Part shown: one piece after another, positions 1-64,000 of the stretch
How positions within the stretch are numbered: position 1 is the first letter of the stretch
Layout: each line of letters starts with the position of its first letter
The notes under the pieces: model-generated
The model's database searches: none
What the model was told of the DNA's origin: nothing
Seen by the model: the letters and a program-made list of their open reading frames with translations, nothing else
Made by a program: the position numbers and the translations under genes
NCBI GenBank assembly: GCA_017506865.1
Contig: JAFCMP010000548.1
Span: 310,001-374,000 of the forward strand
DNA: 64,000 nt
DNA from: Tribonema minus
Lineage: Eukaryota; Sar; Xanthophyceae; Tribonematales; Tribonemataceae
Direction: 5' to 3'

Positions 1-146
1 ATCAGCTCATGCACATCTCTGGAGAACGCGCCTAGCACATGCGATGAAGCCGGTTCTAGAATCCCCACCCCAGATGAAGAAGCAGGAGGTGTTGCTTTTT
101 CCAGCACTCTCTGATGCCGAGCGTTGCTGCTGCCCGCTCGCTGCAG

Positions 147-3100
147 GACTTTGCGGACGTCAACAACGTCGCTCGCTACCACGACCAGATCCGGCGCCAG
201 CTGGCGGACGTCCTCGTGCCGTGCGCGGGGCACGCCGTCGTGCTGTTCGATGAGCTGCAGAAGGTATGTATGTATGCATGTATATGACAAGGTTTGCAAG
301 GTACGCATACCGTGGTTTGCGAGCAGCTGATGCCCTACGTGGGGCACGCTGTCGTGCTGTTTGACGAGCTACAGAAGGTATGCATGTTTAGTTCATGACA
401 GGCGTGCAAGGCACTGCATACCTTGGTGTGCACGCAGCCGGCGGACCGTGCTGCTGGTGCTGTGAGCGGGGGGCACGACGCCGTGCTGGAGCTAGGGTAT
501 GTATGTTCTTTGAAGTATGCCTGACGCCATGTGCATACCGTGTGTTGCATGTGGAGACATTGTGCACGTGAGCTCCAGAGAGTATGCATGTAGGTATTTG
601 ATGAGCTGCAGAAGGTATGCATGCACCTGCCTCAAAAGTACATGAGGAGCCCGTACAGAGCGCATGGAGGTATGATGATGTGCTTGTATGTGTGTGCTGC
701 ATGCCCACAGCTTAAAGGTGGAGGTCAGCTTGATTTGCTGTCGAGCGAACCTGCAGAGGGCGGGCTGCCTGAGGCCAGGCCCTCACCACAGCCCTCATCT
801 ATCCTACAGCCATTTGTCTCAGCTCATGTGTCTCGGTTGCTTGCGCTGCAGGTGGCCCCAGGCACACTGAGCGTCCTCGAGCTGGCGCTAGACACCTGAC
901 CCTGAGTCTCCCCCCCTGTGCCCCCGCCCTCACCAACACCTTCATCACACCCCTTATTGTTGTAGGCCTACAACCATTGTTCTCAGCTTGTGTTCCTTGC
1001 TTGCTTGCACTGCAGGTGGCGCCCGGCACCCTGGATGTACTCGTCCCTGCTTTAGAGAATCGGCCCATGCTGACGCTGCCGCGCGGCCGCAGCTATATCT
1101 CCGTCGACTGCAGCAATGTGAGGCATCGGGCGTGATGATACGCGAGTCGCTGTTGCCTGTTCAGGCGCTTGCCGCAATGACCCGTTAGCACTGGTCGCAC
1201 TACTGATTTATTTAACGGCTTCATCGTAGACTACTACAGCATGTAGTGCCGTTATCTCCGTTGAGTGCAGCATCGTGAGGCCATGCAATGATGCTCAAGC
1301 AGTCTGAGCGTCATTTGGAATCAGACCTGCATGTGCAGAGGCAGCAGCGAGAACATTGAGCACTGGCCATTGTTCTCGCGCAGGAGGACAGTCTGCCTTA
1401 GTGCGTTGCCGGGTCAGGGTTGGGGTTGGAGTTTGGGTTAGGGAACAGGCTTAGGGTTAGGGTGTGTTAAGCGCTGTTGCTGCCGGGCGGCCGTGCGGCC
1501 GCAACGTCATCTCCGACAAGTGCAGCGACGTGAGGCGCTGCGATGATGCTCAGCCCGATTCAGCCCTACGCGTGGAGTAGGGAAGGCAGCAAGGAGATGA
1601 AGTGCCAGGCAGGCCATTGTCCTCACGCAGCGCGAACGGCAACAATTTGCGTTTGTGTCGCCGGGTCTGGTCTAGGGTTAGGGGCAAGGTCAACGTTATT
1701 CGCATTCAGGTTTGAGCTCAGTGAACGCCAGGGTCAGGGCGGGGGTCAGATTTAGGGTGAGGGTTGGCGTGTTGCACATGTTCACGGTGAGTAGCTCTCG
1801 AGCACCGGGCGTACTGTCGTCATTTTCTTCGCGTTGCTGCCGCACCCTGTGGCTTGCAAATGCACAGCGGCTGCCGCCGCGCTCCGTGCACGCGCGGCCC
1901 GACGCTCATGAATCGCCGCATCGCGATAGGGTTTGATTAGGGTCAGGATCAGGGCCCAGCACACGCTCGCTGCTACTGCATCAGCGCGCCGACATCTGTT
2001 TTCGTCGCGACCTGCTGAACGTTGCGTATGGCCAACATTCGTGCATCAGCGCTCATTCACTCCACGATGCCTACCCATTGCCACTCCTGCATGTGCCCCA
2101 AGTGTCGCTGCTGGTCCAACCAACGCCATGTGCATGTGGAACTCAATCAGGACTTTGAGTCGTTGTCGATTGGCACCATGTTGACACCCTGTGTCCTCTC
2201 AATGTGCCTTGCGAAGTATACATGACCAAGACTTTTGTGTCATCCTCGGTTAGTTGGGACCGTATTATCAACACCCTGCGCGTCGCTGCTGGGCCGGTGC
2301 GGCTGGTCGGCCGCCTCCCAACCCTAACCCTAACCCTAAGCAGCCGCTGGCGTTGATTGCTGGCAAGTCGGCAGTTCGCGACACCATGCTGGCAGGCACC
2401 CACCCGTCTGTCCCAACTTTCAGGAATGGTGCTGTCCTCTATTTGGCGACGTGTAGTCCGTCCCTGACGAAGCGACTGGGTTCTAGCATGCCGTCTGCAG
2501 GTACGCGTCCATTTCTGCGCGTGCCGCACGGTGCTGTTGATTTCCAGCAACGGCGCGGCGGCGGCGGCAGCAGCGCGCAACAACGCCCTGCCGCACGGGC
2601 AGTCCCATCTGTCCTGATGCCGTCGAACGCCGCCGATCACTGCACCAGTTGCTGCGTCATATGCAGTGTTCTCCCTGCGGATCTGTGGCTCACGTACCGC
2701 ATGCGCACTTCAATCTCTGTAAACAGTTGGTGGTGCTACTGGTGTCGGACATCGGCGCGGCGGCGGTGCGCGGCGCCATCCTGCCGTATGCGCGGCGCGA
2801 GGACGTGCCGCCGTCGGCCATCATGCCCGCAGTTCAGCGCGCGCTCGACCGACAGTGGAAGCACCTGAGCTTTGGCAAGGTGAGGGGGACGTCAACTACG
2901 TATTGGCAAACATAGCCTAGCCCACTTTCGAGCCCGCTGCTTCAACTTGAAGTTTGAAGTTGAAGAAGTTGAGAATGTGGCGCCCCGCCGTCGGGCATCA
3001 TGCCCGCCGTGCAGCGCGCGCTCGATTGCCAATGGCAGCACCTCAGCTTTGGCAAGGTGACTGGAGTGTCACATGGTGCATGTACATAGAAACACTTCAA

Positions 3101-6100
3101 GTGTGCCTTCTGACCCGCATCCTCAACTTGAATTTTGTCATTTAAGTTGGGGACGTGCCGCCCACAGTGATCATGCCAGCCGTCCAGCGCCAGTGGAAAC
3201 ACCTGAGCTCCGGCAAGGCGAGAGGCTGTCATAACATCCATGAAACGTGTACACACTGCAAGCGTGACTGTGATTCCTGTGCCGTACAAGTTGAAGGACT
3301 TCCGAACACGAAAGCCCACCGCCATCATACTCACCGTGCAGCGCACGCTCAACCGCCAGTGGAGGCGTTTGCGCTTAGGCAAGGCGAGTCCATCTCTGGA
3401 ACTGCAGACAAGTTGTTGAAGCTGTAGACTGGGGGGGGGCTTTTTTTTAGTGTTGATCTTGAAGTTTTGTGCGTTTTATTAACGCTGTGGCACTGTGAGT
3501 CGCGTCTGGAATTACACATCACGACACTGTATTATGCCTGCCTTCACACAACTGCAAAAACTTGAGCTGCAGCAAGCCGAGACCATTTGACGTGCTCAAC
3601 AACGACGCTGCCACCATGCGTGCGGTCCTCCAACTTCAACAGTTGACGCGCGCCCGTCATGTTGACAGGTGCGCCATGTCCACCATGCGTAGGGCAGTGA
3701 TTTGAAAGGCACCTGAATGCCATATGCACAGACGTACACACCGTGGGTGCGCACGCAGGTGGCGGACCGTGCCTACCAGAGACTCCTGATAGGATGTCGT
3801 TCACCCGTCGGCTCACACGTCGAGAAGAGAGGTCAAGGACCGTGTTAAGCGCCTGCGCCTGCGTGCGATCACATGCTCACCGCGCATGGGCCTTACACTG
3901 CCGCGCAGCGCAGCAGCCTCCTGCATGCGCCCCGCACCCCCGCTTCGCCTCCCGCGCGTGCAGGTGGTCGACTGGGTCATACCCTACCTACCCATGCTGC
4001 GCCAGGAGGTGTACGAGGTGCTGCTGCTACGGTCAGAGTTGAAATTAGGGTTAGAATGAACCCTGCACCCGAGAATCAGACGATAGAGCGCCACACACGT
4101 TGCAGGTCTCACGACGCAACCCCCTTCCCCGCGCGCACAGGTGGTCGACTGGGTCATACCCTACCTACCCATGCGGCGCCAGGAAGTGTACGAGGTTCTA
4201 CTGCTCAAGTGGCGCGAGCTCGAGTCGCAGCTGCTGGAGCTGCGCATGGCGGCAGCGCTCCTTGTAACCGAGGCGCTCACGTGGGAGCTCACGGGGCGCG
4301 CGTATGTCGCGTACGGGCAGTTCACGTACCGCGCACCGCAACTGTCAGCAGGTGACGCTCCACACACCTTGAAACAGGCGATGACGGAGCCCGCTGCGCG
4401 TTAAGGTCGTGCTCTTCAAAACTTGAGCTTGAGCTTATTCGACGCCAGGAGCTCACAGGGCGCGCGTACGTTACGTCGCGTATGGGCAGTTCACGTACCG
4501 CGCGCCGCAACTTGTCAGCAGGTGACGCTCCACACAACTTCAAACTCACACTTAAACTTGAACTGAAGTTTGAATTTGAACTAGCCTGTTGTAACGGGGC
4601 GCGTGCATGTCGCGTACGGGCAGTTCACACCGCGCGCCGCAACTGTCAGCAGGTGACGCTCTTTGCTCAACTTCAATTCGGATATTGCACTAGCGTTCAG
4701 AGTAGCCGGGCGCGCGTGCGTCGCATGCGCGCAGTTCACGTACCACATGCCAGGGCCACCGGCAGGTGACGCTCTCTGAACACCTCCAAGTTGAGTTTGC
4801 ACTCGCCTTGAGAGTTTGCCGGGCGCGTGTACGTCGCCTGTGGGCAGTTCACGTACCGCGCGCTGCAACCGCCATCAGGCGACGCTCTACACGCCTTGAA
4901 GCAGGTGCTGACGGGGCCCATGCTGCTCACCACTTGAACTTGCACTTGTTTGACGTCAGGAGCTCACAGGGATGGTATGAGAGGCTCATAGGGCGCGTAC
5001 GCTGCTTCTGGGCTGGCTCCGCAACAAGCCAGCCGTAGGCACCGCGCCGTGCCGCAGCTCGCAGATGCTCAAGGCACACTGCATATGAGCGCTTGACGCC
5101 CACGCCTGCTGAGCACTGCCTCTGCACAGCGCCGCAGGGACGGAATCTTGCAGGGTGCAAGGCGCGGCGGCGTCATGCAGCCGCGCTGCGGAAATGCCGA
5201 CAAGTGCTTGCCATGCCTTTTTCGCCCCTCACTGCGCGGAACAGCCCCCTGGAGTGAGAAATGGAGGGTTTGCCGTCTTGTCGAAGTGACGCGGTACACA
5301 GTGCTCTACCACGCCCTCTATCGAAACGCCCCCCCCCCCCCCCCCCCCCCCCCCGTCCCCCCCGCCTCTGACCTCCTTATCGCTTTCACCGTGCCCGCAG
5401 GGGGCCCCCAGGGCGCCGCCGCGGGGCAGTTACAGGGGACCCCCGTCGGCGAGTCGCCGCCGCGCATGACGCACGTGTTCTCGGTCTACGGTGCGCGCGT
5501 AGAGAGCAGCGGCGCAGGGCCTATAGAGTACCTCAGGGGGCTGTTCATGAGGATTGACGCCAGCGGCAGGTCGCAGGTGTGTGTCTGTGTCTGTGTATTT
5601 GTTTTGGGTTAGGGTTAGGGTTTAGATACGGGGGAGGGTTGGGGTAAGGGCTTTTGGTGATGCTTCGCAGCAACTACGCTGCGATGGCTGATGAAACAGT
5701 ACCTCAGGGGGCTGTTAATGAGGATCGACACCAGCGGCAGATCGCAGGTGCGCGTTGTTAGGGGGGTTAGGGTTGGGGGTAGGCTTCCATGTTAAAAGAG
5801 TCAGGGTTTAGGTTAGGGTTAGGGTCAGGGTTAGCGGTGGCGCATGGAAGACGAGCGACCCTGCTACCTTCGGAGTGCGTGCCGGCGAGCGCGGCGCGCG
5901 CGCGCGTGCGTTTTCGGGGTTAGTTTCAGGGTTTAGATACGGGGTAGGGGTAAGGGCTTTTTGATGATGCTCCGCAGCAACTACGCTGCGAGCGCCGATG
6001 AAAAAGTACCCCAGGGGACCATTCATCGACGCTGGCGGCGGGTTGCAGGTGCGCCGCGCGCGTGTTTCTAGGGCGGAGTTAGGGTTAGGTCGAGATGGGT

Positions 6101-8241
6101 TTGCGTTAGGGTTAGGGTTAGGGTTAGGGTGAGGGTTAGCCATCGCGCAGCAGCGTGCCCGCAGTGCCGGCCGTGTGCGCCCTTCATGCATTCTCGAAGC
6201 GCGCCCGCAGCTGCTCCTGCGGCCGTCCCCGCCCGCGCCGTTTGGATTGAAGCCAGCGCCTCTCGCAACGTCCATGACAGCTTCGAGTTGAAGTTCAGAG
6301 CGCGAGCGCCACTGTGTTCTCAGCCTGTGCGGCGGTGGAACTGTGTCAGCCTCGCGCCGCCATCAGTGCAGCTGGCGGAGAGCTGTGCCCGCCCTCTGTT
6401 CAGTCCCGCGCCCCCGCCCCTGTTGCACCTGTTGACCAGCATCGCTTCAGGCACAAACGATGGCTTCAAATGAGCCCAGATGGTTTCAAACTACATTGCT
6501 AAACCAGGGTGACTGAGTGAGCCGCGAAATCCGGCACAGTCCTGCGCTCCCGCCCCACACTGTTGCACCTATTGTTTCTCCCCGCTGAAGGCGCGCGTGG
6601 CTTCCAGAAGGCCACCACACGGTTTGAAACTCACTGTCATGTCTTCATCCTGTGCAGAATCACACCTCAGCCAAACACAAGCAAGTTGCCCTTCCGAAAT
6701 CGTATTCTAATGCTTCCTAGCACAGGATGGGATGCACACGCAGCTGGCCGGCCTCGTGTGCACTTGCGTTTGCCCTCTTGAACTTGCACTTGGGAACTCG
6801 CAGCAGCAGTTGAATCACCTATGGCTAAAATGTGCGTGGCGCAGGATGTCATACACGTGCAGCTGGTGGACCTCATGCGCTTTCGCCCTGTTGAAGTAGC
6901 ACTTGAACTTGCAGCAGTCGAACTCACCTATGCTTCAATGTGCGTGGCGCAGGACGTCATACACGCGCAGCTGGTGGACCTCGGGCCGGAGCGAGTCGCG
7001 GAGCTGCACTGGTGCCCCCAGGGGTACGCAGCAGGGCTCAGCCGCGAGCAGCTCAACAGCCACGTTGCCGTACAGGTGCGTATGGTGTTCAAAGCGTGGT
7101 TGAGCACTGTGTCGTCGTGCGCATCATTGGCTAGACTAACTGACTTCAACCATGATAGTCTCGGTCTAGTGATGATGAAGGTGCAGCAGGGCTCAGCCGC
7201 GAGCAGCTCAACAGCCATGCCGCCGTACTGGTGCGCGTGCTGGTTGGGCGTATATCGTCTTCACCTCGAAGCTCCAAGAGCAACAACACCAAATTGCCCA
7301 GAGCAGCCCGGTGTTGTTGTTTGTTTACTTGTGCCCGAGCCAGAGCCGCACCGTTCACGTCGCACGCGCGCAGGGCTACACGCTGGCGGTGCGCGCGTCG
7401 CTGCAGCAAAACACGTGTACAGAAGTGGTAGCAGTATTGTGTGCATACGGTCTTTGCGACGGAGCGCAACCTGGTGTTCATGTGTGTTCAACGTTGCCTG
7501 AGATAAAGCCGCACCGTTCACTTCACGTTGCACATATCGTTCACATTTGTTCGCACGCCTTACGCAGAGGCCTCTGCAGTACATCTCTTGTAGAGAAGAG
7601 TAGGCGGCATTCTGCGTTTTGCAGCTTCTGCAGCGCAGCAACCTGGTGTTTCTGTGTGATTTGCTATCGTCTGAGCCGGAGCCGCACAATTCACGTTGCT
7701 CGCGCGCAGGACTGCCCGCTGGTGGTGCGCGCGCCGCTGCAGCAAATGACTTGCAAAAAGCGTTAGCAGCGCTGTGAGCGCATGGTCTTCTGCGACGGAG
7801 CAAATTGTTGTTGTTGTGTGTCTACTGACGCCTGCGATGATGCAGCACTGTTCGCGTTACCTTGCATGGGCGCAGGACTGCACGCTGGCGGTGCGCGCGC
7901 TGCTGCAGCGCGCGCCCGCCGCGCCGCGCGTGCTCGAGGCGCCCATCGTGCAGGAGGATTTCGGCGAGGCGGAAGAGGGGGGCGCAGCGGGGGGGTACGC
8001 CGCGCCGCCCGACGGTGTCGCACAGCAGCAGCCGCAGCAGCCGCAGCGGCAGGAGCAGCAGCGGCCGCAGCAGCAGCAGTCGCCGCCGCCGCTGCCGCTG
8101 CAGCAGCAGCAGCAGCAGTCTCTGCCGCAGGAGCAGCAGGAGCGTGATTATCGCCCGCAGCAGCAGCAGCAGCAGCAGCAGCAGTCTTGTGCCGCCGACG
8201 AGTGCGAAGCGCCAGCGCCGCCGCCCGACCGGCCCCCATGA
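147..8241 (+). CDS. Torsin-like AAA+ ATPase, 3' part of gene
   Basis: Seven exons join in phase: 147-263, 1016-1117, 2727-2879, 4141-4351, 5401-5576, 6953-7075 and 7876-8241 (415 residues, stop TGA). The first visible exon ends in a Walker B-like strand, VVLFDELQK; the second begins VAPGTLDVLVPAL; the third has a sensor-1-like strand LLVSDIG followed by a YARREDVP stretch; the fourth has VIPYLPMRRQEVYEVLL. The order and spacing fit torsins and the C-terminal AAA+ module of ClpB-type proteins, which remodel proteins or membranes, torsins in the ER/nuclear envelope lumen. The Walker A region must lie left of the window. The last exon encodes a long Gln/Pro tail unlike the family. Every intron carries junction echoes of the flanking exons. 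Chaperone versus torsin function is inferred. Confidence 0.75.
264..620 (+). repeat. Downstream junction echoes of exon 147-263
   Basis: After the real donor at 264 the intron repeats the exon end plus donor. The best copy, 324-377, reads QLMPYVGHAVVLFDELQK and is followed by GTATGC. A decayed copy lies at about 441-495 and a short one at 595-613 again ends in the GAGCTGCAGAAG block followed by GTATGC. Spacing is about 115 bp. Confidence 0.8.
790..1015 (+). repeat. Upstream junction echo of exon 1016-1117
   Basis: The stretch 790-899 resembles 960-1065, including the intron flank and the acceptor. At 852 a CAG acceptor is followed by codons for VAPGTLSVLELALDT and then a stop. The real exon starts 164 bp later at 1016 with VAPGTLDVLVPAL. 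The echo therefore carries acceptor plus exon beginning only. Confidence 0.8.
1118..1560 (+). repeat. Downstream junction echoes of exon 1016-1117, with TTAGGG-like tracts
   Basis: Around 1240-1280 and 1495-1545 the end of the preceding exon (ATCTCCGTCGACTGCAGC) recurs with substitutions, each followed by GTGAGGC. Between them, at about 1425-1470, lie TTAGGG-like units. Similar units recur at 1670-1770 and 1925-1955. Confidence 0.65.
2319..2340 (+). repeat. CCCTAA interstitial telomere-like tract
   Basis: Three perfect CCCTAA units lie in the 3' half of the intron 1118-2726. The 5' half of the same intron holds the complementary TTAGGG-like units near 1430-1470 and 1740-1770. Confidence 0.8.
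2880..3580 (+). repeat. Four downstream junction echoes of exon 2727-2879
   Basis: Copies of the exon end (IMPAVQRALDRQWKHLSFGK) finish at about 3056, 3217, 3383 and 3576. The base pairs at the donor position read GTGACT, GCGAGA, GCGAGT and CCGAGA, against the real GTGAGG at 2880. Sequence identity also falls with distance. Spacing is 160-190 bp. Confidence 0.85.
3740..4140 (+). repeat. Upstream junction echoes of exon 4141-4351
   Basis: At 3964 an acceptor CAG is followed by the same exon start, VVDWVIPYLPM, with few changes through about 4030, 177 bp before the real exon. A weaker acceptor-plus-start copy lies near 3758 (GTGGCGGACCGTGCC). Confidence 0.8.
4352..5040 (+). repeat. Five downstream junction echoes of exon 4141-4351
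   Basis: The exon end, ELTGRAYVAYGQFTYRAPQL, recurs ending at about 4521, 4652, 4765 and 4878, with a fifth very decayed copy at 4960-5030. Three copies keep GTGACGCTC at the donor and the fourth has GCGACGCTC. Spacing is 170, 131, 113 and 113 bp. Short stretches of opposite-strand reading in this region are shadows. Confidence 0.87.
5577..6060 (+). repeat. Two downstream junction echoes of exon 5401-5576
   Basis: Copies of YLRGLFMRIDASGRSQ lie at 5698-5747 and 6004-6048, each followed by GTGCGC. Each is preceded by the same intronic block (GCAACTACGCTGCGA) and separated by TTAGGG-rich sequence, so the unit here is about 300 bp. Confidence 0.85.
6071..6140 (+). repeat. TTAGGG interstitial telomere-like tract
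   Basis: Four perfect TTAGGG units run at 6107-6131 with degenerate units on both sides. Similar units lie at 5606-5625 and 5806-5835. All are in the 5' half of the intron 5577-6952 and in sense orientation. Confidence 0.8.
6720..6952 (+). repeat. Upstream junction echoes of exon 6953-7075
   Basis: Acceptor plus exon start (DVIHAQLVDL) recurs at 6845 as DVIHVQLVDL and at 6726 in a more changed form. Spacing is 108 and 119 bp. The pre-acceptor flank (GAACTTGCA..ATGTGCGTGGCGCAG) is copied too. Confidence 0.82.
7076..7235 (+). repeat. Downstream junction echo of exon 6953-7075
   Basis: The exon end (GLSREQLNSHVAVQ) recurs at about 7183-7230 as CAGGGCTCAGCCGCGAGCAG and so on, followed by GTGCGC, 155 bp after the real junction. 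Confidence 0.8.
7374..7875 (+). repeat. Upstream junction echoes of exon 7876-8241
   Basis: Acceptor plus exon start (DCTLAVRALLQ) recurs at 7710 (DCPLVVRAPLQQ) and 7374 (GYTLAVRASLQQ). The distances are 166 and 336 bp, so a third, nearly erased copy is expected near 7542, where only fragments of the flank remain. Confidence 0.82.
8022..8190 (+). repeat. CAG-rich polyglutamine tract in torsin-like gene
   Basis: CAG/CAA and CCG codons encode several Gln runs mixed with Pro (runs of 6-9 Q) within the last exon, near the C-terminus. The antisense reads as poly-Leu and is a shadow. Confidence 0.9.
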
Positions 8242-8257
8242 TACTGGCTGCTGTCTC

Positions 8258-8263
8258 AATAAA
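8258..8263 (+). terminator. AATAAA polyadenylation signal
   Basis: AATAAA lies 17 bases after the stop codon of the torsin-like gene and is the only such signal near it. A 3' UTR this short is unusual but possible. Confidence 0.45.
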
Positions 8264-8264
8264 A

Positions 8265-10729
8265 GAAGGCACGACAAATTTACCGCGTCATGCGGCACTG
8301 TTCTATTGCTGCACAAGATATGCTGCCGCGCTCACTTCCGCTGCTAGTCATGCGCTATTGCCATTGCCAGGGCCAAAACTGCCGCATTTTCATCTGCTGC
8401 TGTTTTGACGAGGTTTCGCCACCCATTTTAAGGGAGCGGATCACTCACAATCATGCATGAAACTGCATGTGCCGGTGCAGCAGCTCTTTGTACATGACCA
8501 CGCAGCATTCAGCTTGAGCTTTCAACCATGGCTAGGCGGAATACTCAGCAGCCCTAATTGGCGGGCAGGCTGACCATAACAACCACTGCATCGCATGTTG
8601 TTGCCCCTGGAAGCACTCGTAGCCAGTGGCTGGAGGTGCACAGAAGCAATCTTGGTCAAGATGCGAATGCCTTGTCGCAGAGAGTCTCCATGCATGCAGA
8701 GGTCACCCTGAATGACACAACCATCTCCTTGTACTTGTGGATCGGAACTTTCATTCGTTGTGCTTCAATTCCCTACATACTTGGTGCTCATATCCTATGC
8801 ACCCACCAACCTGTGCACTGACCCAGACCGCATTGCGCCCCAACAGCTTGGGCACAGCTGCAGCATGACAGCCCCCAGCATTTTTGCCTGCGCGTGTGTT
8901 GTCACCAATGTGACTCACCATGTGCGGGTGTCGTCGCCATTTGCGCGCAATCACAAGATGGCCAGCGACCTTCTTACTGTGAATCCCTACATGGTTGTTT
9001 TCAGCGCCCTAAAGCGCGTCGGTCGACAAGTGCCATGTGATGCTCGGCATACACAGCGGAGAGGGGCTCAGTTTGATGCAAGAATCAGCTGACAGGTGCG
9101 CAACAACAGCGCACAGCAAGTATTCCATGGTATGAAACGTGGTTATTGTGTGATCGACGCTGGGCGGTGATGAGAATGAACTAATGCGCAATGCAGTGCC
9201 TCGCGTCTGAGTGCATATTGCAATTGCTGGTGGCCAATGCTGTATGACACCGAGGTTAAGCATTGTGCACTGCGTCAGAACTGTACCATGACAACCACCA
9301 CATGCACTTTAAAGGCATACGGACGACTGAGCTGAGATGACAGGATACAAGCATTGCTTGCAGAGCAGACGTATTTATAACAGCATTACCAGTCAACTGC
9401 GATATCGCACTTCAAAGCAAGCCGAACAGGCAACGGACAAAGCTCTAAAGGCGGCAACAACGCGAATGCACACAGTACATATAGTGTAGCACCGTGCAGC
9501 CCCGCGTGGTGTACTCACAGGAAACAGGCCGGGGGGGGGGGGGGCAAACAGACGCGATCGGGCACCTAGCACAGTGATGCACGGATGGTGGTGATGATCA
9601 ACAGGTGGTAACTGAGCCTGTGACCACTCTGCAGCCACCGCGCACAATTGCTGTGACACGGCAGCGTAGGCGCAACAAGTTGCGGGGAGGTCACACGCAA
9701 CGGGGGGGGGGGGGAAGCGCAAAACACGCGTGGAAGGGGGCTCTATGCAAGGAAGGAAGAAGGGGAGCAGGGGGGCTGTGACCGCGGCAGCGGTCGCGCC
9801 CAACTACTTGCGCACGTATGCGTGGCAAGGGGGGGAGGGGGGAGGCAGGGGACGTAGAGCGCAATGCGTTCAAGGCACGGGGGCCGCCCGGGGGGGGGGG
9901 GGGGGGGTATCCAGGCATCACAGGGAACCGCGTGTGACGCTAACCCTAACCCTAGTCCTAAGTGTGCCATTCCGTCCCTCGTATGTTCCCCATCCTCACG
10001 GTTCCGGCGCACACAGACCCTGCCGCCGCCGCGGCTGGACACGACATGCGGCTGTGAAGCGCTACATGACAGTGCGCCGAGTGTACTGTAATGGCAAAGG
10101 CCTGACCGCAGCGGCGGCGGCAGGCGTAAAGGAGGGGAAAGCGCGCGCGCGCGCGCAGCGCAGGGGCGCAATGGGCGGCTGCGGTGCGGCACGGAAGGCG
10201 GCAACGCCACGGCGCAGCGCCGATGCTAGGTGCAGAGCACGCATCGGGCGTGTTGCGACCGGCGCACGCGTGCACTGGTGCCTGGCGCGGATGTGGCGTG
10301 GTTGATGTAGAAGTACGCAGTGTTCCACGTGTAAGAGTCTTGAACAGGGTAGTGGTGGTGGTGTGTGCGTGGGGGGGGGGAAGAGCTGGGCACCCGTGCC
10401 GCAACCGCCGCGGTACGAGCCCAAGGGGAACCAGCTGCCCCGCACGCACACTTTAGTCATGACGATGCAAAGGCCACAATGTGTTTGCCGACATGATGTG
10501 AAGAAGTGGTGTCACCGCTATCGCCCTGCGCGCGGCACCACCAAAGGCACCGCTGCGGTTGCGGCCGCCGCCGCCGCCGCCGCCGCAGCAGCAGCAGCAG
10601 ACGAGACCGTCGCCAAACTGGGGTGCAGGTGCCGCGGCTGCCACCGCGCAGCACCTTCCACCGAAACAATGCGCTGCTGCGACGTCGCTGCGTCCGCCGC
10701 CGCCGCTGCCGCCGCCGCTGCCGCCGCCT
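8265..10729. other. No supported gene
   Basis: No convincing exon seen. Right of 9530 there are poly-G runs (9531-9543, 9702-9713, 9890-9907, 10371-10379), which are poly-C on the minus strand like the pyrimidine tracts before minus-strand acceptors elsewhere. I could not find exons after them. An alternating GC stretch at about 10141-10158 could adopt Z-DNA. CCCTAA-like units lie at 9940-9960. Confidence 0.5.
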
Positions 10730-12245
10730 TCAGATGTCGGCGCCCATGAACGGCAGGTACAGCGTGCGCTGGCGCTGCGCGGGGCGCTTGAGCGCCGCCG
10801 CCTCGCACAGCTCGTACTGCGCGCGCTGCTGCGCGGCCGACACCGCCACGCGCTGCGGCAGCGGCGACGGCGGCCGCTGCAGGCGCGACGCGGCGGCGGC
10901 GGCAGGCGACGGCGCGGCGGCGGCGGCGCCAAATTCCGCAGCCGACGGCGACTCCAGTGAGTTCTGCGCATATCGCTCGGAGGAGCTTGAGGAAGACCAC
11001 AGGCCTGCGGCAGCGCCGCCGCCGCCGTCGTCGCCGCTCGTGAGCGAGCGCGTCGAGGTCGGGCTCAGGCCGGGCGAGTCGCACGCTGCAGCGGCCGCCA
11101 CCGATGGCACGCTGCCGCCGCCGAACAGCGCATCCAGCGGCCATTGCGCCGCCGCTGCCGCTGCCGCGGGCGGCGTGGCCGCGCCGCCGTGCTGCTGCGA
11201 CTGCTGCCGCTTCAGCGGGAGCTGCAGCGCCGGCACGCTCGAGTCGGAGTCCGAGTCGTCGGACGCCGGCGCCGCCCAGACGCGCGCGAGCAGGCGGCAC
11301 GGCACGCTGCGGCACGCGGCGCCGCGCGTGCAGAGCGGCGGCCACGCGCGCGGGTCGAGCGCGGCGGCGTCGTCGGGCAGCGCCGGCAGCGGGCACGACG
11401 CGCGCGTGAAGGGGAGCTTGCCCTGCGCGGCAGAGGGCGAGAGGGGGGGGGGAGGGGAGAGGGGGGGGGGATGAGGCAAATGGTCGGTTTGAGTTGAGCT
11501 CAGCGTCGCGTGCACAGCCGCCCACATCTGCTCAGCTATGGATGCGCGAACGAGGCATGCACGTCACGCGCTTGCAAGGCAAGCGCAAAAATGTCCCAGC
11601 GCTCCTGCCACTCCGCACCGCAAGACACACAAGAACGGCATCTCCGCTGCGACATGCAGGCACGGGCACATCGCCAGCACCGCCGCCGCTGCTCACCTGG
11701 AACGGCAGCAGCGCGGCGCGCAGCTGCGCGTACTGCGCGGCGTGGCCGCGCTGGTGCAGCGCCGCGGCGGCGACGTGCGCGGCGTGCCACGGCAGTGCGT
11801 GCGCCGCCGCGGCGGGGCGCGCCGCCACGATCACGGCGACCGGCCCGAGCGTCGCCACCGCCGCGCACGGGCGCCCCGCGACGAGCTGCAGGTAGCCGAG
11901 CAGGCCGCGCAGCGCGACGTCGGCGGCGTCGCAGCGTCAGCCGCCGGCGGCGCGCGCGGCGCACAGCGCGGCGTGCGCGTCGCCGAGCGCCGCCTTCATG
12001 CGGCGCCGCAGCCGCACGGAGCACGTGCGCGCGCGCCACAGCGCCGCGAGGCAGAAGGCGAGCGTGTCGAGGACCTGGCGGCGCGGCGCGTGCGGGTCGT
12101 CGGCGGCGGCGGCGGCGGCGTGCGGGTCCGGCACGCCGCCGCGCGGCGCGTGGCGGTGGTGGCCGTGCGGCGAGAAGGGGTCACCTGCGGCGGCGGCGGA
12201 GGAGGAGTCGGCGCCGGCGCAGTCGCTGGCGCACATGATGGCGGC
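10730..12245 (-). CDS. Ala-rich helical protein, two 3' exons
   Basis: Two minus-strand exons join in phase 0: 12245-11697 and 11422-10730 (stop TGA). Both acceptors follow C/T-rich tracts ending in CAG, and the donor at 11696 is GTGAGC. The first exon is Ala/Leu/Arg-rich and amphipathic, reminiscent of TPR-like helical repeats (GLLGYLQLVAGRPCAAVATL). The second has an acidic-serine stretch (SDDSDSDSS), Ala and Ser runs, and ends LYLPFMGADI. An in-frame TGA at 11937-11939 interrupts the first exon. No start was found, so these exons may be the 3' end of the gene beginning at 14066. Family not recognised. The long plus-strand reading frame across them is Arg/Gly-rich and looks like a shadow. 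Confidence 0.5.
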
Positions 12246-13028
12246 CTGCGGGGGGGGGGGGGAGAGTCACAGGGGGGGGGCGTGGCCGGCGTTACTTCAA
12301 GAAATTTTTCGCACGGGGGGAGGGCGGGGGCTAAACTTCAAGATAACATGTGCATTTTCTCATTTTATTCTAGTGCTCGTGCGGTGCATGGACTTGTGTG
12401 TCCATTGTGCTGCCGTGCGCACTGCGCAGGTGCAAATTGTGCAAACATGAGAGTGGAGCCGGCGGGCACCTGGACACACATGTGTGTGGTACGATGGTAC
12501 ATGTGTGTGGTGAGATGGAACATGTTGCTATGCAGCAGGCAGGTGCATAGGGTGCACCGCCTGATGTGTGTAACGACACAGGAACACTGGGTGGCAGTTG
12601 AGCCGCTGGGTGGCGCCGGTTTGGGGCGCATCGAGAGGGCGCGATGCAACGTGACAACATAGCTCGACTTACACGCGACACTGGCAACGGGACGCCGTGA
12701 AGCAATATGCACCAGCACTCCAGTAGCCAAAGCTTCACTCAGGGTGAGGCAGATTTGAGTTCAGAGCGAAGTAGTGTGCAAGCCCCATGAACCAAACTAC
12801 TTTGTGGCGTCTACTGAACCGAAGCGAGAGGGCCGCGGCGAAAATTCAAGTAGGATGCTCCACAGCATGATGTCGATGATGCATTCTGAGCTGACCATTA
12901 ATGCAGTAAGACTGGGCCATTTACGCTGACGCGATGATTGCGCTACAGTCGGTGAATACATGCAGCGCGTCAGGTACTGAAGGACTGGCAGGCAAATTGA
13001 CACTGCTGCCACTGAACGTGACAGTGGT
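12246..13028. other. Possible intron between minus-strand exons
   Basis: Contains a poly-G run just right of 12245, which serves as the pyrimidine tract of that acceptor on the minus strand, then ordinary sequence. A minus-strand stretch at about 12800-12930 (LTALMVSSECIIDIMLWSIL) could be another exon of the upstream gene, but no clear junctions were found. Confidence 0.35.
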
Positions 13029-14066
13029 TCAAGTGGACCAATGTGATACTCTCCAGTAAGAAGCGAATTGCGTAATGATGTTGGGTCTTGCCTTGAGGTA
13101 GTTGAGAACGGAGACCAGGTCTGGCGGCACATCCTCAATTTCTTGCATGACCATCTCTGCAAACTGCGCATAGCGCTTGCGCTTCTCGTTCTCCCCAAAT
13201 TGCCCCCAAAAGAGGGACACCGCAAGGTGTGCGCTGACGGCCTCAGTGCACGGTGCGTCAAAGCACTCCTTCAAGAAGCTCTGCGATCTGCCATTCACAG
13301 CAGAGGCAGCAAAGTGAACTTGAAGATGAGACAGAAATTTGAAAGATGAGCCGTTATTCATGATTAAACCACTGATGCGTGCACGCCAGCAGCTGAAGAC
13401 CAGATGCAACGCAGCACCCACGGCAGTGAGGCGGCAAGCGAAACGAAACTCCGTTCACGCGCGGCATCTTCCTCACCTTCGACTGTACTCCATCACGGCG
13501 CCATCGTTCTCCATGACAGCTCCGTTGGCTATGCAGCCCCAGACAAGCGCTGTCCGAGCGTGCGCCCTCTGCCAGTCCAGAGCGGCCGCTCCCAGCGGCG
13601 CGTCCCCGCCTGAGATCTCATGGAGCAGGGGCAGCGCCAGGATGTCCTCCGTGACCAGAGGCAGAAAGGAATTCACGTGCGTCAAGAAGATGTCCAGCAG
13701 GTGTCTCTCGCGGGTTGTCAGCATGCCGAAAACTCCCGGCAGCAGCTCCTCCGCCTCGTCCTCTGGCGCTAGCTCATCTGAGAACGACCGCTGCCTGGGT
13801 CTCCCTCGCAGTGATCCCATGTCGTGCGAGGACGGGCTAGTCGTGCACGGCACCAGAGCAGGCCGCTGCGCCGGTGGCGAGGCGCTCCTGAAGCGCTTGA
13901 GCGTGTGCGTCGCCACTCCCTCAACCTCGCAGGTGTTCCAAGGCAGCACCAGTAGCGCGTGGTGCGGTGTTGTATCCCGTAAATCCCGCTCGCAGTATGA
14001 TCCTGCCAAGTGCTGCTGGAAGCTGTCCTTGCCTCTGCGCAAGTAGCTCACGCTGCCGTCAGACAT
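13029..14066 (-). CDS. Protein resembling fungal-type transcription factor middle homology region
   Basis: Starts at ATG 14066 in a good context (CACCATGT). Exon 1 runs 14066-13477 with donor GTGAGG; exon 2 starts at 13287 after GAATGGCAG and joins in phase 2. The product has a low-complexity acidic/Ser linker (residues about 60-110), then a helical region containing LLDIFLTHVNSFLPLV, ALVWGCIANGAVME, CFDAPCTEAVSAHLAVSLFW and KRYAQFAEMVMQE. This pattern resembles the regulatory middle homology region of Zn-cluster regulators, but no Cys6 zinc cluster is visible. Exon 2 stays open to 13029; a GC donor (AAG then GCAAGA, near 13094) is an alternative end. The family is an inference from pattern. 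Confidence 0.5.
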
Positions 14067-16530
14067 GGTGGCGCTGCACAGGTAGCTGTTTGCACTGCCC
14101 TCATGCTGCCCATGGTCTCAATCGCCGCAATAACGCAGGCTCGCACACGGAGTTTGCAGAAGCCAAAATCGGGAGCTCGCGCCTTCCCCGAAGAAAGCTT
14201 TGTGTCACTGGCCTGCGAGATGCAGCTTGCAGACTGAGACACAGTATGGCAAACAACTACGCTGTGCTGCTGAACAGATGGCGCGGGCACAACGGAGGGT
14301 CGCTGCACAACGGAGCACAGGCGCGGAGAGCTTTTTGCAGCAGGGCAAAACTCAACAGGCGTGCAAGCTGACGTACTTGACGTTTTGGCTAGGCTGTATG
14401 ATTTGCCATGCCAGCAGCCACCGTCCAAGCACTCCAAGCGCGCTCTCCACTCGCCGTTTTCTCATCGCCTTCAGCTTGCAACACTACACAGTTTTTTGTG
14501 GCACAGAAGTTGTGGCACTGAACTGTTGTGATTGAAATTCAACTTTGCCGCGCTGGTGCATATTGTCTCAACATCGTGGGGGGCGATGGCTATGTCCTTG
14601 GCGTCCTATCTGTCACTGTCAAGGATCGCAGTCCAAAAATTTGACAAAGGAGGCGTCATGTCCGCAGCAATCTGAACGGCGCACTCACTGGACGATTGCC
14701 TGGCCCATCCAGCGTCCACTTCAGATGGTGTTCAGAACCACACGCTCCAGTTAGAGCCTGAAGCCTGCAACGAGGTTGCGTGAAGAATCATGCATCATCC
14801 CTCCAGGTCTCCCAATGGCAATTGTGGTGTTGCAAGGGCAGGCACATGAAGAAATCGGCATGCTTTTGTAGAGTGGTCTCACCAACAGTTGTGTGATCTC
14901 AACCCATCCTGAAGGCAGACACACACACCCCCGATGCACCTGAGCACTGCTGCCATCCAACTTGCGGTGTTGACCAGAACAGGGGCGCGCGCAATGCTCC
15001 AGTTGACGCACTGATGAGCGCTCGCCACCTCAAGGTATATTTTTATGCCGCCAACACATATCAACATCCAATGCACAGCAAGTATTAGCTGTAGCTGCTA
15101 TATATGACAGTGGCTACCACACTTGCAGCAGCCATCGAGCCATCAATTACACTCAGGCTGCCACGGTGCAGGGGCTGCAGTGAATGACCTGCGCGCTGAG
15201 CATACAGCCTCTGAGCGTGGCTGCCGCCACCACATGACCTATGCATCAGCGCATGAGTGGTACATCTTCGCATGGTTGGCGGCGGCATTTTCACCACTTC
15301 GAAAACATGTACCGGCGTCCATGACCGTGCTCAACACTGCGCTTGCAAATGCGCGAGACAACAACACCTTGCAGGCACAGAATCCAGCACAAGAGCGAGG
15401 GACTGTTGGGTCTCCATTCGGAGGCGCGGCGGCACTGTAATACGTGTTCACAACAGTGTCTACGTTGGCTTCTCACATCGGTAACTTGTGCGCTCCAATC
15501 ATACAAATGATCCTGTAATTGGCAATTGCTGAGCGCTGTCATCGTCGCTGCTGTGCAGACTTGGGGTTTGCGTGCCCACCACTGTGATGTTCTGTGTCGC
15601 CCTGAGGTATGCCTACCTGCGCATCGACGCTCGCTCTACTTCAACCCTTGCGCGCGCGCGCCACCACCGTGTCATGACAAATGTGGCAAACTACGCAGCA
15701 CGCGGGCGGGAAGTCTCTTCTCTATGCTTCGGCGAGGTGCTGCGAACTCTCAGCACCATGTGCGCAAAAGGAAGAGCCCAGGAAAACGGGCGCACATCCG
15801 TTGTGTGGGCGCAAGCGGCTGCGTGGCGCGATCGCGCCCCGAGCACGTGCTGAGTGCTGTGACAAAAGCTCTCAGCAGTGCTCGTCTCGGCAAACGCCCG
15901 CCTCCGTCTGTCGCGGCAGGACGAGCAAGTGCGCCTGTGAGATGGGATGATGATCCCCACATCACTGACGTGCAGTCTGCGGATGCATATAGGCAGGGCG
16001 CAAACAGGGGAGAGGCTGCGACCATGTTGTGTTCAGCGGACACAGCACACACAGCACATGCGTTGGTGAACAGTTCAGTCGACAAACACTTGAAAAATGC
16101 AGTGCAGCATGACCGTGAACACAGCACAGTCTGCGAATGCAGCACACTACGATCAGCAGACCCAGTCCAGTCAATGAACAGCATGTCATTGGACAGCACA
16201 GGGCACCAGAGAGTCTGCGGCCGCGTGAGCGACTACATTACAGGCGGAAAAACAATCACTATTGGCGAACACACTACCTACAGCTTATAAGGACAGTGAG
16301 CGACCACCATAGGGCTGTCGGCGAACGCGCACTGGGTTGGTGACCACAGCGTGCTCAGCGACCAGAACGCAGCCGGCAACCACGTGAAGCCGCCAATGGC
16401 GTGCAACGCGCATGGGCACATGGTGGATCACAGGTCATCTCAGCCAGCACGTAACAACCACACTGTCGCCCACCTGAGCAGTAGACGGCAGCGCAATCGC
16501 TGAGCAGCGCTGCAGCAGATGCATCAGCGC
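14067..16530. other. No supported gene
   Basis: Several frames stay open without convincing content. A plus-strand frame of about 250 codons (15526-16290) has no ATG near its beginning and no recognisable domain. Between about 16030 and 16200 the motif CAGCACA/CAGCAGAC recurs irregularly. Confidence 0.4.
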
Positions 16531-17640
16531 TCAACAGCTCCTGTCGTACCGCCTAGGTGCGCGGCGGCGGCGACGCGGCGCCGCCGCCGCCGCTGCTGCT
16601 GCTGCCGGCGCATCAAAATACCCCTCCGCCATTGCGTCCTGGCGCCGCAGCACAGGCGAAAATGGCGGCAGGTCCTCGTGGAAGGGCTCGGTCAGGTGCG
16701 GCGCCGGTCGACGTTCTTGTGCCGAGTTTGCCGCCACTAGTGTCTGGGGGGGGAAATAGAGAGAAGGAATTTGCAGCTGTAGTGGACGTGGTCGTGACGG
16801 AGGCATCCATCAGCACCACTGCGTTGAAGGGTACAGAGTTGGCTTGAGTTGGTGCGCGGGGGCGCTGCACAACCACTGTCACCACCGTGACACCCGTGTG
16901 TTTGAGAGGTGAGAGCGTGATGTGGACCGCTTTGTTGGACTCTCTTGCAGCAGCCCATTTGAGCCGCGCTTCGCGTCGACATGGGCGCACACGCCTTACA
17001 GAGCTAATTGCACATGCTCCTTGTGGAACATATATGCTCTGCAAATGCCAATTATTGATCGCATGATTAAAATGTTGACGACAAAAGCAGGGGTACTTCA
17101 ATCCATGTGTGCGATTCGCTTGATCAAGACCTGTGATGTCCTTCCACACAGAGGTCGAAAGTCCGCTGCAAAAACTCCGGCGGTAGGCGGTCAGCCGTGC
17201 TCAAAATGAGGCTGATGTCACTGTGTGAGAATGGATGACCTGCACCGTAGTCTTGTTGATTTCCTGCCACGAAAGGCTTGACTGTCATTATTCAGTCAGC
17301 ACCCATGAATGACTGAGTTGATGGACACGAGGCCTGCAGTTATGTTTTCGAAGTGCTCGTTGTCCACGAAGCACGGAAGGAGCATTCAAAGCCAAAATTA
17401 CGCACTGCATCTTACCTCCTGCACGTAAGCAGCGGAGGCGTACATGAGGACGGCTAGATACGCCACTCTCAAGCACCCTCTAGCTCCTCCCGTCATTCCC
17501 AGCTGTGTGTTCGTCTGCTCGCTATTGCCGTCGTCTGCGTAGCCTGCTCCACCAGAGGCGGGCGGCATTGCTTCAAACCGACGGAAACGCTCAAGAACTC
17601 TCCTTGGGGACAGCGGCGGGGCGGGCCTACCTCCGTTGCT
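16531..17640 (-). CDS. Unassigned minus-strand exons
   Basis: Four protein-like pieces are seen. About 17620-17416 reads RVLERFRRFEAMPP, then GCLRVAYLAVLMYASAAYV, and ends at GAG before GTAAGA. About 17385-17300 may be coding. About 17262-17160 reads TVQVIHSHSDISLILSTADR and PPEFLQRTFDL. About 16744-16531 follows a C-tract plus AG and reads LTEPFHEDLPPF, then YFDAP, an Ala run and a basic end before the stop. Joins between them were not resolved. The hydrophobic helix pattern resembles the middle homology region protein encoded to its left, so these may be a paralogue or part of one locus. Function unknown. Confidence 0.35.
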
Positions 17641-18907
17641 GGCGTTGAGGCTGGCTGGCAGTCAGTGACCCTTGACAAAATTCTGTGGCGGGCGGTTATT
17701 AGGCCGCCCCCGTTGTTTTGGGGTCCGGGGTCCTACTGGTCAACGGCATGTCATGTGCTGGCATCGCAACGGCTTTGCGATGCATCCCCATGAAGGGTTA
17801 CGAGAAAAACCAGTGTGTGTGAAAAATACTCAAGATCGTTCCATCTTTCGTTCCACCATTTCAGAAAGCTTGCTGATACGTGTCCCCTGAAGTAGCGAGT
17901 CGCACACACCTTCATTGTAGGCTTTTCCACGTCCATGTATGGCACTACAGCTGAATCCGATGAGCATGCGCTAGGCTTTGTCTGTTGTGACAATCATTCT
18001 GATCAACAAAAACGTGCCATTGTCATGCGTATACTTCGATATACATAGTAGTATATGCATAATATGTCATGCTGCCATCCGATGGTGACCATCAGACGCA
18101 TAGGCAACAAGATGAGAACCAATCAACACACGTCATATGGCACGCTGCACACCCGCAATCTGTCAGACGCTTGCAAGTGTATCGCAAGGTGAGCCAGGCT
18201 CTTACAAGCTTCCGTTCTCTAAACACGTGTCATTAATGTGATGATATATGTTGCTGCAGATTGCCCTCGCAGCAACGGACTGGCTGTGATAAGTGGGCAC
18301 TTCAGCGCCTTGCATCGTCAATCATCTACCCATGTCGCCCGCACCACGCGATGCCACAGCGCAACGTCGTAAGCGTGCCCCATAAACAAACTCGCAGTTC
18401 CCTATATATACCGAGCGGAATGCGATGCTTCCTGTCTTCTCTCATAACACGCGCTGGCCCACTGCCCCATTTAAGCTCATAGAAGTGACATGCATCACTT
18501 GTTCACATGAGCCCCCGCATGACTGAGAGGTACTCGTGCACGCCTCAGCGGCCGCATCACGGCCACCATAGTTGCGGGGGTGAAAGCGTGTCCAGCTTGC
18601 AATGCGTGCCACAATTCCTGCCTGCCCGGTCCATGGCAGATTGCTCCAGCTGGCAGCAGCAGAGGGCGCTAAACTGGATACTTGTGAAGTGGATGAATCG
18701 CCTTCAGGGGGTGCATGTCAGCTCCGCACTTGGCTTCTCAGCCTCACACCTACTGGCCATGATGCAGGCCCATGCAGTGTACTGCGTGTGCTGCGGCGCC
18801 CGCTCACAGCAGCTGCCCTCCTGCGCCACACTACTGCGGCGGCCTGGCGGCCCCGTGCGTTGCTGTGGCCGCCGCCACGATCATCGTTTGCTGTCAGGCG
18901 TGCGCCG
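17641..18907. other. No supported gene
   Basis: GC content is lower here than in the exons around it. A minus-strand stretch at about 17993-17760 (SSDSAVVPYMDVEKPTMKV) reads like protein but has no clear junctions. Nothing else supportable. Confidence 0.35.
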
Positions 18908-18964
18908 TCATGACGACTCCAGGATCTTGAACACAGACCCACACACAGCAAGGCGCCGCTGCTG

Positions 18965-19003
<39 letters not shown>

Positions 19004-19354
19004 ATGCTGCACCTGCGGCGGCGCCGCCTTTGCGCCACCGCCGCCGACTCCGCCGCCACCGCCGCTGCCGCTGCCGCCATGCTGTCGCGTCTCATGGAGC
19101 GCGCGCACTTGCTGCAGCCACGCCGCCTCCTTCTCCATGCGCCGCCGCCGAGCATCATCTGGCGCCGTGCTGCCGCCGCCGCTGCCCGTTCGCTTAGGCG
19201 CCGGAGCCGCCGTGCCGCCCGCCCCAGCCGCTGCTGCCGCCGCCGATCGCGCCGCCACTGCGGCAGTGTGCGGACCCAGGCTGTGCACGCCCAGCACTGG
19301 TGCGGGGCGCGGCGGTGCGGCGGCGGCACCTGCACACGGTGCTGCACATGGCCG

Positions 19355-19424
<70 letters not shown>

Positions 19425-19655
19425 GGCGCTGCTGAGGCGCGCATTGTTGGCGCTGCAGCCTGCTCGGCAGCTGCGACTGCAGCTACTGCGGCGTCCGCAG
19501 TGTTCTTGCGCTGCAGTGCCTGTGCGCGCAGCGCCCACGCCGGTGGCGGCGGCCGCATTGCAGCGCTAGCGCCACCGGTGCTGCTGCTGGCAGCCCCTGC
19601 ACCGCCGCCGCTGCCGCTGCTGCCGCTGCCGCCGCCGCTGCTGCCGCCACTGCCT

Positions 19656-19696
<41 letters not shown>

Positions 19697-20155
19697 CGGC
19701 GCGTGCGGCGTCGATGCTGCAGACGCAACGCGTAACCGCGCCGCAGCGGCGGCCGCGGCGGCGTCGCCGTGCAGGTTGGGCGCGGGCAGCGAGAGCCGCG
19801 GCGGCGAGCGCAGCAGGGGGCTGCGGCCCTCCGGCGAGCCCCCCCCGCCCCTAGCGTGGTCGCGCGGCGCGGCGCAGGGGCGCGACAGTAGGAACTTGCG
19901 CGCCTGCGGGCGCTTCATGCCGAGCCCGACTAGGTCGTCCTCCTGGATGAACTGCGAAGGGGGGGGGGGGAGGGGGAGCGGTTTAACTCCAACATCCAAT
20001 GCTGAATGTGAGACCAGAGAAAGCGCCTTGACTCCGCTCCTTGCCCCAGATCTGAGCTTTAAAAGATGCAACGCTATGTCCTGTGACAGTGGGCGCACAT
20101 CGCTGGCAGTTGCTCACAGACGCGTCAAGTGCCGCGCAAGCGCGTGGCGGCAGCA

Positions 20156-20190
<35 letters not shown>

Positions 20191-21641
20191 TCACCTGAAG
20201 GTCGTCGAGCGTGTGCACGCCCAAGCCGCGCACGGGCAGCTCAAACGCGTCCAGCGCCAGGCCCCGCAGCCACGCCGACAGCCGCTCCGGCCGCATCATG
20301 ACGTTGTTGGGCGCCTGCGCGGGGGCGGTGCGGACGGCACGGCAGCACATGTCACGCGACGCGCGGTCGTCATGGCGTTGGGGGCGACATTGCTCGAATG
20401 CCCGCATGCATGGATGCCCGCGCGCGCGCGCGCGCGACGTGGCATTGGCGATGTCATGATGGCGGGCACTGCGCGTGCGTGCGTGCGTACGTGTGCGTCA
20501 GACGCTGCTGCACGCGGCGTATTGAGTGCGTTGTGCGTGTGTGCGCGCATGTCAGAAACCCCTGCACCGCGTCTTGAGAGCGGCAGCGGCTGCTGTCATG
20601 CACTCACTCCCGAGGGTGTAGCATTACACGCCCACCGGCTACGATTTGGACGAGAGGCCAGCGTTTGGAGCCGGACGGCAACAGTACTGCGCATCGTTGC
20701 AGGTACATGAAGTACGCAAGCTATGCCGGGGGCGCGTCAAGAGAACAGCTGCAGTACGAATATCCAGGGCACAACGGTGCCTTCCTGCTGGCCAAACAAT
20801 GCACATGCACCATCGCACGCGCTGCACCAATGAGCTCGGGTTGTGTTGAGGTTCAGAGTCAGGTTTGGGGTTTACGATTAGGATTGGGGTTAGGTTTAAG
20901 GTTCGATCGAAGCCGCAGGACTGTGCAGTTTTGCATGCGACTGCGAGGGAGGGACATGTAGCACGTCACCTCAACATGTGGAGAGGAAGGCAGCAACGCA
21001 CGTGCCGGCAGTTGCCAGTGCCAAACCATGGCACGCAGCGCGCAATCGGGCGAAAACTACTTTAAATCTCGCGTCCTCCACTTGCCAGTGCCAGTGCGGA
21101 GGCTCAGGAATGGTCTAGACGGACCACCGACACAACTGCGAGTTGAAAATCTGTAAAGAAACACAAACAGCAGCAAGACATCATTTGCTGTGTGGCGTAC
21201 CTTGTTTCTGCCAGTGCAGTGGTACAACGTTTACTGTTTATTTGACGTGTGCATTCAGGACTACTACTGGCACATCCACATCATGCGCACCTTGGGTGCC
21301 GGCGATGATGGCGGCGCCGGCAGGTGCTCGGGAATCGCTCCTTTGCGCAGCATTTCATCTCCGCAGCTCCACCGATGAGGAAGCAGCTGCTGCTGCTGTT
21401 GTTGATGCTGCTGCTCCGCTGCCGCACCACACGGTATGCCAGTGTTCAGCCTCATTCCCTGCAGTCTCTCCTCCCAAGACGGTCGATGCTGCTGGGACAG
21501 TTGCAGCTGCGCCGCCTGTTGCCGGTGATGCTGGTGCTGTGCTGCGGTCTCTGAGCCCGCCGACGCTGTGCCTCTCTCCTTTAGTCTCTGCAAGGCTGAT
21601 ACAACAGCGCTCAGATTAGCGCCTCCATCCTCCGGCTGCAT
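18908..21641 (-). CDS. SAM-domain protein with Ala/Gln/Gly runs
   Basis: Three exons join in phase 0: 21641-21291 (first ATG at 21641), 20314-20195 and 19951-18908 (stop TGA), 504 residues. Exon 1 is Gln/His-rich. Exon 2 plus the start of exon 3 form a sterile alpha motif: LSAWLRGLALDAFELPVRG, LGVHTLDDLQ, then FIQEDDLVGLGMKRPQARKF. SAM domains mediate protein-protein oligomerisation, in signalling or RNA regulation. The rest of exon 3 is low complexity: Pro/Arg/Ser, Gly, a long Ala run from CTG repeats, then a basic helix, a 12-residue Gln run and the end VFKILESS. The acceptors of exons 2 and 3 follow C-rich tracts. The link of exon 1 to exon 2 is by phase only. The intron 20315-21290 has TTAGGG-like units at about 20868-20900 but no echoes. 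Confidence 0.65.
18958..19005 (-). repeat. CTG tract coding polyglutamine
   Basis: CTG/CTC triplets on the plus strand give a run of Gln codons in the SAM-protein C-terminus on the minus strand. Confidence 0.9.
19356..19425 (-). repeat. Long uninterrupted CTG tract coding polyalanine
   Basis: More than 20 consecutive CTG triplets on the plus strand. On the minus strand the gene frame reads GCA (Ala), so the same triplet repeat yields Ala here and Gln 400 bp downstream. Likely length-polymorphic. Confidence 0.9.
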
Positions 21642-22382
21642 CGTGCTACCCACTCACTACGCGTGGATAAGGGGGCAGTTTTGGAGGCAGCTGCTCCACT
21701 AAGCGTAACGCTGCGTGGCGTTATTGATGTGCAAATGCAGAGCGATGGACTCGCTGCAGTCTCCCTCCCTCGTCTGGTGATGATGCTCGCTGTACTACAC
21801 CCGTGCTTCGATGCTGCAGCAGCACAGGGCGCCCAATTGCCCAACAGCAGAAATACGAAGCTCCGCTTGCACCTGCAGCTCAACTCGCAGATTGACCATA
21901 GTCGGCATCGCTTGGTCACCGTCGCCAGTCTTACGTGACCTCACAGCGATGCATGGAAACAGCGACGGTTACACTTTCCTGGAAGTTTCTTTACATGAAG
22001 TTGCAGAAAAGGACACGGAACAGAGCAAGGGGCGTTTGGCGGCGCAGAACAGGGTGTTCATTCTCCGTTGCGGTGAAGGTGCTCCATTCGTCTGCCCCCG
22101 TAGGCTGAAGCTTCCTACGCCCTACGCCCCGGGAATAAAAATCCGGTGGCGAGGCTGCCTTGGAAAACCGCAGTTTTCTCACGCAAGAGGTGAGCTGGAA
22201 CAACACTCATGCTGTTACACAACGCCAGGCAGCACAGCCCGCAATGTCGCCACAGCGCGGCGAGACTCGGCTGTAAGGCCTTGAGCTGAGCCAGGAATCG
22301 CGTACAATTACCAGGCTCTGACACAGCTCGTCTCCCTGAGACGGCTGCAGGTGGCGAGCAAAGCGTCCATCAGCCCGAGGAC
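21642..22382. other. 5' part of left duplication copy
   Basis: The homology with the right copy begins about 21690 (matches about 26070) and is clear at 21845-21945, matching 26230-26330. No gene supported before the ATG at 22383. Confidence 0.5.
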
Positions 22383-24604
22383 ATGAGACAAGCATTCGGC
22401 GCGCTGCTGTGCCTAAATGCTCTGGCAGTAGGAGCGTTCATGGGAGCTATCGGTGAGTTGAACCTAATCCATCTCGAAGCAAGCATTTGCGCTTCATCGA
22501 CAGAAAGCACATGCATTCCAGTAGGGCTCATGAAGTGTCTGCAGACATTCACATTGAGACATCACAATATCTCGTGCTAACTACATATACTCTAGTGATG
22601 CTCCTCATATGGTATCTTTAATCGTCGCACGATGGATACGCCGAGTGGGGCAGGCCTTTCCATTGTCCTAACTGCACGTGTATTTCGATGGCGTAAGCAA
22701 TAGACGTGAGCCCTTCAACCCCCATATGCACTTGCATACCAACAAAGCAGCTTGAAGCTGCCCTGATAGCTAATGCTTGCCCCATCCATGATTGTAATGT
22801 GCCGCACTGCAGCCAAGCGGCATGGGGGCGTTGTCACTCCATGTGCACATGGGTCACCGGTGGGGCTCAACGCCAAACGCTCCCCACGTTCCATCTGCAT
22901 GACTGAGGACACTTTGAGCACATTTACAGTCGTTTCCTGCACGAGCTGGCAGGAACGACGTTCTCGCCGACAAAGAGTGTCAGGCAGGCTGTGTGCGAGA
23001 TGGTGCGGACCGCTGCTAAGCAGATGAGTTTAAAGGACAGTAAGGTTGTGTGGTTCAGCCGCTTTTGTGCGCAATGAAATGCTTATCCAGCAAGAGCATC
23101 ACTGTGCCAGCAACCCTCTCTTGTGCAGGACGTGCTTCAGCCAGTTATGCTACTCACTTGAGTATACCGTCTGGTGTGTCAGCTTTGAAGGAAGCTTGTG
23201 ATAGTCCGGCATTTGTGGAGCGGTTTAACCGTAGTAAAAGGGACGAGTATGTATACAGGAAGGCGACAGCCGGTGAAAAGGGCATTATTCCTTTAAAAGC
23301 CACAAGGCTTAAATGACAGATGCAGCCTCAAGCACGCCGATGCTTACTAGTTGGTGTCACATTCTGTGAAACTAAGGATTAGTGGCTAATCTAACCCTAG
23401 GGTGAGCGATGCGGTATTCCTGAGTGACGCAAAATTTACGTCTTGAAGGTCCGCGATGCTGGCACGGGGGGTAATGAAGGAATGGAATGTTGACAAGCGC
23501 AAAGATTTTCTCACCCTGGCATATTATTAAGCCCGATTTTCCCCCGAGTCACCATTTTGTTCACCGATTAGGACCAAGCCGAGCTCTACTCTGTGTGCTC
23601 CACCGTGACCTGGGCGGATCTCTGGGCCTGAGTGGTGCAGCTAGTTTTATTCATCTCGTCAAGTGCACCTGTGTCACCATGCTGAGTCAGGCGCCTGTGA
23701 AAGCCTCTCAACGACCTATGCAGCTGTGCCCTTTCAAGTGCAAGAAGCTGACGTTGATGCTGGGGATGCTCAGGATCTTGGTCATACTCGTGTGACTCAC
23801 TCGGAGCAGCATGCTGTGTGTACAAGCCATTACACGAAGGGTGCCTGGCTCACTGTCTCACTCAGCTACCATGCCCCACTCTTGTAGGTGGGCGCTGTCA
23901 AAGTCACAAAAGTGGAGCGCGATGGCATCCCGTTCGAGGACTGGGAAAGAGACGACAATGTCGTCATGGGCGGAGAGCAGTATACCATTTACGTACAACT
24001 GCAGCAGCTGCAGTCCCCCGAAGACACCGGCTCCCTGACGTCCAATGAGGCACATGCCCCAGTTGTTGCCACTTCTTCGATTGCACTTGGGGAGAGGGAC
24101 GTGTGCTGCCGCGCGCAAATTTATGACAACAAGTTTGTACATCTGCTTGGAGACATGGAAAATTTTGAGCATCTAAGTGATGCGAGTGACGCGTCGAGAG
24201 TAAAAATTGTTGCAGAGCAGGTGCTGTCTATAGCCTGCGGCCGCGACATATTTTCTAGTCAGCCTGACCACTTGTGCTTTCGTAGGATGAGCATCCAAGC
24301 AAGGAAATCGTCAGTCTTTGCGCTGCAGTTGGTGGCATCACGCCTCAGCAGTTCATCGAAAGGTCAGATACCTCTTGGGCTTGAAGGGGACATACCGTCG
24401 TCTGATGACGTCGATGCCCCTGACGTGTACTTTGTTGCAAAACCAGGCGAAGTGAGAATGCTCGATGAACAGGTGCCCATATATCAGGAGTACGCTGCGT
24501 GTCCGCATGTGCAGCGCCTCGCCGAGCACGCATGCTGGGCCGTCCTACACTACGATGCAATTAAGGTTGCTTTCGCACGCAGATTTGGAACAACGCTCCA
24601 CTGA
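22383..24604 (+). pseudogene. Decayed left copy of duplicated three-exon gene
   Basis: Exon equivalents: 22383-22452 (MRQAFGALLCLNALAVGAF, signal-peptide-like), 22813-23023 and 23888-24604. Against the right copy, exon 2 carries a net 5-base insertion in the segment after LSTF, which shifts frame. The exon 2 donor reads ATGAGT instead of GTGAGT. In exon 3 a 1-base and a 2-base loss bracket about 25 altered residues (24292-24380) and then restore frame to the shared end GEVRMLDEQVP..YQEYAACP. Exon 3 is otherwise well conserved, so loss of function looks recent, or exon 3 may still be used alone. Confidence 0.75.
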
Positions 24605-24879
24605 GCCGGGTAAGGCAGGCTTACTAATAGGTTTAGCACTCCCGCGCCTTTGTGCAGAGAACGCAAAGGACCACTACTAGTATCATAATAGTTGGTACAA
24701 ATGCGCAGTCATTTTTTCATGTCGACTTTGGCAATGTGATGTGCTGGCTGCGTCTCATACCAGATGTTGTTGCGCACAATGTGCCTAAATTAAGATCGTA
24801 ACAGTGCACGTGGTTGATGGCTACTTGGATTTATGTAATTTTATTATATTCCACTTGTGGATTGATGTACTTTTATTAT

Positions 24880-25617
24880 ATGTACTTTTTATTAATTCTC
24901 GCTCAGGGCGCGAAAAAGCCCAGATGATTGGCATCTAGCTGTAAGGAATCTACATGTCGTATGACAGTCTGAAAGTGTCGCAACGACAACCACTCAAACG
25001 CCGCCGCCGCCAAATGGCATCTCGGGGTCCTCCCCTACGTCCTCCTCCATGTGCCCCCCCCCCCTGGATTCTGCCATGTGTGTCATGACACGGCCAGAGT
25101 ACGCCATGTGGAGCGCTGCCGACAGTGCCGAGCGTAAGCGCGCCAGGGCGATGCCCTTGAGAGCTTTAGGGCGCGCTCCTCCGGGCACTGACATCCTGCT
25201 GGCATACTCCGTCGCCACAGCCTCCAGCAGCTTCCGCCCCTGCTCCCCGATGCTGCCAAATGACCCTATTGCCAAAGTGGCAAGTTTGTAGCAATTCTGA
25301 TCATAATGACCAGAATAGTGGGTAGTCTTGGCGGCCTCTTGGTCGCGGCAGCATCGCTCGGGGTCTGCTGCAGTCTTCGCCGCCCGCGACGCCACCTGTG
25401 CCTCGAAGCAGGTAACGTCCACCATGAGCGGTAGGTGGCGTCTCGGGTCGTCGTAGCCGGTCACCGGGAAGGCGTCGGCAGGCAGCACGATGTCCATCCT
25501 GCGACTCCCCGGCGGCCCTTGATCCCAGAAACGGCGTGTAGTCCTCGTCCAGCAGTCCCGTTTTGAGGTATTGCCGCAGGAGGCGCTGCGTGGCCCTCTT
25601 GACGCTATTGTGGACAA
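24880..25617 (-). mobile_element. 5'-truncated LINE-like retrotransposon fragment
   Basis: Minus strand encodes the C-terminal end of a non-LTR reverse-transcriptase polyprotein: RRMDIVLPADAF, LPLMVDVTCFEAQ, then Ala-rich helix, FGSIGEQGRKLLEAVATEYA, and a Gly/Glu end before the stop. The pattern (HNSV, hydrophobic DVT strand, F..IGE..) is typical of the region after the reverse transcriptase in LINEs. The 3' UTR continues to an A-rich tail ending AATTAATAAAAAGTAC near 24883. The frame is broken about once. A second copy lies at 59522-59937. Confidence 0.65.
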
Positions 25618-25690
25618 TGGTGTACTTTTTATTAATTCTCGCTCAGGGCGGTGTTGATGTACTTTTTATTAATTCTCGTTGATGTACTTC
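25618..25690 (-). mobile_element. Two minimal 3'-end fragments of the same element in tandem
   Basis: Read on the minus strand, two copies of the element's last 25-35 bases (GAGAATTAATAAAAAGTAC, once with the preceding CCGCCCTGAGC) lie head-to-tail directly 5' of the truncated copy at 24880-25617. They are preceded by TAGAAGTACATCAAC. Each looks like an extreme 5' truncation joined at an AAGTAC sequence. Confidence 0.6.
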
Positions 25691-26069
25691 TACTTCGAAG
25701 TATTCAATTTGACAATGTGTCACCGCCAGTGCTATATCGATGCTGAAAACCAGTTGACTACCACCGCATTCAAACTTTTGAAATCTAACACCTGTGAGGT
25801 GCAGACGTGCCTGAAAGGGTTGTATTGGTAATGCTGCGTGTGCACTTTGTGCAAAAGCATGGATGAGTTGACCAGGAATGGTTGTGACATCCATGGGGGG
25901 GGGGCAAGGCTGGTGTGTGTGGACCACCTTAGTAATTTCTGCAGGCCGGAGGTGCTGGTCTAAATCGCATGTGATGCTGTGTGCAGGACTTGACATTCAA
26001 TTTGGACGGAACACCGCAAATGTGTGAATTACTGTGATGCAATGTGAATCTGCTGGGCACCAGTTCCCA

Positions 26070-29000
26070 AGGAGTGTCACTGCGTGGCGCGCACTGATTG
26101 CTCCGATTTGCAAGACGGCTAGCCAGTGCTGGCCGACTCCTCTCTCCTCCCTCCTCGGTGGATGATGGTGCGCCTACAGTACATACTACACACGCGCTTC
26201 AATGCACAGGGCACCCAATATTGCTCCAACAGCAGACCTACGACACTCCGCTTGCACCTGCAGCTCAACTCGCAGACTGAGCGTCGTCGGCATCGCCTTG
26301 TCAACGTCACCAGTCTTACGTGAGCTCACACAGGCAGGAAGTTGGCGTTTCCCCCACACCTTTCAGCTTTGAAGTTGTACATATATTTATGTCCTGGGGG
26401 ACCGCATGGCTTTGAAGTTCTGGCATGAAGTTGAACTTCTGAGCAGTAGGTGGAGACAGGACAGAGCCTCAAAGGAGAGGGCGTTCGACGGCACAGAACC
26501 GGGAATCATTCTCCGCTGCTGTGGAGGTGCTCCATTCGCTGCCCCCGGAGCCTTAGTAACGCCCCTGCTCACGCCTAACTCATTTCGGGAATAAACATTA
26601 TTTGGAGGTTGATTGGTGGAGTGGCGTGTAGTACCGCACTGTTTGAGAGCGACAAGTGAGCACAATGTCAAGCAGCAAAATCCAAAATGTTGCCGCACCG
26701 TGGCGCGATCTTGATTGAAAGGCCTTGCAATTCTGTGCTAGAATCTAATCGTTGTCGCGTCAACACCCAGCTCTGACACAGCTCGTCTCCCTGTGACGAC
26801 CGCAGGTGGCGAGCGAAGCGTGCATCAGCCTGAGGACATGAGACAAACGGTGGGCGCACTGCTGTGTTTAGATGCTCTGGCAGTAAAGGCGTTCATGACA
26901 GTTATTGGTGAGTTAACGTTGTCCATCTCGAAGGAAGCATTTGAGCACATGTAGTCATTCCAGTGCGGCTCGTTGAGTGTCTGCAGACATTCACGCTGTA
27001 CCGTACAGGATGTCCCGTGGCAACCGCATATACTGCGGTGGTACTCTTTGAGTCAATTCTGTGTTCGTTGCACGGTGGGGTTAGGCTGAGTGGGCAGGCC
27101 TTCCCAGTGCTCCACACTGCATGCGTATTTTGATGGAGCAAGCAATAATGGCAATAGTCATCAGCCCTTCAAACCTTATATGCGCTTGTGTACCAATCAA
27201 GCAACTTCCAGCTGCCTTGATAGCTAATCCCTGCCCCATTCATTACTGTACTGTGCCGCACTGCAGCGACTGGCAGGCGGCATGCGGGCGTTGTCACCCC
27301 ATGTGGTTCTCCGGTGGTCCTCAACGCGAAACGCTCCTTACGTTCCATATGCATGACTGAGGACACCTTGAGCACATTTAGAGTCGTGACTGAGCTGGGA
27401 GAAACAACATTTTCGCCGACGAAAACCGTCAAGCAGGCTGTTGGCGAGATGGTGGGGACCGCTTCTAAACAGGTGAGTTGAAGGACAGTGAAGTTGCGTG
27501 GTTCAACCGGTGTTGTGCACAATGTACTGCCTGTCTAGCAAGAGCATCATTGTGCTCAGCAACCTTACCTCGTGCAGGCCGTGCTTCAGCCAACGGTGCT
27601 ATACGGTCAACGCTGGTGTGTCAGCTTTGAAGAACACTGTGATGTTCCGACATGGGTGGAGCGGAATTAAAAGAGGGAATTGATGTACATGGGAGGGCGA
27701 AGGATGGTGGACAGGCCGACCTTCATTAAGACACACAAGGCTTAAATTGACAATTGCATTCTGAAGCATGGATGAGAGACTAAGGTTTAGTGGCTAGCCT
27801 AATCCTAGCTAGAGTTAACGACGTGGTATTCAAGAAGTGGTTGATTCACACTCAGTCTGGCGTAAGCCAACTTTGCCCGGACACACCATCTTGAATCAGG
27901 CCGAGCTCTAACAAGTGTGCTGCACATGGGCGAATCTCTGGGTTTGTGTTGTTGCAACGTTAGATTTGGAACTTTTACATACTGCTCACCTTGTTAAGTG
28001 CACATGTGTCATGATGCTGAGTCAGACGTCTGTGAAAGCCTTTCAATGACATGCAGCCATGTCCTTTCAAGATGCCAGCAGCTGAGAAGTCAACAGATGA
28101 TGATGGCCGAAGGATCTTGTGGCCTGAGTCACAGTCGTGTGAGCAGCACGCAGTGTGTACAAGCCATTGTTGGAATATGGACCTCACTCATATTCTAGTG
28201 CATGATTCAGTGTCAGCACTCATCAGTTGCATGTTACGTGATGACGTACTTGCAACCACATGTTGAGAATGGTCGTTACATAACGGTTACATTTCTCTGG
28301 ATTCTCCTAGTAAATACTAATGTTCGTTGTTCTGGTCTGGCGCGGCGCCTACGCTGGCGCCTGCGGGCTGCCTGCGGCAGGTCTGCCTTTGTCTCCTCTC
28401 TGCACGGCCTGTGCGTATTTCCAAGGGTTATGAGCCTTGTGCGCTTCCTCTGCGATTACATCAAGGGTGCCTGCCTCACTGTCTCACCCAGCTACCATGA
28501 TGCCCCACTCTTGTAGGTGGGCGCAGTCAAAGTCACAAAAGTGGAGCGCAATGGCATCCTACTCAAGGAGTGGGAAAAGGACAACAATGTCATCATGGGC
28601 GGAGAGCAGTACACCATTTACATTCGACCGCAGCAGCTGCAGTCCCCCGAAGACACCGGCTCCCTGACGTCCAATGAGGCACATGCCCCAGCTGTGGCCA
28701 CTTCGTCGCTTGCGCTTGGGGAGAGGGACGTGTGCTGCCGCGCGCAAATTTATGACAACAAGTTTGTATATCTCCCTGGAGACATGGAGAAGTTTGAGCA
28801 TCTGAGTGATGCGAGTGACGCGTTGAGTGTAACAATTGTTGCAGAGCAGGTGCTGTCTATAGCCTGCGGCCGCGACATATACTCTGATCAGCCCGACCAC
28901 TTGTGCTTTCGTAACATGGGCATCCATGACGAGGGAATCATCAGTCTTTGTGCTGCAGTCGTTGGCATCACGCCTCAGCAGTTCATCGAAAGGTCAGATG

Positions 29001-29990
29001 CCGTTCTCGGGCTTGAAGGGAACATACCGTCGTCTGATGACGTCGATGCCCCTGACATGTACTTTGTTGCAAAACCAGGCGAAGTGAGAATGCTCGATGA
29101 ACAGGTGCCCTTGTACCAGGAGTACGCTGCGTGTCCACGTGTGCAGCGCCTTGCCGAGCATGCATGCTGGGCCGTCCTACACTACGATGCAATCAAGGTT
29201 GCTTTTGCACGCAGATTTGGAACAGCACTTCACTGAACGGGTAGGGTAGGCTCACTAATAGGTTTAGCACTCCCGCCTTTGCGTAGAGAACGCAAAGGAC
29301 GAGTATCATGATGGTGGGTACAAATGCGCAGTCAGGTTCGATGACTTTGGCAATGTGATGTGCTGGCTGGTCTCACAATTTTAATCTTAAAATTGTGCAC
29401 ATGTGCATGAAATAAGATCGTAACAATACACGAGGTTGGTGGCTTTTTTTTTGTCTACAGGACTGTAATGCACTGATGCATCGCTGATGCTATAATGAAG
29501 GCTGAACTCTACAAATTGACTACAATCCCATTCAAGTTCAAACACTAACATCTGTCTGGTGTGTGCATATGCCTGAAAGGGTTGCATGGGTAATGCTGCA
29601 CGTGCGCGTGAGCAAAAGCATGGATCTGTTGCAGCTGGCACGTGATGCCGAGGTGGCCCTTCAGGAACGGTTGTGACATCCGAGCTCTGAGGCTGGCATG
29701 TTGACCCCCCCAGTAACACACACGTCAAAATATATACACTTTAGGAGTACACTCCCTGTGACCAGCGCGCACGCAAAACTTGGGAACTTGCAGGCCACAG
29801 GTGCTGGTCTGAAGCAAATGTGATGCTGTGTGTAGGGCTTGACTCTGGATGGAACACTGCAAAGGTGCACCTCTGACGCAAATATAAGTCACTGGTGGCA
29901 TTGGAATCGATTTGGAATTCAAGTTGATGTGCTCGTGGGTATTTCCTGAGCCGCTGCAACGATGTTGCATTATCATAGTGCATGTGTACA
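26070..29990 (+). repeat. Segmental duplication, right copy
   Basis: Tandem partner of 21690-26060 in direct orientation. Exon 3 is about 90 percent identical by eye; introns are more diverged, with indels. Confidence 0.85.
26838..29236 (+). CDS. Secreted or membrane protein of unknown family, intact duplicate
   Basis: Three exons join in phase: 26838-26907 (donor GTGAGT), 27267-27472 (donor GTGAGT) and 28517-29236 (acceptor CTTGTAG), 331 residues. The N-terminus MRQTVGALLCLDALAVKAF looks like a signal peptide or anchor. Residues about 50-130 (TFRVVTELGETTFSP, TVKQAVGEMVGTASK, VGAVKVTKVERNG, MGGEQYTIYI) alternate strand-helix-strand in a way compatible with a ubiquitin-like beta-grasp fold; this is inference. 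The C-terminal half has DVCCRAQIYDNKFVYLPGD and YQEYAACP and matches no family I recognise. The second exon's acceptor was chosen because it is the one that fits the phase in both copies. Confidence 0.65.
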
Positions 29991-31253
29991 TGCCGTGCGC
30001 GCGCTGCTTTCTATCAGCAACAGGGCTGTGAAAGTAACATACACAAGTACTTCTATTGTGTCTGTTGCAGCCAAGTAGTGGGCTGCAGCACGGTGCCACT
30101 AGCTAATCGTGCACTCTTGCGCCAATGGGGTTGTGCCCCTGCGAATTGCGCAGTTTTGGACTGATGCCGTATGAAGCAATTGGCGCAATGGCGCCATGTA
30201 TGTCTAAATATCTGTTCACTTCATATCCTTGCACATCCAGCAAACGAGATGCAAAGAAGGCACACACTATAGGTGATAGCTTATTATTGTGACAAGCCCC
30301 TTTGGTGACCTTTAGAAGTGGGTAGTATGATGGAAATGGCCATCAGCAAGTTTCAACACCCCTGCTAGCGGCGCATGTTAGAATCTTTGCATAATGGCGC
30401 GTCCTTGCTGGTAGCCAAGTCCAACCCAGTCCTCCATTGCCGCAGAATGCTGCAGCATGCTCTTGCCACGCCCATTAGGGTTGTCATGTGTTTTTGATCT
30501 TCAAAAGAGGGATAGCGGTGCCTGCCCCTTCAACAGCAGCTGCAGAGGGGTACTGAAGCTGGTGCTGACAGTCACATGATGCGGTCAAAGAACTGGCAGC
30601 GTCAAATTCATGTGCGCATCTTGACGCGCGCTGACGTCAAGTTGTGCATGGCGTGTGTGCGGCCTCAACAGAGGACAGGCGCGCAGCAGCAGCAAGGGAC
30701 CACTCAATCAATCATGGATCTATTCATTCACAACGGAGCCGAGCGACGGCAGCGCTCTGTGCGAGGAATGCGCCACTTTAAGGGGTACGTCTACCTGCGT
30801 GATTCCTGCGGAAAAGAAGCAAAACACAACACAGCAGCAGCGCTCCACAGCAGCAGCAGCGCCGTGTGCTCAGCCCCACGACCCTCCGCAAACGACGCTT
30901 CACAGTGACGTATCCACCACCGCTCAATGGCGCTGCCCCCACGGGCACGCAGCTGCTGAGCCGCCGCAGCCAACGCCGCCGTCGCCATCGCCATGCGCAG
31001 CAACCCCTGTGCCGCAGCGACTTCCGCCATCCGCCGCCGCGATGCCGCCGCCGCTGCTGCCGCTGCTGCTGTGTCAGCGCTCCCCACTGTGTGAGGCGCC
31101 CGTGCCCTCTACCACCTACTTAAGCGCGCCACAGCCAAAACGCAGCAGCACACACGACCGGCGAAGCGCGCGGTGGGAGCGGCGGTGCCAGGGGGCGGGC
31201 AGCGTAGTGGCGGCGGCTGCCCTAGCTGGGCGGGGTCTCAGCCCTAGCTACCA
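29240..31253. other. No supported gene
   Basis: Up to about 29990 this is the 3' flank of the right duplication copy. From 30650 to 31250 there are CAG/CCG-rich stretches with open frames on both strands (for example plus 30655-31257, Pro/Ala/Gln-rich) but no domain or junction evidence. It also contains the 3' flank of UXS. Confidence 0.4.
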
Positions 31254-34200
31254 CTAGCTAGAGCCGGTGGGGGCACGCGCGCAGCGCCCGCGGTCGCCCG
31301 TGGGGCTGCCTACGCGGCGCATGCACTCCTCGTAGTGCTCGCTGTTGGCGTGCGCGTTGTGCTCCGTAGGCTTCTTGAACTTGCGCATGTCGAGGTGCCT
31401 TGGGGGGGCGGGGTGGGGGGGCATGAAAGGAGGGGCGGGAGGGGGGGGGTCATTCACAGTGTTGATGGACGACGCCCAGAAGTGGTTGGGTTGCCGCTGC
31501 GGCAGTGCTCCATCGCGTGCATTCAATAACTCGTCCAGTGGTGGGGGGGGTCACATTACCCCCTTGACGCATTGCTCAGCGAGTGTGACTTCAACTTGAA
31601 GTGGCGCGCGCTCGGTCCCTTACCGTGTGACCTGGCCGGAACACACGGCAGCTACTGTAGCAGGTGTGCAAACTGACAGATGACAGACCGCAAACTGACG
31701 GAAGGCGCGTCACATGTTGCATTTTGGGGACTTGTTGAAGTTTGTGTGTGAACTAGAAGTGCGCCTGCACTCTGATCCCCCCCCCTACCCCCGACCGAGC
31801 CAATCAGAAACATGCAGCATCACGCGCGAAACTACGCATAACAGACGCGCAATGGAAATACTTACTGCTGGCCCCGAAGCCTCCTCAAATCAAGATAAGA
31901 TTGAATGAATGACGAGGATACCTGAAGCTACAAGTCACAAGCGCAAGCGGCGCAGGCAGCACATTTGCACACAACAGATGTCCGCCTGAGACTGCGGGCC
32001 CGAGCCTTCGTCACGTCAAGCAAAAACGAAGGGCACACTGGAAGCCCGATTTGCCGAATGGCAAATGCGGCGCGTCGCCTTACGCAACAAGTGACGCACA
32101 CGCGAACTGCTCGACGGCGGTCCGGAAGCCCTCCTCGAGTCCAACGAGAGCACGCTTGAAGCTTGAGAAGAGCGAAAGCGGCAACTGCAGCATCTGGCGC
32201 CAATCGCACACGACAAATGCGCGTGCGTACCTGAAGTACTCGATGGTGGCCCTGAGGCCCTTCTCGCATCGAACCAGGGACACATTCATGGCTTGAGAGC
32301 GAAAGCAACAAACGCAGCATCCTGCGCGACAGCAGAATGCGACAAATGCGCATACCTGAAGTACCCGATGGTGGCCCTTTGGCCCTCCTCCAATTCAATG
32401 CAAGAGCGATAAGGAGCATACTTATGGCTCGGCAGGTACAGCAGCAACTGCAGCATCTGGCGCCAACCGCACACGACAAATGCACGTACCTGAAGTAGCC
32501 GATGGTGGCCCTGAGGCCCTCCTCGCATCAAACGAAGAGTATGCGGAAAGCTTGAGAAGAACGAAAGCGGCATTTGCAGCATCTGGCGCCAATCGCGTAT
32601 GGCAAATGTGCGTACCTGAAGTACTCGATGGTGGCCCTGAGGCCCTCCTCGAGCTGCGTGCGCGGCTGCCAGTCGAGCGCGCGCATGGCGACCGTGATGT
32701 CGGGCTTGCGCTGCTTGGGGTCGTCCTGCGGCAGCGGCTTGTTGATGATGCGGCTCTTGCTGCCGGCCAGCTGCAGCAGCGCTCCACAAGGTGTACAGCA
32801 TAGCATGTAGGTTACTGGCGTCAGGGTTGAGGTTAGATGAGTTAGGCGACCCATTTATTGATGATATGACTCTTGCTGGTGGCAGGCTTCATACAGCTGC
32901 AATCTGCGCGGCGAGCCACGCATTTACAGTGGCTCATTGGTTTGAGAGTTAGCGTGTGGTTGACTCCAAGGGTTGTTGATGATGCGGCTCTTGCTGCCGG
33001 CCAGCTGCAACAGCGGTCCGCGCGGTGTGCGGCAGGTGATTGGTATCAGGGTTGAAGTTAGATCAATTAGGCAACCCCACGAGGCTTGCGGCGTAGTAGT
33101 AGTTTGTTGGGGTGAGGGTTGGGATTAGAATGGTCAGGCTATTGCCAAGGCTGGTAGTTGATGCGATTCTTGCTCTCGGCGAGGGCAGCAGCAGCGGACT
33201 GCGCCGTAGTAGTTCGTTAGGGTTAGGAGTACGGTCAAGCTGACCCTGAGGATTGTCGTCGATGATGTATTCTCTTGCTGTCGGCGTGCTGTGGCAGCGA
33301 CCAGCGCAGTGGATCGCGTTCACAGTAGCACTGCGTTGAAGCAGGAGCACTGTGTACACAAATCGTGTTTGAGGTCAGGGTCGCTAGTTATAACAGTTAG
33401 GCCAGTCCGAGGCAACTTGATGATGCGGCGCATGGTGTCTGTGAGCTGCAGCAGCGATCATCGGCGCGCGTCACCGCTGAGGAGCGCGGCCGCGCGGCTT
33501 CCGTGCCAACATGGCGTCACCCTGCGACGCAAGCGCGCCGCGCAGTGCGCAATGCACATGACGGCGCCAGCGCGCAGCCGGTCCCAACGAGCGATGCGAG
33601 TGCACGCACGGCGCCGGCGCACCACGTGCCCGACACAACACCTGCTTGACGATTGCGGGCGCACGTAAGTGCCCGATGCGTGCTTGAGGTTGCAGGTGTA
33701 TATAGCCTCGCGGGTGCCACGGTTCAGCTGTGGGCAGCGCAGAAGGTGCTGCTGCTGCCGCTGCCGGCGCTGCACGCACTACCTGTTCTCTCAATTTCAA
33801 CTTCAACTTCTAACCACAGCTAAGACCCTGTGTGACCGCACGCACCTTGATGATGAGCTGCGCCAGCTCCAGGATGGTGAACTCATTTGGGTTACCCAGG
33901 TTGACTGCGGCACAGGCGCACACACAAAACGAAAAGCATGACAAACGCGCATCACATCAGTCTCTGAGGGCTTGGTAGCCAGATGATATGAGGGGCTTTC
34001 ACCGCGTTTAAAGTGGTCGCTAGGCTTCACGAGCGCCAGTACACAAGCAGTGCCCGAAAGCTCAGCACGCGTGAGCAGCGAGCGCATGAAGTGCAAACTC
34101 AAAGTTCAACTGAAAACTTCCCTGGTTGGGACCAGGGGCCTTCATCGCGTCCAATCGAAGGTGGTTGCTGGGCTTTGTGAGGAAGCGCCAGTCACACGAG

Positions 34201-37200
34201 CAGTGCCCAAGATCAAAGCATGCTCAACAGCAGGCGTCACGACATCGTGTTGACAACAAAGAGCATGGCAGTGTGGCATGCGCGTCAAACGCGGGCGCTG
34301 CTCGCCTTGCACGCGCGGCGCTGTCGCTGTCGCAGTCATACATACAGAACACCTTGCACGAGGCGGGCACACTGCGCAAGCGCGCTGTGAGCGCCTCCAA
34401 CAAACTACAGCATGCAGTTGCACAAACGGTACTCAACTGCGCAAGCGGTCCAGTGCGAGGCACGCCGTACGCACTGCGTGAGCACAGGCGAGCCATTTGA
34501 AAGCTATAATAACTGCCAAGCGTTTGTGTCATGGTTCGCAACGGGATGCCCCCCCCCCCCCCTCCCCCGCCGCGTCAGCAGCACTTGCGTCGTCACGAAT
34601 CATGACTCAAGACTCATGACTCACCTGAAGCGATCATGTCACCCATCCAAGAGGTCACCTCACGACTTGGTGACTCATTACTTGATGACTCATGACTCAC
34701 CTGGCGTGATCACATCGCTGTCTATGAGGCGCAGCTGGGGCTGTCCGCGACGTCACGCCTCATGACTCAGTGACTCATGACTTGATGACTCGTGACTCAC
34801 CTGGAGTGATCATGTCGCTGTCCATGAGGCGCAGCAGGCCGTCCACCAGGTCATCTACGAAACAGAATGACCTGCGCGCACGGGGGGGGGGGGGGGGGGG
34901 GCACGTAGGTTAGTGGCCATGTGCATGCTGAGCCGCAGTGCTGGACGGACTTTGTCACAACGAAGGGGTGAGCAAGCAGCGGATGGGACGTCATTCTGCT
35001 GCGGAAGCATGACCATCAGCGAGCGACAAGCGGAGCTGCTAGTCTTCTTGCAGCTGTGTAGTTTAATGGCCATGCACATAGTCCATGTTAGAGGCTAAGG
35101 GACGCCGGCGGCGCGTACCGCTCGCGGCGTGGCTGCTGCTTCGTGTGACCCTAACCCTAACCCTAACCCTAACCCTAATCCTAACCCTAATCCTAACCCT
35201 AACCCTAACCCTACTCGTAGCGCGGCCCACACAAGCGAAGTTGCTAGTCGTCTTGCAGCAGTGTAGATTAATGGCCATGCACATAGTTCACGTCAGAGAG
35301 TGCATGAAAGGGACGACGGCGGCGCTCGCTCCATGTTACTCAATACCACGGCCCAGACCGGACTCTGTGCATTTGTGCGTGCCGGTGGCTCCGTGAGTGC
35401 ACCGCGGGAACTGGGCGCCCGCGCTTTGGAGCGTCACCGCATCGTACTGCACTTTGCGAGTTGAAGATCAACGTTGAAGTCCACCAGGCTTGTTGCTCAC
35501 TGTGCCCTCCATGTGCATTTCCAGATGTGACGAGCTTGCACGCAATGGGGCCCACCACAGCCTCCGCTGGTGATGCAGCTCGTGCCAAACTCACAGAACA
35601 CACCCCTGCACAGAAAACACTGTTCGGGTGCAAAATCCAACAAGCATCAGGCCAGCGATACCTACCCATACCTACGCCGTACCTCGTCTGTGTGCCCGAC
35701 CCGTAGATGGTGATGTCGTCGTTAGCCAGCGCCTGCATGATGAAGTTGGACACGACGCGCCCGTCGTACGGGTGCATGCTCGGCCCATACGTGTTGAAGA
35801 TCTGCGGTCATTCACGCATAATGTATGCATATGCACGAGTATTAGCATGTATTGAGCGTAAATAAAGAAATACTTCACAATACTCTCTGAAGTTACAAGG
35901 GTCATGCGTCATACAGGTGCATGCTCGGCCCGTACGTGTTGAAGATCTGCGGCCGCGCAAGCATCGTGTATGCACGAGTTTCCGGTTCATGAAGTATTTC
36001 GTGAATGCAAATATTTCTTAATACTCTCTGAAGTACGGTAACAAGGGTTATGTGTCGTACGAGTGCATGCTCGGCCCGTACGTGTTCAAGTATTGCGGCC
36101 GTACAAAGCATCATATGTTTGCACGTAAATCCGTATGTTGTGAAGTATTTTATGAAGTGAAGCGTTTCACAACACTCTTTGAAAACAACAAGGGTCGTGT
36201 GTCGTATGGATGCATGCAGAGCTCGCTGTTGCGCGTCACCACAACGACAGCATGCACAACACTTCAAAGCATATACTTCGAAGTACTTCAAAGTAGAAGT
36301 AGTCGAAGCGAGCTCATGCGCTGCTCCGTCCCGCAGGCGCTGCCCAGGACGCAGCAGCCGCGAGCTCGGCGCTTTCGCGTGTCATGGTGTGACAACATCA
36401 TGCATATGGATACTTCTCGAGTATATCATACTGTATATGGTTTGAAATGTGCTCGTGTGCATGTCAAGCAGTGCAGTGTGGCATCCACCTCGAAAGAGTA
36501 GCGCGCGTGCGCGGTGTCAGCCGCTCACCCTGCGCAGCACGGCTCTTCCCCGCTGCAACCTATCTTTCAACACAAAGTTGGTGAAATCGAGTGGAGAGAA
36601 CAGGTTGTCCACGCGACGCGCCGCACTGCTCGCGCGGCCCCTCACCAAACTGTATACTGTAACGAGAAGGCAACCTCAAGCGCAACGCCAACAGCTTCAA
36701 CAAATGGGCAGCCTCAGGCGCACCAGTTTCAGCACACAGGCGCCAACCAGACTCCGCACGCCGTGCTGCCTGTAAAAGTCGAGGGAAGACGTCTCTGCGA
36801 TGCATACTTGGTCCAACAAATAGACGACCTGAAGCTACAACTTCAACAGTCCTCACCCACGTGACCCTGATCTGCACGCCGTGCTGCCTGCGGTAGTCAA
36901 GGAACAGCGCCTTTGTCACATAACTTCAACAAGTCACCTAGGTATCAACTTCAATATTCAACTTTAATAACCCTCACCCGCGCGACCCTGATCTGCACGC
37001 CGTGCGTGCTGCTTGTGGTAGTCGAGAAAGAGCGTCTCCGCCACACAGCTTCCACAAGTACTCAACCTCAAGTATCAACTTCAATGTTTAACTTCAACAA
37101 TCATCACCCGCGCCACCCTGATCTGCACGCTGTGCTGCCTGTGGTCGTCGAGGAACAGCGCCTCCGTCGCGCAACTTCAATGAGTGTTAACCTCATCAAC

Positions 37201-39835
37201 TTCAATATTCAACTCTAACAACCCTCACCCGCGCGACCCTGATCTGCACGCTGTGCTGCCTGTGGTAGTCGAGGAAGAGCGTCTCCGCCACGCGCTTCCC
37301 CTCGTCGTAGCACGCGCGCACGCCTATCGGGTTCACCTGCACGGGCGACGACAGAAAGCAGGGGGGGGGGGGGGGGCGCTCAAGGTCAGCGCGCGGCGGT
37401 ATCATCTAGCACTGGCGGCTGACCACCCCCTATCACCTAGAGCTCTACGATCTTTAGATTCGTTTTCGTATCTGGCAGCACGCGCACAGACCTATCGGGT
37501 TTACCTGCGCGTGCGAGGGATCGTCGCCAGCAAAGCGGGCCTTGAGGTCGGCGCGCAGGTTCTTTTACTATGCGGCGGGGTTGGTAACGTGCGACGCGCG
37601 CAACGTGCAGCGGCGTTGCGGCGCAGCGGGGTCTAACCCTAACCCTAACCCTAATCTTAGACCTAACCCTAATCCTAGGGCTTGATGAGGTTGGGCACTG
37701 TGTCGAGCGTCCGCGTGGCGGCGGGGGGGGGGGGGCGCACTGTCGCACTCCATTCATTCGTTCATTCATCAATCATTCATGATTCATTCACAAGGCTGCG
37801 TGAGGACCATGTGAACGAGGCGCAGGTACAGGCAGCGGGCACAGGCGGTCTCCCCTTCGCGCTGCCGCTGTGTCGCCATGTTGCGTTCGCTGGCGCCAAG
37901 AGTGCACAGCAGTGGACATTGTTAGGAATAGGGCTACAGTCAGTGTAGCTGACCCTAACCATTACGCTGCGTGGCCCCTCAGACCACAGAACAAGCGCAA
38001 ATAGCGCTGAACAATGTGACGAACAATGGATGCAAACAGCGCGTCCGCGGTACAGTCGCTGCCACACGAGTTGAGCACTGTGGATAAGCGTTTTTTTACG
38101 CACTCGCGCAGCAGCAGCGAGCCGCTCGCAACAGGCAATGCATGCCTGCAACATACTTCCAAGTACGCTCCAAAGCATAGACTAATGGGATACAAACTTG
38201 TACGCTACATGCTTCGAAGCACATTCAGGATCAATGGTGATGCTGCACTGCACGTAGTGACGCTCTGGAGGAGCGAGAGCGGGCAACGCATGCGTGCATT
38301 TGCTGCCACCACGAGCAAGCCCGCGTGCAGCATGCATAAGTGGTTGAGCACTGCTGCTGCCCCACCGCCACTCACGTCGCCCCCCCGGCTACCGGCAGAG
38401 CGCGGTGACAGCGATGAGCGTCCGCTGCCACTGCAAGCAAGCTGATCTAGCATGCAAAAGTGGCTGAGCATCGCTGATTGTGACTCACGTTGCCCCAGTA
38501 CTGCTCCGTCTGCGGCGTCTGCTGTGCATCGCCGTAGACCTCGCTGGTCGATGCTGCGGGGGGGGGGGGGGGGGGAGCGGCGGCGGAAGCGTTGCGGCAC
38601 GCACTGAGACGGAGGCGGGGGCGGCGAGACTGCCGCGGCGTAGCAGGGCGAGTGCGCAAAACAATAGCAGTGGCGGCGATGACCGGCTGGAGAGCTGCGT
38701 CGCCAGCCGCGGCTGCCGCTGCGCAGCTGCCAAAAAGCGGAGCGCTCAATCCAAACAGCAACAGGTCATCGTCGGAGGTGTTGCGTGAGGGCGGGCGCAG
38801 CGGCGAAAGCGTCACGGCGGCCCCCTGAGAAGGGGGCGGGGGGGTTGGCGCCGCGGCGCAGCAGGGCAAGAGTGCGCGGCGAGCAAAACAATGGCGGCAG
38901 CGCTCAGCAATTGGAGAGCTGTGCGCCGCCGCCACGCCCGCTGCCGCAGCTGCACGCGCTGCTAAGTAGCAGCAGAGGGCTCACACAGGTGTACGAGCAG
39001 GGCCAGTCCTGCGAGGGAGCGCGTCGCTGCCGCAGTCCGTTCATAGCTGAGCATCAGCGCGCGCCGTCCCTAACCCTATTTCTACCCAAACCTAACTTCA
39101 ACCCTAAGTAAACGCGAGCGCGAAGCATCAGCCTCCTCTGCTACCACACCCTCGCGTGCAGTCACAGCGTTGGCTGTGCGGTACTGGCGTGAACGTATCG
39201 TTGCGGATGCACGTTTTGATGCGTGGCTCCTGACGTGTGCACCGTGCTTCGCAGCACACGTGGATGCAAGCACGCACACTAACTTGCTGCTGTAGCCCTT
39301 CTTACCTGATGGTCTGTGGAAGGGTGCTCATTGCGCAGTACGCATACAAACATGCTATTGCTGATGTGTGCGACGCACATACACCAAATGAACTATGCAT
39401 ACACTGTGTACTTTGATGCGTGTATTACTTCAAAGCATGCTAAATGTGCATGTAGCTCAGTATCGGGCATGTACGCATGTGCATGCTTCGGGGCCGATAC
39501 GTATATGCCATGTTTTATGCATCATCGTAGTGTACATGCACGTACAAGCGTACGCACCAATGTGCACTCGTGCATGTGTGTTACTGTGTAAGCGTGGGCA
39601 TGTGTTTGCGCGTATGCATCAGCGACTGAGGAAGGCGGGTATGCAGGTACCTTGCAAGATGCGCGCGCGCACGCGCTTCGCCAGTCCCAGCATGTTCAGC
39701 GCGCCGCAGAAAGAGATCTTGGCCGTCTTGATGGGGTTGTACTGGTAGTGCACGGGGCTGCGCGGTTGAGCAGTGTTGCGGCACCATGGCAGCAGCGGCA
39801 GCGGCAGCAGCGCCAGCAGCAGCGGCGCCAGCAGT

Positions 39836-39880
<45 letters not shown>

Positions 39881-42625
39881 GCGGCGGCAGCGGTGGCAAC
39901 AGCAGCAGCAGCAGCAGCAGTAACAGAAGTGTTGTCAGGTAACTTCATCTTGCCGTGTCGTACATCGACATCACTGCACATGCTCTACGCCACAAAAAGA
40001 CTGAACAGAAACCGATACGTTTCAGATCATCAAAATCATCAGCTGGAATCATCAGGTGCGACAATGATGCATCGCAAAACTGACCAATGTCTACGGTATT
40101 CAGACCTGGAAGTGACAGTCATGGCAGCAGGCAAGCGGGGACAGCCTGAGTGTGAGGGTAGCTGCATAAGCTCTTGTGCTTACATTTGCCAGTAGAGATG
40201 TGGTTGAGCAGCCGCAAGCCCCTTCCCCCCCCAGTCAGGCACAAGTCAAAAGCTGCAAAGGCACCGACACATGGGCCAGGCAGCGTCATTGGTGGGCCCA
40301 ATACTGAAAGGCTTTAGAGGGCCGTCACTTCACCCAGCAAAGAAGGCTCCACTTGAAGGCATGAGTTGATGTAGTCGTGGACTGACTGCTCTGTTAGAAG
40401 CCAAGCCTGTCGACCACCTCTGCGAGAGGCTCACGTGTGCCAAACTTCAACACCACGCTTCAACACCCACGGACCGCGTCGAGCGATGCTCCAGCCGCGC
40501 GCTCCCCGAGCTTTGTGACACGGGTAAATCATACGCGAGCGCTGCTGCGCGCAGACTTTGCAGAGCGCTGCCGTGGCAGCACGCCTCAACGAGAACCGCT
40601 TTTCATATGCTGATCGTGGTGTGTTGAGCGGTGCCGCGGTGGCACGCCTCAACCGGAATCGCTGCGTGAAACCCGCCTCACGCTGAAAATGCCACAGCAT
40701 CAGCGTGCCTTGCTCGACAGAGACTGAATGTGCGTCGCAGGGAAATTGAGCTGTGCTATGCTTTGGCTGAGCACTGGGGGCGGCGGTTGTGTGTTGGGCG
40801 ATGCTGCGGCAGCACGCCTCGACGGAGTCTGCCGCGCGTCGCAAAACGTGCCAGTGTACTTCTACTTCAAGAAGTGAAGAACTGCGCTTCCGAGCGCTGC
40901 GCTGCGCTGACCGCGCGCGGCGCCCACCTGGCGGGGCAGGCCAAGTTGAAGATGCGGTCGACTTCCGCAAAGAACGGCACGGTGACGTCGTGCCGCACAA
41001 ACTCGAAGTTCGGGTGGTCCATCAGGTCCACAATGTTGAGCTTCTGCGACGTGAAGAAGTTGTCCAGGCAGATGACCTGTGGGTGGGGGGGGGCGCGCGC
41101 GCAGCATGCAAGAGACGGCTCCCGCGTCAGAAAGCAGCGATCAAGACTCTGTATGGCATGTGCCACCGGAAGTTTTTATTTACGCCGTCGCTCACTGTGT
41201 CGGCTGGAAGCGTACGCGGCGCAAAGACGAATTGATGCGCGCCAGCGCAAACAAACGGTGTGCAGCACGCGGCACTCGACGACGGCCGGCGATGCGCGGC
41301 GGGCGCCACAGCAGCGGACGGGTTAGAGTTAGGGTAAGTGTTCGGTCAACGCCGGATCCGCCTCTGAGCTGCCCGCTTGCGCCGCTGCTCTCTGACAGCA
41401 CTTGTCGAGCGCCGCCGCTGACGCGGCAGCACAGGCTGCACCCCCTGCGTGCCCGCTCCAAAAAGCACTTCACCACGGCAGCCGCACCAGGTGCAGGTCT
41501 CCAGCAGCGCTCGCGCTCTGAACCCCCCCCCCCCCTCCCTCCCCCCCTCAGAGCCCTTCGACAGCATGCGGCGAAAGCGCTGAGTGCGAGTTGCCACAGC
41601 GGCTGAGCGTTGACGTGCAGCAGCCTGCGCCTCCCCCTTTGACTCGGTGCCAGGAAGGTGGCTCGTGCGCCGTGCATCGTCAGGCGCGGTGCCTCTTCCC
41701 GCGCTGAGGTTGTTGCTGTTGCTGAGACCGAAATGGCCCAGCTACCTTGCGGAATATATTCATCATGCTGCTGCTTGCCTTCCTCTACCACGCACAGCTT
41801 GGTTCATAGTGTGCTTGGATTAAGAAGATCTACCGCAAGCACCTCCGGATCCCCTCCTGCCTAGTGCCTCATTATCACGTGCGCCGCAGCCGGTCCCTGA
41901 GCAGCGGTTGATGCGCAATCGCCGCTGCGCACGCAGGGCCTGCGCCGTTGCGCGCAAGCTTTCATGCGCTTCACTGACCTGGGGTACCGCCCCCAGTGTC
42001 TGCTGTGTAATCTGAGTGATGTCAGCTCGCTCGCAGCACGTTCAGTGCGTCCATCTGCCTTTTTCCTGTCAGGCTCCATTGCAATCACACGCAGTGCATC
42101 TCCACGATAGTGCGCAGGCAGCAGCAACAAGCACCCTTTCCATCCGTACAGCGCACCTCGTGACCAGCAGCCAGGAGCCTCCTGCACAGGTGACTGCGGC
42201 AACACGACAGATGCAGGCACGGATGCGGTAGGACGAGGATCAGGCCAGCCATTGCCTGACGAGGTGCTGCAACGATGCATGTCGCGCTACGTATGATGGT
42301 GCTGCACACAAGTGCAACTTATCATGGACATGCAACTGCGTACGCACAGGGGCCGAAACTCACCTGCCCAGGAAGCCCGCACCGCCCGTGACTGAAGAGA
42401 CAGCGAGCAGAGAGCAACAGCAGCAGCACAGTAGGCAGTGAGCACGGAGTGCTGCTGCATGGACCGGATGCAACTCACAAACAGCCGCAGGCACCGACCT
42501 AGGACTCGCAAGAATGGATTCAGCTGGGCGCTGCGGAGGGCCAAGGCGAACTCATTCGCAGTGCCATTCTCAGCAATCTCCTCCTCTCGCGCTGCAGTGA
42601 TGTCTGGCTCTCCCGCTTCCGCCAT
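31254..42625 (-). CDS. UXS: UDP-glucuronate decarboxylase (UDP-xylose synthase)
   Basis: Twelve exons join in phase to 389 residues: 42625-42499, 42391-42364, 42193-42157, 41076-40928, 39757-39651, 38553-38489, 37336-37229, 35801-35683, 34871-34801, 33904-33846, 32770-32616, 31398-31254. The enzyme converts UDP-glucuronate to UDP-xylose with bound NAD. Family marks in order: [15 protein letters not shown] (dinucleotide-binding loop), [44 protein letters not shown], the catalytic YDEGK of Yxxx[75 protein letters not shown]. Length matches a soluble, cytosolic UXS without a membrane anchor. Exons 2 and 3 are only 28 and 37 nt. Coding is about 10 percent of the locus; the introns are full of junction echoes. 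Confidence 0.95.
32100..32615 (-). repeat. Four downstream junction echoes of UXS exon 11
   Basis: The exon end plus donor ([12 protein letters not shown] then GTACG) recurs at plus-strand junctions 32490, 32356, 32231 and about 32105. Spacing is 126, 134, 125 and 126 bp. Copies read as [30 protein letters not shown] and FRTAVEQF. Each unit also copies the following intron (CGCATTTGTCG..GGCGCCAGATGCTGCA). Confidence 0.9.
32771..33450 (-). repeat. Five upstream junction echoes of UXS exon 11
   Basis: The exon beginning ([10 protein letters not shown]) with its acceptor recurs near 32857-32888, 32973-33004 (almost unchanged), 33156-33184, 33256-33290 and 33413-33446 ([10 protein letters not shown]). 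They lie on the acceptor side only. Spacing is about 110-150 bp. Confidence 0.85.
34600..34800 (-). repeat. Downstream junction echoes of UXS exon 9
   Basis: The exon end and donor (GACATGATCACTCCAG then GTGAGTCA) recur at 34701-34735, which keeps the LRLMDSD-like codons, and at 34625-34640. In between, the ATGACTCA/GTGACTCA donor flank is repeated many times. Confidence 0.8.
35040..35300 (-). repeat. Repeated block flanking a TTAGGG tract in UXS intron 8
   Basis: A block of about 55 bp (GTCTTCTTGCAGCTGTGTAG..TTAATGGCCATGCACATAG) at 35040-35092 recurs at 35238-35290. Plus-strand CCCTAA units lie between them at 35149-35215. Confidence 0.8.
35149..35215 (-). repeat. Telomere-like tract, TTAGGG sense to UXS
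   Basis: About ten CCCTAA/TCCTAA units on the plus strand, the longest interstitial tract in the window. It is TTAGGG in the sense of the minus-strand gene. Confidence 0.9.
35802..36240 (-). repeat. Upstream junction echoes of UXS exon 8
   Basis: The exon beginning ([16 protein letters not shown]) recurs with starts at about 35946 and 36093, and very decayed near 36210. Spacing is 145-147 bp. Copies include the acceptor-side intron flank. Confidence 0.87.
36735..37228 (-). repeat. Four downstream junction echoes of UXS exon 7
   Basis: The exon end ([17 protein letters not shown]) with donor recurs at plus-strand junctions about 37108, 36979, 36857 and 36738. Spacing is 121, 130, 121 and 119 bp. 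The donor position stays GTGAGG or GTGATG in the nearer copies. In this intron the exon 7 echoes come first and the exon 8 echoes last. Confidence 0.9.
37633..37680 (-). repeat. Telomere-like tract in UXS intron 6
   Basis: Three perfect and several altered CCCTAA units on the plus strand, TTAGGG in the gene's sense. Confidence 0.85.
39783..39930. repeat. CAG/CTG-rich tract just upstream of UXS exon 5
   Basis: CAGCAG runs on the plus strand lie immediately before (on the minus strand) the acceptor of exon 5 at 39757. Read on the coding strand this is a CTG-rich pyrimidine tract. It is intronic by the exon model, although both strands stay open as Gln/Ala/Leu runs. Confidence 0.75.
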
Positions 42626-43794
42626 GGTTCGCAGGAGCGGCTGTTTTCCTTCGCATCCAAACTTCACACCAAAACTTCAAGTTTGTCCCCAACAACAGCG
42701 GGTAAACTCTTGAGCTTCATTGATAAATAAATGTGCACGTGAGTGCTTATTATGCTCCCACACATAAGCACGCGAACATGAGGGCCTCAAGTGCGAGCGG
42801 CGTGCGTATAAAGAGCGCCAATGCATATGCGCGTGTGAGCATGCCCCCAGCCTGCATGACGCCAGCGGCGGCGGCGCCGCCGCTGCCGCCGGCGGCGTCG
42901 ATGGAGGCGGCGGCGCCACGGCGCAGCAGCGGACACGTACATCGCGCGGCAAAAAGCGGGGCACATCTGTGTCGGCTCAGGTGTGCTCCGTGCAGCAGAA
43001 CACATCCGGCCTCTTGTGAGGCGCCTGTTGTGTTCCACTCTGCGCCGGGGCGCTGTCCGGCAGCAGCGACAGCGCCGCCTTGTAGGTGGCGCCCCCAGAG
43101 CACACTCCAGCAGCCACACTCCACTAGCAGCAGCCGCAGCAAAGCACGGTCATCACCGCGCAGCAGCGGTAGCGGCGCTGCCGGCGCCGGCGCCACGCCG
43201 GGTGACAGCAATCAGCGCGTCCGCTGCCCTGTGCATGGGTGCCTTGCCCGCAGCATCAGTCAGCAAGCACAGTCGTGGCAGGCCGCCACTGCTCGGGGCC
43301 GCGGGATCGAGCTCAAAGGGCTGGTTGCGTTGCCAAGCCCATGAGCGAGCGCGCTCGCCTGCAGCAGCGGCGGCGCACAGCGTCGCGACGCCGGCGTGCC
43401 AGCGCCAAGCGCTGAGCTGCGGTTGGCAAACTCAATTCAAATCATCATGATGCACTGTTGTCATCACTTCAACGTGAGTTATTCCTTGCCTGCTTTGGTC
43501 ATCTGGGCCTAAATGAACTCCCGATCAAATTCACCCTCTTCGGCATGAATCGCGCAGTAACTGTATTTTTTGCAGGATCATTCGCATCAGCACAGTGCGC
43601 ACGTAGTGCGGTGCCACTTCCGCAAGGCGTGCTGCCGAGATACGTACAAACAACGCCAGCCCAGCTACACAGCGTACCTGTGATTTCCCACTTGACGACC
43701 ATGGCTGCAGGTATACGGCCGGCGTTGATGTTTGTTCTCACCGCGCTGTTGGCGTGCTGCACAGCAGTCTTCGACTCGCTTACTACTGTCCATT
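42626..43794. other. Divergent intergenic region between UXS and the plus-strand genes
   Basis: UXS starts leftward at 42625 and a candidate secreted-protein exon starts rightward at 43795, so promoters of both should lie here. GC-rich, with CAG/GCC triplet stretches at 42860-43200. No TATA box or other site could be recognised. Confidence 0.4.
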
Positions 43795-44769
43795 ATGTCC
43801 GCCATGCCTTTGCTGACGGTTATGCTCTCGATACGCACTGTTTGTCGCGGTGCTTGTGCAGAGCTCGCGGAAGGACCACCTTCAGAGCAGCAGGATACCC
43901 AACAAGAACAAGAACCAGTAAAGCAGGTCTTGGACCAGTTTAATCACAGTCTGGAGTCCTTGCTGCATGCCAGAGCGCCGGAAAGTGAGCTCGACAACTT
44001 CAGACGAGCAGTACTGGCGGGAATAGAGCAGAGGTTCCGCAGCAGCAAGGAAAGCGGAGCCGATGACGTGAGTTACCACAACAAATATGAGGGTCACTGC
44101 TGCAATCTTTCAGCATCATTGACGAAGTTTGCACTGTCCACCAAGTAGTTTGAACATCATTCACAACTCAGCACTCGGGCACTTGGCGCCCAGGATGCGC
44201 GAAGCTCACAAGAGTTGAAGTCTGTAGCTCATCTGCTCTTCCAAGGTACTACTGCATCAACCGCCATGTCCTGCAATAGATCTCAAACCGCCACGCGTGC
44301 CTTGGTGGTGTCGAGTGCGCATTCTTCAGGCGCCAGCATCGTGCAAATATCTGCACAACCGCTCTATTTGTGCTATGAGAGCATCACATACACAAACATC
44401 TGGAGTAGGTAGGTACTTTGGTACTAGAAGTAAATGTTGCATACCGTACGTAGCTCGGCCAGTGTCAAGCTGATGAGATTTGGCGCAACTTGGTCATCCG
44501 CATGCATTCAACGGCAATCGCGCGCCACGCGGCCAGCATCTGCTGGGACCTTCACCGAGTGCTTACCCGTGCGCCCGAGTGGCATCAGCGGCGCGTGGCG
44601 TGCCGAAGTGCTGAGCGATGCCAATGACCACATGAACATCAACCTGCCGTGCGCGCATGCACCAAATTTACGCCTGCTGTACATCAAGTGGCACCAGACC
44701 ACATTGCTGCGGCTGTTTGAGGGTGTCGAGGGGCGATGTCGCAGCGCCAAATATCAGACCGCGTGGCAA
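43795..44769 (+). CDS. Unassigned exons, signal-peptide-like start
   Basis: Exon 43795-44067 starts at ATG (MSAMPLLTVMLSIRTVCRG, hydrophobic) and continues into a charged helical stretch (QQDTQQEQEPVKQVLDQF, ESELDNFRRAVLAGIEQRF), with donor GTGAGT in phase 0. A second protein-like stretch, about 44471-44769, contains NLRLLYIKWHQTTLLRLF and KYQTAWQ and ends at GTGAGC. An alternative ATG at 43701 (MAAGIRPALMFVLTALLACC) is in another frame with a very short possible intron. These may form their own gene or the 5' end of the PH-ankyrin gene that follows. Function unknown. Confidence 0.4.
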
Positions 44770-45381
44770 GTGAGCACCTGACAGATACCGTACATGGAAG
44801 TAATAATAAGACCAAGAGGACATTTGGATGGGGAGTGGGGATGTGCTTGGGCACACTGGGAGCCAATTGCTAATGGTGTGGTGTGTGTAGCGTACGTACT
44901 CTGCACACCCGACATCGTGCAGGTCTCCGACCCTTCAGCAGAAATGAATGAACTACAGGGGGGAAAGGGGGCACTGCGTCGCAGCCAGGCGCCACAGTCC
45001 TTTCATTTGAAACGCCTGACATGCAGACAGAGCATACACCCACAGCGCGTACGAGGACGACGAGCGATGTCGCGGCTGACCTGTTCATGCCTTCAACCGC
45101 GAAAGCATGACTCCAACTTCAACGCGCAACTATCACGTCGTTCGCGCAGATGACAGGAGATAATAAACAACCGCATGGCTTACTGACAAATCCATCATAT
45201 CCGCGAGGGCAGCCGGCGATCCAATTCTTCATGTCATTGTAAGACTGTGCTCGCACCACATTGCGCAGTTCTTGTGCGCGTTGCCTACAGTCCGTTACAG
45301 TGCATATACACCACCGGCATTTCCTGAGACATGTGTGAACATGCAGAGTTCGCAACGTTGCGCGTCTGCCGCCCGCTGCAG

Positions 45382-48300
45382 GCGCGCCAGGCGAACGCGC
45401 CCATGGTGGAGGGCGCCATTGAGCGGTTACAGGGCGGCGCGCATGGCTTCGCCGCCGTCTGGAGACTGCGGTGGGCCCAGGTAGGTGTCTGCTTGAAGAA
45501 ATAGAACGCCACCGCTCGCGCAGCGACTTGAAATAAGAAACTCGTGCCACCAGAAAACCAGTCACAGCAGCTCAACCAGTCGCAGACGCTCAAGACCATG
45601 ACGCCGCCGCGCTTGCTCAGAACACCTTTGCACGCTCGGAAACGGTGCCTGGTGGGCTGGTCGACGGGATTCGATGCGTGCCGCACGCGCGCATGCAGTG
45701 TGAACATCGTGCCACGTTGGAAGAACACATGCAAAATGGTGCAGCTGAAAGCTTGGCATGCACAGTGGTGGCAATGCCCTCCTTGGTGGCAACGCCATCC
45801 GCGCGGGGAACGCATGGCAGCACCTTTGCGCAATGGGCTGCCGTGCACGTCTCTGTTATTCTGGTGCGGCACTGTTTGTGTGTAGGGGGCACGGGTATGC
45901 AAGGCTTGCGCGCGCCTTCTGCAGCACGGGTAGAGATATGCCAACAGCATCGCGCCTGTCGCATATCAAGAGGCTGCGAGGGCTGCTGGCCGCCTGGAGC
46001 ACCCGAGTACTCACTGTGGTGATGTCGAAATCAGAAACCAAGCAACAGTAGCAGCTGCCAGTGGAGGTGTGCCAAGCGCTGACGACACGCCCGACCTGGT
46101 GTGCGTCTCGGCTTCGCAAGCGCATCACCCCCCCCCCCCCCCCGCCGTGCAGCGCCCAGACGCCCTCCGCCGCTGCTTCTGAACGCTGCATTCACCAGCG
46201 GCGCGTGAGCGTGGCTACATGAAAGCAACCATGTCTCATCTGTTCTGGTGCAGGTCGTGCCGGGGGAGCTGCGGCTATACGCGGATGCCAAGCCGCCGCT
46301 GAGCGCTGACGCAGAGCCCCCCTCGCACCCCCGTTTGACCCTCACTTGAACCCTAAGCGTCCCATCGCCGCACCCAGCACCAGTGCCCGAGCGTGTTCAC
46401 CATACATGAAAGCGTCTGCACAGTACATGGAGGTGAGCTTTGCGCCCCTTCGCCGCAGCGCGTGAGTGTGTCTAAATTACAGCAAATTCTTGCCGCTCCT
46501 CTCTCGGTGTTGGCGCAGGTCGTGCCGGGAGAGCTGCGGCTGTACGCGGACGCCGAGCCGCCGCTGAGCGCTGACGTGGAGCCCGTACTCGCGCTGCCGC
46601 TGACGCGCCAGGGCACCGCCGTGGAGGCGTGCAGCGAGGTGAGCATCAGCGCTCAGCCTTATCCTCATACGTGACATCAATCCTAGCCATAGGCGGTGAT
46701 CACCCCCCATAGGCGGTGATCACCCCCCCTAGTTCCTGCTGATCCGGACCCTATTGGTAGCCCTGATCTGCCCCGCGGCACCTCTAGCCCGTTCTCCAAC
46801 TGCTGAATGCTGTACATCATGAAGCTTGTGCTTGCGTCGTGTGTGAAGGCGGTGCCCTAGCACTAGCCGCTGAATGCTGTACATGACGAATTTCATGCAC
46901 ACATCGTGTGCGTCGGCGTCACCCTGACCCTGAACTGCTGGGCGCTGTACATTAAGATGTTGACGCACGCATTGCGCGCGCAGGCGCTGGCGGCTCGCGT
47001 CGGCTTTTGCCGAGCACGATACACCGCCAAGCAGCAGCACGTGCCAAGGAATCAATGTGATGGTCAGTACCCGACGCTCCTGCGTACCGACCGCGCTCCC
47101 TCCGCGCCCGCCCCCCTCGCCCGATGCGCACGTCTCTCTGCGCTACAGGCGACGGCCTCAGCGACAAAGCACACACCAGAATCACACCTTCTACACGCTC
47201 AATAAGTCTATCTGTGCGCTCGCTCCTCGCGCGCACAGGCGATGGCGACATGCTCCGGCCACTGCGCCTTCACCTTTCTATGCACTCAAGCAAGATAACA
47301 TGTCAAATTGCTGTATCGTCAGCTTCCAGTGAATGCCCGGAGAGCCGCAAGGAAGAAAATTGCCTCCCAGCATACACATGCTCCTAGTTTCGAGACGACA
47401 GTTGCCTGAAAGCGCTCGCTCGCTCGCTCGTCGCGCGCGCAGGCAATGGCGGCGCGCTTCGGCCGCGACTGCGCCTTCACCGTGCGCAGCGGCGCCGCGG
47501 GGCGCAGCCGCAGCGTCATGCTCGCGGCGCGCGACGCGCTGGAGCTGACGCGCTGGAGCGCCGCCGTGCGCGCAGCGTGCGCGCCCCACGGGCAGGTGAT
47601 GCTGAAGCTCCTACTGCGTACTTCACAGTGCAATGGCCGTAGGCCCGAGTCGTACGCGTGCTTCCTGTTGCTGTTACTCATTCGCCGCACCAAGCTGCAT
47701 CATGCAGGAGAGTGCACCACGCGCGTCATGTGCTCCCCGCAGCTGCGCACATCGCTGTCGAGTTCACCATCTCATGTAAAAAGAGCGCGCAAAATGAATG
47801 AGATCTGTCCCAGTACAATCAGGCCAACACGCGCGGCCGGACGGTGCATTGCTGCAGCGTCCGCCAATTGTTCCAGAAGAGCGCCGCAAAATGAATGGCA
47901 TCAGTCCAGTGCGGTCGGGCTAACATGCGTGGTAGGACGGCCAACTGCAGCGCATGCACTTCTATTATTTGGTTGAACTTCAAGTGGGTATTCCATGCCA
48001 GTGACGCTCCTCACTGCCCCCTTTGTGTCACTGCTCAGGTGCTCGGCGTGAGCATCCACCGCGCGTGCCATGACGGCGACCTGCAGCGCGTGCAGTTTCT
48101 TTCACTGAGTTGAAGCTGAAATGAGCCGTCGACAATGACGCTCGCGCTGCTGCCCCCCTCGTCTCTGCTCAGGTGCCCGGCGCGAGCATCAACCGCGCGT
48201 GCCACAAAGGCGACCTGCAGTGTGTGTAGTTCAATATTCTGAGTTGAATTCGAAGTGAGTCTTCCAGGCCAGTGACGCTCCGCGCTGCTGTCCCCCCTTG

Positions 48301-51300
48301 TGTCACTGCTCAGGTGCCCGGCGCGAGCATCTACCGTGCGTGCCAGGATGGTGATCTGCAGCGCGTGCAGGCGCTGCTGGGCTCGGGGCGGCGCCTGCCA
48401 GTCAACGCGTGAGTGCGGCAATGATTCACACGTGGTTTTCATTCATAACTTGACTTATCAAACATGAGGCAAAGATTCAGCACGCTGCTGGGCCCAAGGC
48501 GGCGCCTGTCAGTCAACGCGCGAGTGTGGCGACGCTTCATACATGATTTTCATTCATAAACATGACCTGTCAAACGTAAAGCAAAATTTCAGCATGCTGC
48601 TGGGCCCGGGGCGGCGCTTGCCGGTCAATGCATGAGTGCGGCGACGCTTCACACATGATTTTCATGCATGAATTGACTTGTCAAACATAAAGCAGAGTTT
48701 CAGCACCCGGTCAACGCGTGAGTGCGGCAACGCTGCACACATGATTTTGTGCATGAATATGACTTGTCAACATAAAGCAAAGTTTCCGCACGCTGCTGGG
48801 CTCGGGGCGGCGCCTGGCGGTCAACGCGTGAGTGCGGCAGCGCCCCACAGATGGCTTTCAATCATGAATTTACTTGTCAAACATATGCGGAAGTTTCAGC
48901 ACGCTGCTGGGCCCGGGGCGGCGCCTGCCGGTCAACGCGTGAGTGCGGCGATGATCCACACATAATTTTCAATTCATGAACATGGTTTGTCAGGAACTCC
49001 GGCAACTCGCTCAGCGGAAAGTTGAGGATGCTGCGTGTGACGCCGCGGACTACGGTACATGCATGAGCATGACTTGATTCAACACACAAAAAAAATCTCC
49101 AGCAAGCAGCTCGCGCGAAGGAGAGCTGCGGGTACTTCGTGAGACGCCGCGCGCTGCGTGCGGCGCGCCGTTGCGCGATGAAGCGGCGGAGCGCGTTGCT
49201 GCACTCAACGCCCCCTGCGTGCCGAAGCGTGGAAGCGGCGCATCCCGCGCCTCTGCGCGGCCTTTCGCTCGCCGCGCCCGCTCCAAATGCGTGCGTACGC
49301 CTCGGCGTGCTTAGGGTTAGGGTTAGGGTTAGCAGCGCTGCTCAGCGCCATGTGCTCAGCGCTCAGCCGACGCTCCGCGCTCGCAGCCGCTTGCTGTCAC
49401 GAGCGCTGCTGCGCAGGCGTCGCATTCGCAACGTCACCTGCGACAACCGTAAGTGATCGCCACTGAGCAGCAACCCGGCAAAGCGACAGTGTGTGTCGTC
49501 GCCCGCGATAACCCACCCACCCCCCCCCGTTTCCCCCGCCGACTCAGTGGGGTGACCGCACCCGTAAACCAGCGCGCACGGCAAGAGGCGCTGCGTCGCG
49601 CTGCGCAAGCGGACCCAGGTATGGCGGGCGTTGCGCATTCCTAGTACGCCAGCTACCCAAGGAAACGCACACCGTCAAGGACCTCAAATGCCCCCCCCCT
49701 CCCCTCCGGCCTCCCCCACGCGTGCACGAACACGTCTGTAGGCCCAAGCAGCACCAAGCACGAACTTTGCGCTCCCAAGTCCTGTACGTACTGTTCAAGA
49801 GCATGCGCGCCGCGCCAGACTTTCGACCCCCCCCCCCCCCCCCCCCAGCCCAGCCCCCCCACCCCCCTAACGACCCCTCTGCATACACACGCATGCAGGC
49901 CCAACGCGCATGGCAGCACGGCGCTGCACTACGCGGCGCGGCGCGCGGCGCAGCGCCTGGTGGACGTGGCGCGCTGCGCGGGCAGCAGCAGCGGCGGCGG
50001 CGGCGGCACCGACGGCGGCGGCGGCGAAGCGAGCGCCGCCGCGGAGGGCGCGCTTCAACTAGTGGTGAGCGCTGCTGCAGAGATGGCTTGAGCCCGCGCT
50101 TTTGAAAAGCCGCACCCGTCCGCATGTCGCCGCGTGCAAACCGCCGCCGTGTATGCACTTGCTGTCCGTTCTGAATGATCACTAGTACTGCACTGGGCAA
50201 GTAGGACCTGGGATGGCTCGAGCCTGCTCTCGAAAGTTGTGCCCCCATACCGAGCTGGTTCTTGAGATAGCTTGAGAGCCCGCTCTCGGAAGTTGCATCC
50301 CTCGTACATCACCATGTAAACCCCCCCGCCGCGCCCTCTGTTGCTGCTGCTGGCGCTGATTCTGCGCTGCCTGAGCGCTGCTGCGCCTGCAGGTGCACCT
50401 GACGTGTACCTGATACCGCCCCATACGCAGTTGCTGTCCTGTGTATAATTGGTACCTGGGATGTTTCTGAGCCCCCCTCTCTCTTGCGAGTTGTGCCCCC
50501 GCACCTCAACATATGCACAGCAACGCCGCGCCCTGATGCTGGCTGCGCTGAACCTCTCCTGCCTGAGCGCTGCTGCGCAGGTGTACCTGATGGCGCGCGG
50601 CGCGGACGCGCGCGTGGCGGACGGCGCCGGCAGGACGGCGCTCGACCTGGCCACGAGGTGGGATGCCACTTTTCGAAGTTGAAGTCGTACTTCAAGGCGC
50701 CGTCGAGGCCGGCGGCGAGGCTGGCCACTGCGCGACCATCGCGTAGTCGCGCGGCCGAGTGGTCATGTCTGAATGGTGTACTTCGAATGTGCTCGAAGCG
50801 TTCAAGATTTGCTGCAACCACATCATTGCGTGCCCCGTGAGGCATGAGGGAGGGCAGCTGTGTGGTGCTTATGTGCAGCAGAAAAGAGCGCATGTGGCGC
50901 CTCACACTGCGGCATAGAATGCGGTTGGCAATTCAGCACGCTGAATCGACAGGCGTGCCTGCACGTCCCTCTGGGGCTACCACCACTGCGCGCGCCGTGT
51001 TGAGTGAGCTAGCACAAGCGCTGGGAGCCCCGGCCTTACTGGCCAACACAACAAAAATCATTTGGAGAATGACATGTGCCATTTGTCACCTGACGTGGTG
51101 CATGTATCACCATGACGTGACACACAAACGCCGCTTATCGAGCACTGCTGCAGCCTGCCTGCCTCGGGGGGCGCCGTGGTACCGAGTTCTCAACTGTTCC
51201 AAGGGTTCACAGTATTTGCGCTGAACAGACGACCAGCCCCCTTGTTGAGCGCTGTCTGCACCCCTGTCGAGCACTGTCTGCATGCCGGGCTGTGACCTCA

Positions 51301-54247
51301 GCCGTCACGCTACCCCTAACCCTACCCCTAATTCGACTCGGCGGGAGGTATGTTGCACCCTCCTTGACCACTGCCGCTGCAAACACACGCTCTCAAGGGG
51401 ATGGCGCAGCTCCAATTTCTAGCCCAAACCTCAGCTGCAACGCTGATTTGCCACTTACCCGACGCACAGCAGACAGGATCGCTGACTCACAATGAGCGCT
51501 GCCGCTGCAACTGCATGCTCTCAGGGGCACGGCGGGGTACTAACCCTTATTTTAACCTTAAGTCAATACAGCTGTAGGAATCGTGGCTTGACGACGAGCG
51601 CTGCTGCTGCAACTGTTCGCTCAGGGGGACGGCGGGTTACCCCAAACCTTTTTTGAACCCTGAGTCAATGCAGCATGAGCCTGAGGGATTGTAGCTGAAC
51701 GATAGAGCGTTGAAACTGCGTGCTCTCAGGGGCACGGCGGGGTACCTTAGCCCTCACCCTTACCCTAAGATGACACAGCGAGAGGGGTTGTGGCTTCACG
51801 ATGAGCGTTGACACTGCAAATGCATGCGGGGGGACGGCGGGGTACCCTAGCCCTCACCCTGACCCTAAGTTGACACCGCGAGGGGCATTGTGGCTTAACA
51901 ATGAGCGTTGACAATGCGTGCTCTCAGGGGGACGGCGGGGTACCCACGCGCGCAGCGCCTGCTGGTGGGAGTCCTCGACTCCAGCAAGTACCAGGTGGAG
52001 GGCGACGCGCTGTATATCGTACCCGACGAGGCAGCGCTCGAGCACCACATGGCTTCGCCCGCATACGGTGAGCCGTGTCGTGCGTTTTGGGGGTAGGGTT
52101 AGGGTTCAGATCTCTTTTAGGGCTAGGGATAGAGCAGTAACAGGGTTGTGTGATTGTGTGCCCAATGAGGCAGCGCTCGAGCACCACCTGGCGTCGCCCG
52201 CATATGGTAAGGCCCAACATGCGGTTCAGGTTTGGGAGTATGGTGCCCCCCCACTACGCCTCACTGCCTATGCCTTGTACTACTGCAGCACGGATCACGT
52301 CTGCACATTGTGGATGGATTCTGCATTCCCGGTTCCCCTTCAAAGCTTGACGCGCTGCCGCCCTGCACAGGCTGAAATGACATGCGGGCGCGTGACTGCT
52401 TGCGGTGCGTTCACTGCCCGAGGCACCACGCAGAAGCTAGAACTTCAACTCTGCTGTGAAAATTCACTCGTCTGGTGCTCGGGCGGCCCAGCGGATGCCG
52501 CGCCCCACGGGCGCCAGTGCTCAACGTCGGGCCGCAGTGCTCAGGACTTGCGCTGCCACGCGTCGTCTCGCATCCCTTCCAGGCACGGCGACGAGCATGC
52601 CCAACGCTAACCCTAATTCAAATCCCAAACCTGAGCCTAACGCTAACCATGACCCTTTGCATCCTCGCATCCCTTCTAGGCATGGCAACGTGCCTGTTGC
52701 CGCCCAACTCTAGCCCCAACCTGTCCCTGACCGTGCGCCCAATTCTGGACCTTGTCATTTCAGGCACGGCAACGCGCGCGCCGCCGCCGCGGCCGCGCCT
52801 GGAGGTCGGCGGCATCGTCTTTGAGCATGCCAGAACGCGCCCAGAGGCAGCCCTCAGGTAATGAACTCCGGTCAGCATGAGGGTTAGTCAGAATGAGGGT
52901 TAGGGCTAGATTAAGGCAGTGCCACGGCACACATTAGCTCTGGTGAGAGCTAGGTCCTGAAAGCGGTTGGGGTCAGGGTTGACAAATACGGTTGGTTCTA
53001 CGTCATACGTACATGATATTCGTACACTGCCCTGAGAAGCCAGTGCGTTCGCCATAAACTTCAACTTGAGTTTCACTCATGTTGAACTTCTTATCTTTGC
53101 GCCCGCGAGCTCCGTGTGCGTGAGGGGCTGTGTGCGGTTGCCGAGCATGGTGTTGTTTGTCGATCACGAGCTGCGCGCTTCATGTTGTATATGATTGCTC
53201 AATACAGTCATTGTACCACGATCTGTGCTCTGCATCCCAGCTGCGCTGCCTTGCACACGTGCTGCTGCTTGCCTGTCGCAAGCAGCGGTCCGTATATTCA
53301 TCCTGGCGGGACTCAAACGTACGCTCATACGGTACTTCGAAGTATATACGATGCATACGGCGTAAGCTGCATATGTCAACCCTGGTTAGGGGGCTCGGCG
53401 GAAGCATTGTCTGAGGGAATTGCGGTTGCTAGAGTTGGGCTGCGCTGTCCGCTGCGCTGCAGATAGGGTTGTCACGGCGAGTGAAGGTCTACCTGGCGGT
53501 GCCGCAATTCGCATAGGAACAGCAGTGGGGTTGTAACGACATGCTCATGAAAGAAAGGACCAACCCTAACCCTACTTAACACCTGACCCTAATCCAATTT
53601 CTAAGCGCCATCGCCGCTGGAGAGTACTTCCGCACTCCACAGCGGCTGACCAGCGCCCTCTGCCGCCGCCGCCGCCGCCACCGCCGCCGCCACCGCCGCC
53701 GCCGCTGCCGCCGCTGCCGCCTCCGTCACTGCATTCACGCCGCTGCCGCTACTGCCTCAATCACTGCATTCGCCGCAGGCACGGTCTTGGAGCATCGCCT
53801 CCGCAAGTGCGCGCCTCAACTGCGCCGGTGCGGTCCGCTCGCGGCGCGCGCGCGCCGTCGCCGCCGCGGCCCGCCACCGCGCTGCCCTCGGCGTGGCAGC
53901 AGCGGCAGCCGCGGCAGCACCAGCGTTGCGCACAGCCGCAAGCGCAGCGCCTGCAGCACCTGCAGCAACAGCAACAACATAATCACCGCCACCAGCAGCA
54001 GCAGCAGCGGCAGCAGCACCAGCTGCAGTGCCACCAGCAAGGCATCAGCGGCGGCGGCGGCGGCGGCGGCGGCAGCGGCAGGGGCAATCGTCACCCCGCC
54101 GTCAGCGTTGGCGTCGTGTTTGAGGAGATGCGGTTTGGGCGGCATCGTTCGGTCTGCGCATTGCCGTCGGCTGCTGCGGGGGCAAGGGGGCAGTCGAGCC
54201 ACATGAGGGGGACACGGCCAGGTACACACACACGCAGTGCAGACTAG
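45382..54247 (+). CDS. PH-ankyrin protein with Gln-rich C-terminus
   Basis: Nine exons join in phase: 45382-45480, 46519-46638, 47443-47595, 48314-48408, 49899-50064, 50581-50657, 51928-52067, 52764-52857, 53779-54247 (470 residues in view; an upstream start is not identified). The first three exons form a pleckstrin homology domain: MVEGAIERL, VWRLRWAQVVPGELRLYAD, then ARFGRDCAFTV, and the closing helix LTRWSAAVRAA. The next three give ankyrin repeats: YRACQDGDLQRVQALLGSG, NAHGSTALHYAARRAAQRLV, YLMARGADARVADGAGRTAL. A Gly/Asp-rich insert interrupts the second. PH-ankyrin proteins bind phosphoinositides and partner proteins at membranes, often as Arf regulators; no Arf-GAP zinc finger is visible. 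The end is Gln/His/Gly-rich. A donor at 54211 (CCAG then GTACAC) could extend the gene beyond the stop. Confidence 0.7.
46240..46518 (+). repeat. Upstream junction echo of PH exon 46519-46638
   Basis: At about 46253-46318 the exon start recurs (VVPGELRLYADAKPPLSAD) after a TGGTGCAG acceptor, 266 bp before the real exon. Confidence 0.85.
46982..47442 (+). repeat. Upstream junction echoes of exon 47443-47595
   Basis: Acceptor plus exon start (AMAARFGRDCAFT) recurs at 46984 (ALAARVGFCRARYT), 47149 and 47239 (AMATCSGHCAFT). Each is preceded by a CGCGCAG or CACAG acceptor. Spacing is 165, 90 and 204 bp. Confidence 0.82.
48030..48313 (+). repeat. Two upstream junction echoes of ankyrin exon 48314-48408
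   Basis: Acceptor plus exon start (VPGASIYRACQDGDLQRVQ) recurs at 48173 (VPGASINRACHKGDLQCV) and 48039 (VLGVSIHRACHDGDLQRVQ). Spacing is 141 and 134 bp, with the same pre-acceptor flank (GTGTCACTGCTCAG). Confidence 0.92.
48409..48960 (+). repeat. Five downstream junction echoes of ankyrin exon 48314-48408
   Basis: The exon end (LLGSGRRLPVNA) plus donor recurs ending at about 48519, 48631, 48719, 48827 and 48938. The donor position reads CGCGAG, ATGAGT, GTGAGT, GTGAGT, GTGAGT. Spacing is 88-112 bp, and each unit also copies the intron (TTCATGAATTTGACTTGTCA-like). Here the most distant copies are the best preserved. Confidence 0.92.
49309..49335 (+). repeat. TTAGGG telomere-like tract
   Basis: Three perfect TTAGGG units in the intron 48409-49898, sense orientation. 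Confidence 0.85.
50085..50580 (+). repeat. Intronic repeats and an upstream echo of exon 50581-50657
   Basis: A block reading GATGGCTCGAGCC..CTCTCGAAAGTTG recurs at about 50089, 50210, 50260 and 50459. Near 50370 the pre-acceptor text (CTGAGCGCTGCTGCGC) is followed by GTGCACCTGAC, a weak copy of the exon start at 50581. Confidence 0.65.
51385..51927 (+). repeat. Five upstream junction echoes of exon 51928-52067
   Basis: The pre-acceptor flank (GAGCGTTGAC..TGCTCTCAG) plus exon start (GGGGACGGCGGGGTACC) recurs with starts near 51828, 51730, 51625, 51525 and 51396. Spacing is close to 100 bp, 129 bp for the last. After each exon fragment the copies run into CCCTAACCCT-like text. Confidence 0.92.
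52068..52220 (+). repeat. Downstream junction echo of exon 51928-52067
   Basis: At about 52158-52206 the exon end recurs (VPNEAALEHHLASPAYG) followed by GTAAGG, 139 bp after the real donor. TTAGGG-like units at 52094-52110 lie between them. Confidence 0.9.
52570..52763 (+). repeat. Two upstream junction echoes of exon 52764-52857
   Basis: Acceptor plus exon start (GCACGGCAACGCGCG) recurs at 52583 and 52680, each after a TCGCATCCCTTC-tract and AG. Spacing is 84 and 97 bp. Each fragment runs into CTAACCCTAA-like text. Confidence 0.88.
53930..54085 (+). repeat. CAG/GGC tract coding Gln and Gly runs
   Basis: Runs of Gln (about 5 each) and a run of Gly in the last exon of the PH-ankyrin gene. 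The frame was chosen by phase from exon 52764-52857. Confidence 0.8.
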
Positions 54248-55270
54248 GCTGGCGCATAGGAGCAAACTTCACGATTGCATAGGACACCCGGCCTGCGTTG
54301 GGGCCTTTCTAAATAATTACAAGTTCACAAGTGCATACATGCACGGAGAATGGCTGGAGCGCAAGGCAACCCTGCCCTAACTTTAACACAAACCTAACCA
54401 CAACCCTAACCCTAAGGTATGTATGCGCTGTGAGCTTGCGACGTGGAGAGTGCCAAGGATGGTCATGTCATGTGTCATTGTCAATCAAGCGTGCGCCGCC
54501 CCCCCGCAGGCACCGTGGGCGCGGTGTCAACAGGCTGTGCACGGCGGAAGCAGCAGCGCTCAAGTTCTTGTTGGCTGCATCCCCACATGTCTTCATCGCC
54601 GGCACTTGTCATGGTTGACGCAACGGAGTTTCCATGCACTTGCGAGGCCTCTTATTTGGGGGCGTCAGAATAGCAGGATGTGGTTGAGCCGCCGGTGATC
54701 AGCAGCCCCTTGCGGAAAGAGTACACAAAGACACACCAACGAATGTGCGTGATCCTGAATGATAAGAAGAGCAGCTGATCACGCACCTGCGAGACATTTA
54801 ATGTCCAGGTACACTACGTGAGGGCACTTGCCACTCGATCATTCGCAGTCCGCTCAGCGCAGTCATTCATACGCGCGTGCGGTCTCTGCGCCGCGCTCTG
54901 CCCAGCTGCAGCGCGCGGCAGAGCAGCAGCCAGCAGGCTGGCACAGGCGAGCGGCGCAGCGGCGGCGGCAGCAGCGGCAGCAGCGCCGTCCAAGGACACC
55001 CTGAGCGCTGCCGTGCAGCTGAGCGTTGTCACCGTGTGCACCTGACTGGCACGCAGCATGCCTGTCATCAGCGCGCCATTCCACGCCAACTCTTCTCTGA
55101 CAGCGCCGCTGCTGCTGCTGCTGCCGCTGCCGCCGCGCCCCCCCTTGCCAGCTGCAGCCTGGGCAGCGCCTCCCAGCGGGCCCGTGCGGCGACAGCGCGC
55201 AGCGGCGGCGGCGGCGGCGGCATCAGCACCGTGCGAGGGCACCCTGAGCACTGCTGCGCTGCAGCCGAGC
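54248..55270. other. Intergenic, with echoes near the next gene
   Basis: CCCTAA units at about 54395-54415. At 54960-55030 a block (GCGGCGGCAG..ACCCTGAGCGCTGCCGTGCAG) resembles 55205-55275, just before the proposed start of the EF-hand protein, so an upstream echo of that exon is likely. Confidence 0.5.
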
Positions 55271-58200
55271 ATGGCGAGCGACTGGTGCAGCACGCGTGGC
55301 GCGGCGGCGGCGGCGGCGGCGGCGCGGCGCCCCGCAGTGCCCGACGCCGAGGCGCGGCGGCTCATCAAGGGGTACATAAGGGAGCGCGTCACCGCCGCCA
55401 GGTGCGCGTTGCGTCTTGTGCGGCAGCCGCGCTCCGTCATCGTCACACTCGAAAGACTTCCCATTGGCATATCAGCAACTACTTTTGGGTCACAGGACTG
55501 GTCACGCAAGCCTGTGGTGCAGACTTCGTGGAGGGGTGCCCCGCGACTGTCGCGCGTACGCGACGTCTGGAGTGTCGGTGTGTCCCTCTCAGAGATCCTG
55601 TGTACGCGACATCTGGAGCTCAGGATATACTGTACGCGAACTGCTTTGCGTGGCGCAACCAGCGTTTTGCGTAGAGACGGTGCAGACTTTGCTGGCGCCG
55701 TGCACTCGCACACCTTGCGTGGGATCCGCAAATTTGAAATCTGACTCTAAGTTTGCGCGTCAGTGTGTGCGCACGGACTCGGTTCACAAGACTTAAGCAA
55801 GGGCATGCAGGTGACTCTCCATGGTCCTGCTGAAGCGCGGCGTCCAAGCCTTGCTGGCGCAGCACGTGCAAGCCTGGTCAAGCCTGTCATCTGCCCTAGC
55901 CTAGCACCACAAAGCTCAAACATCCCTCCATGAGAGTTTAAAAACAAACAAATGCAAGGCAGTTGTGTGTTGTCGCCCAATTTTGGGGCACTGACAAGCA
56001 TGCTTTTCTTGTGTGCCCTACTCTCTGCGGCCGCGCAGGAGTCCGTCCACCGGCTTTGGCCTGTCGGAGCAAGACGCTATGATGGTGGGCTTCGACACCA
56101 GCGACGCCATCAGCGAGGTGCGTGGCTGGCTGAGCGCTGCCTTACTGAGCATCACCACATGCATTAAATGCCACAGTACCATGCGCTAGGAGAACATCTC
56201 AGTGGAACGATATTGTGGCTGCTCACAGACAAAGGGTGCTGCACGCATTCTGAAGACAAAGGGTGCTGCACGCATTCTGAAGTGCTACTGGCACGGCATG
56301 CGAATAGAGAAACGGTGCGCAGGTACCAGTAGGTGGGTACCACCACTATTCAGGTACTAGACATTGGCAAACTGTTCATGCAGATGACCACCATTATTAA
56401 GGTATGCAGGCAGGTAACATCACCACTGGGAGGTAGGCGTCGCAACACTGCATACATCATACACATAAACATACATGTGTGCGCAGCCGCACCACGTCGC
56501 GTACGCACACTCGTTTCAGCACCTCGCGGCGACGGCGCATACCCCCCCCTTTCCCTTCTACACCACACCCCAACCTCACGCCAACGAACCCCCCCCCCCC
56601 CCCCCTTCTCTGCGACACGTCAATGACGCTCAATGACGCACCTCACCCGCTCCGGCGCGCCGCGGAGGCCCTGGAGGTGCTATACACTACCATCTCAACT
56701 TATTGTGCTCACAGCGAGGTGCCTCGCGTACGCGTCCATCGAGCGCTTTACGAAGCGCTCTGTGATGTGAAGACACCTCATGTGTGAACACCGGTACTGT
56801 TGTATGTGGTAGGCAGGTATCACCACTGTGAGGTATGAAGGTAGGCAATCTCAGGGTCCCGCAACGACCGTGCATGCGCCCCTCCCCCCCCCCCCCCCTC
56901 CCCCCTCCTCTCCCTTCTCCACGACACCACAACATCAACGACTACCTCCCTTCCCCCCCCCCCTTCTCCACAACACGTCAACGACGCTCAATGACGCACC
57001 TCACTCGATCCAACGCATTACGCAGGCCCTGGAGGTGCTCAAGGGGCGCCGCCGCGGCGAGCTCCTGTCGCTCGACGAGCTGCGCGGCGTGCTGGCGCGC
57101 GCGGGTGCGGGCGCCGCGGAGACGCTGACGCCGTGCGAGGTCGAGGCGCTGTGCCGCGAGGGCGATCCCAACGGCACGGTACGTGCTGCGCCCAAAGCAC
57201 TTGAAGTAAATTGCACTGCTTGGTGAACATGATGGACAAATCTGATGGGGCATTACGTCAATAACTTTCCGAGGGCAAAGGTGTGGTGTGCGCTGACGCC
57301 GCGCGAGGTCGAGGCGCTGTGCCGCGAGGGTGACCCCAACGGCACTGTACGCGCTGCACTGTCTATCGGCTACTTTGAAGTACTTCAAAGCACACGCTTC
57401 TTCTGCATATTCTGGCTGAAGGCGACAGACAGTGCGCGTGATCACCTTGCGCGTGTGCGGGGGACAACAGCGTGGAGGCGCGAAGACGCTGATGCCGTGC
57501 GCCGTGCCGCGACGGCGGCCCCAACGGCACGGCAGTGCGCGACGCAATGCTGCCTGCTTTTTGTAGGCGACGGCCGCTGATGCACTAGGAACCCAGATGA
57601 TCATTGGTTGCCTGCAGGCAAAGGTGTGGAGGCGCTGGCGGCGCGCGGGGGTTGGGGCGCTGTGCCACGAGAGCGGCCGCAATGACACGATATGCGCCGC
57701 ACTCCGTGATTATGAACACCGGGTCGGGGCGCATGGATGATTCAGGCACTCTGCCGCCCACTTCATACAGCGTCAGCGCGTTGTGTTGTGCGCAGTGCTC
57801 GCACATATGCTCCTACAGTCCTTCTTCTGAGCAACGATGTCTAGAAGGCCCCACCATGCGCTGTCTCGACCTTGCTCATTTGCAAGCCAGCAAGCCAGCC
57901 TGCTGCGGGCGCAGCGGCAGCAGCGCAGCGCGGCTCTGTCTGCGCAGCACTTCAGCGGCTGTCATGGTTGCCGCATTCGTAACGCAACCAACGGATATGC
58001 AATCCGATCTGTGCTGAGCAACTCATGCACACAGGCCAGCGTGGCGCCTTGTGTTGCGGAAACGCACAGCGGATGCGCAACCTATCTACCCCGCTGCAAT
58101 GTGCCGGCGTGCGCTTCCCGGCGCCAACCACCCCACTTTTTCTACTCAACCTGCCCGCCTACCAACCCGCCTCTCATCGCTGCCGCCGCGACTCGTGCGT

Positions 58201-58360
58201 GCCTCCGCCGCCGCCGCAGGGCTACGTGCGCGTGGGTGACTTTGCGGCGCTGCTCGCCGCGGACAGGCTCGCGCCGCTGCCGCCGGGGCGCGCGTACACG
58301 GACGCGGACGACGTCGTGCTCGCGCTCAAGCGCCGCCGCGCTGCAGCGGCGGCAGCAGCA

Positions 58361-58392
<32 letters not shown>

Positions 58393-58501
58393 CGAGCCGG
58401 CGCTGCACCGGACGCTGGCCAGCGGCGGCGCGTGCAAGCAGCGCTGCGCCACCGCTGGCGCGGCGGCGGGGGAGCGCCGGGTGTCGCTGCGGGCGCGTTG
58501 A
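55271..58501 (+). CDS. EF-hand calcium-binding protein
   Basis: Four exons join in phase: 55271-55401, 56039-56117, 57026-57178 and 58220-58501 (stop TGA). ATG 55271 (MASDWCSTRG) is a working start; the frame is open further upstream to an ATG at 55058. After an Ala run come VPDAEARRLIKGYIRERV, GFGLSEQDAMMVGFDTSDAI, a helix-loop-helix region LSLDELRGVLARAG, and an EF-hand loop split by the last intron: DPNGT joined to GYVRVGDF (acidic or polar at loop positions 1, 3, 5 and 12). The protein ends in an Ala run from GCG codons and a basic tail. EF-hand function (Ca2+ sensing) follows from the loop; the partner is unknown. A single canonical loop and one weaker partner are visible. Confidence 0.65.
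56540..57025 (+). repeat. Upstream junction echo of EF-hand exon 57026-57178
   Basis: The poly-C tract, GTCAATGACGCTCAATGACG flank and exon start (ALEVL) at about 56585-56685 match 56885-57045. The unit is about 350 bp. Confidence 0.85.
57179..57690 (+). repeat. Downstream junction echoes of EF-hand exon 57026-57178
   Basis: The exon end (LTPCEVEALCREGDPNGT) recurs at 57292-57349 followed by GTACGC. A decayed copy lies at about 57478-57530 and a more decayed one at 57620-57690. Confidence 0.85.
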
Positions 58502-59521
58502 CAGCGGTTGCGCGGCGGCGGAGCCGGCGCAGCTGCTGCCGCTGCTGTCACCGCCGGTGCTGCTTCGGCCATAGCTCGGCAGCTGCACCAGTGGCAGATA
58601 TTGTCTCAGTGCTGCAGCAGTGCTCAACACATGTGAAGCGGTGCGACGTAACTCGACGGTCATGTGTTCAAGTGTATGAGCACGGCGAGGACACAGTGTC
58701 ACTTTCTCAGGCAGCGGTGCAGTCTGTGCTGCAGGCGTCAAGCGCTTTTGAGTGCGCCCGCAGCAGTGCCCCTGCACACCTTCTTCCATAGTATGATGCG
58801 CTATCGCCACGATGGCATGGCTGCAGTTGACAAGGCTAGTAGCAAAGCGGCTAGCAACGCGCACGGCATGCACGCCTCGGGCCAAGGAACGTGTGTACCT
58901 GAGGCACTTAGTAGGCCATTGACAGGCAACGGACGGCACACATGGCAGCATCTCAGAGTATGGTGAAATTTCTTACGGATACAGGAGTGACGAGTGACGT
59001 CGGCAGCATGCGAATGGTCACCATGTGCATCAGCAAGGGACTGCCAAGGCAGGCTGTTAACAACTGTAGCTGACGGGCTAGCCAGCTGCTGCCAAGCAGA
59101 GCCGTCAACAGCGTTGCAGATGATGCAACTAGGACCAAGTCCTAGTTGCAGGCCGACAAGTTCTAGCCCTCTGCGGAGCGTCACTGCCTCATCTGAAAAC
59201 AAAATCACACTTTTGTCCTCAGTCACAGCAAGCACAGCCGCATACATACTCTTACCACCAGGCTACATCGCACGTGCTGCTCTGTTGTTCCGAGGTGCCC
59301 GGCCTGCAACGCTCAACTAGGTCACGGTGATGCTGCAAATGCCAACGTGCTGTCAGCTGGCGCAACCGTGATGCGTACCCCACAGTCCAGCATGCCAGCA
59401 TCGTCTGGAACAAAGCATCAGGTCATTCAAGGAAATGTCTTGCCGTGGGCGCTCAACGCTACAAAAGAATTATTCACACTTCCACATGTCCTGCAGCCCC
59501 AATTGGGATGCGATAGAAGTA
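58502..59521. other. No supported gene
   Basis: Open frames on both strands are short and have no family resemblance that I would defend. Confidence 0.4.
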
Positions 59522-59937
59522 CCATTGCTACAAACTTGCCACTTGGGCAATCGGGCATTCGGCAGCATCGGGGAGCAGGGGCGGAAGCTGCAGGAGGCTG
59601 TGGCGACGGAGTATGCCAGCAGGATGTCAGTGCCCGGAGGAGCGCGCCCTAAAGCTCTCAAGGGCATCGCCCTGGCGCACTTACGCTCGGCACTGTCGGC
59701 AGCGCTCCAGATGGCGTACTCTGGCCGTGTCATGACACACATGGCAGAATCCAGGGGGGGGGGGCACATGGAGGAGGACGTATGGGAGGATCTCGAGATG
59801 TCATTTGGCGGCGGCGGCGTTTGAGTGTTGTCGTTGAGACACTTTCAGACTGTCACACGACATGTAGATTCCGTACAGCAAGCTTCAAAGTTCCCATTCA
59901 TCCAGGCTTTTTCGCGCCCTGAGCGAGCATTAGTAAA
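59522..59937 (+). mobile_element. 5'-truncated LINE-like fragment, second copy
   Basis: Plus-strand copy of the same 3' end as 24880-25617: FGSIGEQGRKLQEAVATEYA, YSGRVMTHMAESRGGGH, the same stop and 3' UTR (GCTTTTTCGCGCCCTGAGCG), and an A-rich end TAAAAAGTAC. It is truncated at ATTGCTACAAACTTGCC. The left flank TAGAAGTACCAT and the right flank AAGTACCATG suggest a target duplication of about 8 bp, although part could be microhomology with the element's tail. Confidence 0.65.
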
Positions 59938-60789
59938 AAGTACCATGCTCTTGGTCATCCCAAGCAAAAACTGCGATGCCATTTGGCGATGCCACTTTGG
60001 GTGGTGTTTTCAATGAGCTGAGACACTTGGTCACCGGGTTTATGGACCGTCAAGTGACTCTGGTTGCGAGGTTGAAGTCAATCATCCCGACTTTTGGCGT
60101 CCTCAGTTAGAAACATTAGATGAACACTTGCTCGTAATCTACAGATGCAGGCCTGGCTGAGCCCGAGGTGTACACATAATTTGTCCATACATATTATGGG
60201 GTCATCATGACCTGTGGACCACTTGGATCCTGCGGAGGGGACAAGAACTTTGAGGGTACAGTGCTGCAGCTAGGAACAACCTCACCAATCACGCAGGAAG
60301 GCAACCGCCCTTTCCACTCAGAGTATTTTTAGGCATGCCCAGCACTACTCGTGAGCCCTGCATGCACCAAAAGGGGCATCAGGACTTTCCTAGCCCTACA
60401 AGACCAAACCCTACTCAAAAAACACCCCCAATTTCGGGCGAAAAATCCAATTTGTTCCAGAACAACTGTTTCGGGGCTGATTTTCTGTTGGCAGCCTCGC
60501 CGTTGCAGAAATCCTACCAAGTCAGGGCAGCTGCTCTGTACGGCGTGCGAGAAGTCCCAAGTTTTACAGATAATCTTTCCTGCGTCAGGTGCTTGCCACA
60601 CTGGGCAAGTCCTTGCGTCTGCCGTCGCCGACCGCCTGCAAAGAGCTCCTGGCGATTGCAGCTTTGAGAGCAGGAATGATGAAGGTGCGGAAAGATGCTC
60701 TCAAGCATTGAACGGACCAAACGGCATGAATCAAACAGCTTCTTTAGATCCATGTCAACTCCAAGGGTGGTCCAGCTCACTGACCATGC
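59938..60789. other. AT-richer intergenic stretch
   Basis: Lower GC than its surroundings. Minus-strand frames (for example 60870-60514) read like degraded protein (MDLKKLFDSCRLVRSMLES) but match nothing I recognise. Confidence 0.35.
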
Positions 60790-61461
60790 ATGTCCCCTGA
60801 TCATGTGTCGCAGGTTGCGAGAATGTTTTCGGATCCCGTGGTGAGGACCAGGCAGCCCCTGCATCACCACTCCCTACACACCACCAACACCAAAAAGAGG
60901 CGCTGGGAGGAGGAGGAGCAGCAGCAGTCAAATCACCACTGCCACAACGACGCCCCCCACGAGTTCGCGAAGCTGGCAGCATCAGTAAAGCCGGATCCGA
61001 CGCCCAGCGTCGTGGCCGACCGCGCTCCCTTGGACAGCGTCGCCCCGTGCGCTGACGCGGCCGCGCCCTGCGCCCTCGACGCGCAGGCGCAGCTCGTGAT
61101 CTTCGACGAGATCGCAGAGCTGCCGCCCTTCGGCGTGCACCTGACGCTGCTGCGCGGGCGCCTCGAGGCGCGGCTGCAGCGCCCCGTCGCCGCCGCCGCG
61201 CTCACCGCGTTCCTCTCGCGCTACTACGACCTCGCGCAGTGGCGCGAGCGCTACGAGGCGGCGGTCATGCTGGAGCTGCCGGACGAGCCCGTGGATTTCG
61301 CGCTGCCGTTTGACGATGCGGAGTTTGCGGAGCTGCTCGGCGGCGGCGGCGGCGGCGGCGCGCGGCTGCGGCAGCACGGCAGCGGCAGCGGCTGCGCAGA
61401 TGTCGATGACGTCAAGCTCAACGGCAGCGTAGAGAACCCGCCCAAGAACCTGCGGTGCTAG
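60790..61461 (+). CDS. Eaf7/MRGBP-like subunit of NuA4 histone acetyltransferase
   Basis: Single open exon of 223 residues from ATG 60790; ATG 60823 is an alternative. After a basic/acidic start (TKKRRWEEEEQQQ) the central part aligns with the Eaf7/MRGBP domain: QLVIFDEIAELPPFGVHLTL parallels the family's 'E..L..AM..HKPVGvnrHF' block, LQRPVAAAALTAFLSRYYDL parallels 'vps..iW..L...YDl', and EPVDFALP parallels 'nFvLP'. MRGBP links MRG15 to the NuA4/TIP60 acetyltransferase in the nucleus. The C-terminus has a Gly run and an Asp/Asn-rich end. No intron or echoes. GC-rich codon use fits a host gene. The assignment rests on this domain only. Confidence 0.6.
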   Translation: MSPDHVSQVARMFSDPVVRTRQPLHHHSLHTTNTKKRRWEEEEQQQSNHHCHNDAPHEFAKLAASVKPDPTPSVVADRAPLDSVAPCADAAAPCALDAQAQLVIFDEIAELPPFGVHLTLLRGRLEARLQRPVAAAALTAFLSRYYDLAQWRERYEAAVMLELPDEPVDFALPFDDAEFAELLGGGGGGGARLRQHGSGSGCADVDDVKLNGSVENPPKNLRC

Positions 61462-62166
61462 TTACAGTGATAAAGATGCGGCTCGCGCGCCGCATCGCTT
61501 TCTTTTCCTTTGCACTATTGGCTTGGTGGTGTCCTGTGTAGAGCAGCAGCAGCAGCCAGAAGAAGAAAAACACGCAAGGCAGGGGATTTAGGGGGCGCGG
61601 GCAATAGCGCCCCTGCTGCCACCCCCGTCCCCCTCACCGTCCCCTGCCCTCTCCGCCCGCAGCTGACACGCCAGCGCGGCCGCCTGTTACAGTACTATGT
61701 GTGCGTGTTTTGTCATGAGCCGTCCCAAACCGCTTTAAAGCACGGCGCCAGCAGCCAGAGCCAAGGAATGTCAGCACCGAGAGGTCAAGTGAGTCCCGCT
61801 GCGGGGCGCTGCCACCGTTTGCGGTGCGCGGCGCTCTCGCATCCGGCAGCCCGAGTGTGAGTGTATCTGCAACAGTGCGCCGGCGGCAGCAGCCGAAGTG
61901 GCTCTCTCAACATGCGCATCTATATGTCCTGCGATCCATCAGTCAGACCTGCATGATCAACCCCATGTCATCAATGACAACATGACAGTTCTATCACCGG
62001 CGTGTCTCTTCTCTCATGTTGTGTTCTCTCATTGCTGCGTGTTGGGCACTGGCTTCCCCCCTCGTTATTTAGGGAGTTCAGTTTTCCGGAATTCAGGCTG
62101 CCACGCACAGATTTTTGCTGATCGAGATCTGCTGCATAACCAGTGACAGCAGCTCCTACGGCGGAT
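61462..62166. other. No supported gene
   Basis: Intergenic between Eaf7-like and SPP-like genes. No domain or clear polyadenylation signal seen; ATAAAG at about 61469 is a weak candidate. Confidence 0.4.
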
Positions 62167-63923
62167 ATGCGTGTGCCGCAGGTGCCCCTGCTACTGCTCT
62201 CGCTGGGCATCAACTGCGCCACACTGTGTCACTGCTGGTCGAACTCAGCCAGGCAGATCGCAATCCATAGGCCTACCTCTAGGCAGCAGCAGCATGGTCG
62301 CTGCCGGCGATGCGTCTGGGCGCTGGAGGCGAAAAGCAGGACCACTAAAGCAGTAGAAGCCCTGGCGACTGTGGGGGAGACTCTGGCGACACAGGCAGCG
62401 ACACCTGTGGCAAACAGCTCCAGTTCTGAGGATGCCTTCGCCGTGGAGCAGGGCCTCATCAGAGAGGACTGGGTGGCGTACGCAGCCCTAGTGCTGCTGC
62501 AGCTGACGCCGCTGATCAGCACCAGTCGCACAGCGGACCTGGTGTACTTCGCAGGCATGGCGGTCACCACAGTGTATTTGGGGACCAAGAGGCAGGACAT
62601 CCCAAGTCCTCGCCAGGCGCTCTCCACGAAGCAGGCTGGCCTGGCGCCGGTGGTCAGCAGCTTCACGCTGCTTGGGCTGTACCTCCTGCTGAAGGCAAGT
62701 TGGCGCGTTGGCGGAAGGCGGTCTATTCGACCGTCAGGCTGCGGAACGCATGTGGCAGTTGGTGGGGGCTGGACAGAGGCACGCACGCTTGTACACAAAA
62801 CCATGATGCGTCGCTATCGTTGTTCCTTGCACCCTACATGCCATGCAGTGCTGCATATTTGCAACACTGGGTCAGCCAAAATGCTGCGGCCGACAGCTGC
62901 TCAGCTGCACCTCGCCAGCCCCGCCACCTCTGCGCAGATGAACACAAATCGTTTTAGGTGCTAACATCAATACTCAGCGCGCTCGACAGCGCGAGCGCTC
63001 AGCATCCCAGTACGCGTAGATCTTCATCTTTGCAATAAGAATATGATGCCGCCGTGGTCGCGTAGCGCGGTCGCGTAGCGTTACATGGCGTGCCTCGTCA
63101 CAGGCTGGCGGTGTGCACACTGTGTTGTAACACCGTAGTGCTATATTTGTTGAATTATTGTTTGGACTGGGGGTTCGCTGCCGTCCGTTCTTCGCCGGCA
63201 AAACGTCGCCGCACGCGCCTTCGCGCGCAGACCGCGCCACGCTCAAATCGTGGCACAGCGTCTGTCAAGTACTTGCTGTGCGGTGCGGACGTGAGTGGCT
63301 GAGGCGCCCGCTGCTGCTGCACGGGGGCGCGGGGGGGAAGCTCTGAGAATGCGCTGCTGAGCACTGCCGCCACCCTCGCCGCCATCCTGAGCGTTTCATG
63401 GTCCCAACGGGCAGCCAAGGGCTAGTGCGAATTTTGAGCTGGCCGAGGGCATGTGTGTTTATCCTGCCCACGGTGATGGCGCTGCCGCCGTGTCGCCCCT
63501 GCCGCTGATGGTCTCTCTCACGACGCGCGGAGCCCAGTTGCGCACTGCGAACCGAGCGCCATCGCCGTTTGTACGCATCCCCCGTCAGAACGGACGTCGA
63601 AGTCCACATCGCACCTCTGCGCGCTGCCCCTCGCTCTGCGACGGGCTGGCGCCGACACAACAGCGCTCAGCAGCAGCCAGCGTAACTGCCATTATCGCAC
63701 CTACGCTACTGCTCACCCCCCCACCCCCCCTCCTGTTCATCCGCAGTACACCGGACTGAACCCCTCCATCGCGTACCAGTACGGCACGACGCTGTTCGGC
63801 GTGATTGCGGGCGCCGGCGTCGGAGCGTCGCTGCTCGCTGCCGCGCTGCCGGAGGCGCTGCGCGAGCGCCGCGTGCGCGTGCCGCGCTGGCTGCAGGACG
63901 CCATCGCGGACCCGGCGGACCAG
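62167..63923 (+). CDS. Signal peptide peptidase-like membrane protease, N-terminal half
   Basis: Two exons join in phase 0: 62167-62694 and 63747-63923, and the gene runs off the window. The N-terminus (MRVPQVPLLLLSLGINCATL) is signal-peptide-like and is followed by a basic, Ser/Gln-rich stretch, as in bipartite plastid presequences. Membrane segments follow: WVAYAALVLLQLTPLI, ADLVYFAGMAVTTVYLG, APVVSSFTLLGLYLLLK and TTLFGVIAGAGVGASLL. The block ALSTKQAGLAPVVSSFTLLG matches the signal peptide peptidase region that in the human enzyme reads 'sRDAArFPiiasCTLLGLYLFFK'. These are aspartyl intramembrane proteases (family A22B). The catalytic YD and GLGD motifs would lie to the right and cannot be checked. 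The intron uses a GC donor (AAG then GCAAGT). Confidence 0.6.
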
Positions 63924-64000
63924 GTGCGCGCCGCGGCTGCGCAGCGCCAGAGCGTCGTTTTTGCGGGGTGTATGCATGTATCGGGGTACATGGAGTATAG

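Follow-up and report, generated by a model that had tools for sequence, protein, structure and literature searches.

Introns swollen by duplicated and diverged exon edges in Tribonema minus

Introns swollen by duplicated, diverged copies of exon edges are a real feature of genes on several contigs of the Tribonema minus genome. Copies that lie downstream of an exon combine its end with the donor and the start of the intron (donor echoes), and copies that lie upstream combine the intron end with the acceptor and the exon start (acceptor echoes). The exon part of the echoes is far better kept than the adjoining intron part, and similarity often breaks at the junction, which is a new observation. 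We favour, with a probability of roughly 55%, the explanation that these introns are enlarged by tandem duplications that expand into arrays and are homogenised by the conserved exon; targeting of splice junctions by mutation is possible and is not required by the data. The window is a stretch of 64,000 nucleotides (C545:310001-374000; the parent genome comprises 158 Mb in 554 contigs), and an earlier note on its sequence had described such copies in four genes.

Two of these genes were modelled by spliced alignment to transcript-derived proteins of EukProt. The torsin-like gene (150..8238, forward strand, starting upstream of the window; Pfam Torsin, E 7e-10) was aligned with P0121, which is 96% identical across the 342-residue torsin query, and has seven exons in the window (150-263, 1016-1117, 2727-2879, 4141-4351, 5401-5576, 6953-7075 and 7876-8238) separated by six GT-AG introns of 752-1609 bp. 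The gene for UDP-glucuronate decarboxylase (UXS; 33846..42625, reverse strand), whose relatives with a solved structure carry the name UDP-glucuronic acid decarboxylase 1, was aligned with P0001, 99% identical across the entire 174-residue query; it consists of ten exons (42625-42499, 42391-42364, 42193-42157, 41076-40928, 39757-39651, 38553-38489, 37336-37229, 35801-35683, 34871-34801 and 33904-33846) and nine introns. All 15 introns of the two genes are GT-AG and span 107-1609 bp. The echoes are absent from both transcript proteins and, in these genes, each donor array is spliced at its first donor and each acceptor array at its last acceptor, so that the copies are intronic in torsin and UXS. 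The exons of a third, ankyrin-repeat gene were read by eye, without a transcript; its spliced reading matches Pfam Ank_4 (E 5e-12), and a protein search with it gave no match. Of the labels originally given to the four genes, torsin, UXS and ankyrin are supported by Pfam, EF-hand only weakly so (best E 0.012; score 16.4 bits, below the cut-off of 30), and the PH domain assigned to the ankyrin gene has no Pfam match in our reading.

In the torsin-like gene (all on the forward strand), the exon-vs-intron search placed donor echoes of exon 150-263 at 331-377, 435-488 and 597-614, of exon 2727-2879 at 2985-3056, 3151-3217 and 3321-3383, of exon 4141-4351 at 4448-4521, 4594-4652, 4708-4744 and 4821-4878, of exon 5401-5576 at 5698..5747, and of exon 6953-7075 at 7183..7228; those of exon 1016-1117 (1253-1272 and 1487-1526) are weak. 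The acceptor echo of the latter exon, found by self-comparison (803..869, repeating 967-1033), joins the end of the intron to the first 18 bp of the exon. Both searches contributed to the acceptor echoes of exons 4141-4351 (3933..4028, exon part 3964-4028) and 6953-7075 (6845..6874, intron part from about 6720), and exon 7876-8238 has two acceptor echoes in the exon-vs-intron search, 7376-7407 and 7710-7743. On the reverse strand, UXS exon 37336-37229 is followed by donor echoes at 37172-37108, 37053-36978, 36912-36857 and 36798-36740 and preceded by an acceptor echo (37477..37504); exon 35801-35683 is preceded by two (36090-36054 and 35946-35907), all from the exon-vs-intron search, and exon 34871-34801 has one donor echo (34701..34755), recovered by self-comparison as well.

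The remaining arrays of the window, all on the forward strand, come from self-comparison, combined in the ankyrin-repeat gene with exons read by eye. This gene contains acceptor echoes at 46198..46319 (real copy 46455-46584) and 47217..47274 (real copy 47421-47481), an acceptor array at 47927..48370 that terminates at the real acceptor, and another at 51487..51945. The exon bordered by the array at 47927..48370 also carries a donor array, 48409..48992, with the real donor at 48409 and echo donors at 48520, 48632, 48718, 48828 and 48939. A further donor echo lies at 52158..52211 (real copy 52019-52072), with telomere-like GGGTAGGGTTAGGG between the copies. In the gene with the weak EF-hand match, an acceptor echo lies at 56542..56681 (real copy 56901-57039) and donor echoes at 57291-57357 and 57617-57703 (real copy 57123-57189).

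Self-comparison of the window (E<=1e-6) yielded 53 direct and one inverted repeat pairs, 46 of the direct pairs having starts less than 3 kb apart; together with the fit of the transcript proteins to the torsin and UXS exons, this confirms the serial, diverged border copies. Over 264 kb of C545 (E<=1e-4), 144 direct and four inverted pairs are spaced by 100-800 bp, three direct and ten inverted pairs (short palindromes) by less than 100 bp, and direct pairs less than 800 bp apart account for 10% of the bases. In direct orientation and short regular spacing, the junction arrays fit local tandem duplication or a minisatellite. When torsin and UXS exons were compared with introns (E<=0.05, no low-complexity filter), 28 matches fell in the introns flanking the matching exon: 20 downstream, of which 17 reach the exon 3' end and three stop short, and eight upstream, all including the exon 5' start. 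None of these 28 was on the wrong side, on the minus strand or a whole exon; the remaining 29 matches, in non-flanking introns, are mostly CAG-type low complexity of the last torsin exon.

Six additional genes, ABCF1, CCT3, RRP43, TCP1, CCT2 and BiP, were modelled through their homology to human proteins, again with spliced alignments, the final acceptor of the RRP43 model being weak, which gave a set of 60 introns in eight genes (34 in the first five and 26 in TCP1, CCT2 and BiP). ABCF1 was taken from a region known to be repeat-rich, CCT3 after an echo showed in its table and RRP43 from high-scoring open reading frames; TCP1, CCT2 and BiP were picked blind to echoes. A signal-peptide-peptidase-like gene with a poor model was left out, as were, before counting, the last apparent intron of CCT3 (66 bp, no proper donor) and the first exon of TCP1.

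In this set (E<=1e-4), 62 donor-type pairs, 18 acceptor-type pairs and one off-rule exon-intron pair were found, so that 80 of 81 follow the donor/acceptor polarity, none lies on the wrong side, and the sole exception is a copy ending 23 bp before the donor. The first 34 introns hold 60 of the donor-type pairs, all 18 acceptor-type pairs and the exception, along with 45 echo-linked intron pairs, 15 intron-only pairs and three inverted pairs; the other 26 hold two donor-type pairs, two intron-only pairs, both ending at or beside an acceptor, and no inverted pair. A search of 60 exons (the last exon of each gene omitted) against all 60 introns gave 64 matches in flanking introns (47 downstream with the 3' end, 13 upstream with the 5' end, four downstream from the exon interior) versus two in non-flanking introns, and none on the minus strand. 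Neither here nor in the torsin and UXS search did any match represent a whole exon with both splice sites. The polarity and the lack of whole-exon copies asserted in the earlier note therefore both hold. The protein survives a tandem duplication across a donor only where splicing keeps to the first donor, and one across an acceptor only where it keeps to the last acceptor, so that polarity follows from splicing; since a whole-exon duplication alters the protein and a junction-spanning one need not, polarity alone is not evidence for a junction-centred process.

Junction echoes are present in 25 of the 60 introns, in none of the ten shorter than 300 bp and in 11 of the 15 longer than 1 kb. Up to 1 kb, the non-repeated part of introns averages 207-457 bp per length class, and repeated bases climb from 0 to 379. 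Some repeat occurs in 28 of 34 introns of the first five genes, where repeats make up 37% of intron bases, versus four of 40 pseudo-introns sampled on C545 where long tracts lack coding sequence (2.8% coverage), a contrast inflated by the choice of genes. In the genes picked blind, two of 26 introns carry junction echoes and four carry a repeat, which is near the pseudo-intron level; all four repeats touch a junction. Elsewhere on C545, at least three of 41 further clusters (84599-86413, 95952-96520 and 174731-176778) lie in long repeat-rich reading frames, not introns. Four samples of 6 kb from other contigs contained direct local repeats in three cases and none in one. Whole-genome profile searches, whose tables detect long, well-preserved copies only, revealed in chaperonin genes two upstream exon-start copies on C51, one upstream copy on C135 and one downstream exon-end copy on C5, and in kinesin genes one downstream exon-end copy each on C511 and C246; all six are on the predicted side, and the DNA was read at four. 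The same searches gave no echo among 80 HSP70 matches and no certain echo among 18 AMP-binding matches. The occurrence of echoes across unrelated genes thus extends to several contigs and is rich in some genes, but sparse in TCP1, CCT2 and BiP.

Across the 40 junction arrays, units repeat every 76-214 bp (median 154). The exon parts measure 2-135 bp at donors, with 14 of 25 at 43-59 bp and one at 25-42 bp, and 0-76 bp at acceptors; relative to the available room, their lengths are non-uniform (KS P 0.002 for donors, 0.0005 for acceptors). Selection against exon-like copies could remove long exon parts; it leaves unexplained the gap below 43 bp in donor exon parts. Among 37 nearest pairs, homology covers at least 80% of the spacing in 13 and less than 60% in 21, and in 12 it stops no more than 8 bp from the junction. 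In 15 of 24 donor arrays the similarity of the nearest echo extends to intron sequence (z >=5), in torsin intron 5 via telomere-like repeats, and in eight of the 24 the intron parts of the nearest pair have no detectable homology (z <=2). Copies usually differ by 5-35%. Two details of the original description have to be amended: instead of one to five copies per junction, up to 11 copies, all donor echoes, were found in one ABCF1 intron, and instead of exon sequence in every array, seven of 47 arrays are intron-internal and lack it. One ABCF1 intron has a three-unit period with a spacing of 414 bp. In nine donor arrays with at least three echo pairs, identity does not fall steadily with distance, which rejects the idea that the youngest copy lies beside the exon and indicates that arrays do not form simply by displacement of older copies away from the junction.

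Several motifs were considered as parts of this architecture and rejected. Telomere-like stretches are not the usual filler of joints, with seven of 20 inside array spans (12% of bases) and three of these in one array; nor are TTGAAG runs (six of 16 inside array spans). For the complementary motifs TTGAAG and CTTCAA at intron ends, a survey of 23 introns shows no more than a slight 5'-3' skew. The telomere itself reads TTAGGG at two of ten contig ends.

The identity of 50 donor echoes to the functional junction is 0.86-0.91 over the exon part and 0.92 for the GT; beginning at position +3 it is 0.65-0.71. In multiple alignments of 22 donor arrays, identity of echo to functional junction is 0.845 in the exon part and 0.526 in the intron part, and that of echo to echo 0.739 and 0.517; the exon part is the more alike in ten of 11 arrays with at least two echoes. 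In the ankyrin donor array, similarity is mostly 0.83-0.94 among exon parts and 0.66-0.85 among intron parts, one copy having lost much of its exon part, and in one C545 array 55 identical exon-part bases adjoin an intron part that is 47% alike. There is little sign of coding constraint on the echo exon parts: 127 of 280 codons with a single change are synonymous (close to the 42% calculated for the case in which the exon is constrained and the echo neutral), indels occur in 18 of 55 exon parts and a net frame shift in ten of 50. A hint of constraint comes from gained in-frame stops, one against 6.2 expected (ten against 11.6 in each of the other two frames). We suggest, more tentatively, that gene conversion from exon to echo explains exon parts that are alike and yet neutral, the alternative being that only exon edges are copied. 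The UXS exon and its nearest echo share a His-Ser codon change that is absent from the other echoes and from the transcript strain (His-Gly), which implies that copying or conversion continued after the strains split.

Of the 47 arrays, 40 touch a junction (25 donor, 15 acceptor), compared with 11.9 expected from present intron lengths and 16.8 from repeat-stripped lengths; none of 200,000 simulations reached 40. The excess persists without the window genes torsin and UXS (26 of 29, 11.6 expected), among arrays of at least 90% identity (18 of 19, 8.4 expected) and in the genes picked blind (four of four, 1.1 expected, P 0.007). It also persists if junction arrays are taken to be twice as visible (23.9 expected, P <1 in 400,000) and, more weakly, four times as visible (31.0, P 0.002) and with a founding intron length of 300 bp (29.3, P 0.0004). 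At about 200 bp, 38.4 are expected (P 0.33; P 0.12 for the subset of at least 90% identity), so that only founding introns of about 200 bp or less would account for the excess. Hence, of the junction-centred duplication proposed to inflate introns, the inflation is borne out, and the centring is possible.

We hypothesize that recurrent small tandem duplications, each with an exonic and an intronic break point, lengthen introns; the founding duplications would probably arise from fill-in and end joining at staggered breaks. Duplications that alter coding would be purged, and the survivors, internal to the intron or straddling one junction, would display the polarity. Arrays would next expand in minisatellite fashion, and gene conversion from the conserved exon may keep the exon part alike as the intron part drifts; such refreshing might also keep junction arrays visible longer than interior ones. 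The direct-only orientation, the polarity of 80 in 81 pairs and the transcript support in two genes count for this explanation, and intron sequence shared by the nearest echo in 15 of 24 donor arrays is expected of contiguous duplication. Against it count the junction excess over a uniform model with present or stripped lengths, the non-uniform break points (14 of 25 donor exon parts at 43-59 bp), homology that ends within 8 bp of the junction (12 of 37), which needs conversion or exon-only copying, the rarity of repeats in coding-free DNA (four of 40 pseudo-introns) and the in-frame stop deficit (1 vs 6.2). Several of these observations would suit a junction-anchored mutation, in which the adjacent intron preferentially receives copies of border DNA or of reverse-transcribed RNA, the breaks typically falling about 50 bp inside the upstream exon and about 40 bp inside the downstream one. 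This alternative, which we consider less likely, draws on the arrays at junctions (40 of 47, and 18 of 19 at high identity, against 16.8 and 8.4 expected, with all four in the blind-picked genes), the clustered exon-part lengths and the 12 of 37 pairs whose homology ends at the junction; however, the excess is non-significant at a founding length of about 200 bp, exon refreshing would prolong the visibility of junction arrays, and a search from which exons had been excluded gave 38 clusters, of which 19 abutted a junction and 19 did not, several of the latter being echo-echo repeats. Slightly more doubtful is the notion that splice junctions are themselves the substrate, so that the neighbouring intron receives either the terminal 40-60 bp of the exon upstream together with its GT or the initial 25-45 bp of the exon downstream together with its AG, often without adjoining intron sequence; splicing intermediates, or breaks at junctions under transcription, might be the source. 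If true, introns would grow from their borders via a splicing-linked route.

Other explanations appear improbable to different degrees. That echoes are functional, as alternative or poison exons or as selected decoy splice sites, is unlikely, even though GT is kept in 43 of 50 donor echoes (GC in three), AG in 16 of 18 acceptor echoes and in-frame stops are few: by our comparison, GT loss is no rarer than echo change at first and second codon positions, the synonymous share is that of neutral sequence, ten of 50 exon parts are shifted in frame, and both transcript proteins omit the echoes. AG directly before donor echoes, frequent by eye and considered as a sign of cassette exons, is not enriched by count (23 of 62 vs a background of 31%), nor is GT after acceptor echoes (six of 18 vs 37%). 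The birth of introns by duplication of an AGGT-containing exon segment is very unlikely: tandem duplications inside genes are plainly frequent on C545, but the predicted match of upstream exon end and intron start with intron end and downstream exon start was found in none of 143 pairs, there being no exon-exon pair among the 139 repeat pairs of the first 34 introns or the four of the other 26. We give even less weight to introners or another transposon family as builders of these introns. Telomere-like and TTGAAG motifs do recur across several introns, but echoes match their own flanking exons (64 vs two matches), and among the 25 listed of 37 inter-intron matches (E<=1e-3, 60 introns) all are at most 71 bp long and mostly telomere-like, with no full-length shared element. 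Just as improbable is an assembly artefact; assemblers can misplace repeat units, and nothing specific points to this here. The usual divergence of 5-35% between copies, the position of breaks at splice junctions, the presence of echoes on several contigs and the agreement of transcripts with the flanking exons argue against it.

The lengthening of introns is usually unreadable because the sequence decays or derives from transposons. Here the exon provides a conserved reference, so that intron growth can be read copy by copy, and these genes offer a natural system in which to ask if transcribed splice junctions are preferred sites of duplication, by what means the splicing machinery passes over as many as 11 duplicate donors, and if gene conversion runs from an exon to its copies in the intron.

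As the earlier note had supposed, no named intron class that fits, and no account of such echoes, was found in the open-access full-text literature, as judged from listings. Minisatellites are tandem arrays of units of about 100 bp with variable copy number, and the echoes resemble them in both respects, including the three-unit period in ABCF1; the units here, however, are anchored to an exon that is itself the end unit of the array. Duplication that generates mutually exclusive exons copies the whole exon with both splice sites, of which there is no case among the exon matches here. Internal gene duplication that includes partial introns, reportedly described by Gao and Lynch in 2009 (cited in PMC3443670), likewise involves segments spanning an exon-intron border, whereas the arrays reported here are serial, occur at many junctions per gene, contain parts of exons only and leave the protein unchanged in the two genes with transcript support. 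Intron gain by tandem genomic duplication of AGGT segments (Hellsten et al., 2011, as presented in the review PMC3443670) is similarly an intragenic tandem duplication tolerated since splicing removes the extra sequence; as outlined there, exon sequence becomes a new intron, whereas here an existing intron is lengthened by a unit in which a functional junction is already present, and the copy ends up inside the intron. Small tandem duplications are known to arise when staggered breaks are filled in and end-joined (PMC8355091); the echoes share with them local direct duplication, the mechanism being putative in our case; homogenisation of the exon part and clustering at splice junctions, seen here, form no part of the abstract of that work. 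Introners, described as shared intron-creating elements (PMC9860276), also reshape introns on a genome scale; no such shared element appears in the listed matches among the 60 introns. As far as we can tell, the kinds of events are all known, and their combination at splice junctions as a mode of intron growth is apparently new.

At the 5' end of the introns the GC skew is +0.10, and it declines along their length to reach -0.26 at the 3' end (23 introns; the set comprises 60 introns from eight genes). Introns of the window and of two further DNA stretches, L043 and L044, contain recurrent families of short motifs (TTGAAGTTGAAG, ACTTCGAAGTA and CAGCAGCGCTCAGC). The telomere repeat is TTAGGG, present at two of the ten contig ends read, and interstitial copies lie within introns at 5605-6129, 35149-35206 and 52091-52104, as well as in other introns. 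These intronic copies form short runs, sometimes placed between echo copies, i.e., the diverged direct repeats of exon edges with their splice junctions.

Long CAG/CTG stretches, which correspond to polyglutamine, polyalanine or similar, are found both within reading frames and at contig ends, namely at 7.9-8.2 kb, at 18.9-20.1 kb and at the ends of C545, the contig of the window, and of another contig, C50.

Two plus-strand open frames, 23888-24604 and 28517-29236 (239 and 240 codons for the pair), encode about the same protein at a separation of ~4.6 kb, in a region nearly devoid of local repeats, and perhaps represent a mobile-element or multigene-family pair. The stretch GSIGEQGRKLQEAVATEYASRMSVPGGARPKALKGIALA is common to two open frames on opposite strands, 24994-25665 (minus) and 59372-59824 (plus), 34 kb apart, which look like a dispersed repeat.
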